In this document: positions 1 through 64,000 of the stretch, in pieces
Layout of the letters: every line of letters starts with the position of its first letter
How positions within the stretch are numbered: position 1 is the first letter of the stretch
NCBI GenBank assembly: GCA_963680875.1
Contig: OY804579.1
Location: 49,502,536-49,566,535, forward strand
Direction: 5' to 3'
DNA: 64,000 nucleotides
From: Bathymodiolus brooksi
Lineage: Eukaryota > Mollusca > Bivalvia > Mytilida > Modiolidae
The notes under the pieces: generated by a model
What the model was told of the DNA's origin: nothing
Seen by the model: only the letters and a program-made list of their open reading frames with translations
Database searches by the model: none
Made by a program: the position numbers and the translations under genes

Positions 1-189
1 CCCGACCCTACTCGCAGCCCTGTCTGTACAGATATCATATAGAAATAAGTATCAAGGAAATCATTGTCAGACAAAAATGTTGGAATGCACTGAAAAAAAA
101 ATGTAAATGTTAGTTTAAACATATTTTATTAATCAATAAATATAGTACAATAAGATAAATTTCAATATGGTATAATACAGATAAATAAA

Positions 190-660
190 GGGATTCTAAA
201 ACAAGTTTAGAAACTTATATTAATTCGCTTCCCTGGTATATCTCTTTACAATAATCAAACTGGTCTCGAAGTTTATACAATTTCAAATTTTAAATTATAA
301 AAAACAATATTATTCTGAATAGATATAAATGTGAAAATTTGCAAATAGATAGAAGAACTAAGCGGTGAAAGAGAGGTGAATCGCTTACTACAGATAATAA
401 TTTTTTGAACTGCTAAAAATAATTCGACATTTTGATTGAGTGCAAGTTTGGGTGATCCAAGAAGAAGTATTTCTGTTGTCAGGTTTATGGGTACATTAAT
501 AGAATTTATGTACATTCGCCTTTGCGCAGTGTATCTCAAACAGTGAAATAAGTAGTGGGTAGTAGATTCAGTTGAACCACAAATACAGTTAGGCGAGTCG
601 ACAATGTTCTTACGGTATAAATGTTGGTTTAAAGAGGAACACTGCATTCGTAATGAAGGA
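190..660 (-). pseudogene. LINE (non-LTR retrotransposon) 3' coding fragment
   Basis: The minus-strand reading frame (647-273) carries a Cys/His pattern typical of the C-terminal end of LINE polyproteins: C-x-C-G, then H-x-L-F-x-C about 12 residues later, then a Tyr and paired Arg. The preceding N-H-L-Y-R-K-N-I type motif fits the same region. Upstream of about 660 no coherent reverse transcriptase frame is visible, so this is a truncated copy. Its AT-rich 3' tail runs to roughly position 100. The family (Jockey/RTE/CR1-like) cannot be fixed from this fragment. It lies beyond the last exon seen of the polycystin gene, probably in an intron. Confidence 0.6.
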
Positions 661-949
661 TTTGTCCAAGGCGACTCCCAGTATAATATTAAAATGGTTT
701 TGAAGAAATATTTGAATTTAGAGAATACTTCAAGGCTTGAATGGATTGACTTAGTCTAATATTATCTGGTTGTAAGTTGTTGGCTCTATTTCTTTAGATA
801 ACTATTTAAGAACTTCTTTTGTGACTAGAATTATTCATTCTGAGCTACAAATTTGAACAATTAATTGTTTTGTCACCTAGATCTGTTTTCATGATAAAAG
901 TTTGTTAATTAAAAAGAAAGCTTTTATCTAAAAAGTCTATTTATATTTT

Positions 950-1190
950 AACCTTCAGGAGCACCTGGGTAAACCCATTGCTTTTTGATTGAATCCGTGT
1001 TGCTCACTTGGTTTAGTTTTCTCTGTTGTGTGTGTTTGTTGGTGTGTTTGACTTCGTCATGTGTCTTGTGTGCTCAATGTTGTGTATGTCTCTGGATTGT
1101 CCATTCTTGATTGTCCGTTCTACTTTCTCTAACGTTTACTTATATCTAGGAATATGTTGTCATGTGCTTAAAATTGAGCACATTGATTGT
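950..1190 (+). repeat. Dispersed repeat family A, partial copy
   Basis: This stretch matches other segments in the window: a GGAGCACCTGGGT-like start, then a T-rich run through TTTTCTGTGTTGTG, TTGTCCATTCTTGATTG and ATCTAACGTTTA. I call this set family A. Fuller copies are at 23520-24060, 36530-36920 and 41495-41950. It is probably the 3' region of a retroelement, but no intact protein is visible. Confidence 0.5.
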
Positions 1191-1600
1191 AGCTAATGAT
1201 TGATAATAATAATGTCAAAAATTGGTGTATAGTTATAAATGGTGAGTTTTTTTTTACCAATAAACTATCTGTTCTATTTATTTGAATTGATTAAGATAAG
1301 ATTTATTTTGTCTTCTCGATTGAGTCGGTTCTTTGGATAGTTCAGGTAAATAGTTTGTTCCTTTCGTATCAACCTTATGATTATTGTGTTCACTGTTAAT
1401 TCGGCTACTTCGAGGTAAAGCATTGATCCGGTCAACTTCGACATAGCGAGGTTAAACCTTAAACCCCGAAGTACAGCTACATGCCACAAAACAAATGTAT
1501 ATGCATGGATAGTATTGAAATAAACTTTAAGAAGGCATTTTGGTTCCATGCTTTATACGGATTATCTCCCGTTTTTGCCTAATTTTTTTAACCGCCCTAC

Positions 1601-1828
1601 CTGATGACTTTCACTGTTATCAAATCTACGAAGAATACATGCTAGAATCACATAGAGAACCACTACTGCAATTAGAGTACCATATACAGCGGCATTCGTA
1701 ATATCAAACTTGGCCCAAACTGTATGAAAATCAATCATATTTGGAATGGCAAACGTTGATGCAAACAGTGAACCTGCTCCTGGTAAACAGCGACATGCTG
1801 TCTCATTCAGAGTAGAGAATGATAGAAC
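1601..1828 (-). CDS. Polycystin-1 family exon: GPS C-terminal half and first membrane helix
   Basis: Read from 1828 down, this 228-nt exon has a CAG acceptor and a GTAGGG donor, and both ends are phase 0. It encodes the T-x-C-x-C part of the GPS motif (ETACRC), then a linker ending in IDFHTVWAKF, then about 20 hydrophobic residues (AAVYGTLIAVVVLYVILACI) followed by RR. In polycystin-1 proteins the GPS cleavage motif is directly followed by the first of 11 membrane helices in exactly this order. The previous exon ends in the residues that complete the GPS. No PLAT-domain exon was found in bases 1-1600, so the rest lies off the left edge. Confidence is high for the family and moderate for the ortholog. 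Confidence 0.88.
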
Positions 1829-2370
1829 CTGAAATATATATTAAATACAATGTTGTGGTGCAGTATAGGTAGAGGTTATCGCGATATCAACATCTTTTTG
1901 TGTTGAAAATATTAAATGTGTTTGTCCTGCAATTGTTTGATTGTGAGTACTAATAAAGGGGGTCAAATGAACTAGAACGACAGAAATAAACGGCAACAGT
2001 ATAAATGCTGACATCACAGATGACACCATTGAAAACGATTAGAACGACACTTGTTTGTTATTTTCAGACAATTTGACAGGTGTTTTGGACTTTTTGATAT
2101 CGCAGGATAAACACAATATTCTCTTTTCTACCAGTTTCTAAGGCTCGTACAGATAAGCTATATATTTTCCGATAATCGACGTATATTGTATATATTCACC
2201 ATGGTCCTGTATGAATACATGAAGTCCCACAAGAATGATGTCCAAGACTTGTCCGAAAATACCAAAGTAAAAAAAAATGAAAATTTTATCACCGCATTAT
2301 TTCCATAGACAATGAAGGATGTCAGAAAATATATAAACAAAGTATACACCATTGCATTGTAATTGCATAC

Positions 2371-2567
2371 CGTACATCCATTTGGATCCCACGTTTCCCT
2401 ATTAGGATCGTAGACTCTACAACCTGTAGTTACTATGACAACACTTATATTCGCGGTTGCAAGATCTGGAGAGGCATTGGTAATGTTGTCAGTGCTTCGT
2501 CGTCTCCTGGATAGTAATGTGACATTCCCAGATTTCTCTTCCCCTACAATAGTCAATTGATGGATTA
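2371..2567 (-). CDS. Polycystin-1 family exon: end of GAIN domain and first half of GPS
   Basis: This 197-nt exon starts after CAG in phase 1 (it completes a GTA codon with the G from the exon at 3979-3520) and ends phase 0 before GTATGC. The protein contains a basic run (SRRRRS), an NxT-rich stretch, a beta-strand-like segment (ANISVVIVTTG) and the GPS signature C-x-V-Y-D...W-D-P-N-G-C-T. The aromatic and Cys pattern matches the GPS of adhesion GPCRs and polycystins, where the receptor self-cleaves. Codon phase and motif both continue into 1828-1601. Confidence 0.85.
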
Positions 2568-2920
2568 CTGTTTGATACTCATATTAGCTATATATCAGCT
2601 ATATGGTAGGTATAGAAACCAGATTCACACTATGTTTCAAATTTTATTACCACGTTTGTCGTCAAGGGGAAAGTATACAAGTTAAATATCCAAATGTGTG
2701 AAGAACTATACATACAAACATCACTATATGTGGATCTATGTAATCAATTATACATACTACCGTATGTTGCACTTTACACAGTAATCATACAATGATTAAT
2801 TGTCGAAAACCGACGGCTGATCACACTCCAATACTATCCACTCCCCATTCGTGGGTCAACTGACAAGAGAATTCCCAGGACCCATGATCTATTTTTGCAA
2901 GGCGTGTAGGCCCTTTGGTT

Positions 2921-3041
2921 TACTTGCTCCCAAAACTTTAAAAAAAATATTTGGTCTTCCAAGACTTTGAGCGTTCCTGATGAAGGTTATTCCAGAAACA
3001 CGTCGTGCGTACTAAATTAGATATCTACGTTTTAATAACAT
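2921..3041 (+). repeat. Dispersed repeat family B, 3' portion
   Basis: The segment ends GATGAAGGTTATTCCAGAAA, CGTCGTGCGTACTAAATTAG and ATATCTACGTTTTAAT, the 3' signature of family B. It lies in the intron between exons 3979-3520 and 2567-2371. Confidence 0.6.
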
Positions 3042-3519
3042 TTTGATTATTTCCCACTATCGTTTTACAGCCAATCAATTCACAGTTTCTTAAAAGAGCA
3101 TGGATTCCTGACAAATTAAAATAATAAAATGAGAGGATTGAATCGTTAATACCTGTGAGTTATCAACGATGATTGCTTTATAGACTAGACAAATCGTGTC
3201 TTTCATAATGTGTCCAGTCCGTCTAATAAGAGTGATGTTATGTTGTTACTGAAACCATTAACTACAGATCAGTTACGGAACAAAGCTGAAACGACTATTT
3301 TCATATGAATTGATCCACTCGTGATGAGTACAGAGTATCGCAGCGTGATTAGCCGTGTGTTACAGACGATTACAATGATTATAACAAAATAAAAGGGCAT
3401 ATTATGTAATTAAAACTTCTAAAACAATATATAAAAAATGAGATTCGATAACCTTCTAACACCTTCACATTGGACAAAACATTACAATTTTCATTAAGAC
3501 AGATACTCTAATTTAATAC

Positions 3520-3979
3520 CTGCTATAGGTTTCATTGCTATGTAAACATCCCCTTTCTGTAAGACACCAGACGGTATGAACACTTTAAATCCATATGTTT
3601 CCCAGTCTGTAGATTTTATAACTGTAGCAAAATCGTTCACAGTTTCCGTTGGAATAGTTTCGGACCTTGCGTAGAATGAAAATAATTGGACAAAATCAAC
3701 ATTATCTAGGTCAATTCCTGTAGGTTTTATATATGTAATCAAACCGTCGTTAGAATCTGTCATTTTACATTTAAAGTACATAAATGATATCGATCCACCC
3801 TCAACGTAAATTGGTTCATAGTTCTTAAAATAAGATACTGCTTCGTTACTAATAGTCATTGTAAGTGGGAATTCTATGAGTTTGTCATCACCATCAAGTG
3901 CTTCAATTTTTATGATACTGCCTTTTATGGCCTTTGCACCATTGACATGTAGTAATGGTGATTTCTTGAAAGTTGCAAC
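3520..3979 (-). CDS. Polycystin-1 family exon: GAIN domain beta-sandwich
   Basis: The 460-nt exon begins after a TTTCAG acceptor (VATFKKSP...) in phase 0 and ends with one base before GTATTA. It encodes about 153 residues of mostly beta-type sequence, with segments such as ISFMYFKCKM, ITYIKPTGI and FVQLFSFYAR, ending in GDVYIAMKPIAG. This fits the C-terminal beta-sandwich of the GAIN domain that precedes the GPS. The frame stays open past the donor for about 9 codons before a stop, so the donor, not the stop, defines the end. Phase matches both neighbours. Confidence 0.8.
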
Positions 3980-4169
3980 CTGAAATTTGTAACATACAGA
4001 ATTCTGAAAGTAACCAGTAAAATTGTACATGCTATTTTTGGAATGATAAAGCGTTTAAACGATCAATAACCTTCGACAACTGGTGAAGGTAAGTGGAAAA
4101 TACTTACATGACAGCAGCATTTTACTAAGATTGGAAGTTTCGGCCAATAAGACTATCGTTATCCTGCAA

Positions 4170-4380
4170 CTTTTTTTGATGCGCTGTGCCAAGTCAGGAA
4201 AGGATCGGTCATGTATATGTATTAAAGGTATATATTTTTGCCGCCGTTTTTACTATTACATTTAGGAACCGTTCCGAAAACAGTCTCATTTTTTGCTTTG
4301 TTTTTCATTTTATCAGAGGGTTTCATTTTTTGCCATCTCGATATAAAAATAGAACAGATATTTGTATGATTTAAAAATCA
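4170..4380 (+). repeat. Unclassified dispersed-repeat-like intronic sequence
   Basis: GCTGTGCCAAGTCAGGAAAG and the following T-rich stretch resemble pieces seen at 49080-49260 and in the 19.1/48.2-kb repeat (TGTACCAAGTCAGGGTC). No reading frame of interest is visible. It is probably an old retroelement remnant. Confidence 0.3.
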
Positions 4381-4785
4381 TTTGTCATATACCTCCAAAA
4401 TCAAACACGTCTTCCCCTTCTTAAATAAGGTTAATTGTCCAAATAAATGTAACATTATGCTCATTTGACATTGTATTTTGATATATAACAATCAGGAATT
4501 GTATATGCTCTATTATTTTAATGAAAGAAAAGACAATGTTCGTTTTTGATCTTCAACCTTATATTTCGTTGTTTGTTAGGGGGTCGTATTTGAATGTAGT
4601 TTGTGTTTATGGTTAAGATAATTTTCAAAAGACATTATTTTCTATCTTCAAACTCCTCGGAGTTACAATCTAGTGCCCAAAAGAGAAACGTCGCCAGAAA
4701 AAAGGTTTCGCTTACTGATACTCATCTTAATTGTTACGTTTCCAGACCCCTACACAAGTCTGGGAGTATGCGTTATGATCATGGT

Positions 4786-5032
4786 GTTTAACGCCACTCT
4801 CAACAATATTTCAGTTACATCGTTGAAGTCAATTTTATTGGTGGAGGAAACCGGTGTACCCGGAGAAAACCACTGACCTGCCGTAAGTTCACCGAAAATC
4901 TTTATAACAATAATGTTATATCGAGTACACCTCTCCATGAGCGGGATTCGAACTCACAACTTTAGTGGTGATAGGCACTGATTACATAGGTAATTGTACA
5001 AACTACCACACGATCACGACCACGATCGCCCC
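4786..5032 (-). mobile_element. tRNA-derived SINE, near full length
   Basis: On the minus strand it has a tRNA-like head with a B-box-like GAGTTCGAATCCCGCTCATG at about 4950-4930 and a region equivalent to the A box near 5010. It ends in the shared tail that includes TTGTTGAGAGTGGCGTTAAA. At least nine other copies or fragments in this window share that tail. It lies in the intron between exons 5594-5355 and 3979-3520. Confidence 0.7.
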
Positions 5033-5354
5033 TGACTGGGAGTATCATCGGTCTATTCGATATAACACGTATATCTCTAAAATATTCTACGTTTTATTTG
5101 TTTTAGAGAAACGTGACAGCGCATATAATATAAATAATCAAACATTTTGAATATCAAAAATAAGACCACGAGTAACCGAACACCGCATGAATTAATAAAC
5201 TAATGTGCGGAGCTTGACTTTTAACTCAGTCATTGATTAAACACAATATATATATAATATGAAGTAAGTTAATGATAAACAATACTTCTCGGTTCGGTAT
5301 TTAACTACATTCTACGTGTCCCCTCTTTTTCTGATAAAATATTATTTTGTATAC

Positions 5355-5594
5355 CTTCAACTGAATATTTGTAGCCGTTACATTTCCCAATGTTTCGTTA
5401 TTAAAATCAAAAGTAAATCCATCTCTCTTTATGATAGATTTGTTAGTAAAATGTTCAATGTTGTCTTTCTCTAAGCTGATATTGATGTTTTCCTTCCGTA
5501 TGTTCTTTTCTGATTCTGCATATGCCATTATTGATGATGTTATATTAAAGGCTTCATCCAAAGCATCAAACATCAATCGAGTATTCCGCATTAT
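5355..5594 (-). CDS. Polycystin-1 family exon: GAIN helical region
   Basis: This 240-nt exon (80 codons, phase 0 at both ends) lies between an AG acceptor (TCTAG|ATA) and a GTATAC donor. It encodes IMRNTRLMFDALDEAFNITS followed by a charged, N-glycosylation-rich stretch and ends with the beta-type segment GNVTATNIQLK. The helical start with a Leu/Phe heptad resembles the alpha-helical subdomain of GAIN domains. It joins in phase to 6508-6273 upstream and 3979-3520 downstream. Confidence 0.78.
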
Positions 5595-6272
5595 CTAGAA
5601 TTGAAAGTATGCATATCTGGTCTCAATAAATGACAGTACAGTTAAAACTAAAGACTTATTTAATTTTAACCTATATATAAATGAAAACTGCTCATAAAGG
5701 CCACTTTTGAGGTTCCCTTGAATGGCTTATATCTACAGGTATTATTATTATTATTATTTTAAAAAAATAATTTAATTAGTGAGCTAGTGAATGCTGGTTA
5801 GCTCATAGTGAGCAATCTGGCAATCTATATAACGACTAGAACAAGCCACATTCAGTGCGATGATGATGATGTCCGTTTTGTCCTAGACAAAAAACACTTA
5901 GTTGGATTTTTCTAATGCTAGCTCACTGAAACAATAGTCCGTGAGTAGACTTGTCATTGTTCTTAATACCTAATGATGTGTAAATAGCGGAGAAGCAGCA
6001 AATGCCAAATTTATAGTCTTTTGTTCGACCCGATCAACCGGTGCTAGAACCTCAGGTCGAGTATATGCTTGACAAGCATTCTAACCAATACATCGCCGAC
6101 GCAGTCTTTTATTTGTTAATGAACGTACCACGATATCTGCTGTTAAATTCAGAAATGACAAAAAGAATTATGTCTATATGGAAACTAAACAAATAAAAGT
6201 CAGACCCCGGAAGAAGCGAAAATCTGTAATGAGCAAAAGTAATATGATTTCTATATCATAGAAAATACTCAC

Positions 6273-6508
6273 AGCATTTGCAAGCCTCTTCTTACGTGCT
6301 TGTATAATCCGTCGTTTTTCATACATCCTTTCAGCAACTTCTCTATATACGAGACCCTTCTCCATGAACGTGTCATATTCACTAGGGTGATATGCATGGT
6401 AATCCCGTAAATCTTCCTCAACTTGTTCTACTGTTAAAGTCGTATTTACATCCTCGTCACCAGCAGTTTGAAAAAGATCGAGATTTTTCGATAGAAGGCC
6501 AATCATTT
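6273..6508 (-). CDS. Polycystin-1 family exon: charged helical segment before the GAIN core
   Basis: This 236-nt exon starts after TTTTAG and ends before GTGAGT. The only open frame needs one base from the upstream exon (phase 1), and it ends in phase 0. The sequence MIGLLSKNLDLFQTAG is followed by about 60 strongly charged residues with an ERMYEKRR / ARKKR basic patch. The nearest upstream exon found (16819-16673) ends in phase 0, which does not fit, so an exon of length 1 mod 3 (or several adding to that) is missing in the 10-kb gap between them. Confidence 0.65.
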
Positions 6509-6878
6509 CTAAAACAAACGGTATAATTTCATGTTAACGTAAACTTATTTTCAAATTGCTCTTTAACCCTTGCCCTTGGATTAGCATCGGTGGTGTAATG
6601 TCTGAGTTATCCTTTATATTGAGCATTGGGTTTTCGTGCTTCACATTCAAGATATCAAAGATCGAAATACAAATTGAAATCAACAATAATCAACATGTGA
6701 GTAAGAAATAAAATCAAAAATGGCGAAAACAAACAGAAAACAAAAATATGGCGTCGCCGCATATTCTATAAGCATTGATATCATTAGAGAGTGTAACATG
6801 TTTTATCAATACTTCCCATAGATTTTCGTTCAAGATTGTGTTTGAAGATTTTGTGTCTTTTTTTTCGAGGTCCTTCAG

Positions 6879-6990
6879 TTGTTAGAAGAGGAAGGACAGA
6901 AGGAAAAAGAAAGAATAAAGAAGGAAAAGGAAGAAAATACAGCCAAAGAAATAAGGAAGAGGGCCTTAGATAACTGCACACCTAAGAAAG
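6879..6990 (+). pseudogene. Harbinger accessory (Myb-like/coiled-coil) protein, exon a
   Basis: The exon begins after a pyrimidine tract and TTCAG and ends one base into a codon before GTATAAC. It encodes LLEEEGQKEKERIKKEKEEN and further Lys/Glu-rich helix, then a short KKG end. The protein continues in phase in 7707-7975. The N-terminal DNA-binding (trihelix/Myb-like) part expected for a Harbinger partner protein was not found upstream, so the gene appears 5'-truncated or has earlier exons lost. The link to Harbinger is inferred from the charged coiled-coil tail and from the transposase lying convergently 1.6 kb downstream. Confidence 0.45.
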
Positions 6991-7706
6991 GTATAACTTT
7001 AGACATACCTGTATTAGAATTTAACTGGATGTGCATCTTAAATTGTGCTTGCAACCCCTTTGTGATGCATTGATTAAAGGCGTCCCTGCATATGCATGGT
7101 TATACATGTATATTGGAACACAAAACATGTAATCACATGCAGAAAAAAATATTTATTTGTTTTTTAAATTTCTTTTAGAAAACTGTCATTATTGTGATTA
7201 AATGGTAGAGGTATGACTTGACAGTGATTCCAATTATAAATGACAATGCAATTTATCACATTCAAGGTAAAAATCAGAAATATTTACAAAGAATGTTAAA
7301 GCATGTCCCAATGAATTTCTGAATGCCAATAGAAAATATTCCATTCTAATCCTAACCACTTGGCATGTATTGTTGATATTCACATAAAAATATCGGAGAT
7401 AGACATAAAAAGGCATATTGATTAACAAAAAGAAACAAAAAATAATAATAAGATAAAAAAAAAGTAAAACAAAAGATAAACAAAAAGGGGGCAAATGTAA
7501 ATCAGAGTAATATTTCCATAAAATGATGTTATTTTTGCCAATATAAGATTGCAGAGAAAAAAGGTAGGTAGTCAACACACATATGTTCTTCTTGCCGAAA
7601 AATACAATCCTTACTTTTCATGAAGGTATTGGTAACTAAAGGTAAATTTTCTGTGAAACCTCTTTTTAAAAATAAAATTGTGATTACACTATGTTTATTC
7701 ATACAG

Positions 7707-7975
7707 GCCTAGGTGATGATGAAAATTGTGATGGGACACCAGTTAAAAGAAGTGCTAGTAGTACCAACAACATAATAGGCTACCTGAAGGAGAACAATGA
7801 AAATGAAGTCAACCTAAAAAAGGAGGAAATAAATATCAGAAAAGATGAACTAAGACTTGAACGAGAAAAATTTGAGTTGGACAGACAAGAAAGACAACAG
7901 AAAATGGAAGCAGAAAAACAGGAAAAGAAATTAATGCTTGAACTTATGACAACATGCATTGGACAAAGACTTTAA
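7707..7975 (+). pseudogene. Harbinger accessory protein, terminal exon
   Basis: This follows a TACAG acceptor. The codon split across the intron gives Gly, then LGDDENCDGTPVKRS, a linker, and about 55 residues of continuous charged helix with Glu/Lys/Arg heptads (NLKKEEINIRKDELRLEREK and on), ending QRL and TAA at 7973-7975. Such tails are common in the second, DNA-binding protein that PIF/Harbinger elements encode alongside the transposase, where the helix mediates complex formation. It could instead be a host gene derived from one. The intron 6991-7706 has GT..AG borders. Confidence 0.5.
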
Positions 7976-8530
7976 ATAAAAAAAGATTTACAAATCAAAA
8001 GAAATAAACAGTAATTAAAAGTCTTAATTCCTAGAACTTCTTTGCTGGAAAAATGTTCAGTCCCTACTATCAAAACAGCTTAACTTAATGTGCCATAATT
8101 ATCAGACCCATCCATTCGTCTGTAAACAAAATCTGATTATCTCTCTGACTTTGTAGACATCTTCTGATGAAATACTTTTAAAACCCTCTCCAAAAATGAA
8201 GATCAAAGCATAGATATGAATCAGTAAATTATGTCTGTCGGTATTTCTGTCTGTGCAATCCATGTAAATCTTTGGTCCATAAATTTACAATGTCTTTGAT
8301 ATCATGCACCATAGAATATGCATAGGCCTCGATTTTGCTTAAAATTGCTCTCATGGATCCAATCAAGAATATGAAGATTGTCATCGGCTGTTTCATATTG
8401 ATTTTCCATGCTTATTGATGACACTTGATTTTCATCATGATTGTTAAAATGTGTCTTCTCAATGAGAGCAAATGAATAATAAACTTGACAGATCACAAAT
8501 TTAAGATGATGGATATTGTAACTGAATATA

Positions 8531-8683
8531 AGGCCTGTTTTTTTAATTCTCAAACTTGTTTATGGTTGAAAACAACCTGAAACATGTTTGAATCATAAAC
8601 ATAATACCACAACGAAACAAAACCACTCAACCGTAAAAATGTTTTAAACCAGGTTAATGGTTGAGAATTAAAAAACCAGGCCT
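8531..8683. mobile_element. Short MITE with ~25-bp TIRs and ATA target duplication
   Basis: The left end reads AGGCCTGTTTTTTTAATTCT and the right end is its near-perfect inverse complement (AGAATTAAAAAACCAGGCCT). ATA flanks both sides (8528-8530, 8684-8686). A 3-bp target duplication made of A and T fits PIF/Harbinger insertion preference. It sits between the putative Harbinger accessory gene and transposase, so it may be a nested non-autonomous relative. Confidence 0.7.
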
Positions 8684-8774
8684 ATAGGAACACATAAACT
8701 AAAACAAATCTTTTAAGTTCAAGGTCACAAACCCGGAAGGCTATGGGAATTTCAATGAATTTGAATTTTGATGT

Positions 8775-9012
8775 TTAATGCCTCTTTCAGCAATATTTCA
8801 GCTATATCATGGCGACCAGTTTTAGTGGTGGAGGAAGCCGGAGTACACCACCGACCATGGGCAAGTAACTGGTAAGCTTTATCACTTGTCGAGTAAGTCG
8901 AGTGCACCCTTTTTGTAATTTACAAAGCTGGGCGCGAACCCAAGCCGTATTGGTGATAGGCTTGTATGAGTTGTTAGATCCAGCGACCTAACTCATTGAG
9001 CCACCCGGGCTC
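8775..9012 (-). mobile_element. tRNA-derived SINE, variant subfamily
   Basis: On the minus strand it starts GAGCCCGGGTGGCTCAATGA, a tRNA-like head with an A-box-like region, followed by GGGTTCGCGCCCAGC as the B box. The tail is TGAAATATTGCTGAAAGAGG. A second copy of the same subfamily is at 45762-46016 on the plus strand. Tails are shared with the main SINE, but the heads differ. Confidence 0.75.
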
Positions 9013-9570
9013 CGAATTTCAATGACAAATATGAGATATCGTTTGTTGAGGACACGGTGAAGGGAGAAAGGAGACAACGAAACAAGCCAAGATGTCAGCA
9101 ACGCAACTCTCCCCAAACCAAAAAAAATATACAGTACAAAGAGAGACATACCATGACTAATCACTGAGATAGTGATGTCGCACTCTAAGAATGATACTGA
9201 AAATCTTTTTATTTTATTTTCCTGAGAGTGGTTAGTTTTATCACTTTCAATTCAGAAAAAAATGAAGTTATCTCCAACAGAAAAAAAACCCAGATCACTC
9301 TTAGAGTGGGGCACCACTTTCACGGTGATTAGACTATAGTCATGGTTTTTCTCGTTCTGTACTGTACTGTACACATTTTCAGGACTTTTTTTCAAACTGA
9401 TGGAAAAAGGGATATAGAGGAAATAAATTCCGTGAATACAGCTGCCTGCACCATAAACACAAACATCACGGATTCGAAATGGTTTAATAAATTGATAAAT
9501 AAAGCCTCGTGCAACAATAATATGATTTAATGCAATTTGAAAATTCAAAATGCATGATTTCATTTCAACG

Positions 9571-10623
9571 TCAACCTCGTAAATATTCTAGAAGGGCTGG
9601 TGGCTGAAGGTTGAAGAAACTGCTTGTTTCACTTCCGTACATACACATATGACAGTTAGTGAGTAAAACAGCAACTGTATAATATTTTTCGACAGGTTGT
9701 AGGTAGACTTTTGATTTTTTTTAAAGTCAAGGTATGCAAATAACGACAGTACTTTACCAAAGACCCATTCAACACAAATGCGGACAGCAAACATTCTTTT
9801 GTTGAATATCATTTGATTTCTTGAAATTGCACCACCACGGTACGGCGGTATGATGTAGCCATCACCAAGTGGGTATGCAGGGTCACCATAAACAGAAAAT
9901 ATATGACCATTGGGAGAAATCATATGGTTAGCCATTTGTGCCAATACATTACTTTCCCTTAACAGTCCAGCATCATGGCGGCGCCCCTCAATCGGTCCAT
10001 AAAGATGCGATATAAGACCATTCGGAATAACAATGCTTTGAAACTTGAGTCCATGAACTCTCTTATGACCGTTCAAGACCAGTTTTTGATTTAGTTGCGG
10101 TCTACAAATAGGACTGACCGTTCCATCTATGAATCCCCAACAATTTTCCAGCGGTGTGTTACGATCAGAAACAGCTTCAGCATAATTGCGCAAATGTTCA
10201 TATGATAACCATTCTCGGCTTAGGTCAGAAAGAAGATGATTGTGTGTATTATAAAGATAATCGATGACGTGGTTATATATGTATGAAATTTCAACTTTGG
10301 TTCTCCCCAAAACATGTTCTAGATCTTCTAATCGACATGGATAGGCAAGTCTACGGAGAACTATGCACAAACCTTCTACACCAGAGGCCACTGTACGGTT
10401 GTTGCAAATAATATTTTTCTGGTAATCGGAGTACATTACTAAGAATATTTATATCTTCTCTTCCAAATCGGAACATTGTGCGGCATTGATCATTTGTTAA
10501 ATTGTCAATGTCAAGCTTTTGATATGCAAGAACTTTTTCTTCATTAAGCGATGAGAGCAATAGCAAGTCATCATCATTTTCTAATGCAGCCAATACGACT
10601 TTTTCCGCCATAATAATTTCAAA
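9571..10623 (-). pseudogene. PIF/Harbinger transposase (HARBI1-like), frameshifted
   Basis: The first frame (10626 down to about 10419) gives a start region with DDDLLLLSSL and RMFRFGREDINILSNVL. The second (about 10430-9720) gives IICNNRTVASGVEGLCIVLR, then the nuclease core: GFIDGT, GHKRVHGLKFQS, GRRHDAGLL, VYGDPAYPL, and RICVEWVFGK. These are the conserved acidic blocks of the DDE_Tnp_4 nuclease. A third frame supplies the C-terminus to a TGA at 9573-9571. Two single-base frameshifts in A/T runs near 10419 and 9720 therefore break the gene. The function in intact relatives is cut-and-paste transposition with 3-bp target duplications. It lies antisense to nothing known, inside the polycystin intron. 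Confidence 0.85.
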
Positions 10624-11562
10624 CACAACATAAAAAACATTGAAACTGACTGGTTTATGAATTAAAGCTGACCAATCAGCGCTTTGATAACATCCAGGTT
10701 ATACACGTACACGTGATGTTTGCTTAACTGCACGCGAAATCGCATTACAATGACGTGTACGGGTACCTCTAACTAGACGTAGAAGTACACGTACACGTCC
10801 GCTTGCTTAACCTCTCTAATATTAACAGAACTTCTGATTTTCCTTCGTCTCAAGATATTGCACTGAAATACTGCCATATATAAATAAACCATCTAGTTTG
10901 GTATTACTTCATAAAATGAAAAACAAACAAAAGAATACCAGTCCATACTGTAGGAACAGTTCCAGTAGACAAATCGTATAATGAGGCAACATCTATACCC
11001 CTAACACACATACACACCGCCGCTAAATTTACTGGCTTGGTACAGGCACTTCAAAAGTGTCGGAGTTAAAACAGCAAATATAAATAAACCAACTAGTCTG
11101 GAATTACTTAAATATCATAAATAAATAAACCAGTTAGTCTTGTGAATTATGGTAAAGGAAAGGGTTATATTATAAATTAGGTGAAATTATCAACTTTGTT
11201 TCCCTTAGTGTTCCTCTCAAGCAACTTACGCTCGAGAGAACAAGAACACATAAATACAAGGAATTTTGTTTTCAAGACTTGTGAGATAATTTGAAAACCT
11301 TACTCATATTTTGATTTTCTCAAAACTACGATATGATGTGGAAAACCATCACATATGAATAAATTATTGTTCTCGAATTCGGTTTAATTGAAATTTAACG
11401 ACTTACCAGAAGTTGAATCTTGTATGCCTGTCAGTTCTGACATTGGGAAAGGTTTTATTTTGGTTTGCCCCCGAATGGTCTTTAACAATGTCCTACTTGA
11501 ATTAAAAACCGTTTCCTGCAAGCAGAAAGTGTTCAAAACATTATTTTCATTGGATACCATGT

Positions 11563-11690
11563 TTAGACCCACTAGTTTACTTACTCCCAAAGACTTAATT
11601 ATATGGCTTGCCAATCTTTTGACCTTGGGCACTCCTCATGAAGATTATATTCCAGAAACATGGCGTGTGTACTAAATAAGTAAGAAATAA
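11563..11690 (+). repeat. Dispersed repeat family B, partial copy
   Basis: This is a diverged copy of family B, defined by the ending CTGATGAAGGTTATTCCAGA, then a GCGTCGTGCGCACTAAAT-like block, then GATATCTACGTTTTT. About a dozen copies in both orientations occur in the window, suggesting the 3' end of an abundant non-LTR element. Confidence 0.5.
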
Positions 11691-11842
11691 ATCATGGAAG
11701 CCAGAATGTGTTTTGAGTTTTAACATGGGTTGGCGGATATTAGTATTTAATCTCGAGCCGGAGACGAGGGATAAAATTTACTAATATCCGCCAACCCATG
11801 TTAAAACTCAAAACACATTCTGGCTTCCATGAATTATTTCGA
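11686..11842. repeat. Palindrome with ~70-bp arms
   Basis: The left arm AATCATGGAAGCCAGAATGT through GGCGGATATTAGTA returns as its inverse complement ending ACATTCTGGCTTCCATGAAT, around a short CTCGAG-containing centre near 11760. It is probably a foldback MITE. No coding content. Confidence 0.8.
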
Positions 11843-12142
11843 TTCTGATATATCTAACAGTACAAATACGGTAGTATACTTTATTTGGAAGACGGTAATT
11901 TATATTTATGCTTGCGGACAATGCCGCACACAATGTATGCTGCCAAATTCGAGCAGACGATGATTCATCAAGATGTACTATTACGACAGGATAGTCAGTC
12001 ACATATACATTTACGACGGGAAAGTCAGTCGTATTGATGGAGCATCCGTAACAATAATATTGTGTTTGCATGTTTAATTGTACGTCGCATATTATTAATT
12101 TTGGATATGTTGATTATTTTCGTTGAATGTAGATGTTATTAA

Positions 12143-12253
12143 AACATTAATAACTCAATCGTAACTACTCGGCCATTGTCGCTACCCTGCAAATAACTTT
12201 TTTTTATTTGTAGGGTAGCGAGAATGGCTGAGTAGTTACGATTGATTAATAAC
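12143..12253. repeat. Palindrome with ~48-bp arms
   Basis: TTAATAACTCAATCGTAACT at the left pairs with AGTTACGATTGATTAATAAC at the right. The inner arms meet around an AT-rich loop near 12200. It is probably a MITE. Confidence 0.75.
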
Positions 12254-12830
12254 TGTGTAAATAATTTTATTTAATTATTTTATTACCTTGCTTAAATGTG
12301 TGCACCGGCGCATGTACTAATGATTATACACAATCGATAAATCGCTAGATTGCTTACAAAGCGTAAGAAGGACGTTATGTTAGATAGATTATAGATTCTC
12401 TAATTCTTGCTAAATTTTCACACTTCTCAACCCGTGTGAGAAGAAATCGATAATCAACGTGTGGATCACTTTGTTCTCAGTCGCTGATTGGTCAATTACG
12501 CAATTATGTCTTGGGTGAGATAAGAATTTCACGCTACTTTTCCTGTAAAAATGTTACGTTTGGCAACATGTCATTGTATCAATAAAATCGTTTAATTAAC
12601 TGTAACTAACCGTAATTAACCGTACCATCACCAAGAACCCATCATCTGGAATCTTGTCCCTTCTCCATCATTGCTTCAAAAACATTCCTTAACGGGTGTG
12701 ACGTCAATTGAAGTATACGTCAGTGAGGTCATTGAACGTCGATTTGAGAAAGTGAAAAACGGCCATATATTTTGTTAAATTAGTGAGAAAAAGAATCAAA
12801 CAAATTTTTAGTGGTTCATTAGAGAAACAA

Positions 12831-12990
12831 TCTCTAACATTGTTTCCCTTTTATTACGATAATTTCTCAAATCTCGATAGTTAAATTTTTACATTTTAAA
12901 GTTCTGGGTAAACCTCGAACTTTAAAATGTGAAAATTTAACTATCTTGATTTGAGAAATTATCGTAATAAACGGGAAACAATGTTAGAGA
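12831..12990. repeat. Palindrome with ~75-bp arms
   Basis: TCTCTAACATTGTTTCCCTT at the left is the inverse complement of the right end GGGAAACAATGTTAGAGA, with only a few mismatches. The loop is near 12908. A short non-autonomous foldback element is likely. Confidence 0.8.
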
Positions 12991-13271
12991 CTATATATAT
13001 AACACCGGGGGAGTACAAGACAGGGAAATCTCCAACATCCGAGGGTAAGATTTCAATCGTTCTCTGACGAAGCTTAGTAGTATTTTAAACGTATTTCATA
13101 ATAAAATGCAATGTATTTCATAATAAAATACAGTGTGTTTTTATAAATAAATGAAAAATGCTAATACAACAGCGATACATACCATTAAAAAATTATTTGA
13201 CTTTGGTCAAAGGGAGGTAATTCCTTTCTTTACGTAAGTTACTAACACGGGAGAGCATTCTATTATTCACT

Positions 13272-13520
13272 CAATGTAAGCAAACGTTGACACGCCAGAC
13301 AAGACATATAGGGTCTAACACCGGGAGAGGTGCAAGATAGTAAAATCTGTGACAGCCGAGGGTAAGATTTAAATCGTATCGGACGAGGCTTGTCCGAGTC
13401 CAATACGATTTAAATCTTACCCGAGGGTGTCACAGATTTTACTATCTTGCACCTTTACGGTGTTTGACTCTTTTTCTCACCCCTGTCTACCGTGTCAATG
13501 TTTGTTTACTTGTTGTGTAG
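13272..13520. repeat. Foldback unit 1 of the 13.3-16.5 kb complex
   Basis: The arms include AACACCGGGAGAGGTGCAAG, TAGTAAAATCTGTGACA and GGTAAGATTTAAATCGTAT, and their inverse complements follow after a short loop at about 13390. Outside the AACACCG ends the pairing continues more weakly (GTAAGCAAACGTTGACACG with CGTGTCAATGTTTGTTTAC). It belongs to the same family as 16385-16515. Confidence 0.75.
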
Positions 13521-14590
13521 TTTGGTGCATTAATTTGCGAACCGTATCACAGCCACAGGACCAAAATGACACGTAATAAAATAAAACAAGATGTTCATTT
13601 TACAACTTTAAAGAGGTTCAAAATAATATGCGAGCTTAAGCGAGCTCTGTATGGTATAAAATGTGTACTTAGGATTTTTTAACAAACATGGTTGAACATA
13701 TTGTCGAAGAAAAAAAAATTCTACGTTTTGTAAACACCGGTTTCCGGGTAACACACTAACACACTCAACTAATGAAGATCTTCTTAACATAAAGCGCAAA
13801 TGTGATCCTGAAGTCTCGTACCCTCTCTCGTACGTCCGATACCACTGAAACCCGGAACCCGTGTGTAATAAAAGTCATTTTGTTAGCTTGTTTTACTTAT
13901 ATTGATATTTTTAATTTATTAAATCTCTTCTGACATACTGACAAGAATTTTTGTTTCTACGCGGAAGTTAACTTTTGAGATTTCGTAAGGAACGATAACT
14001 CGAATAAAGGAACGACAGCTCGATTGAATGAGACTAGATTCGGCCCTAAAAAACGTCGTCCCTAATATATCTCGGCCCAAAAAATCTCGACACTTTTTGA
14101 TGAAATTGCCAGATAATTTTCAGATGCGCGAGCATTCAAGGCCGTGCCGGCTTCATATTAAAGTTAACAAACTTGTGATAGATTCTACAATAACAACATC
14201 TTGCACCTTTTACGATGTTTGCCACTTTTTCTCATCTCTTTCAATATTTGTTTACGTTGAGAAAATATAGAGTACTCTCCCTTGTTAGGTAACTAACGTA
14301 AATAAAAACAATTACCTCCCTTTGACCAACGTCAAATAAAAAATTTTACAGGCATTTATCGCTGTTGTAGTAGCATTGACAATATATTTATAAAAACAAC
14401 GCATTGTATTTTATTGTATTTTATTGTGAAATACATTTAAAATACTGTCAAGACACTATAAATCGACAATTTAATTCAACAATGGATAACAATTTTGCGG
14501 GTAAAACGGCGTGTAGCTTGTCTTACCCTGGAGCCGGGGTAAGATAGAACAATCTTTTTCACCTAAACTAACGGACTACTTTATCCAAGG
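13480..14590. repeat. Direct repeat, first copy (blocks A-B-C)
   Basis: The sequence from GTCTACCGTGTCAATGTTTG through the C block ending CTTTATCCAAGGGGTGAGA recurs at about 15275-16385 with small indels, offset by roughly 1.78-1.80 kb. The open frames within (13799-13608, 14028-14270) show no family resemblance and are not conserved intact in the second copy, so they are not called as genes. Confidence 0.75.
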
Positions 14591-15020
14591 GGTGAGACAT
14601 TCTCTTCTCACCCCTTGGATAAAGTAGTCCGTTAGTTTAGGTGAAAAAGATTTTTCTATCTTACCCCGGCTCCAGGGTAAGACAAGCTACACGCCGTTTT
14701 ACCCGCAAAATTGTTATCCATTGTTGAATTAAATTGTCGATTTATAGTGTCTTGACAGTATTTTAAATGTATTTCACAATAAAATACAATATTATAAATG
14801 CTACTACAACAGCGATAAATGCCTGTAAAAAAATTTATTTGACGTTGGTCAAAGGGAGGTAATTGTTTTTATTTACGTTAGTTACCTAACAAGGGAGAGT
14901 ACTCTATATTTTCTCAACGTAAACAAATATTGAAAGAGATGAGAAAAAGTGGCAAACATCGTAAAAGGTGTAAGAATTTGTTATTGTAGAATCTATCACA
15001 ACTTTGTTAACTTTATTATT
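14155..15020. repeat. Large near-perfect palindrome, ~430-bp arms
   Basis: The centre is near 14593-14596, where CACCCC-type arms meet (AAGGGGTGAGA ... TCTCACCCCTT). From the centre outward the arms match to about 14155 and 15020: AACTAACGGACTACTTTATC inside, GTTAGGTAACTAACGTAAAT further out, and GTGATAGATTCTACAATAAC near the ends. Only scattered mismatches are visible by eye. The DNA could extrude as a long hairpin. Beyond 15020 an inverted copy of block A (13490-13625) follows without block B. Confidence 0.85.
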
Positions 15021-15169
15021 TTGAACATCTTTAAAGTTGTAAAATGAACATCTTGTTTTAGTTTATTACGTGTCGTTTTGGTCCTGTGGCTGTGATACGG
15101 TTCGCAAATTAATGCACCAAACTACACAACAAGTAAACAAACATTGACACGGTAGAAAGGGGAGAGAAA

Positions 15170-15260
15170 AAGAGTTAAACACCGTAAAAGGTGCAAGGTA
15201 GAACTATCTTGCACCTCTCCCGGTGTTACACCCTGTATATCTTGCACCTTTTACGCTGTT
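15170..15260. repeat. Short foldback junction with AACACCG ends
   Basis: AAACACCGTAAAAGGTGCAAG is followed by an inverted form ending CCCGGTGTT and then another CTTGCACCTTTTACG copy. These are the terminal motifs of the complex, here placed head to head. This marks the join between the inverted block A and the second direct copy. Confidence 0.6.
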
Positions 15261-15274
15261 TGACTCTTTTTCTC

Positions 15275-16385
15275 ACCCCTTTCTACCATGTCAATGTTTG
15301 CTTACTTGTTGTGTAGTTTGGTGCATTAATTTGCGAACTGTATCACAAGCCACAGGACCAAAATGCCACGTAATAAGATAAAACAAGATGTTCATTTTAC
15401 AACTTTAAAGAGGTTCAAAATAATATGCGAGCTTAAACGGGCTCTTTATGGTATAAAATGTGTACTTAGGATTTTTTAACAAACATGGTTGAACATACTG
15501 TCGAAGAAAAAAAAATCGACGCTTTGTAAACACCGGTTCCGTGTAACACACTAACACACTCAATTAATGAAGATCTTCTTAAAATAAAGTGCAAAGGTGA
15601 CCCTGAAGTCTCGTACCCTCGCTCGTACGTCCGATACCAATGAAATCCAGAACCCGCGTGTAATAAAAGTCATTTTGTTAGCTTGTTTTACTTATATTGA
15701 TATTTTTTAATTTATTAAATCTCTTCTGACATACTGACAATAATTTTTGTCTCTACGCGGAAGTTATCTTTTGGGATTTCGTAAGGAACGATAACTCGAA
15801 TAAAGGAACAACAGCTCGATTGAATGAGACTAGATTCGGCCCTAAATAAAAGTCGTCCCTAATATATCTCGGCACTTGTTGATGATCTGGATGAGCGTGA
15901 AATTGCCAGATAATTTTCAGATGCGCGAGCATTCATGGCCGTGACGGTTTCATATTAAAGTTAACAAACTTGTGATAGATTCTACAATAACAAAATCTTG
16001 CACCTTTTACGATGTTTGCCTCTTTTTCTCATCTCTTTCAATATTTGTTTACGTTGAGAAAATATAGAGTACTCTCTTTTGTTAGGTAACTAACGTAAAT
16101 AAAAACAATTACCTCCCTTTGACCAACGTCAAATAAATTTGTTTACAGGCATTTATCGCTGTTGTAGTAGCATTTATAATATATTTATAAATAAAATACA
16201 TTGTATTTTATTGTGAAATACATTTAAAATACTGTCAAGACACTATAAATCGACAATTTAATTCAACAACGGAAAACAATTCTGCTGGAAAAATGGCGTG
16301 TAGCTTGTCTTACCCTGGAGCCGGGGTAAGATAGAAAAATCTTTTTCACCTAAACTAACGGACTACTTTATCCAAGGGGTGAGAA
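15275..16385. repeat. Direct repeat, second copy (blocks A-B-C)
   Basis: This is a second copy of 13480-14590 with small substitutions and indels, ending in the same CTTTATCCAAGGGGTGAGA block. It shares the low-complexity runs and the GTAATAAAAGTCATTTTGTT segment. Confidence 0.75.
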
Positions 16386-16515
16386 AGTAAAATCTGTGAC
16401 ACCCTCGGGTAAGATTTAAATCGTATTGAACTCGGACAAGCCTCGTCCGATACGATTTAAACCTTACCCTAGGGTGTCACAGATTTTACTATCTTGCACC
16501 TCTCCCGGTGTTAGA
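16385..16515. repeat. Foldback unit 2 of the complex
   Basis: This is a palindrome of AGTAAAATCTGTGACACCCT and GGGTAAGATTTAAATCGTAT with their inverse complements, ending CTCTCCCGGTGTTAG. It matches the 13321-13460 unit closely and closes the complex on the right. Confidence 0.75.
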
Positions 16516-16672
16516 ACTTATATGTCTTCCACCCCTAAAAATAGGAACTGGCCTATCTTTTTAGTGAGTAACGAACACATTTTGTAAAAAATCGGCTTGA
16601 ATTATGAAATCGATATTAATAGGAAACAACACTATAAACATATGAAATGATGCCTTCTATTAATTAACATAC

Positions 16673-16819
16673 CGAATTACTCTCTGTCACTAAACCACTT
16701 TTTTCTAAGCATTTTCCCAAGCTTTTGGCAACCAATATAATATCTGCTGGGAGTAACTCTATATTGGATATTCCATCAGGGATACGACTGGCTATTTCGT
16801 TGACAAATGTTGTGGTTAA
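16673..16819 (-). CDS. Polycystin-1 family exon: pre-GAIN helical region
   Basis: This 147-nt exon (49 codons) has a CAG acceptor, a GTATGT donor and phase 0 at both ends. It encodes LTTTFVNEIASRIPDGISNI, then ELLPADIILVAKSLGKCLEK and a short polar end. Paired helices of this kind (LxxTFxNxI ... LxVAxSL) occur between the REJ and GAIN core of polycystins. It joins in phase to 18604-18512. The downstream link to 6508 is out of phase (see that exon). Confidence 0.78.
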
Positions 16820-17014
16820 CTGAAATAAAAAGTCAAGTATTTTTTTATGTATGCAATTCGTTGCAGGATTTAATTTAGATCTTACTTTTTTTTTATTATT
16901 AAGAAAAAATTATTACGATTAGAGGAATTTAGAAAAAAAACCTTTCAATTAATTGATCCAGTTAGTAATTAATTGTCACATTAATTTGTTGAAATAAAAA
17001 AAAATGGTTTATTT

Positions 17015-17190
17015 ATATGATGTTTAATCCCACTTTCAACAATATTTCAGTTATATCGTGGTGGTCAGTTTTATTGGCTGATGAAACGGGAGTGTCCGGA
17101 GAAAACTACCGACCTGTCGCAAGTAACTGACAAACTTTATCACATAATGTTGTATCGAGTACATCTCGCCTGCGCGGGGTTTTGAATATT
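17015..17190 (-). mobile_element. SINE tail fragment
   Basis: This is a minus-strand copy of the SINE body (GGCGAGATGTACTCGATACAA-like start, TTGTTGAAAGTGG-like end). The tRNA head is missing, with TATTTCATGAACC sequence in its place. Confidence 0.65.
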
Positions 17191-17704
17191 TCATGAACCT
17201 ATATTTACAAAATATATAGCAAATTATACAATTACTTTGTTGGATTCGTTTTATAGTTATTTCCAAGAAAATTAATTTAATTAACATTTTAAGACATTAA
17301 AACTGGATACCATTTTAGCTAACGTTTTTCGTGGCTGGTTCGTGAAGTATGATAAATCTCTTATTGACAGTAGGTTTGGAAATTATATACAAACACCATC
17401 ATAACTGAAGTGGTTTTTTTTATGATCACAACAAAATGTTTTTCCAATATATTAATAAGCCATATATGTACAATACCTGGTTTGTGGCCCTCCCCCTTTT
17501 TATCACTATATGATATCATACCTTTTCCAGTTCCATTATTTTTTTTTCGTGGGGAATTTGTTGTTACAATACATTTGTTTGTTAGAGTTACAATTAATAA
17601 AAAGCTTCTAGTTTTTTGTATATATTTTAAGTTTTTAACTATTGTTGTGTTGGTTGTGAAGAAAGTTTATGTAAAACATTGTGATTTGTGTGTTTAATTT
17701 TGCC

Positions 17705-17850
17705 CCGATCAGGGCGAGGTGTACAACATTATGTGATAAAGTTTGTCATTGACTTGCGACAGATCGGTGGTTTTCTCCGGGTCACTGGGTGACCGCCACA
17801 TTATAACTGAAATATTGTTGAAAGTGGCGTTAAACACCATAAAATCAACC
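17705..17850 (+). mobile_element. SINE, head-truncated
   Basis: GGCGAGGTGTACAACATTAT through GACCGCCACATTATAACTGA to TGAAAGTGGCGTTAAACACC matches the shared SINE body and tail. No B box is preserved. Confidence 0.7.
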
Positions 17851-18155
17851 AACCATCCAACCGGATGTCACGTGATTGTCAGTTAACACGACGGTGATCT
17901 GTTTAATTTTTATCTCTAATTAACATGACCTTTGTACTGTTACCTCATATTGGTATTTACAGAGGCCGTTGTGGCCGTGATAGTATGGTAGTTTGCTTAT
18001 TCAATTAGCACCACCACTACAACTGTGAGTGTGGCGAGTTGGACTTGATTCAACTTTGCGTGACAAAGCTTCTCAATATTTTTCTATAGATTAGCGTTTC
18101 ACCCCCATCAATACAAATGACCGCAACGATATCACTGTTAAACGTGTGGTTTAAT

Positions 18156-18438
18156 CAGTGCCGGATTTTAATTAGGACAAATGAGGCCCTGTGCTGGTTA
18201 AGTTATGGGGCCCCTTACTTGGGATCTGAAGGAGGTAGAGACCTGGTAGGCCTACACAGGCAGTCAACTCTATCATTATGTCTGAAATCGCCCCGAAACA
18301 TAACGTCTTCAAATTTAAAAGTGCACAACATAAGCAAAAATCCATCGTGAAATATTTTTTTGGCAGAAAGATGAGCCCCACGTGGCTAACAGGTCCTGTG
18401 CTTAAGCCCACCTAAGCACAATGGTAAATCCGGCACTG
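18156..18438. mobile_element. hAT-type MITE with perfect 8-bp target duplication
   Basis: The left TIR CAGTGCCGGATTTTA and the right TIR TAAATCCGGCACTG are inverse complements. The 8-bp direct repeat GGTTTAAT flanks both sides (18148-18155 and 18439-18446). CAGTG-start TIRs and 8-bp duplications are the hallmark of hAT elements. At 283 bp it has no transposase and is non-autonomous. It lies about 70 bp 3' (in gene sense) of the exon at 18604-18512, in the intron. Confidence 0.88.
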
Positions 18439-18511
18439 GGTTTAATACCCATAATCAGTACCATTTATCTTGTACAAATATAATAATAGAAATTAAATTA
18501 TATGTGCATAC

Positions 18512-18604
18512 CTCTTTTAATAGAATTTGTACTTCTGACACATTTCTGTCTCCATATTGTAATATATCATCTGGAGTTGATAAATCTGATGCTGAATCTA
18601 TTGT
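18512..18604 (-). CDS. Polycystin-1 family exon: short linker after REJ
   Basis: This 93-nt exon (31 codons), with an ACAG acceptor, a GAG|GTATGC donor and phase 0 on both sides, encodes TIDSASDLSTPDDILQYGDR and a short helix ending LLKE. It has no domain of its own. It is supported by splice sites, open frame and phase agreement with both neighbouring exons. Confidence 0.68.
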
Positions 18605-18884
18605 CTGTAAACCAAATTACGAAATAAAATATAATAAAAAATAAATTTTAATAATACCACATGGTAGGAACAGTTCAAAATCTAACAGTAAAATCTCTGA
18701 AACAGCGGCAACATCAATACCCTAACGCATATCCACATGACCACCCACTTTCATGGCACTTCAATTAAATATGGCGATGTTTAACTAGTCTGATGGGCCC
18801 ATACCTCCCCAGATGCGGTCATGTAATTTTCCACATTGCGTAAGATATATTGTTGTAAAGATCGCTGTGTCTTATGTTTGTTTG

Positions 18885-19010
18885 TTTGATGAAGTTTAAC
18901 GCCACTTTCAACAATATTTCAGTTATATCGTGGCGGGCAGTTTTATTGGTGGACAAACTTTATCACATAATGTTGTACACCTCGCCCTGGTGGGGATTCG
19001 AACTCAGCTT
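18885..19010 (-). mobile_element. SINE fragment with internal deletion
   Basis: This is a minus-strand SINE tail (GTTTAACGCCACTTTCAACA start on plus) joined directly to the GACAAACTTTATCACATAAT part, lacking about 50 bp of the body. It ends near the GGGGATTCGAACTC B box. Confidence 0.65.
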
Positions 19011-19084
19011 AATATTGAACTAATGTATAATACTACTTCTACATAAGAGAACCGACGTTCTTAATTATCATTTGAGCCGTAATG

Positions 19085-19275
19085 AAAGCGGGAGGTTTGG
19101 CGCTTTAAAATCTGATTCAACCCACCATTTCTTTAGAAATGCCTGTACCAAGTCAGGGTCATTACGTTTTTCACAGTTTTCCGGTTGTTGACTGATTTTG
19201 TCTGTTTATATACTTATGAGTTTTGACTTTCCCTTTGTAAGATTGTTCGGAGTTCGGTAATTTTGTTACTACCCT
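19085..19275. repeat. Dispersed repeat family C, copy 1
   Basis: GGGAGGTTTGGCGCTTTAAA through TTCGGAGTTCGGTAATTTTG is nearly identical to 48212-48405. It is probably a fragment of a retroelement. No open protein is recognised. Confidence 0.65.
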
Positions 19276-20002
19276 TATTTAAATGATGGACAGTACACAC
19301 GTCTATTGGGCGACATACCAAGGAAACAATGGTATACGGTGAACCAAAATCTAACTGATCTCTCGTCATCTGTACTCAAATGACAGGCTACGTTTCAACA
19401 AGGAATCGATATTATCCGATAAAACATTTCGGAAGATAAGACGAGACGTTCTTTTAAACATTTGGCTTAATAGTTTATTTCTCATAATACCATAAATATG
19501 TGGAACATTTGTAATGACAAAATTGATGTCATCTATTTTGTCATCTAGGCTGTTATTTTGGGTATAATAATGGAATTTATTTAGCAAAGTCTGTGTTATT
19601 GATTTACTGCTGTATTTTATGTATTAGATAAGTTTTAATATAAACAGTACCTGATAAGAGTAGAGGAAAAGATCGGCAAAGAGAGGGGAACATTTTTGTC
19701 CCATGGAAATGTCGATGACTTGCTTAAAATATGCGCCCTCCAAACTCGATAAACATGTTATCGATACAAGCTCCAATATAAGGATGACTTCATTTTAGTA
19801 CTGTTCTCGATTTGTTTTGTGCCTGACAGAGTAAATAAGCTATACATTTTAAAGATATTTACATTTTTTAAAGTAGAAAAAAGTAGTGAAGGAATATTTC
19901 ATTGACGTTTTTTTCAATCAACACGGGGAATGGTGGACGATTTAATCAGAAACTAAAAGTACAATGTAGATTTTTCAATAAAAAACGGTACATCATAATT
20001 AC

Positions 20003-20173
20003 CAAATTTAAAGCTGAAAAAGCGCTAAGCGTAGCACTTATTATTCTCATTAGTGCCATGTCATTGCCACCAGCATCGGTGATGCTAAATGTATATTTTG
20101 CCTCCTGTAGAAGACTTGTGGTACGTTCTATATCCTCCTCATCCTGTGGCTGTAGCAAAACGTCTGGGAAGAC
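20003..20173 (-). CDS. Polycystin-1 family exon: REJ domain C-terminal part
   Basis: This 171-nt exon (57 codons), with a GAAG acceptor, a TTTG|GTAATT donor and phase 0 at both ends, encodes VFPDVLLQPQDEEDIERTTS, then a beta segment AKYTFSITDAGGNDMALMRI and a hydrophobic end. The position after the DRFGDYN exon and the phase agreement support it. The plus-strand frame over the same bases is a shadow. Confidence 0.72.
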
Positions 20174-20471
20174 CTTCAATAATAATTATTATACTTCACA
20201 TAATAAAGAATCAATTCTATTGGTTAAAAGATAATCACATGACATAAAATAATCAGGATATGTTTGCTTCTAGTCGTCGCCAACGGTGAATAACCTCAAG
20301 AATTGCACACGTCCATTGAATAACCCTATTATTCAACGGTGAATAACCCTCGAAAATTACAAAGTCCAGTGAATAACCCTAATGGAATAATACTTTAACA
20401 ATTCAAATATTAAACAGTATATTTCAACTGTTTGTTCGTATACTAAAACACTTACAGCTCTCTGAATCGAT

Positions 20472-20566
20472 GAATATCCAAAATTGTCAACCCCACTAGG
20501 GTTATCTCTCTCGGGCTAAAGCTCTCGGGGAAATAACCCTAGTAAGATTGACAATTTTGGATATTC
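20472..20566. repeat. Palindrome with ~36-bp arms and GAATAACCCT motifs
   Basis: GAATATCCAAAATTGTCAAC and GTTGACAATTTTGGATATTC-like ends enclose a pair of ACTAGGGTTAT blocks. In the preceding 200 bp the motif GTGAATAACCCT recurs three or four times. A small foldback element or remnant is likely. Confidence 0.65.
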
Positions 20567-20624
20567 ACCTCTTCCAAGGGCCGTAATAGTATAATATTAA
20601 CAATATTAACATTGTGGATATTAT

Positions 20625-22257
20625 GCCGTGTCTATGACGATCTCGATGAAATATCGACCATCCAGCAATTGTGGCTGTAATTATGTGTCATTGATGATCC
20701 CAAATTAGACGAAATATCAACCATCCAGCAATTTGGCTGTAATTATGTGTCATTGATAATATAAAATTAGATGAAATATCAACCATCCAGCAATTGTGGC
20801 TGTAATTATGTGTTATTGATGATCCAAAATTAGACGAAATATCAACCATCCAGCAATTGTGGCTGTAATTATGTGTCATTGATGATCCCAAATTAGATGA
20901 AATATCAACCATCCAGCAATTGTGGCTGTAATTATGTGTCATTGATGATCCAAAATTAGGCGAAATATCAACCATCCAGCAATTGTGGCTGTAATTATGT
21001 GTCATTGATGATCCAAAATTAGACGAAATATCAACCATCCATCAATTGTGGCTGTAATTATGTGCCATTGATGATATAAAATTAGATGAAATATCAACCA
21101 TCCAGCAATTGTGGCTGTAATTATGTGTCATTGATGATCCCAAATTAGACGAAATATCAACCATCCAGCAATTGTGGCTGTAATTATGTGTCTTTGATGA
21201 TATAAAATTAGATGAAATATCAACCATCCAGCAATTGTGGTTGTAATTATGTGTCATTGATGAAATAAAATTAGATGAAATATCGACCATCCAGCAATTG
21301 TGGCTGTAATTATGTGTCATTGATGATCCCAAATTAGACGAAATATCAACCATCCAGCAATTTGGCTGTAATTATGTGTCATTGATAATATAAAATTAGA
21401 TGAAATATCAACCATCCAGCAATTGTGGCTGTAATTATGTGTTATTGATGATCCAAAATTAGACGAAATATCAACCATCCAGCAATTGTGGCTGTAATTA
21501 TGTGTCATTGATGATATAAAATTAGACGAAATATCAACCATCCAGCAATTGTGGCTGTAATTATGTGTCATTGATGATCCAAAATTAGACGAAATATCAA
21601 CCATCCAGCAATTGTGGCTGTAATTATGTGTCATTGATGATATAAAATTAGATGAAATATCAACCATTCAGCAATTGTGGTTGTAATTATGTGTCATTGA
21701 TGATATAAAATTAGACGAAATATCAACCACCCAGCAATTGTGGCTGTATTTATGTGTTATTGATGATATAAAATTAGACGAAATATCAACCATCCAGCAA
21801 TTGTGGCTGTGTCATTGATGATCCCAAATTAGACGAAATATCAACCATCCAGCAATTGTGGCTGTAATTATGTGTCATTGATGATCCAAAATTAGACGAA
21901 ATATCAACCATCCAGCAATTGTGGCTGTAATTATGTGTCATTGATGATATAAAATTAGACGAAATATCAACCATCCAGCAATTGTGGCTGTAATTATGTG
22001 TTATTGATGATCTAAAATTAGACGAAATATCAACCATCCAGCAATTGTGGCTGTGTCATTGATGATCCCAAATTAGACGAAATATCAACCATCCAGCAAT
22101 TGTGGCTGTAATTATGTGTCATTGATGATCTAAAATTAGACGAAATATCAACCATCCAGCAATTGTGGCTGTAATTATGTGTCATTGATGATCCAAAATT
22201 AGACGAAATATCAACCATCGTTCATTTGTGATCTTAACACAGAGTCTATGATGATCT
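20625..22257. repeat. 63-bp minisatellite, about 25 copies
   Basis: The unit contains ATCAACCATCCAGCAATTGT, GGCTGTAATTATGTGTCATT and GATGATCCAAAATTAGACGA. Because 63 is divisible by three, long open minus-strand frames of a 21-residue repeat arise (MVDISSN...NCW). They are broken repeatedly and are not considered genes. Variants (deleted 15-bp unit, ATATAAAA versus CCAAAA) form a higher-order repeat of about 629 bp. The array lies in the intron between exons 23373-23249 and 20173-20003. Confidence 0.92.
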
Positions 22258-22279
22258 AAATAAAAACATAGGTATACTA

Positions 22280-22898
22280 TAGTCCGTTTGACTTCTATAA
22301 ATTTTCAGAAAAAAATTCTTAAAAATCCAGTTTTCAACAATTTTTTTCTAGATGTTTATTAATATATGATATATACGAAGTCTGACAATTAATTTCAAAA
22401 TTTTTGGTCCATTATTAAAAAAGTTGCCCATTGGGTCTCTATGTTAATTATATTTTCTGAAGTGTAACACTCTGGTAGGAGTGAGTACAAATAACAGACT
22501 GTACCATGTGACATAAGACATTTAAATATTAAAGAACATCAATAACAATTGACTTACACCTTAATGGTCAGTTAATGAGTAGCCTTTTAATATTTAAATG
22601 TCCTATGTCACATGGTACAATGAAATATACATTGAAAGCACATGTCTGTTATTTTGCTTTGATGGTTGGGCTCTTACACTATTTGTACTCACTCCATGCA
22701 GATGTTCACACATCAGAAAATATAATTAACATAGAGACCTAATGGGTAACTTTTTTAACAATGGACCAACATTTTTTAAATTAATTGTCAGAGTTCGTAT
22801 ATATCATATATTAATATACATCTAGAACAAACAATGTTGATTTGAAAACTGGATTTTTAGAATTTGTGTCTGAAGATTAATAGAAGTCAAACGGACTA
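22280..22898. mobile_element. Palindromic TIR element flanked by TA
   Basis: The left end is TAGTCCGTTTGACTTCTA and the right end is its inverse complement, TAGAAGTCAAACGGACTA, with TA on both sides. Arms of about 200 bp pair throughout, with mismatches. A second inner pair (GTACCATGTGACATAAGACA with TGTCCTATGTCACATGGTAC) makes almost the whole 619 bp a foldback. TA duplication suggests a Tc1/mariner-type MITE. Confidence 0.82.
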
Positions 22899-22911
22899 TA
22901 TAAAATTTAAT

Positions 22912-23205
22912 GCACACGATTCGTTTCTGGAATAACCTTCACCAGGTACGCTCAAAATCGAAAGCCAAATAATTTAAAGTTTTGGAAGCAGAAAAACCAA
23001 ATGACCTAAACAGGATAGCGAAAATCGGCTAAGGTGACTTATGTCTGAAGGAGGAGAACCTTAGTTTTATTAATAATTACATTATTTAGGAACTGTAAAT
23101 TTCAGTAACAAATATATCTAATAAATCATGTTTTGTGACGAATCATTGACTACTGGGCGTATGATACCCTCGGGGACTAATAGTCCACCAGCAGAGGTGT
23201 GTGTG
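22912..23205 (-). repeat. Dispersed repeat family B, long copy
   Basis: This starts with the 3' signature (inverse of GTGTGCA...), then CTCAAAATCGAAAGCC, AACCTTAGTTTTATTAATAA and GGAACTGTAAATTTCAGTAA, and continues to GGGGACTAATAGTCCACCAG. It is the uninterrupted paralogue of the copy split at 52564/54264 by the 1.7-kb element. Confidence 0.72.
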
Positions 23206-23248
23206 TGTGTGCATAGACTATAAATATAAAATCATATGCTAAGCGTAC

Positions 23249-23373
23249 CTGTATTGTCATCTTGAATTCATTATAATCTCCAAAACGATCATGCACCGTT
23301 ACATATATCTCAGTCAAATAGTTAAAATGTGGACTACCAGACGGAAGACGTAATGCCGTCGCTGTCATCTCGC
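23249..23373 (-). CDS. Polycystin-1 family exon: REJ domain (V-D-R-F-G strand)
   Basis: This 125-nt exon starts in phase 1 (GC completing a Gly) after CGTAG and ends in phase 0 before GTACGC. It encodes EMTATALRLPSGSPHFNYLT then EIYVTVHDRFGDYNEFKMTI. The LPxG ... VxVxDxxG pattern is typical of the middle REJ region in polycystins. Phases match 24818-24630 and 20173-20003. Confidence 0.82.
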
Positions 23374-23519
23374 CTACGATAAAAACAAAAGGTAAGAAGG
23401 TAGGTGGTTTTCCTCGTTGTTGCATATCTTTCTAATCAACACCAATTGGTTGTGTTTTAATATCTCAAGGGATAAGCATTAATCTGGTTTTAGTGGGTTC
23501 GTCTTGTTCATTTGTCCAC

Positions 23520-24060
23520 TTTACATGTTTACGCGTTTTTAATTCTGGCTTGTGATGTCCGCTACGACAAAACGATCTTTGGTTCGTCTTTACTCCAATC
23601 TGTTTTGTAGAGTTTTAAATAGCACTTCCTCGTCTTTTCCTCATTCACGATTCACTGGGTTTGTAACTAGAGTAACATTACGGGTGTCACTAGTAGAGCA
23701 TGAACTGCTTACCATTCCGGAGCACCTGAGGTCACTCCCGGTTTTCAGTGGGGCTAGTATTACTCGATCTTTAGTTTTCTGTGTAGTGTTTTGTAGATCG
23801 TTGTTTGTCCTTTTGTGATTTTTCCTTTCATCATTTTGTTGTCTGTCCTTCTTCGAGTTACGGATTGTGATTACCCTTTTGGTCTATTCACATTCATCTT
23901 GTCCCGTTTAAGAGTATAGGACATGTGCCAGAATTAGAGCACGAACCACATACTGTTCCGAAGTATTAGATTAACTTCATTATATATTTGCCACTAGTGG
24001 AGCAGTTCATCCCGTTTTTAGAGGTGTTCGTGTTACTCAATCTTTAGTTTTCTGTATAAT
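23520..24060 (+). repeat. Dispersed repeat family A, long copy
   Basis: This contains GTGTCACTAGTAGAGCATGA, CGGAGCACCTGAGGTCACTC, GTTTTCAGTGGGGCTAGTAT and CTTTAGTTTTCTGTGTAGTG. Parts are internally duplicated (two TTTAGTTTTCTGT segments). It runs into the 30-bp minisatellite. Confidence 0.65.
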
Positions 24061-24063
24061 GTT

Positions 24064-24540
24064 TTGAAGATCATTGATCATCCTTTTGATCACTGGATTG
24101 TCTGCCCTTCTTCTTTTGGTCACTGTATTGTCTGCCCTTCTTCTTTTGGTCAATGTATTGTCTGCCCTTCTTCTTTTGGTCACTGTATTGTCTGCCCTTC
24201 TTCTTTTGGTCACTGTATTGTCTGTCCTTCTTTTGGTCACTGGATTGTCTGCGCTTCTTCTTTTGGTCACTGTATTGTCTGCCCTTCTTCTTTTGGTCAC
24301 TGGATTGTCTGCCCTTCTTCTTTTGGTCACTGGATTGTCTGCCCTTCTTCTTTTGGTCACTGGATTGTCTGCCCTTCTTCTTGTGGTCACTGGATTGTCT
24401 GCCCTTCTTCTTTTGGTCACTGGATTGTCAGCTCTTTTTCTTTTGATCACTGGATTGTCTGCCCTTCTTCTTTTGGTCACTGGATTGTCTGCCTTTCTTC
24501 TTTTGGTCACTGTATTGTCTGCCCTTCTTCGATTTACGGC
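24064..24540. repeat. 30-bp minisatellite, about 15-16 copies
   Basis: The unit is TTTTGGTCACTGTATTGTCT followed by GCCCTTCTTC. One unit is shortened by 3 bp and others carry single substitutions. The unit is part of family A (compare 36840-36870 and 47265-47290), so the array arose by tandem amplification inside a copy of that repeat. Long open frames on both strands are consequences of the period being divisible by three. Confidence 0.92.
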
Positions 24541-24629
24541 TTCTGATTACTCTTTTGGTATCTCCAAACTATTCTTACTTTTTTGTTGTCATCGTACAGC
24601 TGTTATATAATATATCTTTAAATATATAC

Positions 24630-24818
24630 CAGATTTTACTAGTGATGTCTTGAAATATACTCTATGACCATGACTGTCCAGATAGGGTTGTTTCATCGAA
24701 TATTCATACATCAGTGGGTTATAGCTCATCTTATCCCTAATCGTATCTCTGTCCTCGTTGGTTCCTTCATCTATCCAGTCAACACAGTATATCCCGAATA
24801 ATGTTGTCAATGCCTCTC
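24630..24818 (-). CDS. Polycystin-1 family exon: REJ domain (E-A-L-T-T-L-F block)
   Basis: This 189-nt exon, phase 1 to phase 1, lies between GTAG and GTATAT. It encodes GEALTTLFGIYCVDWIDEGT and later YNPLMYEYSMKQPYLDSHGH, then FKTSLVKSG. A conserved G-x-A-L-x-T-x-F ... C-x-W-x-D ... PLxYEY order is a hallmark of the REJ region shared by polycystin-1, PKDREJ and sperm receptors for egg jelly. Adjacent exons continue in phase. Confidence 0.88.
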
Positions 24819-24829
24819 CTACGACACAA

Positions 24830-25265
24830 AACAAAATTATTAAGATAAAAAAAAACCTGCATGTCATAATTATTGTGCGCATACAAATGACCCACTCGTG
24901 GTATAATGGTACAATTATTGGGCATATACTAATGTTCAATTACTTCATACATTGTATTTTAATTTTATTGCAAATAAATGAACGGTCTGTGATGTCATGT
25001 CACAATTAGTGCACATAGACACATGGTGTCATGCACAATTATTGACCATATGCTAATGATCAATTTATTCATTTCACAATTTTATTACAAATAGACGAAT
25101 CGTCCGTGGTGTCATGTCACAATTAGTGCAGATAGACAAATAACATATTTGTGTAATTTAACAATGTTTTGCACATAGACAAGTGATCCATGTTGTCATG
25201 TTACAACTATTGCGTAAAGAACTATGACCAGTGTGTCATAGACAAGTGATCCCTGTTCAAAGAAA
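24830..25265. repeat. Degenerate repeats with CATGTCACAATTAGTGCACA-like motif
   Basis: Diverged copies of TGTCATGTCACAATTAGTGC with AAATAGACGAATCGTC-like intervals recur four to five times. No coding signal. Intronic. Confidence 0.45.
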
Positions 25266-25383
25266 CTGTTCTCAATAATGTTTTCTTGATAACTACAATG
25301 ATATTTAGTATTTCTCTTTGGGATCTTTTCGTAGTATTTGATTTATATTAATCTTCCGACGCTCAAAATGCATAGTCGTCTAA

Positions 25384-25387
25384 TAAG

Positions 25388-25418
<31 letters not shown>

Positions 25419-25426
25419 ATATAGAT
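25384..25426. repeat. AT dinucleotide microsatellite
   Basis: A run of TA/AT dinucleotides, slightly interrupted, directly left of the palindrome at 25428. Confidence 0.8.
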
Positions 25427-25427
25427 T

Positions 25428-25550
25428 TGTCAGTTCAAAAATCTAATTCTAACACTGTTGACTCAAATTTGCACACGTATATTAATTATATATATATACT
25501 TCTGAAATTTTAAGCCAACATTGTTAGAATTAGATTTTTGAGCTGACAAT
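25428..25550. repeat. Palindrome / MITE with ~33-bp arms
   Basis: TTGTCAGTTCAAAAATCTAA and TTAGATTTTTGAGCTGACAA are inverse complements extended by AACACTGTTG / CAACATTGTT. The loop is AT-rich. Confidence 0.75.
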
Positions 25551-25727
25551 TTTTTGTTCTCACTCCAAGGGATTTGAACTCCACACTATTGATACACTGC
25601 TGTCTAAGCAAGTGACAACTTCACTGGATTTCAAAGTTACTTGAAATACTAGGTTAATACTAAATATTCATATAATATATATAAGGAATAGCATGTAGAA
25701 AATACGAATATTTAATAATATGCTTAC

Positions 25728-25901
25728 CAGTAGCTGGTGAGGTGGTGCAATTTCCACCATATGGCTCCATGTTTGTGAGAAACAGTATCCGTGCCTCTCC
25801 CGTTCCCTTTCGTCCATACCCGGTTGCCTTCACCTTTATTCTGTAGTTTTTATTGGATAACAATACGCTTGGAGAAATAACTAATGCTCGGGCATGTACA
25901 T
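25728..25901 (-). CDS. Polycystin-1 family exon: REJ domain core (G-G-x-C)
   Basis: This 174-nt exon, phase 1 to phase 1, has a CAG acceptor and a GTAAGC donor. It encodes DVHARALVISPSVLLSNKNY, then a Y-x-x-x-V-x-x-T-G-Y-G-R-x-G-x-G segment, then LTNMEPYGGNCTTSPATG. The block T-N-x-x-P-x-G-G-x-C-x-x-x-P-x-x-G is the most recognisable REJ/polycystin motif. This is the strongest single family call in the window. Confidence 0.92.
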
Positions 25902-26039
25902 CTGGTGGTAATGTAAAATAACATATAAATAACAAGTGAAAAACAAATAACACTCGGAATGATTACAACTACATATGACGAATCGTCGTTGCCGTGGTCG
26001 TATAGTACCTTTGCAAGACGTGCAATCACCGAAAATTCT

Positions 26040-26208
26040 AGCTCGATTCCTGCTCATGGCGAGGTGTACTTGATAAAACCTTATGTGATAAAATTGGCCA
26101 CCGACTTGCGGCAGTGTCTGTGATTGTCTACGGATTAGCATTCATAAAACTGACAAACGGGATATAACTGAACTATTGTTGAAATATTGGAGTTAAGCAC
26201 CACTTAGC
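26040..26208 (+). mobile_element. SINE, degenerate
   Basis: GGCGAGGTGTACTTGATAAA through AAACTGACAAACGGGATATA to TTGTTGAAATATTGGAGTTA is a diverged copy of the SINE body and tail. Confidence 0.6.
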
Positions 26209-26343
26209 TAACAACCCATAACAATTAGTTTCACCATTGGTAATTTGTATATATGAAGATGCAAATAATTGTCGCTTTGAACGCTTTATCCATTAAATGG
26301 AAATTAGTTACATTTTACGATACATACGATGTATGGTTTCTTT

Positions 26344-26595
26344 GAGGGGCCGTCATGGTCGCATTGTTCTTGGATTTACAACTACATGTACAATCAGTGT
26401 CTATCACCACTAAAGTTGTGAGTTCGAATCTCGCTCAGGACGAGGTGCACTCGATACAACATTATGTGATAAAGTTTGTCAGTGACTTGCAACAGGTCGG
26501 TGGTTTTCTCCCGATACTCCGGTTTCCTCCACCAATAAAACTGACCGCCATGATATAACTGGAATATTGTTGAAAGTGGCGTTAAACGACATAAC
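26344..26595 (+). mobile_element. tRNA-derived SINE, full length
   Basis: GAGGGGCCGTCATGGTCGCA is followed by the TGTTCTTGG / CTACATGTACAATCAGTG head, GTGAGTTCGAATCTCGCTCA (B box) and the long tail ending TGAAAGTGGCGTTAAACGAC. It is the best-preserved copy of the main subfamily. Confidence 0.82.
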
Positions 26596-26771
26596 CGCTC
26601 TTTAATTTCTTTGTATTGATATCAATAAATACCAAAAATAATTATGACGAACAATAAGAGTGTCAAGTCGTATTTTAGTTTTCATTATGAATCTAAAGGT
26701 CCAAAGTAAAATAATAATATAATGAACTTTGAATGATTCCAGACTTTCACTAATATTGTCCCATTTCCTAC

Positions 26772-26941
26772 CTGTTTCCAGTATGCTATGAAAGTTTTCT
26801 ACGTCGACCCATGTATTAGACTCACGAATCTCCATAAACCACGAATATGAAATATCTTCTCCACTTGCACAGTCAGTGCACAGTGCACTCCAGTCTGATT
26901 TTAATTTCACTGCATACTTTGTATCACAATTAAGTGAACAT
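26772..26941 (-). CDS. Polycystin-1 family exon: REJ domain (C-x-x-C block)
   Basis: This 170-nt exon starts in phase 2 (A completes GAA) and ends in phase 1 before GTAGGA, with a TTTAG acceptor. It encodes CSLNCDTKYAVKLKSDWSAL and CTDCASGEDISYSWFMEIRE, ending ETG. C-x-x-N-C then C-x-x-C followed by Y-x-W is the cysteine-rich strand pair of REJ domains. Confidence 0.88.
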
Positions 26942-27354
26942 CTAAAAACAAAATAAAAACTGACAGTTACTTTGTGATTCAACAGGTACCTGCTGTATAT
27001 GTAGTTCAGAAGAAAAAGCATATTTCCATTTTAAATATTTCACTTGATATGCAAGTTTAGAGACAAATGTTTTTTAAAATGTGACTAAGACTCACGTGCT
27101 ATGGAGCCTCGTTACTCACATTAAGTGTTAATGTTTGACATTGATAAAGGTTGTCAGTAGGATGTTCTGTTTTCTTTATGCTACATATGAGGCGCTTTTT
27201 GTATGATATGCTTGAAATCCAATCTCTGCAGTGGTCGATTGTAATCTCATTTCTAAGCAGTTGTCCAAAATAGCTATCTAATCACGTAAGAGTTAATTGT
27301 TTAATTTTGTTTTCTATGAATTAATGATGATCAATTCGCATTGTTCGTGAATCG

Positions 27355-27568
27355 TATGGTAGTTGGTTGGGTTTACAGCTACCTGTGCAATCATTGCCTA
27401 TCACCACTAACGTTGTGAGTTACCACTCAGGCGAGGCTTACTCAATACAACATTATGTGATTAAGTTTGTCAGTGACTTGCTTGGGTTTCTCTGGTTTTC
27501 TCTATCAATACAACTGACCACCACGATATAACTGAAATATTGTTGAAAGTGGCATTAAACACCATAAC
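27355..27568 (+). mobile_element. tRNA-derived SINE
   Basis: GGTAGTTGGTTGGGTTTACA (A-box-like) and a damaged B box (GTGAGTTACCACTCAGGCG) precede the SINE tail (ACCACGATATAACTGAAATA, GTGGCATTAAACACC). It is about 90 bp from the exon at 27895-27659. Confidence 0.75.
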
Positions 27569-27658
27569 CCCCTCCCCCGTATTGATTAGTGTAATTACTG
27601 AACACTCATCTCCCACAAGTCCTCATAAACACCAATAATAACCATTTTATATACTTAC

Positions 27659-27895
27659 TCGACAATCGTATGTGGGGGATTACCGAAAACTCCATAAATC
27701 AATTGTGTAAATTCTGAAACCTTATCTTCTAGGGTAACGTTCACTGTTATTGCATATCCTTGGTTCTGTTCATTTAATAGAGATAATCCAGAAATACCAT
27801 GGGATATCACTGATATCAGTTCACTACAATCTTCAAAGGAGGCCTGATCTGTATGGAACATTTGATCCAGTTCATCTAGTGAAGTGACCGTTACC
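27659..27895 (-). CDS. Polycystin-1 family exon: REJ domain, part 2
   Basis: This 237-nt exon has a TACAG acceptor and a GTAAGT donor. It starts by completing an AGG codon from the big exon and ends two bases into a Glu codon. It encodes VTVTSLDELDQMFHTDQASF, then EDCSELISVISHGISGLSLL and a beta-type segment ending in GNPPHTIV. The inverted duplication stops about 9 bp before this exon, so the exon has no second copy. Confidence 0.85.
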
Positions 27896-28239
27896 CTGTA
27901 TTAAATACAAATAAATCAGGGTTTTTTTCACAAAATACGATGTTTGTATTTTAACGTGTAAAATTTTGTTTTTACAATTAGTTATATATCCTGATTATGT
28001 CATTTGTCTCAAGTCTCCCATCGACGAATATCTTTTGTCAAAAATTTGATATATATTTGATATTATTATGCTTTCTGTAAATTTCTTCTGTAATATAAGT
28101 TCATACGATATTTTGGCATATATCACAAAGAATTATATAGCGTTGATATACTATACGAAAATAGTACATCTACTATGCCAGTTTCACGCGGGGAAGGTTG
28201 GGTTTTCAGCTGTCTGTCAAGCTATATATAGCTAGTCCA

Positions 28240-28268
28240 CGTGTAAGGGGGGTGGGGGGGGGGGGCGG
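28240..28268. repeat. Poly-G tract
   Basis: GGGGGGTGGGGGGGGGGGG before CGGATCC. The other arm of the duplication has only a six-base run here (about 62811-62818), so the tract expanded in this arm or contracted in the other. Confidence 0.8.
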
Positions 28269-28520
28269 ATCCAATCTGTCAATCTATCATAGTCGTCTAT
28301 TATTCATGTTACTGTTTTTTAATGCTTGTTATTGTTGTTAATTAAATTTCAAACTTCAAAAATGTTTATATTTTTAAAGCCTTAAATGAAACAAAGAATA
28401 TTCTTACACTTTCAAGACTATCTGATCCAATGTATTAGTCACCAATATCAGGACCTCCTTTATTGTAATAGTTCTCAATATATTTTGTCTACATATAACA
28501 GTCAGCATAATAATAATAAT

Positions 28521-28651
28521 AATGTTGTGTTAGCAATGACTATGCCATATAGTGGTCAGGGTTGAATACATAGTGCACTCCCCCTTCGGGTCGTGCACTA
28601 TGTCTTCAACCCTGACCACTATATTGGCATAGTCATTGCTAACACAACATT
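28521..28651. repeat. Palindrome with ~60-bp arms
   Basis: AATGTTGTGTTAGCAATGAC and GTCATTGCTAACACAACATT at the ends; the centre is CCCCTTCGGGT. Only one or two mismatches are visible. The same palindrome is at 62426-62555, carried there by the duplication. Confidence 0.9.
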
Positions 28652-29202
28652 ATAATATAAATAGACATTTTGCACATTCCCAGATTGATTCTAAAATTAT
28701 GCGTTTTTAAGCTTTTCTATACGAGTTATTTCCCTTACGATCAAAAGGAACATTTTTTTTAATAACAAATAGAAAATTCTCAAGTTGTGATAACATTAAC
28801 ATTTTGAACAGTTTAGGGGAAAACTATTTTATTTTCATTGAATTTTGCATAAAATAGGATCCTTTTTTCCACATTAAAGGGAAATAACTCATGTAAAACG
28901 CATAATGTTATAGTCAAAGTCAGAAATGTGGAAATAATCTATTCAATCTTTAAATCGTACTTCGTTTGTTAATATATCAAGGCTTGTATAAAATTAAATA
29001 ATGAATATAAAGATTGTTGGTAATATTACTTGTTAATACTATTTAGAACAACCAGCGCTCCTAGATAACGGACCGAGGAACACTGAATGATCGGAGAATG
29101 ACAACCAGTATGCTTGATATTTTTTTTTATCGGAACGAAATTAGACAAAATGACTAATTGGCGGATTATTGTTGCAATATAATTGACTGACTGACGAACA
29201 GT

Positions 29203-29416
29203 GTTGCACGAGGGATACTGGTCTAACGCGTGCATATTGAAAGTTGAACGATCTGATTTAACCTTTGACTGCTTGATCGGTGACTTTTGGCGGATAGTAA
29301 AATAAAAAAAGACTGTTGTATGTTGCACGAGGGATACTGGTCTGACTCGTGCATATTGAAATTTGAACGATCTGACTTAACCTTTGACTGTTTGATCGGT
29401 GACTTTTTGCGGAAGA
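29203..29416. repeat. Tandem duplication, ~118-bp unit, two copies
   Basis: GTTGCACGAGGGATACTGGT through GACTGCTTGATCGGTGACTT occurs twice with small differences. It is also present twice in the other arm (61690-61880). The minus-strand open frames here show the repeat in translation and are not called as genes. Confidence 0.75.
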
Positions 29417-29477
29417 AAAAAACAGAAGAATGTTGACTGAATGGAGAACTATAATATAACAGTCCTAATAATGGGTA

Positions 29478-29550
29478 TATATCTAAATTAGTGTGCACAA
29501 CACGTTTCTTGAATGACCTTAATCGGGTACGCTCAAAGTCAAAATAGGTT
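29478..29550 (-). repeat. Family B 3' end
   Basis: ATATCTAAATTAGTGTGCAC, then TTTCTTGAATGACCTTAATC and GGTACGCTCAAAGTC: the inverted 3' signature of family B. Also present in the other arm at about 61540-61610. Confidence 0.65.
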
Positions 29551-29923
29551 TTTGCTTTAAACATAGGTTATTCACAACTGTATATGAATAGAATTGAGCA
29601 ACAGTTTGTTCTTTTTCTCTTGTTCAGTGAACTATCTGTCGTTCATCTGTCTACGACTTCTGATTACACTTCTAACGTTTTCTGACATTTCTTATAATAA
29701 CATTATGAGGTAAATGATTATAATATGTATTTTCAAATTAGAAAGGAATTTCGTAATAGATATTCACGTGTATTATTACCTCAACGATTACTCTAACAAT
29801 TTGAAAGCGTTGTTTGTTTACTTTAATATGTGTCTAAGTGTAATGTTGGATAGTCGCCCATGTTCATTTACATCTAGGATACCTTTCATATTAATGTCAG
29901 TGATAATATCAAAATAATAATAC

Positions 29924-32577
29924 CTTTTGCATGACCAGTCGAAGTCCAGATTTTCATTCCCTCCCATTCCTATTTCGGGATCATACGATACGTTTAAAGC
30001 GTTCAAGGTAATGTTTTTCAAAAGTACTTGGACGTTCCTCTCGTAACCACCTTCTATGTATGCAAACGGTGGTGATTTTATGAACATCAAATAGGTTGGT
30101 TCATACACCCAAGTATTCAGCAAGGTGACATTTAATGTTATCATGTATAAATGGGCATGAACGGTACCTCTGGCGACTCGCAAGGTTCCTCGTGTGATAC
30201 CGAACGGTTTATATGGATAGTATATTGTTACAGGGTCGTCACCAGTATCATTTACAACAGTATATAACTTCCATTCAAATATTACACTTTGGTCAGAGCA
30301 ATATACTGCCATTCGGCTTGCCAAGTCAAAATCAACAGACGTATAAACTCTCATAGGGCCTGTAGTATTTGAATATTGCCGATCGAACATACCATTGACT
30401 GTAAAACACTCATTCCAGACATTGACTATTTTCTTTAATATTTGGGTATCGTAGTAATTGGAACACTCGACATTTACAGTGTGGTTACCCAGCGTGAGAT
30501 ATGTAAAATCGAGAAGCATAGGTTCGGCTGACGATAAGTTTGCCGTCCTGGTGTAAATTCTTCGGTTTATCAAATCACCCATATTAAACACGCACTTGAC
30601 CATTGGAAACTTAGAGTTAGATATGACACGAACGGTGACGTTTCCTGGAGGCATATCTAACTTGTCAGGCATATCAATGGCGAGGTGACCAGTCATATTG
30701 TAATCGGTTACTATATAATTTTCGAGATATAGAATTTCTTTGAAAGTAGTATTGTAGGCCTCCAACTGCACAAAGAAAGAACCATAGGAAGTGTATACAT
30801 GATGTGCCGTTGATGGGTCAACATGTAAATGGTAGGGTTCGCCTTCACCAACGTCTAATAGATAATTTCCATTCACGACACCGGACATGCTAAATATGAA
30901 TTGTGATCCATCAATAGAGCCTAAATACGAACTAGAAACAAAATCAACAACCCCGATTTTGATAGGAAGCGTTTTTATGATCCTACTGGTGCTGTTTTTA
31001 ATAGTGACCGATACATTGAATTCTCCTCTCGATGCGTATGTATGTCTAAACGTTTCCAATCTGTTGTATTTAGTAGGAGGAGTGCCGTCTCCAAAATCAT
31101 ACTTTAAATATGTTAAGTAAGGAAATCGTGCACATTGTAAAATGGAGATATCAAAACGAACAATAATAGGCACATCTCTAACTGTTTGTTGATCGTCTTC
31201 AGCTGTTAGTGTTTTATTCATTCCTGACTCGGGTTTAAAGGCAACAAGAAAATCAGATAATTGTGCCGGTTGTATAATTATTTGGGTTTGAAGAGTGTAA
31301 TTGCTTACATCATTTTCACAAAATATTACAACAAGTTTCAATCCTCCCGTTTCGTACAGGTGCAATTGTGTTAAATAAGTATATTTAATTATCACTGATT
31401 TGTTATACAAGGAAGTATCTGGTTCAAAACTATAGTAACATGTTACATTCGTTGGTGATGGTCCATTATAAAGCATTCGAATCAAAAACGAAACCTTACC
31501 ATCAGGTAGTGGTAGCATTTCTGGGGGATCCGCAATGGCTGGTAGCAACTTTAATTCTGGAATGGCAATTTGAATTTTTATCTCGTAAGTAACCACGCTG
31601 AAATAAAACGGATTTGAAGCATTCATTTGAATTGTATATATGCCATCTTGAGAGTAGCTATGACTCCAAGATTCCATGCTAAATTCGGAATAAAATAAAT
31701 CCGCAGACCCCTTTTTTGTATTATTATCGCCGTATGCTAAAATAAATTCAAAACCTTTCCGAGGAATATTGTCGAATGTAAACGGTATGATTTCAAATGC
31801 CCTTGCTAGTCTATTTGAAACCAACGTCACATTACTTATGTCTTCCCAAACATATATATCATAGTTGATAACTTGTGAACTCAACTCTGATTTTATGGTG
31901 ACCGTTAAAACATAATCTCTTTGTTCTATATAACTATGATTCAACTTTAAACCATCCGCCAATAATATGCTTAAATCTTCACCAAGGTAAATAGATTCAT
32001 TTGATCCATCGCCGTAATTTACGACAACCGTCAAATTTCCCATCGGAAGTCTGCTTTCGAAATCTAAATATACAATCAAGCTAACCGTATCACCTGGAGA
32101 TATCATTATGTCAAGTTGTGTCCCATATTGTTCTGAAGCTTTTTCAATCAACCAACACAACACCTCTGTTTTGTTGGTGGTTACTAGGCAACCTTCAGTA
32201 CTATTGGTTTTTGCCACACACTTGTAGTCGATCGTGCTGTTATATAATATGGTGCTGTTACATTTTGTAACGTTGATAGGAAGAAGTACTTGAGAAACAT
32301 TAATGGAAAAACCTGCTATAGGACGAACAACGGTTATGACTACGTTTGTCTGGTATGCCTCATTTAATGCATTCCGGACAACAACGGTTATATTATGATC
32401 ATCCGGGGTTTGATATACGTGATATGACGTCACTTCCTGTGGGTTGCCTGGTGTTATCTCCCTTTGTGATTCATTTCCATAAGCAAACCATTCAACATCC
32501 ATATTACTACCAGTTTGAATCGTTGCGTGTAAAAGTGTACTGTCGTCTGTTAGCGCCAGCATCTTTACTTCTGGTAC
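29924..32577 (-). CDS. Polycystin-1 family large exon: PKD repeats and start of REJ
   Basis: This 2.65-kb exon (about 884 codons) lies between a TTTAG acceptor and an AAAAG|GTATTA donor. It starts VPEVKMLALTDDSTLL in phase 0 and ends in TGC AAA AG. PKD-like repeats are seen at DVEWFAYGNES, VVNYGDGSNES, ILAYGDNN, YDFGDGTPP with the later HTYASRGEFNVSVTI, LLDVGEGEP, and CVFNMGD with GNHTVNVECSNYY. From about residue 715 a REJ-like stretch follows (VNVWNECFTVNG, CSDQSVIFEWKLY, NENLDFDWSCK). More than 30 NxS/T sites indicate an extracellular, glycosylated region. The frame runs past the donor for about 30 codons to a stop at 29818. In family members the PKD array mediates adhesion and mechanosensing. 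A pseudogene copy is at 58501-61261. Confidence 0.93.
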
Positions 32578-32661
32578 CTAAAGGGGATTATAAATGATAG
32601 AGATATATGTCGTGTATATGTCAATATTGCAATATCCTTCTTTTGATGTTGTTGTTGCTGT

Positions 32662-32892
32662 TGTTTGATAGTGTTTAACGCCACTTTCAACAATATTTCA
32701 GTCATTGGTGGAGGAAACCGGAGGACCCGGAGAAAACCACCGACCTCTCGCAAGTCACTGACAAACTGTATCACATAATGTTGTACACCTCACCCTGATC
32801 GAGAATCGAGCCCACAACATCAGTGGTGATAAGCTCTGATTGCATAGGTAGTTGTAAATCCAACTACCATATGATCATGGCCACGACTGCCC
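32662..32892 (-). mobile_element. tRNA-derived SINE (arm 1 copy)
   Basis: GTGTTTAACGCCACTTTCAA on plus marks the tail. GAGAATCGAGCCCACAACAT is the B-box region, and GCCACGACTGCCCC the 5' end. The same insertion is in arm 2 at 58188-58420, so it predates the duplication. Confidence 0.82.
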
Positions 32893-33609
32893 CTCCTTCC
32901 TTTGAAAAATAACGTTCACTGCTGAATACTAAAGACATGGTGAAGTTAACTAACCAATTACAAATTACATTATACATTTATCAGACAATATTAGGCAGCA
33001 ACCTGTTCATTAATCATGAGCACTGAAACTGTATCATTTAATAACAAAGACAGAATTGTCTTGTCTTATCCCTCAAAACTTTTTTCGGAAAGATATCGGC
33101 ACCTTGTGGAAAGGTACACATGACATAAATGGTATTGGCAATTAGATGTTGGTTCAGAGTAGATTATTGTTTCCCTAATACGTCTACCAATTGCCTTGCA
33201 TACTATTTAATACCCATTCTCTGTAAGGACTTCAATAGCTATACAGTGGACTGGAAATGCATGTCTTCAGATATTGGTGTTATGTTGTCAGATCACTTAC
33301 CTGACCAAGTTTAACAACTTAAGAAAAGAAAATTTCAAAAATTACGATTCGTTGCCATGGCAACCATACCTCTTAAAAACTTGGTCCTGGAGAGGGCATT
33401 CTTCAGGACAAAATCTTCTGTTTTTCCAAGTTATCAAAATAAAACTGGTTGTAAATGAAGGAACTTTATCTATACATGTTAGTTAAAGGTATGTTAAGCT
33501 TTCTTTCTACAAAAAACATTTTGTTACACAATATCATTTTCCATTGCTAAATCTGGGCTAAGAATGGGATATTTTCCGAAATTTGCAAATTGGAAATTTT
33601 TGTTTTTTT

Positions 33610-34295
33610 TGCGTTTTTCAAATTGAGTTTACATTATGTTGCCATAATTTTATTCTAAATGACATTCATGATTTAATGACCTTTATTACCAATAAACAAT
33701 ATACAAAGCAAATTTGGGTGGGACCTTTCCAATTTAACCTCATAAAATGTTTCTAAAAATAGCACAGGCTAGCCATTGGCTGATTTTCCTCAACATTTAA
33801 TAATAGTCTTTTTTCATAAAAAATGGAAATTTTTAGTTGAATTGTCATGATTTGATGGCATTTGTGATAGAATAAACCAAATTCATAGCAAACATGGATG
33901 GGATCTATCCAATTTAGCACCTTAACCTGTTTCTCAAAATAGCACAGGCTAGCCATTGGCTGATTTTCCTCAACATTTAATGATAATGTTTTTTCATTAA
34001 AAATGACAATTTTCAGTTGAATTGTTATGATTTGATGAGGCTTGTGGTAGATAAACCAAATTCATAGCAAATCTGGGTGGGATCTATCCAATTTAAAGCC
34101 ATAACATGTTTCTAAGAATAGCACAGGCTAGCCATTAGTTCATTTTCCTCAACATTTAATGATAGTCTTTTTTCACAAAAAATGGCAGTTTTTAGTTGAA
34201 TTTGTATGATTCGATGACTATTGTGATATATACATCAAATACATAGCAAAACTGGATGGGATCTATCAATATAACACATAAACACAAATGCTGAG
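33610..34295. repeat. 180-bp tandem array, ~3.5 copies
   Basis: AGCACAGGCTAGCCATTGGC recurs at 33761, 33941 and 34120, with AATTCATAGCAAA and GGGATCTATCCAATTTA in each unit. It starts immediately outside the end of inverted duplication arm 1. Confidence 0.88.
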
Positions 34296-34299
34296 AACG

Positions 34300-36520
34300 C
34301 ATGCGCATTCGTTAAATTACTGCGTTCTACGGCACTCGTGATTATATTTTCGATATTAACACTCTCCAATTAATTATCCTATAATTATGTCAAAGCTACA
34401 TACATGTACCAAATAAAAATTCATTCTGCACAGTAGAAGCTGAGAGAAAAATATTCCCAAAGCTCTTGGACAAACTATTATTATATAAACAAACAGTCAA
34501 GGTAAATGCAATATAGCCACCAGACCTTTTAAATTATTCCGGTGCCAATAAAAACGTCAATCATAAAGTGGCCGTTGCTTATAAAAAACATTCGGGTGCT
34601 AGTATATATATTTTTGATAATCCTTTCATTCCGTGAAAAAGATTAAAATTAATATAAACCTGTTCGTCTTGGTTAAATCTTCGATGGTCATCCATCTCTA
34701 CGTCATGTTTTTATCTGAAAAGGTCCGTTGTTTTATCATAAATGTGCCGTTTCTCCGGAAAGTGTCCGTAACGACATACCACCGTGTATTAAGGGCTATA
34801 TAAAGAGACCCGTGTGCAAATGCTTCGAATATGTGCAAATTATTTTGTAGGGATGATTAAATCAAGCGTTTATGGGCATTAAATAAAATTAGAGACGCAT
34901 TTTCTTCATGAAAACATAATTTGAAGTGGAAATTTAATTTTAAAAATATAATTTAGGTCATAAACGCTCAATCAATGTTTATTTTTTTTTTTAGCAAATT
35001 TCAACTTATTTTAACATTTAATAAAAGTTATTTCTATCATTTTCCCCCGTTGACATAATTTATTTCACAAAAATGAATGCGAGTTGACATCAAAGGGAGA
35101 TAATTCGGAGGAAAACTAATTTACCCCCCCCCCCTTTTTTCGCATTAAATTTAAGAACAAAAAACCCTTTTTTGTTACTTTAGTATGGAAACATATATTG
35201 TCCAGTTAGCTAAGGATATAAGGATTTTTGGATAAGGGTATGCTTTGAAACGATAGTGACTTTTTTTTTATTGCTTCAGTTTTGAAAATTGACCACTCAA
35301 GTCTCAAATAAGAAATACATGTACATTTTTCATAAAGATGTAAACAGAATGTAATGACCACCCATTTAAATTATCATAATTATTGAGGTAATTACACATG
35401 ATTGTCTATTTATATTTCGAAGATAAAAAAATATTGAAAATTGTGAAAAAATGTATTGTTCTTTTTACATTTTAGTGTATTTTTTCATGAAAAACGTACA
35501 CCCTATTTAAAGACCCATAAACAAAAATTCTATTGAAAATATGCCCTATTTTTCAACTTCTGAATGTTAACATGTAAATGATGCTTTTGGTATGTTGTTT
35601 TTGAATATATAATAAAAAGAAAAGGTAAAAAAACAGTTGGGTAATTTTTTTCATAAAATAAAAATTTTCCAAAAAAAAAAGAAGGTGTCTATCAACCTAT
35701 GAGTATGAACCCATATCTTGGTTTTAGAAAGGTAGTTAACTTCAAATCTTTATTTTTTTCAATTATTCAGATGTTGCACACAGAATTAAAGTGAACAAAT
35801 ACTAATAAATTTGAGTTTTAGGTTGTTAGTTTAGCCGGCCAATTTGCTTACATGTACTATTATTGATTCCACAAAGGAGAGTTAAGAAAGGGAGATAATC
35901 CTTACCTGCATAACAAGGGCTCCAATAGGGAAATTCCAATTCTCAGTTATCACATATAAGAGAAGCTCCCATTATTTTGTTTATTGAATAAAGTTCTATA
36001 TTATTGGAACCATTGATTCAACTTCGTATAAGTAAGTTATTAGCATGGAACCTCATTTTTTTTATACTCAAAAAAAGGTTATTCCTGTCCCTTTCTTTGT
36101 CATAATCACATTTTGACAGACAATAGCCAATGTTTGGTACAAGTTACACATTTGGCACTCTGACCATTCTTTACCTATAAATCATATAAAATGTTTTTAA
36201 CAAGAGTGGGTGTTTGAATTAAGAATAGTTTTAACAGCTGAACTTTCTTTTAGAGGGATGTGATTTTTTTTTACAATTTTTCAGACTCGGAATATTTGAG
36301 CTGGATGCCATGGAAACCGGCATTTGCTACAAATATTTTGCAACATTTTCCATCATTTCTTATGACACTTTAAAAAAATAGATAACATTAGTTGGATTCT
36401 GAGACTATGCATTTCCTGTCAATTTAAGTCCTGACAGAGAATGGGTATTAATATTTAAACGATGATTAAGGTCATCGGGTCTCTTTAATATAATTCATAT
36501 ATATGGCACCTTCTGTAACA
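34300..36520. other. AT-rich gene-free stretch
   Basis: No exon, transposon domain or strong repeat is recognised. It contains homopolymer runs (C12 near 35125, T and A runs) and short spurious frames only. It is probably intronic in the polycystin gene, since the next upstream exon is at 40931-40621. Confidence 0.5.
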
Positions 36521-36529
36521 CGAATATTA

Positions 36530-36915
36530 TAGAGTTGAAGTCATCACTTTGAAAATGTTACGGTCGCCACCATGACTTGGTTGACCGTTATGGAATATCT
36601 GTGTCACAAATGACCACGGATATGTTTCACTTGTCAAGCACATCCCGGTCCTTTCCTCATTCACGACTTATTACCGGGGTTGGAACTAGATTAACACGAC
36701 GGATGCCACTGGTGGAGCAGGAACTGCTTTTACTTCCGGAGCACCTGAGTTCACCCCCGGTTTTCAGTAGTGTTCGTGTTACTCGATCTTTAGTTTTATA
36801 TGTATGTTTTGTAGATCGTTGTTTGTCCTTTTGTACTTTTTCTTTTGGCCATTGTGTTGTCTGTTCTTCGATATACGGATTCTTATTGCCCCTTTGGTAT
36901 CTTCAAACTCTTCTT
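36530..36915 (+). repeat. Dispersed repeat family A, near-complete copy
   Basis: ACGGTCGCCACCATGACTTG, then GACCACGGATATGTTTCACT, CGGAGCACCTGAGTTCACCC and CTTTAGTTTTATATG. This is a good reference copy of the family. A residual open frame (36577-37017) spans families A and B and is not a gene. Confidence 0.65.
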
Positions 36916-36917
36916 AC

Positions 36918-37070
36918 AGGTGACCTTAGCCGATTTTGGTTATCCTGTTTAGGCCCGTTGGTTTTCTTACTCCCAAATATTTGTTTTATTATATCATCTG
37001 GCTATGAGAGTACCTGATGAAAGATATTCCAGAAACGCGCCGTGCGCACCATATTTTATATCTACGGGAA
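36918..37070 (+). repeat. Family B 3' end
   Basis: AGGTGACCTTAGCCGATTTT, TTTAGGCCCGTTGGTTTTCT, CTGATGAAAGATATTCCAGA and ATATCTACGGG. It directly follows a family A copy, as at 44800. Confidence 0.65.
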
Positions 37071-37184
37071 CGATACAAGGGTTTGATGCTCAATATTTTT
37101 TGCATAGAGATAAAAAAAATCGACAAAAATCGTTTAATTTAGATTCACATAGGCATAGCAAATAAGACAATATCAACAAGATTT

Positions 37185-37430
37185 CTCAACATCATTATCA
37201 GAACAAATCATGGACAGACTGCAATTGTCATGCAGTATGGAGTGTGTGACCACCCATTGCAGCAACGACAACTTCGTATCTCCGACGCATAGAACCAATC
37301 AATCGTTGGATAAAAGCTTCTTGGATGTTGTTCCACTCGCGCACAAGTGCGTCACGCAGCTCATGTAGTGTTTCCGGTGGATTTTGACGGTGACGAACAC
37401 GTCTACCGAGTTCATCCCATAAATGTTCAA
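37185..37430 (-). pseudogene. Tc1-like transposase, C-terminal part
   Basis: The minus-strand frame reads IEHLWDELGRRVRHRQNPPE, then TLHELRDALVREWNNIQEAF, IQRLIGSMRRRYEVVVAA. This is the C-terminal DDE_3/Tc1 block following the S-P-D-L-S-P-I motif. The upstream part of the same gene is at 39770-39219, separated by a 1.78-kb insertion. Confidence 0.82.
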
Positions 37431-37432
37431 TA

Positions 37433-39216
37433 CGACAGTTCGGAGTTAGGGGAAGACTTATGTCCCTTGTCTAGCTCTTTGCCGTTAAGAGTACATAAGG
37501 TGTACATCCGGGTCTCATTTTCTGACACTTTTTTATCAACCCAGCTGTGAGCGAAGCGAACATGGTTGATACTTGTAAACACTTTGAAATCGGAAGCGGA
37601 AGTGTGAGGAGCTTAAGCCATTTGCCTGTTTTCGTAATTGAACATTTTTGTCGCGCCAAAGGCGCAACCAACACGAAACAAATAAAATAAAATAATGACT
37701 TTAAAATTGTATTGAGAATTAAAACTTACGTTTTCGTGCCTTGGATACGACTATATCATTCAAATAGAAAACAGGGTTTTACTTTCGAACTTGAAGAAGG
37801 CAGAGTTGTCATTGAAGGTTTCGTAAATAAAATAAATAATAAACTTTGTGTCGTGCCGAAGGCACGAACACTACGAATAAAGAAATACAATCGTCGTGCC
37901 AAAGGCACACCCGATATGAACAAAAGAATGAATCAGCACGGCCATATTAAATGTTGCAAATGGGTCCCATGGCAACACCTTGACGGAAGTTGATTCGCCC
38001 TTTATTTTCATAGACAAAGAAACATTAAGTTTTCGTTCTGAAGGCATATCTTATATTGATATAATAAAATTAATTTACTAGTCATGCCAAAGGCACAACC
38101 ATTACGAACAAAATTTCAAAAGTCTTCGTGCCGCAGGCACGAACACAGTATAGTCGGAATGGATCCCATGGCAACACATTGCCGGAAGTTAATTGTAACT
38201 GGTATTTACCAAGTGAAATCATACATGTCATATTTACAACAATGCACAAAAATAATTAAAAAGTTTACCATGAAAACCTATTTTAGTTAAATTGTATCAA
38301 ACTTGAAGCGAACACGAAGCCAAATAACGTCTAATCTTTACGTTTCAAACTGGAAGTCTTCATATGACGTCATGTTGGTTATGTTCCAAAGTCGTCAATA
38401 ACATTTCGCGGTTGTTTTTCAGTTTACTCGCAATCGTATGTTTATGTGTATGTCCATTGTTTCAGGCTCTCCTTGGGTATTTCTTTAATAGTATTTAGCG
38501 TCGAAAACAAACACGAATAAGAATTATAAGGATTGTCTTTTAATCGACTCCTTTCGCAGCTCTGCTGCAGTTTTCTTGTTTAAGATGGCTGCCGCCTTTT
38601 GTTGCAAATAGCTGTCATTATCAGCAGAGAAAAAACTTTCCCTTTTATACCTTACCGGGTAGTAGTTGCGTGTAAACTTCATATTCTATGTTATCACTGA
38701 TCATTGCCTGGCTAGGTTAGGATCATTCATCAGAAGCTGAAACTGCAGATAAAGAAACTTTGCTATATTGTGCAGTATCGCCGCATCGGATGTAATGACA
38801 ATGTTCAAATTTAGTTACCGTAGATGACACTGAACATTTCAGGTGTAAAATTACCTGCTTTATGAAAAAAAAATTGAGCTGACTATATTTAATGAAAATA
38901 ATTGACATTTTATGATTTTAGTTGTCACATTAAAAGAAACCTACTTCTTTTTTTTACGAAGGTATTTTCCCTGTATCAATGTTAGATTTACAGTAACATA
39001 ATATACAGACAAACCAATTATTATTTGTCATATTAGAAAGAATACATAAATAGCTGTGGGTATTATTTTTTTTTAATATTTTCCTGCATCAATGTTCAAT
39101 TCAAAGGAACATAATACAGAGTAAAACCCGCTATTTTGAACTAACGTCCAACGGCGGGAAATATAATAGTACTATTTTACCTCCTTCACAAAAGACTTTC
39201 TAACTCCGAACTCCCG
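37433..39216. mobile_element. TIR element nested in the Tc1 copy
   Basis: The left end CGACAGTTCGGAGTTAGGGG and the right end in inverse CGGGAGTTCGGAGTTAGAAA form TIRs of about 17 bp with partial extension to AAGACTT/AAGTCTT. The insertion splits the transposase codons for S-P-I and E-H-L-W, with a 2-bp duplication (TA or AT; the symmetric ends make it ambiguous). Inside are repeated short hairpins of the GTGCCRAAGGCAC type. No transposase is visible. Removing it restores the Tc1 coding order. Confidence 0.68.
37650..38145. repeat. Dispersed short hairpins, GTGCCRAAGGCAC
   Basis: CGCGCCAAAGGCGC (about 37653), CGTGCCGAAGGCACG (37853), CGTGCCAAAGGCAC (37895), ATGCCAAAGGCAC (38085) and CGTGCCGCAGGCACG (38130), each followed by an A/C-rich ACGAA-type stretch. 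Two also share a following GGCAACAC-TTG-CGGAAGTT block (37970, 38165). Confidence 0.75.
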
Positions 39217-39218
39217 TA

Positions 39219-39780
39219 TTGGTGACAGATCCGGGGATAATGCCGGCCAAGGAAGAAGCCGGATGTGATTCTGGTTCAGAAAATCTTAACAAATACGAGT
39301 CACGTGACATCTTGCATTCCTGTGTTGAAAGACGTGATAACATTTTCGCTGTTGCAGAAAGGGCAGAACGATAGGATCAAGAATATCGCCTCTGTATTTT
39401 ACGGCATTCAATGTTCCTTGAACAATTTTGAGCTGAGTGCGACCACCATGACAAATTCCAACCCAGACCATATCACTTCGGCATCCATAACGGTCGGCCT
39501 CGTACACACACTGGTCCGTAAAACGTTCCCCACGCCTGTAGTACACACGAAAACGTCCATCGCAAAAACGAAGTGAAAATCGGGATTCATCACTAAAAAG
39601 GATGTGTTGCCATGTGTTACCTGTTTGTCGACGACGAATTATTAGCCTTGAAATGGTTATTCTAGACACATTAAAGTGGTCTGCAACGGCCTGGTGAGTC
39701 ATTCTTGAGCCTGAACCATACCCACCGCTCTCTCACAGGTATTTTGACAGAGACGTGGCATCGACGTTCTTGTGAAAATT
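39219..39780 (-). pseudogene. Tc1-like transposase, N-terminal and catalytic parts, deleted
   Basis: Minus-strand frames give a helix-turn-helix (RMTHQAVADHFNVSRITISR) that jumps straight to NTWQHILFSDESRFSLRFCD, the first catalytic block (SDES). About 100 or more residues in between are missing. It continues GDILDPIVLPFLQQRKCYHV and FQHRNARCHVTRIC, then a TAA in place of a codon, then DFLNQNHIRLLPWPALSPDLS. The in-frame stop and the internal deletion show it is dead. The insertion at 39216 follows. Confidence 0.85.
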
Positions 39781-40410
39781 TAAATTTTCACAATGGCAAA
39801 TTGTTTATTTTTGTTGACAGCACAATTAATGACCACAGGTGATTTAAATGCCTAATTCGATCATCGCAAACTCTGTGATGGGACGGAAAACTGACTTTCT
39901 TGCATTCACTGTCAACTGAATTATGAAATATAATGAATGGTAAATTATTATAGCACTAGATATACATTTAATTGATCCAGTTATAGTCTTTTTCCCAACA
40001 TATAAGAATATTTATTCGGAACATCACTTCAAATAAGGAAATTATCTCTTTGAAATATACTATGCAAGGCACTTAGATAATATAACATGTAAATTACATG
40101 TATGTTGACTAAGATACCGTTGGAAATAAGCGACTATGTTTAACATCTTATATAGTATTTTGCACGGATTGTCTAAGCCTAAGCAGTGGCGGATGGTGGT
40201 TTAGCACTCAGCGACTATTCTATGAGCAAAGGACGATTATTTCAACAAATAGATGAAATATATGATGGCGTCCATCTGGATGGAATTCAACATTATTTGT
40301 ACCAATTAGCTAGGTACTTAATGGTTTTAGTATAATACCGAGTTTTCAACAAGATATCTTAAGATGTGCCCCGCCATACTTTCAAAATTATTACATTTAA
40401 AGGAATAAAA

Positions 40411-40612
40411 ACATAGATATCGAATGTAGTGCTGACGACGCATTTCTGGAATAATTTGCACCAGGTACGGTCATAATCAACAGAGTGGAAAGCCAACTCA
40501 TTTAAAAGTCTTTTGGGGCAAGCAAACCAAAAGAGCCTAAACAGAAAAATAGTCAAAATCGACTAATTCGCTATGGCTAAGGGAGGAGAACCTTAGCTTT
40601 ATGAAAAAAAAT
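40411..40612 (-). repeat. Family B copy adjacent to an exon donor
   Basis: ATAGATATCGAATGTAGTGC, TTTCTGGAATAATTTGCACC and GGAGGAGAACCTTAGCTTTA. It ends only about 8 bp from the donor of the exon at 40931-40621. Confidence 0.65.
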
Positions 40613-40620
40613 AATACTAC

Positions 40621-40931
40621 CTTGAATCCAGATATTGCTTCCTCATAAAACAGAACTAAATCTGTTGTCTCCAATTCATCTTCACCCCCTTCTACTCTGA
40701 TTATAAGATGGTATGCTCCATACTCCAGGGTGGACAGGTCAGATGATGATATCTTAACAAACCCTGTTTTGGTTGAATTGTCAACGGTTCCATTGATCAG
40801 TATGTTGGTATAGTCAATAATTTCAGCAACTACCGTCAGATTGTCTTCTTCATTGTACAGGAAATTTAGAACGAAGAATGACTCTGCCTTGTTGCTTATT
40901 TCCACAACAACATCATCAGTAAATTCATACC
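40621..40931 (-). CDS. Polycystin-1 family exon: PKD-like domain upstream of the large exon
   Basis: This 311-nt exon lies between CCCAG and GTAGTA. It starts in phase 1 and ends in phase 0. It encodes YEFTDDVVVEISNKAESFFV, then LNFLYNEEDNLTVVAEIIDY and a beta-type segment LEYGAYHLIIRVEGGEDELE, ending AISGFK. Joined to the start of the large exon this gives a natural PKD-domain boundary (ISGFKVPEVKMLAL). It is the most 5' exon found. The upstream exon must end with one base of a codon. Confidence 0.8.
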
Positions 40932-41239
40932 CTGGGAAAATAGAGAATACTTTTTTTCATTATGCATTCTAATATGAAGACTTTGAAATTTTAGTTTTTA
41001 TTATAGATTAGTAAAAAAGTTCGGATATATGTTTGACTAACATCACTAAAAATAGAATACGCTTTTCTTTCGACGGAAAATTATACGTAAAAGTGCTGAT
41101 TTGTCCTGTCATCGCTACAAAGATTCTACTGTCGTCATACACGATCTGGTTGACTTAAGAAATATCCATTTCTCAAATGCCAATGGATATATTCCGTTTT
41201 CTGTATATTATTTCTTTCATCTGTCAACGACAAGACTGT

Positions 41240-41510
41240 AATCGGACTTGATTATATGATCAACACGGCAGGTTTCTTATAAGAAACAAAAACTGCTTAC
41301 CCAGCGCGAGCCCCTGGGTTCACCCTCGTTTTCTGGTGGGGCTTGTGTTGCTCATTTTTCAGTTTTCTGTGTTGTGTTATGTGATTTTTGTTTATCTCTA
41401 TTCAGTGTTGCATTCCCAATGTTACCCGTGTCTCTGGATTGTTCATTATTGATTGCCCCTTCGATTTTATCTAACGTTTATTTATGTAGCAACATTCCAA
41501 CAGCTCCTGC
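41240..41510 (+). repeat. Dispersed repeat family A, partial
   Basis: Family A blocks at AACTGCTTACCCAGC, GGGTTCACCCTCGTTTTCTG and TCAGTTTTCTGTGTTGTGTT, ending with ATCTAACGTTTATTTATG. Confidence 0.55.
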
Positions 41511-41950
41511 ATGTGATACATCTCCCAGGGCTTGTAATTCTTCTCATGATTTCTTGATAGAGGGTTGCCATTAACATGGAAGCTACTGAACCATGGGTTG
41601 CTAGTGGTTAAATTGAACTAATAATTAAAAATGTGCGGTCACCACCATGACGGAATATCTGTCACAAATGACCATGAATATGTTCCAGTTTGTCGTAGTC
41701 ACAATTCGGTCATTTCCCCATTCCTGACTTGTCACTGGATCTTGAAGCGAGAGTTACACGACGGGTGTCACTGATGGAGTAGGAACTGTCTACCCTACCG
41801 GGGCACCGTTTTTTTAATGGGTTCGTGTTGCTAAAACTTTAGCTTTCTGTGTAGTGCATTGTTTGTCCTTTTTATTTTGGCAATTGCATTGTCTGTCCTT
41901 CGATTTATGACTTCTGATTATACCTTTGGTATTTCCAAACTCTTTTGTTA
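41495..41950 (+). repeat. Dispersed repeat family A, second copy
   Basis: TTCTTGATAGAGGGTTGCCA, then GTCACCACCATGACGGAATA, GGAGTAGGAACTGTCTACCC and CTTTAGCTTTCTGTGTAGTG. It includes the upstream part of the family that 51150-51440 shows on the other strand. Confidence 0.6.
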
Positions 41951-42349
41951 GAGAACAAATTCGTTTTGCACATCTGTCACGAAAGGATGTGGATATAACT
42001 GACAAAGAAAGACAATTCAGTGGTTCATCATGTATACCTTTATACGTTGGAATTGGAACCATAAAATGGTAAGCTATGTAAAAGGTTAACAACTTCAACT
42101 AAACAGGGTTTCGTAAAAAAAATTCTTTAAAGAACTATTAACATATTATTTATGAAAAAAACATTATGTGAATACTATAAAAATCAATTGAACGATGATG
42201 GTCTCTCTCTTAGTTTTTTATTTTGTGGGGAGTTCGTGTTTTCCTCGGACAAGCGGATTTTCAGTTTAAAATATTATGTTCACTCCATTTGTTGTATTTG
42301 ATAACTTTCTTGTATATGTATTATGTTAATTGGTATGTCACGTGTGTTC

Positions 42350-42605
42350 ATCTAAGTATTGAAATCATGGATGTTGGTGTCGACGTGTGGTACACATCGT
42401 ACAAGAGATGCTATATCCTTTTCCTATAATGATCACCTGATGTTGCTATCGGATGACATATATGACAAAAGAGGTGCTATAATCCTTTCCAATCTACTGC
42501 ATATGTCGACGGGTGGCATACATGGGGCAAGAGATACTATAACTCTTTCCAGTCATTTAATGTTGTCGTCGGATGACATCGATGAAATAACATATGCTCT
42601 CAAAT
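42350..42605. repeat. Two-copy ~100-bp tandem repeat
   Basis: GTCGACGTGTGGTACACATC and GTCGACGGGTGGCATACATG each precede a GAGATGCTATA/GAGATACTATAA block and TCGGATGACAT. Two diverged units, no gene recognised. Confidence 0.5.
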
Positions 42606-42659
42606 GATAATTAATCTTTTACTTCTTACGTAGATTTTGTCTTTCCTGTATAACTGACC

Positions 42660-42905
42660 GAACATTTTCCGGACTTGCCTAAATGAGTAAGACGGTATGT
42701 GTCTTATCATAAGCAGGAACTGCTTACCCTTCACGGGCAGCTGAGTTCACCACAGTTTTTGTTGTGGGAACAGTGGGGAACAGTGTTGTTCATCTCTTTA
42801 GTTTTCTGTGTTGTGTTTTGCTTGTCGTCGTCCTGTGTCTTGTGCACCCAATGTCAACTGTGTCTCTGGATTGTTTATTATTGATTACCCCTTTGAGTGT
42901 AATAA
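42660..42905 (+). repeat. Dispersed repeat family A, partial
   Basis: AGCAGGAACTGCTTACCCTT, CTGAGTTCACCACAGTTTTT and TTTAGTTTTCTGTGTTGTGT, then TCTCTGGATTGTTTATTATT. Confidence 0.55.
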
Positions 42906-43404
42906 CATGATGTTGTCCGGAACATTTACTCTTTTATTAAAATATATTGTTAATTTTATGTTTCATTGATGTGGCTTTGTCGCACTAGATTGTTATGTTA
43001 TGCACTGTTCACTATGCATGGTATTAGACCTCAATCCTAGATGAATAACAATAAATGTTGTTTTTGTTCTGAATAATTGATTTAAGTACTAATTTTTAAC
43101 AATAAACTTAACAGAATATCCAATCTCTTAAGCAATATATATAAGTAACAATAAAATGAAGAAAAACCTAAAATACCACGCTATCGGAGCAATGATGAAT
43201 AATATTGATAATTTCTATAAATAATGAATATGAATTCAAAATAAATTATATTTGTACTGACGTTTTCTGAATGGGTAATTACAATATGAAAAAAAAACAA
43301 AAAACAAAAAAAAAACCAACAACTACGAAATATAATGGCAATCAACTAGACTCCATTTAAAAATGTTCAAAAAGGTACGATTATCCAATTATGTTTTGAA
43401 ACGA

Positions 43405-43585
43405 TGTTCGCTTCGTTTTTACCCCCAGGAGGGATGATGTCTTGTTGAATTTGTTTGTGTTTGCTTGCGTATATTGTGTTGTGTTTTTGTTTATCTTCGT
43501 TTGGTGTACCTCATGTTGCCTGTTTCTGTTGAATGTCCATTTTTGAATGCCACTTCGGTATTCTCTAACGTTTATTTAAATGACA
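43405..43585 (+). repeat. Dispersed repeat family A, 3' part
   Basis: TGTTGTGTTTTTGTTTATCT and TTCTCTAACGTTTATTTAAA match the end of family A. Confidence 0.45.
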
Positions 43586-43599
43586 ATGTGATATTAAAA

Positions 43600-44690
43600 C
43601 TCCATATTAGTAATATACATGACACCACATTGAATCTTCTTCTGTTATGTACATCAAGAGAAAAAAAACATTCGGCATAAATATTTGTCATTTTTCATCG
43701 ACCGTCTGATAGCTATGTCACATAGTTTAATCTTTAGATTGATTAATTGAATGCATTTAGTTGTCAAATGAACAGTGATTGGGTTCTGTTCATGCTGAGA
43801 ACATTAGTTTAGTCAAGATAGACAACAAGAAAAAGGGTAAACCTAAAAAAACGGTGTTTAATTTTTAGTTTTTTTTTACAAAGTAAGCATCAAAACAAAT
43901 AGATAAGTATATTGTTTATTTGCAATGTATCTATATACATAGTTCCGATTACCAAGCAGAGTCAATTGCAAATTCTATTAAATCAAAATTTAAAATATAA
44001 AGTTTATATTGAAAAAGTTATATTTACTGAAATTCTAAATGTACACGAGGTGCAATTTCATAAATACTTTTCAATTTTATTTGTTACCTCATTTAACCAA
44101 AAATTAAACACAATTTTAGAACAGTAAGTAACAATACATTTTAGAAATATTTGGTAATTTTAAATGGTACCCAAAAATCGATTTTTAGAATTGATAATTA
44201 TGAAAAGAAAGCTTAAATAGTGATGGTAAAAAATTCCACCAATATCAACAAAACTAACAATCATCTCTCACCTTCACTCACTGAACACAAAAAGACTTCT
44301 ACATATGACGTTTGAAATCCAGGTCTGGCTTGGGACAGACATATAAATGTGGCCGGATTAAACCGGTTTATAGTATCACAACCATCTCCGTTTGATAATT
44401 GAATTCACAAATATAGGGAAGCATATTAAATACACTTTTCATATCAAACAACCATCAAATGAGGTATCCTCAAATGTTTTTAAATAAAATATCTTTAAAT
44501 GTCGATTCTGTGGGAAAATATATCTAATCGAGTATCAATTCATCAGTTAAAACGGATCCCGCAATTGGGCTGCAGTACAAAGACATCCATCGAAGCCAAT
44601 AGAACATTACAGTCATATGCATAGGTAATATACATATATCACTAAGCTAGCTATCTACGTCTTTATTACTATCACTAGGCCGATACATCT
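43600..44690. other. Gene-free AT-rich stretch
   Basis: Only short unsupported frames are present. No domain, repeat family or splice-bounded exon is recognised. Confidence 0.45.
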
Positions 44691-44794
44691 GCTGGTGGAC
44701 TATTATTCCCCAAATGTATCATCCGCCCAGTAGTCGGTGCTTCGGCACTGACATGCTTTTATCGAAATTTAAAGTTCCAATTCATGTAATTATT

Positions 44795-44985
44795 ATTAAA
44801 ACTAAGGTTCTCCTCTTTCAGGCAAAGGTTTTTAACCTTAGACGATTTTGGCAATCCTATTTAGGCCCTTTGGTTTTCTTGCTCCCAAAGACCTTTAAAT
44901 TATTTGGCTTGGAGCGTACCCGATGAAGGTTGTCTCAGAAACGCGTCGTGCGCATTAAATTTGATATCTACGTTTTTATTTTAAT
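44795..44985 (+). repeat. Family B copy
   Basis: AAGGTTCTCCTCTTTCAGGC, AACCTTAGACGATTTTGGCA, TGGTTTTCTTGCTCCCAAAG and CGATGAAGGTTGTCTCAGAA, ending ATATCTACGTTTTTATT. This is the clearest forward copy. Confidence 0.7.
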
Positions 44986-45099
44986 GTATCATATTAATTT
45001 ATTAGACGCCGGTAGAAGTGCCACCAGGATATGGTAGCAGTATCATCTTTTAAAAAATTAAAGAGTTAAGTTTAAATATAGTCCCTCTATTAAAAAGAA

Positions 45100-45760
45100 G
45101 ACGAAAGACACTAAGCTGCAAATTACGAACCATAAACTTCTATCACGTGAAAGGTCTTCGAACACATAGTGCATAGCAGCATATTTGACCACTTTCGCAG
45201 CAATACAACTCTTACCAATACAACGAACAACACGTACTCCATAAAAAAGGTTATACTCGCCATTGTCATTCGTGAGATTGCATCAAAATGAACAAAAAAC
45301 TTCATATCTATATTCTTCTCCATGAATTGCCATAGGCATTCGACAAACTGCCAAACCGCCGCACATATTGCATAAGCTGGAATACTACAACGTCAACTAT
45401 AAAGCAAACATATGGATTCGTTCCTTCATGCAGAAAAGAAAACACAGCATTTCGCTCGAATGTACTGTTTCAACGATAGCCTCAGTCCTCCTTGATGTTC
45501 CTCAATTAGAAGATATCTTTTATTACCTATATCAACGACATTCTAGAAACAACAACTTCATCATAGAGAAAAATATTTGCGGATGACAGCCCGATGCTAT
45601 TTCAACCTATCAAGACCAGGTTGAGAGCAACCTGACGCAGCGAAATCTAACATCCATTGGAGATTAGGAAGAAATATATCAAAGAAGCTTCATCGCCGAA
45701 AATGCATTGTAATAAGAATAACAGCACAGAGAAATAACAGTTGATGCCAACAGCCTAACA
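45100..45760 (+). pseudogene. LINE reverse transcriptase remnant
   Basis: Plus-strand frames, with several shifts and stops, give KVFEHIVHSSIFDHF (about 45151), HKLEYYNVNYKANIWIRSFM (about 45370), the motif YINDIL (about 45531) and the catalytic FADD (about 45575). These are in the right order for a LINE reverse transcriptase (fingers to palm). The FADD aspartates are kept but the frame is broken. The minus-strand open frame in this region is a shadow. Confidence 0.75.
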
Positions 45761-45761
45761 G

Positions 45762-46016
45762 AGCCCGGGTTGCTCAATGAGTTAGGCAGTAGGATTACCT
45801 AACAACTCATACAAGCCTATCACCAATACGGTGTGGGTTCGCGCCCGACTTTGTGAATTACAAAAAGAGTGCACTCGACTCGCAGCTGCAAGTAATAAAG
45901 TTTACCAGTTGCTTGCTCATGGTCGGTGGCTCTCTCCGGGTACTCCGGCTTTTTCCACCATTAAAACTTGTTGCCATGATATAGCTGAAATATTGCTGAA
46001 AGTGGAGTTAAACACC
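45762..46016 (+). mobile_element. tRNA-derived SINE, variant subfamily, full length
   Basis: GAGCCCGGGTTGCTCAATGA head, GTGGGTTCGCGCCCGACTT B box, CAAAAAGAGTGCACTCGACT middle and TGAAATATTGCTGAAAGTGG tail. It is the inverse-oriented sister of 8775-9012 and directly follows the LINE remnant. Confidence 0.82.
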
Positions 46017-46129
46017 AAAAATCAAATCAATCACCAACAACCCAACAACTACATGGAAACAAGTTATATGCATTGTCGCTCTGTATATGCCAACAAGCTA
46101 CTACCATGAATGAATTATCCCGCGACAGG

Positions 46130-47120
46130 CACATTCAAATATAATTTTCAGTATTAACACAGACTTTTATTTGTTTGTGAGTGAATTGGTCCAGGTTATA
46201 CATAAATAAACTCCGGAAAAAATGCGCTTAATCCTATAATCTATTTTGTTTCATATGCAATCAAAATATTGAGTTTTTGTATAAATAACGTGTATTTAAA
46301 ATGTGTAAATTTAACACGTTTTTGGCAAAATTGCGTTCCATATTAAAAGTCGGATATAAATCTATTATGCACAAACGTTATGTGTATTTTGTTTCATACA
46401 TGTATGTAAAAACTTATCTAGCTTTCGTATTTCAACTATAAAAATTAATAAATATATGTCATCACACCAGTCAATTAAAAAATACAGGATATTCGGCATT
46501 GTCTTATATTTATTTAGACGACATATTAACCCAAACGATTTGAAAACGAATTTAATATTCCTATTTCTCTTATTAATATGCACAGATGCTTCTATTTCTT
46601 GTATTATGTTAATTTTTCAGTCATGACTAGTTTATTTATTGAAATATGATTATGATTGGCGTTTGAAAATATTCGGCAACCAACCTTTCGAAAATGACGT
46701 CTTTCCCATGGGTTTATCTTGGTAGACTTTTTAAATGTTTTATTTTGGTCATTTCTTTAAAGAATTACAGAAAAATAAATTATCTTGCAATTTATTGGAA
46801 GTCAAATGTTAGAATGAGTAAACTAAAGTTACAAGCAAAACATCGTGTAGGTAAAAAGTGGCAATAGGAAGGCCATATAGACAGATTTATATCGCAAGTA
46901 AAAAATGGAATGGTGGTTAGGGTTAATAAACGTCTGTTCTTCTTAGCGAGTCATCAACGATCACTCCTTACAATGTGTTGCCGATTAGTAACTGCTGTAT
47001 GAGTTTCTTTACGAACACACAGTGTACGTTCTTCGAAACTTAAAGACGTGTTGTATATTGGATTCATTACGCACTAACCACAAATGTCTGTTTCAGAGAT
47101 TCGCTGTGTATTATGTGACA
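46130..47120. other. Gene-free stretch
   Basis: AT-rich DNA without recognisable coding, repeat or RNA content. Confidence 0.4.
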
Positions 47121-47129
47121 GTACAGGCC

Positions 47130-47345
47130 ATATTATGATTTTCTTCTTATATTTCCGGAGTACATGAGTTCACACCCATTTTTTTTACTGAGTTTTGGAG
47201 TACGTGTAGCTCAATCGTTAATTTTCTATGTAGGCATTGCTTGTTCTTTTGTCCTTTTTCTTTTGTCCATTGTATTGTCTGTCATTCTTCGACTTACATC
47301 TTTAGATTACCCCTTTATTATCTTCAGACTTTTCTTCCATTTGTA
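47130..47345 (+). repeat. Dispersed repeat family A, 3' part
   Basis: TTCCGGAGTACATGAGTTCA, TTTTTACTGAGTTTTGGAGT and TTTTGTCCATTGTATTGTCT. It contains a single unit of the motif that is amplified at 24064-24540. Confidence 0.6.
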
Positions 47346-48064
47346 GAATTGCTTTCATCATATATTATTTAATAACCTATAACCAATTTATTTTTGTACC
47401 TATAGAATAAGAATAATTTAAAATATTGTTCTTATTTGTATTTCTGTTTTTGAAGACAATTCTAGTTGACACCCTATTTTGACACGTATTGGTGCACATT
47501 CAGATTCCGTTGTCACAATGACGGAAATGGTCAAATTACAGATATAAATTTGTATTGCGCAGGTTCGTAAGAAAAAAAGAACTCTAGAGTACATGGTAAA
47601 ATTTAGAATGTTATTCACTATTCCAAAGGATATTGTAGATATGGGAGTTCAAAAAGATTGTCACATACAATGGCAAGACAAAACATTAGATTGGTACTTA
47701 TTGATCTACATCAAAACAATATAACACATATGTACAATGCTATAACAATTATCAATGACAACTATTTCCAGGAACAAATTACAGGTATTTCAATTATATC
47801 AAACAAACTCGAGACAAAACAAACCGTTCCCCAACAAAAACCAAATATTAAATATTGATCAAAGCCACTATCTAGACAAAAGTTGGAAATCTCCCACTTA
47901 TTCCAACCACTAGATCAATGAGGATTTCCCAGAAGTTCTTTCTAGTCAAAAGTTAGAAATATCTCACCTACGATTAGATCAACAGTTATTTTCTAGAAGT
48001 TCTATCATACCCAATATCATCAGAAATATTAATTGTGAATTAAGTCTTCAGAATGTGATAACAC

Positions 48065-48215
48065 GTAGATATTTAATTTAGTGTACACTGTGCGTTTCTA
48101 GAATAACCTTCATCAGGTATGCTCACAATCAAAACATTGTAAAGCAAGGAAAAAGTCTTGGGAACCCGGTAGACCAAATGTCCTACACAATATAGCCAAA
48201 ATCGGCTATGGGGGG
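48065..48215 (-). repeat. Family B copy
   Basis: TAGATATTTAATTTAGTGTA, TTCTAGAATAACCTTCATCA and CAAAATCGGCTATGGG. Confidence 0.6.
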
Positions 48216-48405
48216 AGGTTTGGCGCTTTAAAATCTGATTCAACCCACCATTTCTTTAGAAATGCCTGTACCAAGTCAGGGTCATTACGGTTTTCACAGT
48301 TTTCCGGTTGTTGACTGATTTTGTTTGTTTATATACATATGAGTTTTGACTTTTCCTTTGTAAGATTGCTCGGAGTTCGGTAATTTTGTTATTAACCTTA
48401 TATAC
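48212..48405. repeat. Dispersed repeat family C, copy 2
   Basis: GGGAGGTTTGGCGCTTTAAA through CGGAGTTCGGTAATTTTGTT is almost identical to 19085-19275. Here it is fused to a family B end. Confidence 0.65.
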
Positions 48406-48842
48406 TGAGAGCGACTGACCTTAGTTTTAATAAATTGCTTCATCAAACATTATTTAGGAATTTTAAAATCAACAACATTTGACGATACATACCAATATCA
48501 CGTACCAAGTAGCAACTGGACATGTTCATTAGGGCCCTTCGAAACGGTGAATCCAACATACAATTGTTCTATTCCATATAATGATTTTAAACCTTTTACA
48601 ATGAAATATATTATAAAATGTTGGTATGACAGTTGGGAGCAACAAATTCATAAGAAATTGTGCACGAAATAGATTCATTAGTTGTCAAGACCCTTTATTC
48701 TTACGGTCAAAACCACAAGGAACAAGTGGTCTTGACCAGATGTCGTATTGGTCATGGAATAGTTACACAAAGTTATTTAATTATCACGAGGAAAGTATTT
48801 AATGTTATTCCAATTATTCACTGAAAAATATTTAGGGTGGGG

Positions 48843-48888
48843 TTATGGTGTTTAGCGCCACTTTCAACAATATTTCACCTATATCATG
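48843..48888 (-). mobile_element. SINE tail scrap
   Basis: GTGTTTAGCGCCACTTTCAA and CAATATTTCACCTATATCAT only: the last 45 bp of the SINE. Confidence 0.6.
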
Positions 48889-49734
48889 AAACATATTTTA
48901 ATCAACTGCGTAACTGTTACTGACGTTCGTCAGACATCAGCCTGTCTTTTTGCATCACAAGAGGGAAACACAAGCTAACATGGACATTTCAGTCAACATA
49001 AACAAAGACATATGCTTTTAGCAAGGGGAGTGGTTTCAGAAAATTAGAAAACAGACGTTAGAATCTGAAATGAAAACAATAATATAGAGAGAGAAAATCG
49101 GCTCTGGGCCCATAGACCTAGTTGAACCTCGCCACATGTTATTGAAGTACTTGTACCAAGCCAGGAAGGTGAGAGGTCATGCACATGTTTGTTAGATATA
49201 TAGATGTCCCTCTGTTTCTACGATTTTTTTATTGGATTTTAGAAATATTCTGACATTTTGGTATTTTTTTATTTTCCATTATATTTAAATTCGAATTGGC
49301 ATTATTCCAAAAACGCGTAGTGTTCACGAAATTACATGTTTACATCTACGTTTTTGTCTTACCTGTCAATGAAGCCGAACTAAAATGACCAAAGCCTAAC
49401 ACATGCAGTAAAATTACATACAATATCATCATCATGTTTCAAAAAGCTCACATCTTTATCGCTTAAAATTCTTGATTTGAAGATCCACGTATCCAATCAA
49501 GCTCACACCCACACAAGTAAAATTTAAAATATTGATTTGAATTGCTCATGTACAACATAAGAAACATAGGTTCGTCTCTCCTTAGATACATACTGTCCTT
49601 TAGCTTCTGAGACCTATCGATATGTATTATTAATAATCATATTACGTTTAAACACAGCGTATTTAAATAATTCTTAAATTACATTAGAGATGGTAGATTT
49701 AACATAGATATTTTCTGTATAGCAAAAATTCATC

Positions 49735-49940
49735 AAAAATTCATCTATCACCACTAACGTTGTGAGTTCGGATCCTGCTCATGCGAGGTGTACTCGATAC
49801 AACATTATGTAATAAAGTTTGTCAGTGACTTGCAACAGGTCGGTGGTTCTCTCCGTGCATTTTGGTTTCCTCCATCAATAAAACTGACCGTCACGATATA
49901 ACTGAAATAGTGTTGAAAGTGGCGCTAAACACCATAAATC
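49735..49940 (+). mobile_element. tRNA-derived SINE, head-truncated
   Basis: CTATCACCACTAACGTTGTG, AGTTCGGATCCTGCTCATG (B-box region), and the tail ending TTGAAAGTGGCGCTAAACAC. Confidence 0.75.
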
Positions 49941-50019
49941 AAACCTAAACGTCATATGTTGGATTTAGCTTCATTTTATCAAGAAACAATTTTAAGAGAG
50001 TATTGTTGGGTTTCATTAG

Positions 50020-51440
50020 TGGAACCGGGGCTTCTTACCATTACGGAGCGTCTCATTCACTCCGTATATTAGAGGGGTTCGTGTTGTGATTACGACAAAT
50101 AAAAGATATCCATTGTCATTTGAGACATTGTTGTTCCGTAACGATTACCCATGGCATGGTCGAGACCGTAAAACACCACTAGGAATCGTTACTTCTGTAG
50201 CTTCCTTTTTAGCAACAACCCTCTATCATTGATTTCATGATAGGAACCACAAATTCTGGAATATCATATCAACTGAGATATATATACTCCATAAAAAGGT
50301 GGCCAAAAGAATAAGAACAAAAAGAAAAACAATTAATGGTCTATAAAACACTTATTACAAAGATAAGTAAATATTGAGCAACTCGAACTCAACTAAAAAC
50401 CTGAAGTAAATTAAGTTGCACTATACTTAGGGTCAGTCATCAGGATGCATGTGTTAAAATCCGGTGATAAGTCATACCACCATGTGCCTCTGACAACCGA
50501 ACATGTATACATGGTCATCTTCGACACAGACAATCCACAGCAATTAATACAGTCATGATGGCTACCATAAAACCTTCGAATTGATGACTTAAACTTTACC
50601 GCTAGAAACCGTTGGTTGAGTAGTTCCATGTTTAACAGCAACCTTCTATTAATGTAATCCTGATGATTCGAAGCACAAGCTATGGAATATCGCATCAACA
50701 TGGAAATACATTTAGATACTACATATGATTGTGCTGCTGGAACGTTGCTACATATGGAAAGTTTACAATGCGAAAATTGAAATCATCTCTATTGTCATAA
50801 AGATTCTTTTTTAACCGACCCCACTGTCAAATGCTAGGTGTAGGTCAAGATATGAAGCAGACCTATCTGGATATATGGTATGCTTTATTTCAAGCTGAAT
50901 GTGATAGATGCGATCAACATAATCACCATGTTTGAAGTTTGAAAATACAAAAGGGGTAATCAGAAGCCATAAATCGAAGAAGGACAGACAAAACAATGAC
51001 CAAAGGAAAAAAGACAATGACCTACAAAATATTACACAGAAAACTAACCCCACTAAAACCCAGAGCTGAACTCAGTTGCTCCGTTGGTGTTGGCAGTTCC
51101 TGCTCAGCATGTGGCACCCGTCGTGTTACTCTTGTTGCAAACCCGATGAAAAGTCATATAGGATGAAAGAACCGGATTTTGATTACGACAAGCGGAACGT
51201 ATCCATTATCATTTGTGATACATATATTTCGTAGCGGTTAACCAGGTCATGGTGGCGACCGTAAAACTTTCGAAGTGATAACTTCAACTTAGCCATTCGG
51301 AACCTTGGTTTAGTAGCTTCCTTTTGAGCAGCAACCCTCTATCACGGAAATAATGATAGGAACCACAAGCTCTGGAATATCGTATCAACTGAGATATATA
51401 TACTCTATATGCAGATGCTACTGGAATGTTGGATATAATT
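50020..51440. repeat. Cluster of family A copies in both orientations
   Basis: A short plus-oriented piece (GGGGCTTCTTACCATTACGG) meets minus-oriented copies at about 50095-50330, 50425-50770 and 50810-51440. Shared landmarks are TGATTACGACAA, AGCAACCCTCTATCA and TGGAATATCGTATCAACTGA. Open frames on the minus strand here belong to the repeat. Confidence 0.6.
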
Positions 51441-52139
51441 ATGCTGTTCATGACCTAGCATAATTATTCTGACATTTGAAATATAGTAGAATGATATTGA
51501 AATGACATTTGGCTTAACTATGTTAATAAAGTAGCAAATACAAGTAATTTTTGACACTTTTTTTTAAAGAAATGAAAATCGTTAAAAACTGAAAATCCTG
51601 AAACTGAAACGAAACACTATTTACACTGTTTATGGTTATGTATCTATTTCCCCAAATATATCAATTACAGTATGTATTATTTGTACTCAGATTTGTCAAT
51701 TTGACATTTAGCAGAAACCAAAACTGTATTGATTTCTGTTTTATAATTATCGGTGACATTGCAATATTAGTTTGGAAATAACAATCAATTATTTAATGAT
51801 ATAAGATAAGCTTCATAAATGTAAAGAAAAACAAAAATTGATTATTTTAATGCACTGCACATCTTGTATATCTACTCTTGAACAAAGAAAAAAAATTAAG
51901 TAACACTCGATACAGCATTTTAAATATCATCAACACATTTTAATTCCCAGGAATATTAAACATTATTTACCATCATTTAGGAATAGAAAAGAAGGATGAA
52001 AGACATGAATTATTTGCAAATTAGTTGAAAAATACAGTGTAATTGAAAAACAGATGATGTGGAAACACTTGGAAACGAAATGCCTTTTATTGAATATTTG
52101 TTCATAAAGCACAAAAGCACCAACAAAAAGCATAAAAAT

Positions 52140-52262
52140 AAGTCTTTAAGAAGCAAGTAAACCAAAGAGCCTAACCATGTTAACCAAATTCGGCTAACAT
52201 AACCTTTGTCTGAAGGAGATTTTAGGCTAAGATAACCTTTGTCTGAGGGAGACTTTAGTGTG
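52140..52262 (-). repeat. Family B fragment with a small internal duplication
   Basis: AAGTAAACCAAAGAGCCTAA, then AACATAACCTTTGTCTGAAG and a repeat of AACCTTTGTCTGAGGGAG. Confidence 0.55.
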
Positions 52263-52344
52263 TAGCTTATCTTATCATTATTCCACACTGAAACTACTGA
52301 ATAAGTAAAAGTCAAAGGTCACTTTCATAATAAAAAAATAAGAA

Positions 52345-52564
52345 AAACGTAGATATCAAATTTAGTGCGCACGACACGTTTCTGGGATAACTTTCATCAG
52401 GTACACTCAAAATCTAAAGACTGGAAAGACAAATAATTTAAAGTTTTGGGAGCAATAAAACCAAATGGGCTAAACCGGATCACATATGCCTGAGGGAGGA
52501 GGACTTTAGTTTTGTTAGTAATTACATTATTTAGGAACTGTAAATTTCAGTAATAAATATATCT
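52345..52564 (-). repeat. Family B copy, left part, interrupted by insertion
   Basis: AAATTTAGTGCGCACGACAC through GGAACTGTAAATTTCAGTAA to ATATATCT. The matching rest (ATCTAATAAACCATGTCAGT) resumes at 54264. Confidence 0.75.
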
Positions 52565-54263
52565 GGGTCATAATCAAAAACACGCACTTTTCTGTTATTA
52601 CGCAATTAAAAGACAAATATCAACCAAACTGATTGGAGAAAACATGTTTTGCATGAAGGCACATCAGCTTTCTATAGTTTTACCATCTAAATCCAGATTG
52701 GTCCAATTGCGAATTTATACTAGCTACACGAAGACCTGTTGTTTCCTTGGTGTTACGTGTAATTTTTCCAGAATGACTTACTTTTGGTCATTTGTACTAT
52801 TCAGATGTTATGATTTTATTCGATCTTTATATTACTATTACTAAAACTCTAATAGCACAACAATATTTTTGCTTGATATATATTGAAATTTAAAAAGAAA
52901 ATTAGCAAAAACCTGCTGTTATAGATTTTCATGTCTGTGGTGTTACCCTTCCTATTAAGGCTGGTAAGAGTTATCTGTCTTGTCATATTTGAAGCAAAAA
53001 TAGTTTCTACCTTTGCATATTACCTGTTTCATGACATGTGCAGACGACAAAAACAAAAGTGATCTATAAACTAATATAGAGCCGAAAAGGTATGTGCGAT
53101 TGGTATAGTATATAAATTGTATGTCTGTGGTGTACTTCTCACTACTTCTTTTTGTTAGAATTGAACATAATGTAAAAATATACAATACATTACATTAGGT
53201 ATTCTTCACAGGATATACATATAAAATATAGTCAGGGAGATATTATTTTCCTTTTATCCTGAAAATACTTACATGTTTTCTGTGGTGTTACTGTCAATGG
53301 TGTTACCATAAAGATTGTGTAACACCACAGACATTTAGCATTAAAATTGTGAATAAACACATTATTCCATAAACACTAATATACAGAACAAAATATTGCT
53401 CTTTAACTTATGCAGAAAAATTGTTCAAACATCGTCATTTACGTGTAAGATATAGTTTAACAAGCTGATGGGAGTATACTTTTTAGACCTGGTAACACCA
53501 GGGACATATCTTCATAATACCATGGACATATCTGCATAACACCATGGACAAACTGATATTGCTCATGCATCAAACCAATATGTTGAAAAACTGAATATTG
53601 TACTGAAAACATTAAGAAAACAACAAATATAGGTTGGTAGTTGTGTTTTTTTTCTTGAATTAAATGTTTACATTCATGAAGATGTCCCTTTTGTTACTTT
53701 TGCCATATGTGGTGTTACCTCTTGTCAATGGTGTTACCTCATGTAAATTGTTTCATAAAAAGGATAAATGACATAATTGATGTAAATTATATTATAGTTG
53801 AATAAAGTTGACTTTGATAACTATGTATAAGTCATCTTTTCTTTATATAAAGTGAAACAACATACAATTATGAAAACTTGTTTGTTTCATAATGCAGCTT
53901 AAATGGAATTCCACAACTACATATCCAAATATTGTGAAAAAAACTAGTGCTCCAAAGAAAATATCCTACATTATGCATAATTTTCCTGTATATTATGTAT
54001 GTAACCACTTTTTACATAAAAAATATTTTTCATTTTCCTAAGAAGAATAAATTTATGTTGGTAACACCACGGTCTGAAAGGTATTAGGAGGTGCTACATA
54101 TCTAGAAATATTTTTTTTCATGGTGGTTTTCCCGACTGCATATTATGTAAATATGTCATTGTAATGTAGGAAAAACTAATAGGCTAAAGCAAAACGGGAA
54201 CGAAAATATTTGATGTCACCAAAATATGAACAGGAAAAAGTGCGTGTATTTTGATAATGACCC
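52565..54263. mobile_element. 1.7-kb TIR element with internal GGTGTTACC motifs and ATCT target duplication
   Basis: The left end GGGTCATAATCAAAAACACG and the inverse of the right end GGGTCATTATCAAAATACAC pair over about 33 bp. The direct repeat ATCT flanks both sides (52561-52564, 54264-54267). The related family B copy at 22912-23205 shows the uninterrupted site (ATATATCTAATAAATC). Inside, TGGTGTTAC or its inverse occurs about ten times. The frames present (such as 52644-52844) are short and match nothing known, so it looks non-autonomous. The superfamily is undetermined: 4-bp duplications occur in several. Confidence 0.82.
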
Positions 54264-54350
54264 ATCTAATAAACCATGTCAGTGCCGAATTACTGACTAC
54301 TGTGCGAATGATACCATCGGGGACAAATAGTTCACCAGCTGAGGTATCGA
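54264..54350 (-). repeat. Family B copy, right part after insertion
   Basis: ATCTAATAAACCATGTCAGT, AATTACTGACTACTG and GGGGACAAATAGTTCACCAG continue the copy interrupted at 52564. Confidence 0.72.
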
Positions 54351-54366
54351 CTCAGTGATGTTAATA

Positions 54367-54460
54367 AAAACGTAGATATCAAATTTAGTGCGCACGTCGC
54401 GTTTCCGGAATAACCCTCATCAGGTAAGCTCAAAATTGAAAGACTGAACAACTAAGTAAT
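54367..54460 (-). repeat. Family B 3' end
   Basis: AACGTAGATATCAAATTTAG, TGCGCACGTCGCGTTTCCGG and ATCAGGTAAGCTCAAAATTG. Confidence 0.68.
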
Positions 54461-54629
54461 TTAACTTAAACTGTCTTTAGAACTGGGTCAGAGATTATTA
54501 ATCGCATATTATGCTTATTTATAGTGTTATAGTATTTTGTGTTTATTGTATATACATTTGTATGTCTGTCTTATACCAAAGATGATTAGCGTGAGTAGTA
54601 TATCAGCACAGCTCAAGTAGCATTTGAGG

Positions 54630-54962
54630 TGGAGCAGTGACGTCACCGGAAATGACGTCACCGGAAATGAGGTGATCGGAAGTGAGGTGATCGGAAGTGA
54701 CGTCACCGGAAGTTGTGAACCGGAAATTAAAGAGCGATAATTTTCCCGCGCTTTTTACTCGTATTTCCCGCGTTTTTTCAGGAACTCCTCTAGATTCTAG
54801 GTAGGAACAATGGAATTTTGAATCCAACCAATCGTCGGCCTTCTGATATTTGAATCCCACCAATCGTAGCACTTCTTGCTTCGAATTCAAAACCAACCAA
54901 TCGTATGCTTTCGATTTGAGTCCAACCATTGTCTGGATTTGCTTGCATCTGGTTGCTACTAA
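54630..54962. promoter_or_regulatory. Dense CCAAT / ETS-like / CRE-like site cluster
   Basis: Five or six CCGGAAAT / TCGGAAGT / CCGGAAGT cores (ETS type) alternate with TGACGTCA (CRE type) at 54636-54720. Three CCAATCGT boxes at about 54830-54910 are each embedded in a diverged ~50-bp repeat. Such a combination is typical of TATA-less promoters, and the GC content is above that of the surroundings. No gene starting here was identified. A minus-strand open frame (54971-54603) overlaps it and is probably incidental. It may be a transposon-internal promoter or a genuine one. Confidence 0.4.
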
Positions 54963-54979
54963 ATCTTTCAATTTAAATT

Positions 54980-56030
54980 AAACTTTCATATTCGAGGGTA
55001 ATAATAATATTTTCTATATTTTCATCAGCATACGATGACGTATTGTTATCAGCATATTATACAGATTATCATATAATGGAAAATGCAGCTGCATGGTCGG
55101 TGGATTTGTTAATGATTGTACTATATGTTTTGTGAATGAATCAATCAATAACTACCATTATTTCATAGGACATTATTTTGCTTTACAAATGTACCGATGA
55201 ATACAGGGCCAATATCCAAATGGTCAAAAGGGGTGATACTCATCAGAAGCTTGCTTTTATTCCCATTTCTAAAGCTCATACAAATAAATAATATATTGTC
55301 GGACAATGTACATCAATTATATATATACTGTGACAATTGGAGTGTAAATTTACTTGGTATGGCCTTGACTGCCTTGTTATTATATTTAAGAATATAAAAT
55401 ACAAGTAATTTTTGTATATCATATTAAGAATTTTCTTTTGAAGAATTTAATTAGCGTTATATTTTTGACAAACTTTTCGTCTGCTAAATCTATTGATTTT
55501 ATGTTATCGGATAATCAAAATATTTAAAATGTCCTTTGTTAAAGGTCGCGTGGCGTCTGCTACATTCCTATCTAATTGTATGCTTCAGATGATACCTTTA
55601 ATTATACTTTAATAGTGTATGTACCTTGACAGACCGTCATGAATTAATAAGGGAATAGTCATTATTTATCAGGTGGAGGGGCTGGACAATTTTAGTGGGG
55701 GTCAAACAAATTTGTATATAGGTATTGTGGGGGTCAATTTTTAAAACCACTCAGCTTAGGGGCGGTCAATTTATCCTTAAAACATTTGGTTGTGAAAAAA
55801 ATAAAAAGTAAAAATTAAAAAAAAAAAATGAATAAATAATTTGGAAAACCTAAACAGTTCTAAACACTTAAGTGTGAAGGACATGAGAGTAAGGGGTGAT
55901 ATTCAATGTAGCGTTTAAATAATTAGTAATGCAACTTTGGGAAGTATCTAACTAGGATTTATAAATATCAATATAGCTATAATTATCTGGAATTTTATTT
56001 ACATGTATTTTGAAATGTAAGTTTCTGAAT
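54980..56030. other. Stretch without recognised gene
   Basis: AT-rich, with a G-rich segment at about 55675-55765 (two AGTGGGGGTCAA / TGTGGGGGTCAA motifs). No splice-bounded exon was found. Confidence 0.4.
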
Positions 56031-56034
56031 AAAA

Positions 56035-56600
56035 ATGAACTCAAAGCAATTAACACTATGTAGTGAACCAAAGAACTCTTACAGCCGTTCTCTGCAAAGA
56101 AGTACTGATGTTGTTATAGATTCGGAAAACAATATACGGATATTCGCACAGTGCACAAAAACTATTGCAGATAATCGGAATAAGCTAAACGGCTTATTAC
56201 ATGTGTCACAATATTCTAAATTCGAATTCCGCTCACTTCTAGGATTAGCAGTTATAGATGAATTGCAGAATATCTCGATTTAAAAAATGTGAAAAACATG
56301 AATGATTTATTAAGAAAAAACAATGATCAGCCTACTATCATTGACGTAAGTTGTGTACAGACAGTAGGTCTAATACATGCAAAGGGACTTTTTGTCTTAT
56401 TAGAAACAAACTTCTTTACATTTGAAGCAAAATGTATAATCCTGGATAATGTGTGCCCTATTGTTGAAAAAAGATATTGGAAGTTATTTGAAAACCATTA
56501 AAATGTGAATGGTGAAAATGAGAGCATGGAAGAGGTGGATATGGATGGAAGTGAGAGTGATCAGGAATTTACTGGTAATGAAACAGATGAAAATGAATGA
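56035..56600 (+). pseudogene. Run of unrecognised small ORFs, possible decayed gene
   Basis: Three plus-strand frames follow closely: 56035-56283 (82 aa, starting MNSKQLTLCSEPKNS), 56289-56501 (70 aa, with IIDVSCVQTVGLIHAKGLFV) and an acidic tail at about 56509-56601 (ESMEEVDMDGSESDQEF) ending in TGA. The first and third share a frame. The spacing suggests one gene broken by a stop and frameshifts, or an intron-containing one. I recognise no family. ETS-like CCGGAAG sites lie on both sides (54.6-54.7 kb and 56.77-56.82 kb). Confidence 0.25.
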
Positions 56601-57299
56601 GCAAGTAAGGTGCATGAGCATCTTTGAAGTATGTTTATATGGTCAACAAAAGATAGATATTAAACATTTTGTAGCTTATACTTGTACATGTATATAGGTG
56701 ACATTTTTCATATACATGTACATGTAAGTAGTATATGGGTACGGACAAAGTCATATTTGTGGGGAAGTAATGGGGAGCAACCGGAAGTCACGTGTTCGGG
56801 AGTTGCGTGACCGGAAGATTTTTGAATAGGTTATATGATTTAGCCTCTTCTGGAGCAGTATACGATTAATAAACCGCGAAGCGAAGAGGTTTACGAAAAG
56901 CGTAAACTGTTTTAAACCAGATTATACAAGTATAACCTGTGCAAAAATTTAACATATTCCTAATATCCCTTATAATTTAATGATTCCTCGATTTTAATTA
57001 CGATAGTTTCATGTGACTATTTGAATTTGTCGTTGGCGAATGAATATGTTGGAGACGTCACAATATCAACCCAGGTAATCAAGTATAACTGATGTTGCTC
57101 CAGGCGGATCAGCCAATCAGATAGCAGAATTAACATCAAATTAAATCATTCGTTTGTTCTGCATACAGTTAAACCTGACAGAACCTACCACCGTTTAGAC
57201 CTACTTTTTGCACAGCAAACAGAGCGATGTCCGGATTAAACAGGTTAAATTTGTAAATGTTACATATTGGTACTAAATATGATGCCATGTTTATACAAG

Positions 57300-57465
57300 A
57301 TTTCAGTTTAATCGGGCTTCGGCTTATACAGGTATTTTCGCACCGTTCGCACTAATTAAGATATCTACGTTTCTATAACAATCACTGGATCGAAAACATT
57401 GGTAAGTGGACTATTATTCTCCGAGGTTGTCATCCGCCCCAGTCTTTCGGCACTGACATGGTTTA
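57300..57465 (+). repeat. Family B pieces
   Basis: CGTTCGCACTAATTAAGATA with TCTACGTTTCT, then GTGGACTATTATTCTCCGAG and CTTTCGGCACTGACATGG as also seen at 44700-44760. Confidence 0.5.
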
Positions 57466-58187
57466 TTACATATCAAAAAGCAAAAATTTCCAATTTGCAA
57501 ATTTCGGAAAATATCCCATTCTTAGCCCAGATTTAGCAATGGAAAATGATATTGTGCAACAAAATGTTTTTGTAGAAAGAAAGCTTAGCATACATTTAAC
57601 TAACATTTATAGATAAAGTTCCTTCATTTACAACCAGTTTTATTTTGATAACTTGGAAAAACAGAAGATTTTGTCCTGAAGAATTCCCTCTCCAGGATCA
57701 AGTTTTTAAGAGGTATGGTTGCCATGGCAACGGATCGTAATTTTTGAAATTTTATTTTCTTAAGTTGTTAAACTTGGTCAGGTAAGTGATCTGACAACAT
57801 AACACCAATATCTGAAGACATGCATTTCCAGTCCACTGTATAGCTATTGAAGTCCTTACAGAGAATGGGTATTAAATAGTATGCAAGGCAATTGGTAGAC
57901 GTATTAGGGAAACAATAATCTACTCTGAACCAACATCTAATTGCCAATACCATTTATGTCATTTGTACCTTTCCACAAGGTGCCGATATCTTTCCGAAAA
58001 AGTTTTGAGGGATAAGACAAGACAATTATGTCTTTGTTATCAAATGATACAGTTTCAGTGCTCATGATTAATGAACAGGTTGCTGCCTAATATTGTCTGA
58101 TAAATGTATAATGTAATTTGTAATTGGTTAGTTAACTTCACCATGTCTTTAGTATTCAGAAGTGAACGTTATTTTTCAAAGGAAGGA

Positions 58188-58420
58188 GGGGCCGTCGTGG
58201 CCATGATCATATGGTAGTTGGATTTACAACTACCTGTGCAATCAGTGCTTATCACCACTGATGTTGTGGGCTCGATTTTCGATCAGGGTGAGGTGTACAA
58301 CATTATGTGATACAGTTTGTCAGTGACTTGCGAGAGGTCGGTGGTTTTCTCCGGGTCCTCCGGTTTCCTCCACCAATGACTGAAATATTGTTGAAAGTGG
58401 CGTTAAACACTATCAAACAA
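58188..58420 (+). mobile_element. tRNA-derived SINE (arm 2 copy)
   Basis: GGGGCCGTCGTGGCCATGAT head, TATGGTAGTTGGATTTACAA with the A box, GTGGGCTCGATTTTCGATCA B-box region and TGAAAGTGGCGTTAAACACT tail. Its orthologue in arm 1 is 32662-32892. Confidence 0.82.
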
Positions 58421-58503
58421 CAGCAACAACAACATCAAAAGAAGGATATTGCAATATTGACATATACACGACATATATCTCTATCATTTATAATCCTCTT
58501 TAG

Positions 58504-61261
58504 GTACCAGAAGTAAAGATGCTGGCGCTAATAGACAACAGTACACTTTTACACGCAACGATTCAAACTGGTAGTAATATGGATGTTGAATGGTTTGCTT
58601 ATGGAAATGAATCACAAAGGGAGATAACACCAGGCAACCCACAGGAAGTGACGTCATATCACGTATATCAAACCCCGGATGATCATAATATAACCGTTGT
58701 TGTCCGGAATGCATTAAATGAGGCATACCAGACAAACGTAGTCATAACTGTTGTTCGTCCTATAGCAGGTTTTTCCATTAATGTTTCTCAAGTACTTCTT
58801 CCTATCAACGTTACAAAATGTAACAGCACCATATTATATAACAGCACGATCGACTACAAGTGTGTGGCAAAAACCAATAGTACTGAAGGTTGCCTAGTAA
58901 CCACCAACAGAACAGAGGTGTTGTGTTGGTTGATTGAAAAAGCTTCAGAACAATATGGGACACAACTTGACATATTGATATCTCCAGGTGATACGGTTAA
59001 CTTGATTGTATATTTAGATTTCGAAAGCAGACTTCCGATGGGAAATTTGACGGTTGTCGTAAATTACGGCGATGGATCAAATGAATCTATTTACCTTGGT
59101 GAAGATTTAAGCATATTATTGGCGGATGGTTTAAAGTTGAATCATAGTTATTTAGAACAAAGAGATTATGTTTTAACGGTTACCATAGAATCAGAGTTGA
59201 GTTCACAAGTTATCAACTATGATATATATGTTTGGGAAGACATAAGTAATGTAACGTTGATTTCAAATAGACTAGCAAGGGCATTTGAAATCATACCGTT
59301 TACATTCGACAATATTCCTCGGAAAGGTTTTGAATTTATTTTAGCATACGGCGATAATAATACAAAAAAGGGGTCTGCGGATTTATTTTATTCCGAATTT
59401 AGCATGGAATCTTAGAGTCATAGCTACTCTCAAGATGGCATATATACAATTCAAATGAATGCTTCAAATCCGTTTTATTTCAGCGTGGTTACTTACGAGA
59501 TAAAAATTCAATTTACCATTCCAGAATTAAAGTTGCTACCAGCCATTGCGGATCCCCCAGAAATGCTACCACTACCTGATGGTAAGGTTTCGTTTTTGAT
59601 TCGAATGCTTTATAATGGACCATCACCAACGAATGTAACATGTTACTATAGTTTTGAACCAGATACTTCCTTGTATAACAAATCAGTGATAATTAAATAT
59701 ACTTATTTAACACAATTGCACCTGTACGAACGGGAGGATTGAAACTTGTTGTAATTTTTTGTGAAAATGATGTAAGCAATTACACTCTTCAAACCCAAAT
59801 AATTATACAGCAGGCACAATTATCTGATTTTCTTGTTGCCTTTAAACCCGAGTCAGGAATGAATAAAACACTAACAGCTGAAGACGATCAACAAACAGTT
59901 AGAGATGTGCCTATTATTGTTCGTTTTGATATCTCCATTTTACAATGTGCACGATTTCCTTACTTCACATATTTAAAGTATGACTTTGGAGACGGCACTC
60001 CTCCTACTAAATACAACAGATTGGAAACGCTTAGACATACATACGCATCGAGGGGAGAATTCAATGTATCGGTCACTATTAAAACAGCACCAGTAGGATC
60101 ATAAAAACGCTTCCTATCAAAATCGGGGTTGTTGATTTTATTTCTAGTTCGTATTTAGGCGCTATTGATGGAACACAATTCATATTTAGCATGTCCGGTG
60201 TCGTGAATGGAAATTATCTATTAGACGTTGGTGAAGGCGAACCCTACCATTTACATGTTGACCCATCAACGGCACATCATGTATACACTTCCTATGGTTC
60301 TTTCTTTGTGCAGTTGGAGGCCTACAATACTACTTTCAAAGAAATTCTATATCTCGGAAATTATATAGTAGCCGATTACAATATGACTGGTCACCTCGCC
60401 ATTGATATGCCTGACAAGTTAGATATGCCTCCAGGAAACGTCACCGTTCGTGTCATATCTAACTCTAAGTTTCCAATGGTCAAGTGCGTGTTTAATATGG
60501 GTGATTTTATAAACCGAAGAATTTACACCAGGACGGCAAACTTATGGTCAGCCGAACCTATGCTTCTCGATTTTACATATCTCACGCTGGGTAACCACAC
60601 TGTAAATGTCGAGTGTTCCAATTACTACGATACCCAAATATTAAAGAAAATAGTCAATGTCTGGAATGAGTGTTTTACAGTCAATGGTATGTTCGATCGG
60701 CAATATTCAAATACTACAGGCCCTATGAGAGTTTATACGTCTGCTGATTTTAACTTGGCAAGCCGAATGGCAGTATATTGCTCTGACCAAAGTGTAATAT
60801 TTGAATGGAAGTTATATACTGTTGTAAATGATACTGGTGACGACCCTGTAACACTATACTATCCATATAAACCGTTCGGTATCACACGAGGAACCTTGCG
60901 AGTCGCCAGAGGTACCGTTCATGCCCATTTATACATGATAACATTAAATGTCACCTTGCTGAATACTTGGGTGTATGAACCAACCTATTTGATGTTCATA
61001 AAATCACCACCGTTTGCATACATAGAAGGTGGTTACGAGAGGAACGTCCAAGTACTTTTGAAAAACATTACCTTGAACGCTTTAAACGTATCGTATGATC
61101 CCGAAATAGGAATGGGAGGGAATGAAAATCTGGACTTCGACTGGTCATGCAAAATGTATTATTATTTTCTTATTATCACTGACATTAATATGAAAGGTAT
61201 CCTAGATGTAAATGAACATGGGCGACTATCCAACATTACACTTAGACACATATTAAAGTAA
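58504..61261 (+). pseudogene. Pseudogene copy of the polycystin large exon
   Basis: This copy of 32577-29924 is oriented on the plus strand. It is open from 58519 but has TAG in place of a Trp codon at 59413-59415, loses one A near 59730 (frameshift) and another near 60081 (frameshift). The last part (60191-61261) is again in one open frame. The splice acceptor (TTTAG) is intact and the donor context changed from AAAAG|GTATTA to AAAAT|GTATTA. Amino-acid differences to the intact copy are few (about 20 scattered substitutions), so the duplication is recent. No other exon of the gene was duplicated with it. Confidence 0.9.
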
Positions 61262-62425
61262 ACAAACAACGCTTTCAAATTGTTAGAGTAATCGTTGAGG
61301 TAATAATACACGTGAATATGTATTACGAAATTCCTTTCTAATTTGAAAATACACATTATAATCATTTACCTCATAATGTTATTATAAGAAATGTCAGAAA
61401 ACGCTAGAAGTGTAATCAGAAGTCGTAGACAGATGAACGACAGATAGTTCACTGAACAAGAGAAAAAGAACAAACTGTTGCTCAATTCTATTCATATACA
61501 GTTGTGAATAACCTATGTTTAAAGCAAAAATCTATTTTGACTTTGAGCGTACCCGATGAAGGTCATTCAAGAAACGTGTTGTGCGCACTAATTTAGATAT
61601 ATACCCTTTATTAGGACTGTTATATTATAGTTCTCCATTCAGTCAACATTCTTCTTTTTGTTTTCTTCCGCAAAAAGTCACCGATCAAACAGTCAAAGGT
61701 TAAGTCAGATCGTTCAAATTTCAATATGCACGAGTCAGACCAGTATCCCTCGTGCAACATACAACAGTCTTTTTTTATTTTACTATCCGCCAAAAGTCAC
61801 CGATCAAGCAGTCAAAGGTTAAATCAGATCGTTCAACTTTCAATATGCACGCGTTAGACCAGTATCCCTCGTGCAACACTGTTCGTCAGTCAGTCAATTA
61901 TATTGCAACAATAATCCGCCAATTAGTCATTTTGTCTAATTTCGTTCCGATAAAAAAAATATCAAGCATACTGGTTGTCATTCTCCGATCATTCAGTGTT
62001 CCTCGGTCCGTTATCTAGGAGCGCTGGTTGTTCTAAATAGTATTAACAAGTAATATTACCAACAATCTTTATATTCATTATTTAATTTTATACAAGCCTT
62101 GATATATTAACAAACGAAGTACGATTTAAAGATTGAATAGATTATTTCCACATTTCTGACTTTGACTATAACATTATGCGTTTTACATGAGTTATTTCCC
62201 TTTAATGTGGAAAAGGATCCTATTTTATGCAAAATTCAATGAAAATAAAATAGTTTTCCCCTAAGCTGTTCAAAATGTTAATGTTATCACAACTTGAGAA
62301 TTTTCTATTTGTTATTAAAAAAAATGTTCCTTTTGATCGTAAGGGAAATAACTCGTATAGAAAAGCTTAAAAACGTATAATTTTAGAATCAATCTGGGAA
62401 TGTGCAAAATGTCTATTTATATTAT

Positions 62426-62555
62426 AATGTTGTGTTAGCAATGACTATGCCAATATAGTGGTCAGGGTTGAAGACATAGTGCACGACCCGAAGGTGGAGT
62501 GCACTATGTATTCAACCCTGACCACTATATGGCATAGTCATTGCTAACACAACAT
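62426..62555. repeat. Palindrome, arm 2 copy
   Basis: Same as 28521-28651: AATGTTGTGTTAGCAATGAC with its inverse complement at the right end. Confidence 0.88.
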
Positions 62556-63163
62556 TATTATTATTATTATGCTGACTGTTATATGTAGACACAATATATT
62601 GAGAACTATTACAATAAAGGAGGTCCTGATATTGGTGACTAATATATTGGATCAGGTAGTCTTGAAAGTGTAAGAATATTCTTTGCTTCATTTAAGGCTT
62701 TAAAAATATAAACATTTTTGAAGTTTGAAATTTAATTAACAACAATAACAAGCATTAAAAACAGTAACATGAATAATAGACGACTATGATAGATTGACAG
62801 ATTGGATCCGGCCCCCCTTACACGTGGACTAGCTATATATAGCTTGACAGACACCTGAAAACCCAACCTTCCCCGCGTGAAACTGGCATAGTAGATGTAC
62901 TATTTTCGCATAGCATATCAACGCTATATAATTCTTTGTGATATATGCCAAAATATCGTATGAACTTATATTACAGAAGAAATTTACAGAAAGCATAATA
63001 ATATCAAATATATATCAAATTTTTGACAAAAGATATTCGTCGATGGGAGACTTGAGACAAATGACATAATCAGGATATATAACTAATTGTAAAAACAAAA
63101 TTTTACACGAAAAAATACAAACATCGTATTTTGTGAAAAAAAACCCTGATTTATTTATTTAAA

Positions 63164-63490
63164 AATGAACCATCATAAGGATTAACTCCAGATAGCTATG
63201 TCAACTCTAGTCATATAACATTATTTAAAAATGAACCATCATAAGGATTAACTCCAGATAGTTATGTTAACTCCAGTCATCAAAAACATTAAAAATGAAC
63301 CATCATAAGGATTAACGCCAGATATGTATGTTAACTCTAGTCGTCAAATACATTAAAAATGAGCCATCATCAGGAGAAACCACAGATCGCTATGTCAACT
63401 CTAGTCGTCAAAAACATTAAAAATGAACCATCATCAGGAGGAACTCCATATGTTTATGTAAACTCTTATCATCAAAAACATTAAAAATGC
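63164..63490. repeat. ~63-64-bp tandem array, five copies
   Basis: AAAATGAACCATCATAAGGA, then TTAACTCCAGATAGCTATGT and CAACTCTAGTCATCAAAAAC recur five times, with the last two diverged (CATCATCAGGAG). It lies immediately outside arm 2 of the inverted duplication. From 63500 to 64000 nothing further is recognised. Confidence 0.88.
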
Positions 63491-64000
63491 ACGAAAGTTT
63501 AATACTGTTATATACGTAATATCACTTAGTTAATATGGGTAAAATACAATTTAAAGTACACATTTCATATGGATGTCACAATCCTCATTGTTCGGAATAT
63601 TCCACAATGATGGAACGCAAAATGTCAAGATTGTTTTTTGTAATGTAATATGAAAACATTTTTATTTTCGTATTTCATGCCAATACATGTCGAATAAGAG
63701 AGGGGATTATATCTTAAAGAATCATATGTTTTAAAGTTGTTTTAAAACTGTTCCATATGTGTATGGCCTAGACAAAACTATAACATAGTAACCACGTGTT
63801 CTGTTTTAAATAATTTATATTTTATCTAATGACAAGTGTGGATAATTATTCATTATGCATTAATATTACTGTTTATTATATTTTATGTAAATTTTTCGGC
63901 TAATCCATTAAATTCATTGGTCTAGAGCCATGTGGTATTTTTCAGTAATTTTAGTAAACTCCGCCTTTCTTAGCAACGGATGGTATTGTACGCATAGCAA

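Follow-up and report, generated by a model that had tools for sequence, protein, structure and literature searches.

An inverted, probably decaying pseudo-exon, likely upstream of the predicted start of a polycystin-1-like gene, in three tandem units of the Bathymodiolus brooksi genome

Introduction

Human PKD1 is accompanied by six pseudogenes on 16p (PMC2564946). As outlined in that report, the human gene and its pseudogenes resemble the locus described here in several respects, namely a gene of the polycystin-1 family with partial, unprocessed copies of recent origin on its own chromosome, and signs of gene conversion between them. In contrast to the human copies as described there, the present copy is inverted, lies upstream of the predicted gene start, comprises one exon and has been multiplied in tandem units together with the gene. 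Gene-bearing palindromes, such as P8 of the human Y chromosome in the account of PMC6790999, share with this locus long gene-carrying inverted repeats, exchange between arms, and duplication and loss of arm sequence. Unlike those of P8, the arms described here are 98.3% alike, are not more similar from unit to unit than the sequence around them and enclose a 23.9-kb spacer. The sea urchin receptors for egg jelly (SpREJ, PMC1934368) are also PKD1-family proteins with REJ, PLAT and PKD domains and many copies per genome, whereas the abstract of that report mentions no inverted pseudo-exons.

The best reading of the present locus is a recently amplified polycystin cluster with a decaying pseudo-exon, which would be comparable to human PKD1 and its pseudogenes. 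The second of the two inverted arms, arm B, duplicates the exon-3 block of a polycystin-1-like (PKD/REJ/PLAT) gene in inverted orientation. It is probably a duplicated pseudo-exon in decay, situated outside the coding span and ~8 kb upstream of the predicted start codon.

Inverted arms and their borders

The window, the whole stretch of 64,000 nucleotides that was analysed, contains two arms on opposite strands. Arm A (27901-33608, minus strand) holds exon 3 of the polycystin-1-like gene, flanked by the end of intron 3 and the 3' part of intron 2, and its edges were set by global alignment to the matching sequence at 63162-57475. Arm B (57475-63162, plus strand) was recognised from the same match and alignment and from its lesions as an inverted copy with a broken exon. 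The arms are 98.3% identical across 5710 columns, with 77 single-base differences and small indels scattered along them, and the spacer (33609-57474) measures 23,866 bp. The near-identical inverted arms and 23.9-kb spacer described in the first-pass annotation are confirmed, as is its distinction between a working and a broken exon. Exon 3 in arm A is an open frame of 919 codons (29818-32577, minus strand; predicted splice end near 29920) that encodes the PKD repeats and the start of REJ. The pseudo-exon in arm B (58504-61261, plus strand) carries a stop at codon 304, and its frame is shifted by single-base deletions in codons 410 and 528.

The flanks of arm B differ from those of arm A. An interspersed element of high copy number (E), present here in truncated form (55648-57476, plus strand), ends at the inner edge of arm B, and a 64-bp tandem array (63159-63489, plus strand) abuts the outer edge. 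The flank of this array is found again at C5:48977747-48979076. Inspection by eye showed no target-site duplication at the ends of arm B. Insertion of arm B into element E was considered and rejected, as neither the window nor the first 72 kb of the unit-1 stretch showed the remainder of E on the outer side of arm B.

Coding structure of the polycystin gene

Profile matches place the gene in the polycystin-1/REJ family: a REJ domain (152.5 bits over positions 3-416 of the 452 in the profile, with predicted exons joined into a composite), PKD repeats (89.1 bits, four stretches in exon 3) and a PLAT domain (37.6 bits against a cut-off of 23, on a composite of exons from units 3 and 2). The channel part of the unit-3 gene falls outside the window; in the unit-2 gene, the 3' half matches PKD_channel with 102.8 bits, as expected of the transmembrane part of a polycystin channel. 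These four matches bear out the polycystin identity proposed earlier. The GPS motif scored 17.9 bits versus a cut-off of 22.5. The five best named protein matches are from Mytilus.

Exon 4 (27673-27900, minus strand, by homology) lies directly outside arm A and is absent from arm B. Fourteen more exon-sized matches to bivalve polycystins (3-26946, minus strand) cover the rest of REJ, the GPS region, the first transmembrane segment and the start of the PLAT region. Exon 2 (40612-40931, minus strand) lies within the spacer, as indicated by homology to bivalve polycystin N-termini and by its splice sites, and corresponds to the spacer exon proposed earlier at 40931-40621. Among the matches listed in a tblastn search with these N-termini, no other upstream exon in the window was credible. 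Exon 1 is predicted farther into the spacer (49363-49435, minus strand), encoding a signal peptide and ending at a CAG|GTAAGA donor in phase 1; its length, splice phase and donor all fit. The real region yielded one such candidate, the four control stretches yielded none, and 2 of 300 shuffles contained one or more, under criteria made stricter once the candidate had come to light. With looser settings the scan listed 13 rows, including two other phase-1 donors of weak consensus. Four full-length copies of the exon-1 segment are present in the assembly: each of three tandem units has one, and another stands beside a fourth gene copy, C4.

This coding structure bears on how the arms are transcribed. 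The first-pass annotation had considered that the 5' exons might lie beyond 63 kb, and a promoter right of 63.2 kb would place both arms in one pre-mRNA, in which a 5.7-kb duplex could feed RNA editing or small-RNA production. The inverted arms and the gene exons in the spacer would fit such a transcript. However, the first coding exon is predicted within the spacer, its segment also stands beside C4, for which no arm B was found, the matches listed by tblastn included nothing credible in the window to the right of exon 2, and units 1 and 2 no longer have the outer end and flank of arm B. Thus, the duplex is not supported by the coding structure and we consider it unlikely, and coding exons beyond 63 kb are not supported. 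Gene exons inside the spacer are supported by exon 2 and the predicted exon 1, whereas a position of arm B inside the gene is not confirmed, given the predicted start at 49435-49363. The position of predicted exon 1 and its segment beside C4 indicate that arm B is likely situated upstream of the gene. There may be an untranslated exon beyond arm B, and only with such a first exon right of 63.2 kb would the arms share a transcript. Where an inverted repeat lies near a gene, a hairpin transcript should not be assumed before the 5' exons have been placed.

Three tandem units and decay of arm B

The inverted pair occurs three times in the 2.0-Gb assembly, in tandem units 236 and 210 kb apart, of which the window represents unit 3. 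No inverted partner for C4 was present among the places found in the assembly. The distances are 0.09% between A1 and A2, 1.09% between A1 and A3, 0.88% between B1 and B3, 1.18-1.37% between A and B arms, and 1.65-1.97% between C4 and all others. In a tree with C4 as the outgroup, the A arms group together with 96% support and the B arms with 78%, and support is lower in sub-regions (53% for the B arms on the exon alone). This grouping indicates one inverted duplication before the duplications of the units. The cluster is caught in the midst of a recent amplification, with the same inverted pseudo-exon in each of the three units and one unpaired copy as the outgroup.

Exon 3 is open in all four A-type copies (A1, A2, A3 and C4) and broken in all three B arms (B1, B2 and B3), with no lesion common to B3 and B1/B2. 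Arm B shows two features of a duplicated, unprocessed pseudogene fragment: it retains intron sequence (exon 3 with the adjoining intron parts) and has disabling lesions in every unit. The changes between B3 and B1 (18 nonsynonymous, 5 synonymous) are like those of unconstrained sequence. The A3 and A1 exons differ by 27 nonsynonymous and 2 synonymous changes (P 0.034, unadjusted); positive selection was rejected as an explanation, as this is one comparison and two other dN/dS comparisons were not significant. Since the A exon does not show purifying selection at the present depth either, the division into open and broken copies is the sole sign of constraint. These seven close exon copies offer a means to measure the decay of an inverted copy and its trade of sequence with a working neighbour.

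Arm B, which is broken in all three tandem copies and appears to have swapped a few short stretches with arm A, is likely a decaying duplicate rather than a working device, and no function of its own is required. The copy may have originated in a segmental duplication whose joints were made by repair or template switching. A single inverted duplication would then have been followed by the unit duplications and by separate decay in unit 3 and in units 1/2, probably with a few short conversion tracts between the arms. A PDB search, Rfam at the gathering threshold, a tRNA scan and a search of viral contigs gave no leads; the promoter scan targets bacterial promoters and is not apt for this locus.

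Exchange between the arms

Eight of the 22 informative sites are at odds with the arm tree, where 0.13 are expected and none of 5000 simulations reaches eight; the other 14 remain arm-specific. In the segment 32107-32834, A3 groups with B1/B2 (76% support), and a run of 610 bp is identical in A3 and B3 (P 0.02 when six edge differences are excluded). Some exchange between the arms, as had been suggested earlier, is therefore upheld. Between units 1 and 3, arm A differs by 1.09%, the neighbouring spacer by 1.20 and 1.58% and the left flank by 0.77%, indicating that homogenisation has not taken place. A palindrome maintained by conversion was rejected accordingly, as the arms are no more alike than their surroundings. 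To judge from these patterns, the arms appear to have swapped a few short stretches, yet they have not been kept uniform.

The inverted pseudo-exon could be kept as a conversion donor that diversifies the working PKD/REJ exon. The conflicting sites, the two segments that A3 shares with B arms and the A3-A1 changes would agree with a donor, as would the metagenome protein P0002, which combines the B-only residue 338T with the A1-only residues 432K and 439H and has no residue absent from the five copies compared. However, P0002 may be a chimeric assembly, only five of the eight conflicting sites lie within the exon, and conversion could import the frameshifts of arm B. The 14 arm-specific sites, the lack of homogenisation of arm A between units and the non-significant dN/dS comparisons also argue against a donor, which we regard as quite improbable. 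Its extension to germline donor cassettes, with every one of the three units using its own silent reversed PKD/REJ exon for conversion that diversifies the working receptor exon, is highly improbable.

Assembly and the origin of the outer flank

Arm B as a genuine, decaying duplicate was further weighed against an assembly artefact, also raised in the first-pass annotation, in which an alternative haplotype was joined backwards. Units 1 and 2 are 99.9% identical, a possible product of the assembler, and could themselves be an assembly duplicate. However, the pair is present in three units, unit 3 and units 1/2 carry different B lesions, and ~1.1 kb is missing at the outer edge in units 1/2 only. 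A backwards haplotype join would also give A flanks around arm B, which are not observed. A single inverted-haplotype join is thus very improbable indeed.

Arm B was also considered as a remnant of a complete inverted gene that had a 3' end of its own, as the outer flank matches sequence beside a plus-strand stretch resembling a polycystin C-terminus, but the plus-strand REJ exon ~53 kb upstream of the flank match is only 38% alike to exon 3, and the outer flank thus seems to come from another paralogue.

Inverted arms and their tandem copies

Self-comparison of the window gave a single long inverted match, between 27901-33608 (arm A, a minus-strand block of the gene) and 63162-57475 (arm B), with 98.3% identity over 5710 columns and a spacer of 23,866 bp. 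The first-pass annotation had described two such near-identical inverted arms, and the alignment bears this out. Global alignment of the arms showed 77 single-base differences (42 transitions) and small indels, dispersed along the length. Chance cannot account for a 5.7-kb match at this identity.

The assembly comprises 2.0 Gb in 136 contigs, and the window occupies C5:49502536-49566535. Among the best 40 of 2578 candidates scored, the arm sequence recurs on this contig (C5) at 49084077 and 49117411 and at 49320515 and 49353888, with a partial copy near 49699546. The fetched sequences of these tandem locus copies (units 1 and 2) have the identical inverted pair layout and share the inner joint with the copy in the window (unit 3); the intervals between successive A arms (A1, A2, A3) are 236,438 and 210,520 bp. 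A fourth, lone gene copy (C4) carries exon 3 on the plus strand at C5:49696472-49699225. It continues beyond the arm edge into flanking sequence absent from arm B (window 28543-26037, 98.6%), and its opposite side is rearranged relative to the window. A protein search of the assembly found seven close exon copies, ~95% alike or more except for one frameshifted piece of B3 (89%); four are open (A1, A2, A3 and C4) and three are broken (B1, B2 and B3). This exon search gave 25 matches in all, among the best 50 of 175 candidates scored; those beyond the seven copies also lie on C5 and are at most 41% alike. Of the 28 matches from a REJ-family search of the assembly, 24 are on C5, where they are scattered across about 70 Mb.

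Gene structure and predicted start

The open frame of exon 3 (29818-32577, minus strand, 919 codons) lies in arm A and encodes PKD repeats as well as the beginning of a REJ domain. A database search with the chained predicted exons returned 29 proteins, headed by five Mytilus polycystin-1-like proteins; scallop, Pinctada and Solemya proteins came next, with weaker matches in lancelets and others. Because Mytilus polycystins rank best, the host is likely a mussel-related bivalve. Alignment of six of these proteins to the window showed the gene spanning it entirely on the minus strand, placing by homology exon 2 within the spacer (~40931-40612), exon 3 in arm A, exon 4 just outside it (27900-27673) and 14 additional polycystin matches that extend as far as position 3. 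The unit 3 gene continues left of the window with its 3' half; the corresponding half in the fetched stretch of unit 2 carries polycystin channel domains. A composite of unit 3 and unit 2 exons contains a REJ domain that is almost complete (152.5 bits), together with a PLAT domain; its GPS score is under the cut-off. The outer edge of arm A (window 27900-27910) is ~10 bp or less from 27900, where exon 4 is predicted to start. Thus, arm B halts practically where intron 3 ends, which may be a coincidence.

Exon 2 is the counterpart of residues 40-135 in a scallop homologue; as it starts at residue 40, no more than one short first coding exon is missing. The minus strand from 40.9 to 64 kb was scanned for a start codon and hydrophobic signal peptide followed by a splice donor. 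The loose scan gave 13 rows, with three sets in the phase needed by exon 2, only one of which has a consensus donor: predicted exon 1 at 49435-49363 (minus strand), MMMILYVILLHVLGFGHFSSASLT then CAG|GTAAGA. The strict scan, whose criteria were fixed after this candidate had been seen, gave one candidate in the real region, none in four control stretches of the window and at least one in 2 of 300 dinucleotide shuffles. Predicted exon 1 is identical in units 1 and 3. Among the best 40 of 628 candidates scored, the surrounding 501-bp segment has four full-length matches in the assembly, one in each of the three units and a fourth upstream of C4 in matching orientation (C5:49683833-49684336); the remaining 55 of 59 matches are short. 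With predicted exon 1 inside the spacer, arm B lies ~8 kb 5' to the predicted start codon. The first-pass idea that the pre-mRNA could form a duplex of both arms if the 5' exons lay beyond 63 kb was thus not supported: the predicted first coding exon is in the spacer, its segment also occurs beside C4, and the duplex would require an untranslated exon beyond 63 kb, where none was found.

History, exchange and selection

The arms differ by 0.09% (A1-A2), 0.08% (B1-B2), 1.09% (A1-A3) and 0.88% (B1-B3), A from B by 1.18-1.37%, and C4 from all by 1.65-1.97%. With C4 set as the outgroup, the tree groups ((A1,A2),A3) with 96% and ((B1,B2),B3) with 78% support; in the exon-only tree these values fall to 77% and 53%. 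As the A arms group together and the B arms group together, a single inverted duplication is likely to be older than the split of the units. B1 and B2 have a common 1-bp deletion at codon 181. In B3, a stop interrupts the frame at codon 304, and single bases are deleted at codons 410 and 528. No lesion is common to B3 and B1/B2, so the B exon probably remained open until the units split and decayed separately afterwards. B1 and B2 lack ~1.1 kb at the outer edge, a loss recognized because their outer sequence adjoins that of B3 in a third locus elsewhere.

Gene conversion between the arms, also proposed, was supported as limited exchange but not as strong homogenisation. Of 4865 columns that could be compared, 22 divide A3, B3, A1 and B1 two versus two; 14 fit the arms, 3 the units and 5 neither. 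Simulation on the arm tree predicts 0.13 conflicting sites, with at least eight in 0 of 5000 runs. A3 clusters with B1/B2 over 32107-32834 (76% support), and a 610-bp stretch of it is identical to B3 (P 0.02, with six edge differences omitted). The closest protein, P0002, has one B-only and two A1-only residues, and none outside the repertoire of A3, A1, B3, B1 and C4 at 74 variable positions. This mix would fit recombination, and also chimeric assembly. Against strong homogenisation, units 1 and 3 differ by 1.09% in arm A and, in its surroundings, by 1.20 and 1.58% in the spacer and 0.77% in the left flank, the three regions that this comparison covers. P0002 comes from a JGI metagenome cluster of 75 members; because all its residues occur in the five compared copies, public metagenomes seem to include DNA from this animal or a very close one.

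A3 and A1 differ by 27 nonsynonymous and 2 synonymous changes (P 0.034, one-sided, unadjusted). The counts for A3-C4 (53 to 11) and A1-C4 (50 to 9) are not significant. At this divergence depth, these three comparisons show no sign of purifying selection on the exon, and the substitution counts give no firm sign of positive selection.

Most likely, the locus has an ordinary meaning: an inverted, duplicated and decaying pseudo-exon, subject to limited conversion, in a polycystin cluster that was amplified recently. Human PKD1 with its pseudogenes (PMC2564946) is a case of comparable kind. The locus was not reported in the literature searched on PKD1 pseudogenes and bivalve or mollusc polycystin or REJ genes, nor in that on REJ and positive selection or inverted duplications with conversion; a prior report may exist.

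Joints of arm B and surrounding repeats

The inner side of arm B adjoins a truncated copy (window 55648-57476) of a high-copy interspersed element; the best 40 of 3800 candidates scored yielded 53 matches to it, distributed over 14 contigs. The element continues beyond the joint point in all four outside copies aligned (five fetched). Its left end is sharp, and no protein is assigned to it. The outer side adjoins a tandem array with a 64-bp unit; the sequence flanking this array recurs at C5:48977747-48979076 (94%), and there the array follows a stretch translating to a weak likeness of the C terminus of a Mytilus polycystin (E 0.02). Because the plus-strand REJ exon ~53 kb upstream of this site is only 38% alike to exon 3, the outer flank seems to be part of another paralogue. 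Visual inspection of the two joints revealed short A/T-rich similarity at both and a target-site duplication at neither. Arm B may have arisen through a repair- or template-switch-type event.

Other repeats were observed in and around the gene. A DDE_Tnp_4 transposase domain (69.6 bits) is encoded by an open frame at window 9588-10448 (minus strand), within an intron of the polycystin gene, and a spacer fragment (39286-39732, minus strand) has weak helix-turn-helix and DDE matches, all under curated cut-offs. The introns hold a 63-bp satellite (20648-22219; 25 copies here, 16 in the unit 1 array) and a 30-bp minisatellite (24083-24530, 15 copies). Nested direct and inverted repeats of several hundred bases, 79-95% alike, occupy 13272-16528. 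The region C5:49.13-49.26 Mb contains long satellites of 42, 22 and 59 bp spanning 20, 15 and >5 kb; it also has a ~12.6-kb tandem duplication in which identical open frames recur in both halves, one of them (359 codons) transposase-like as judged by reading.
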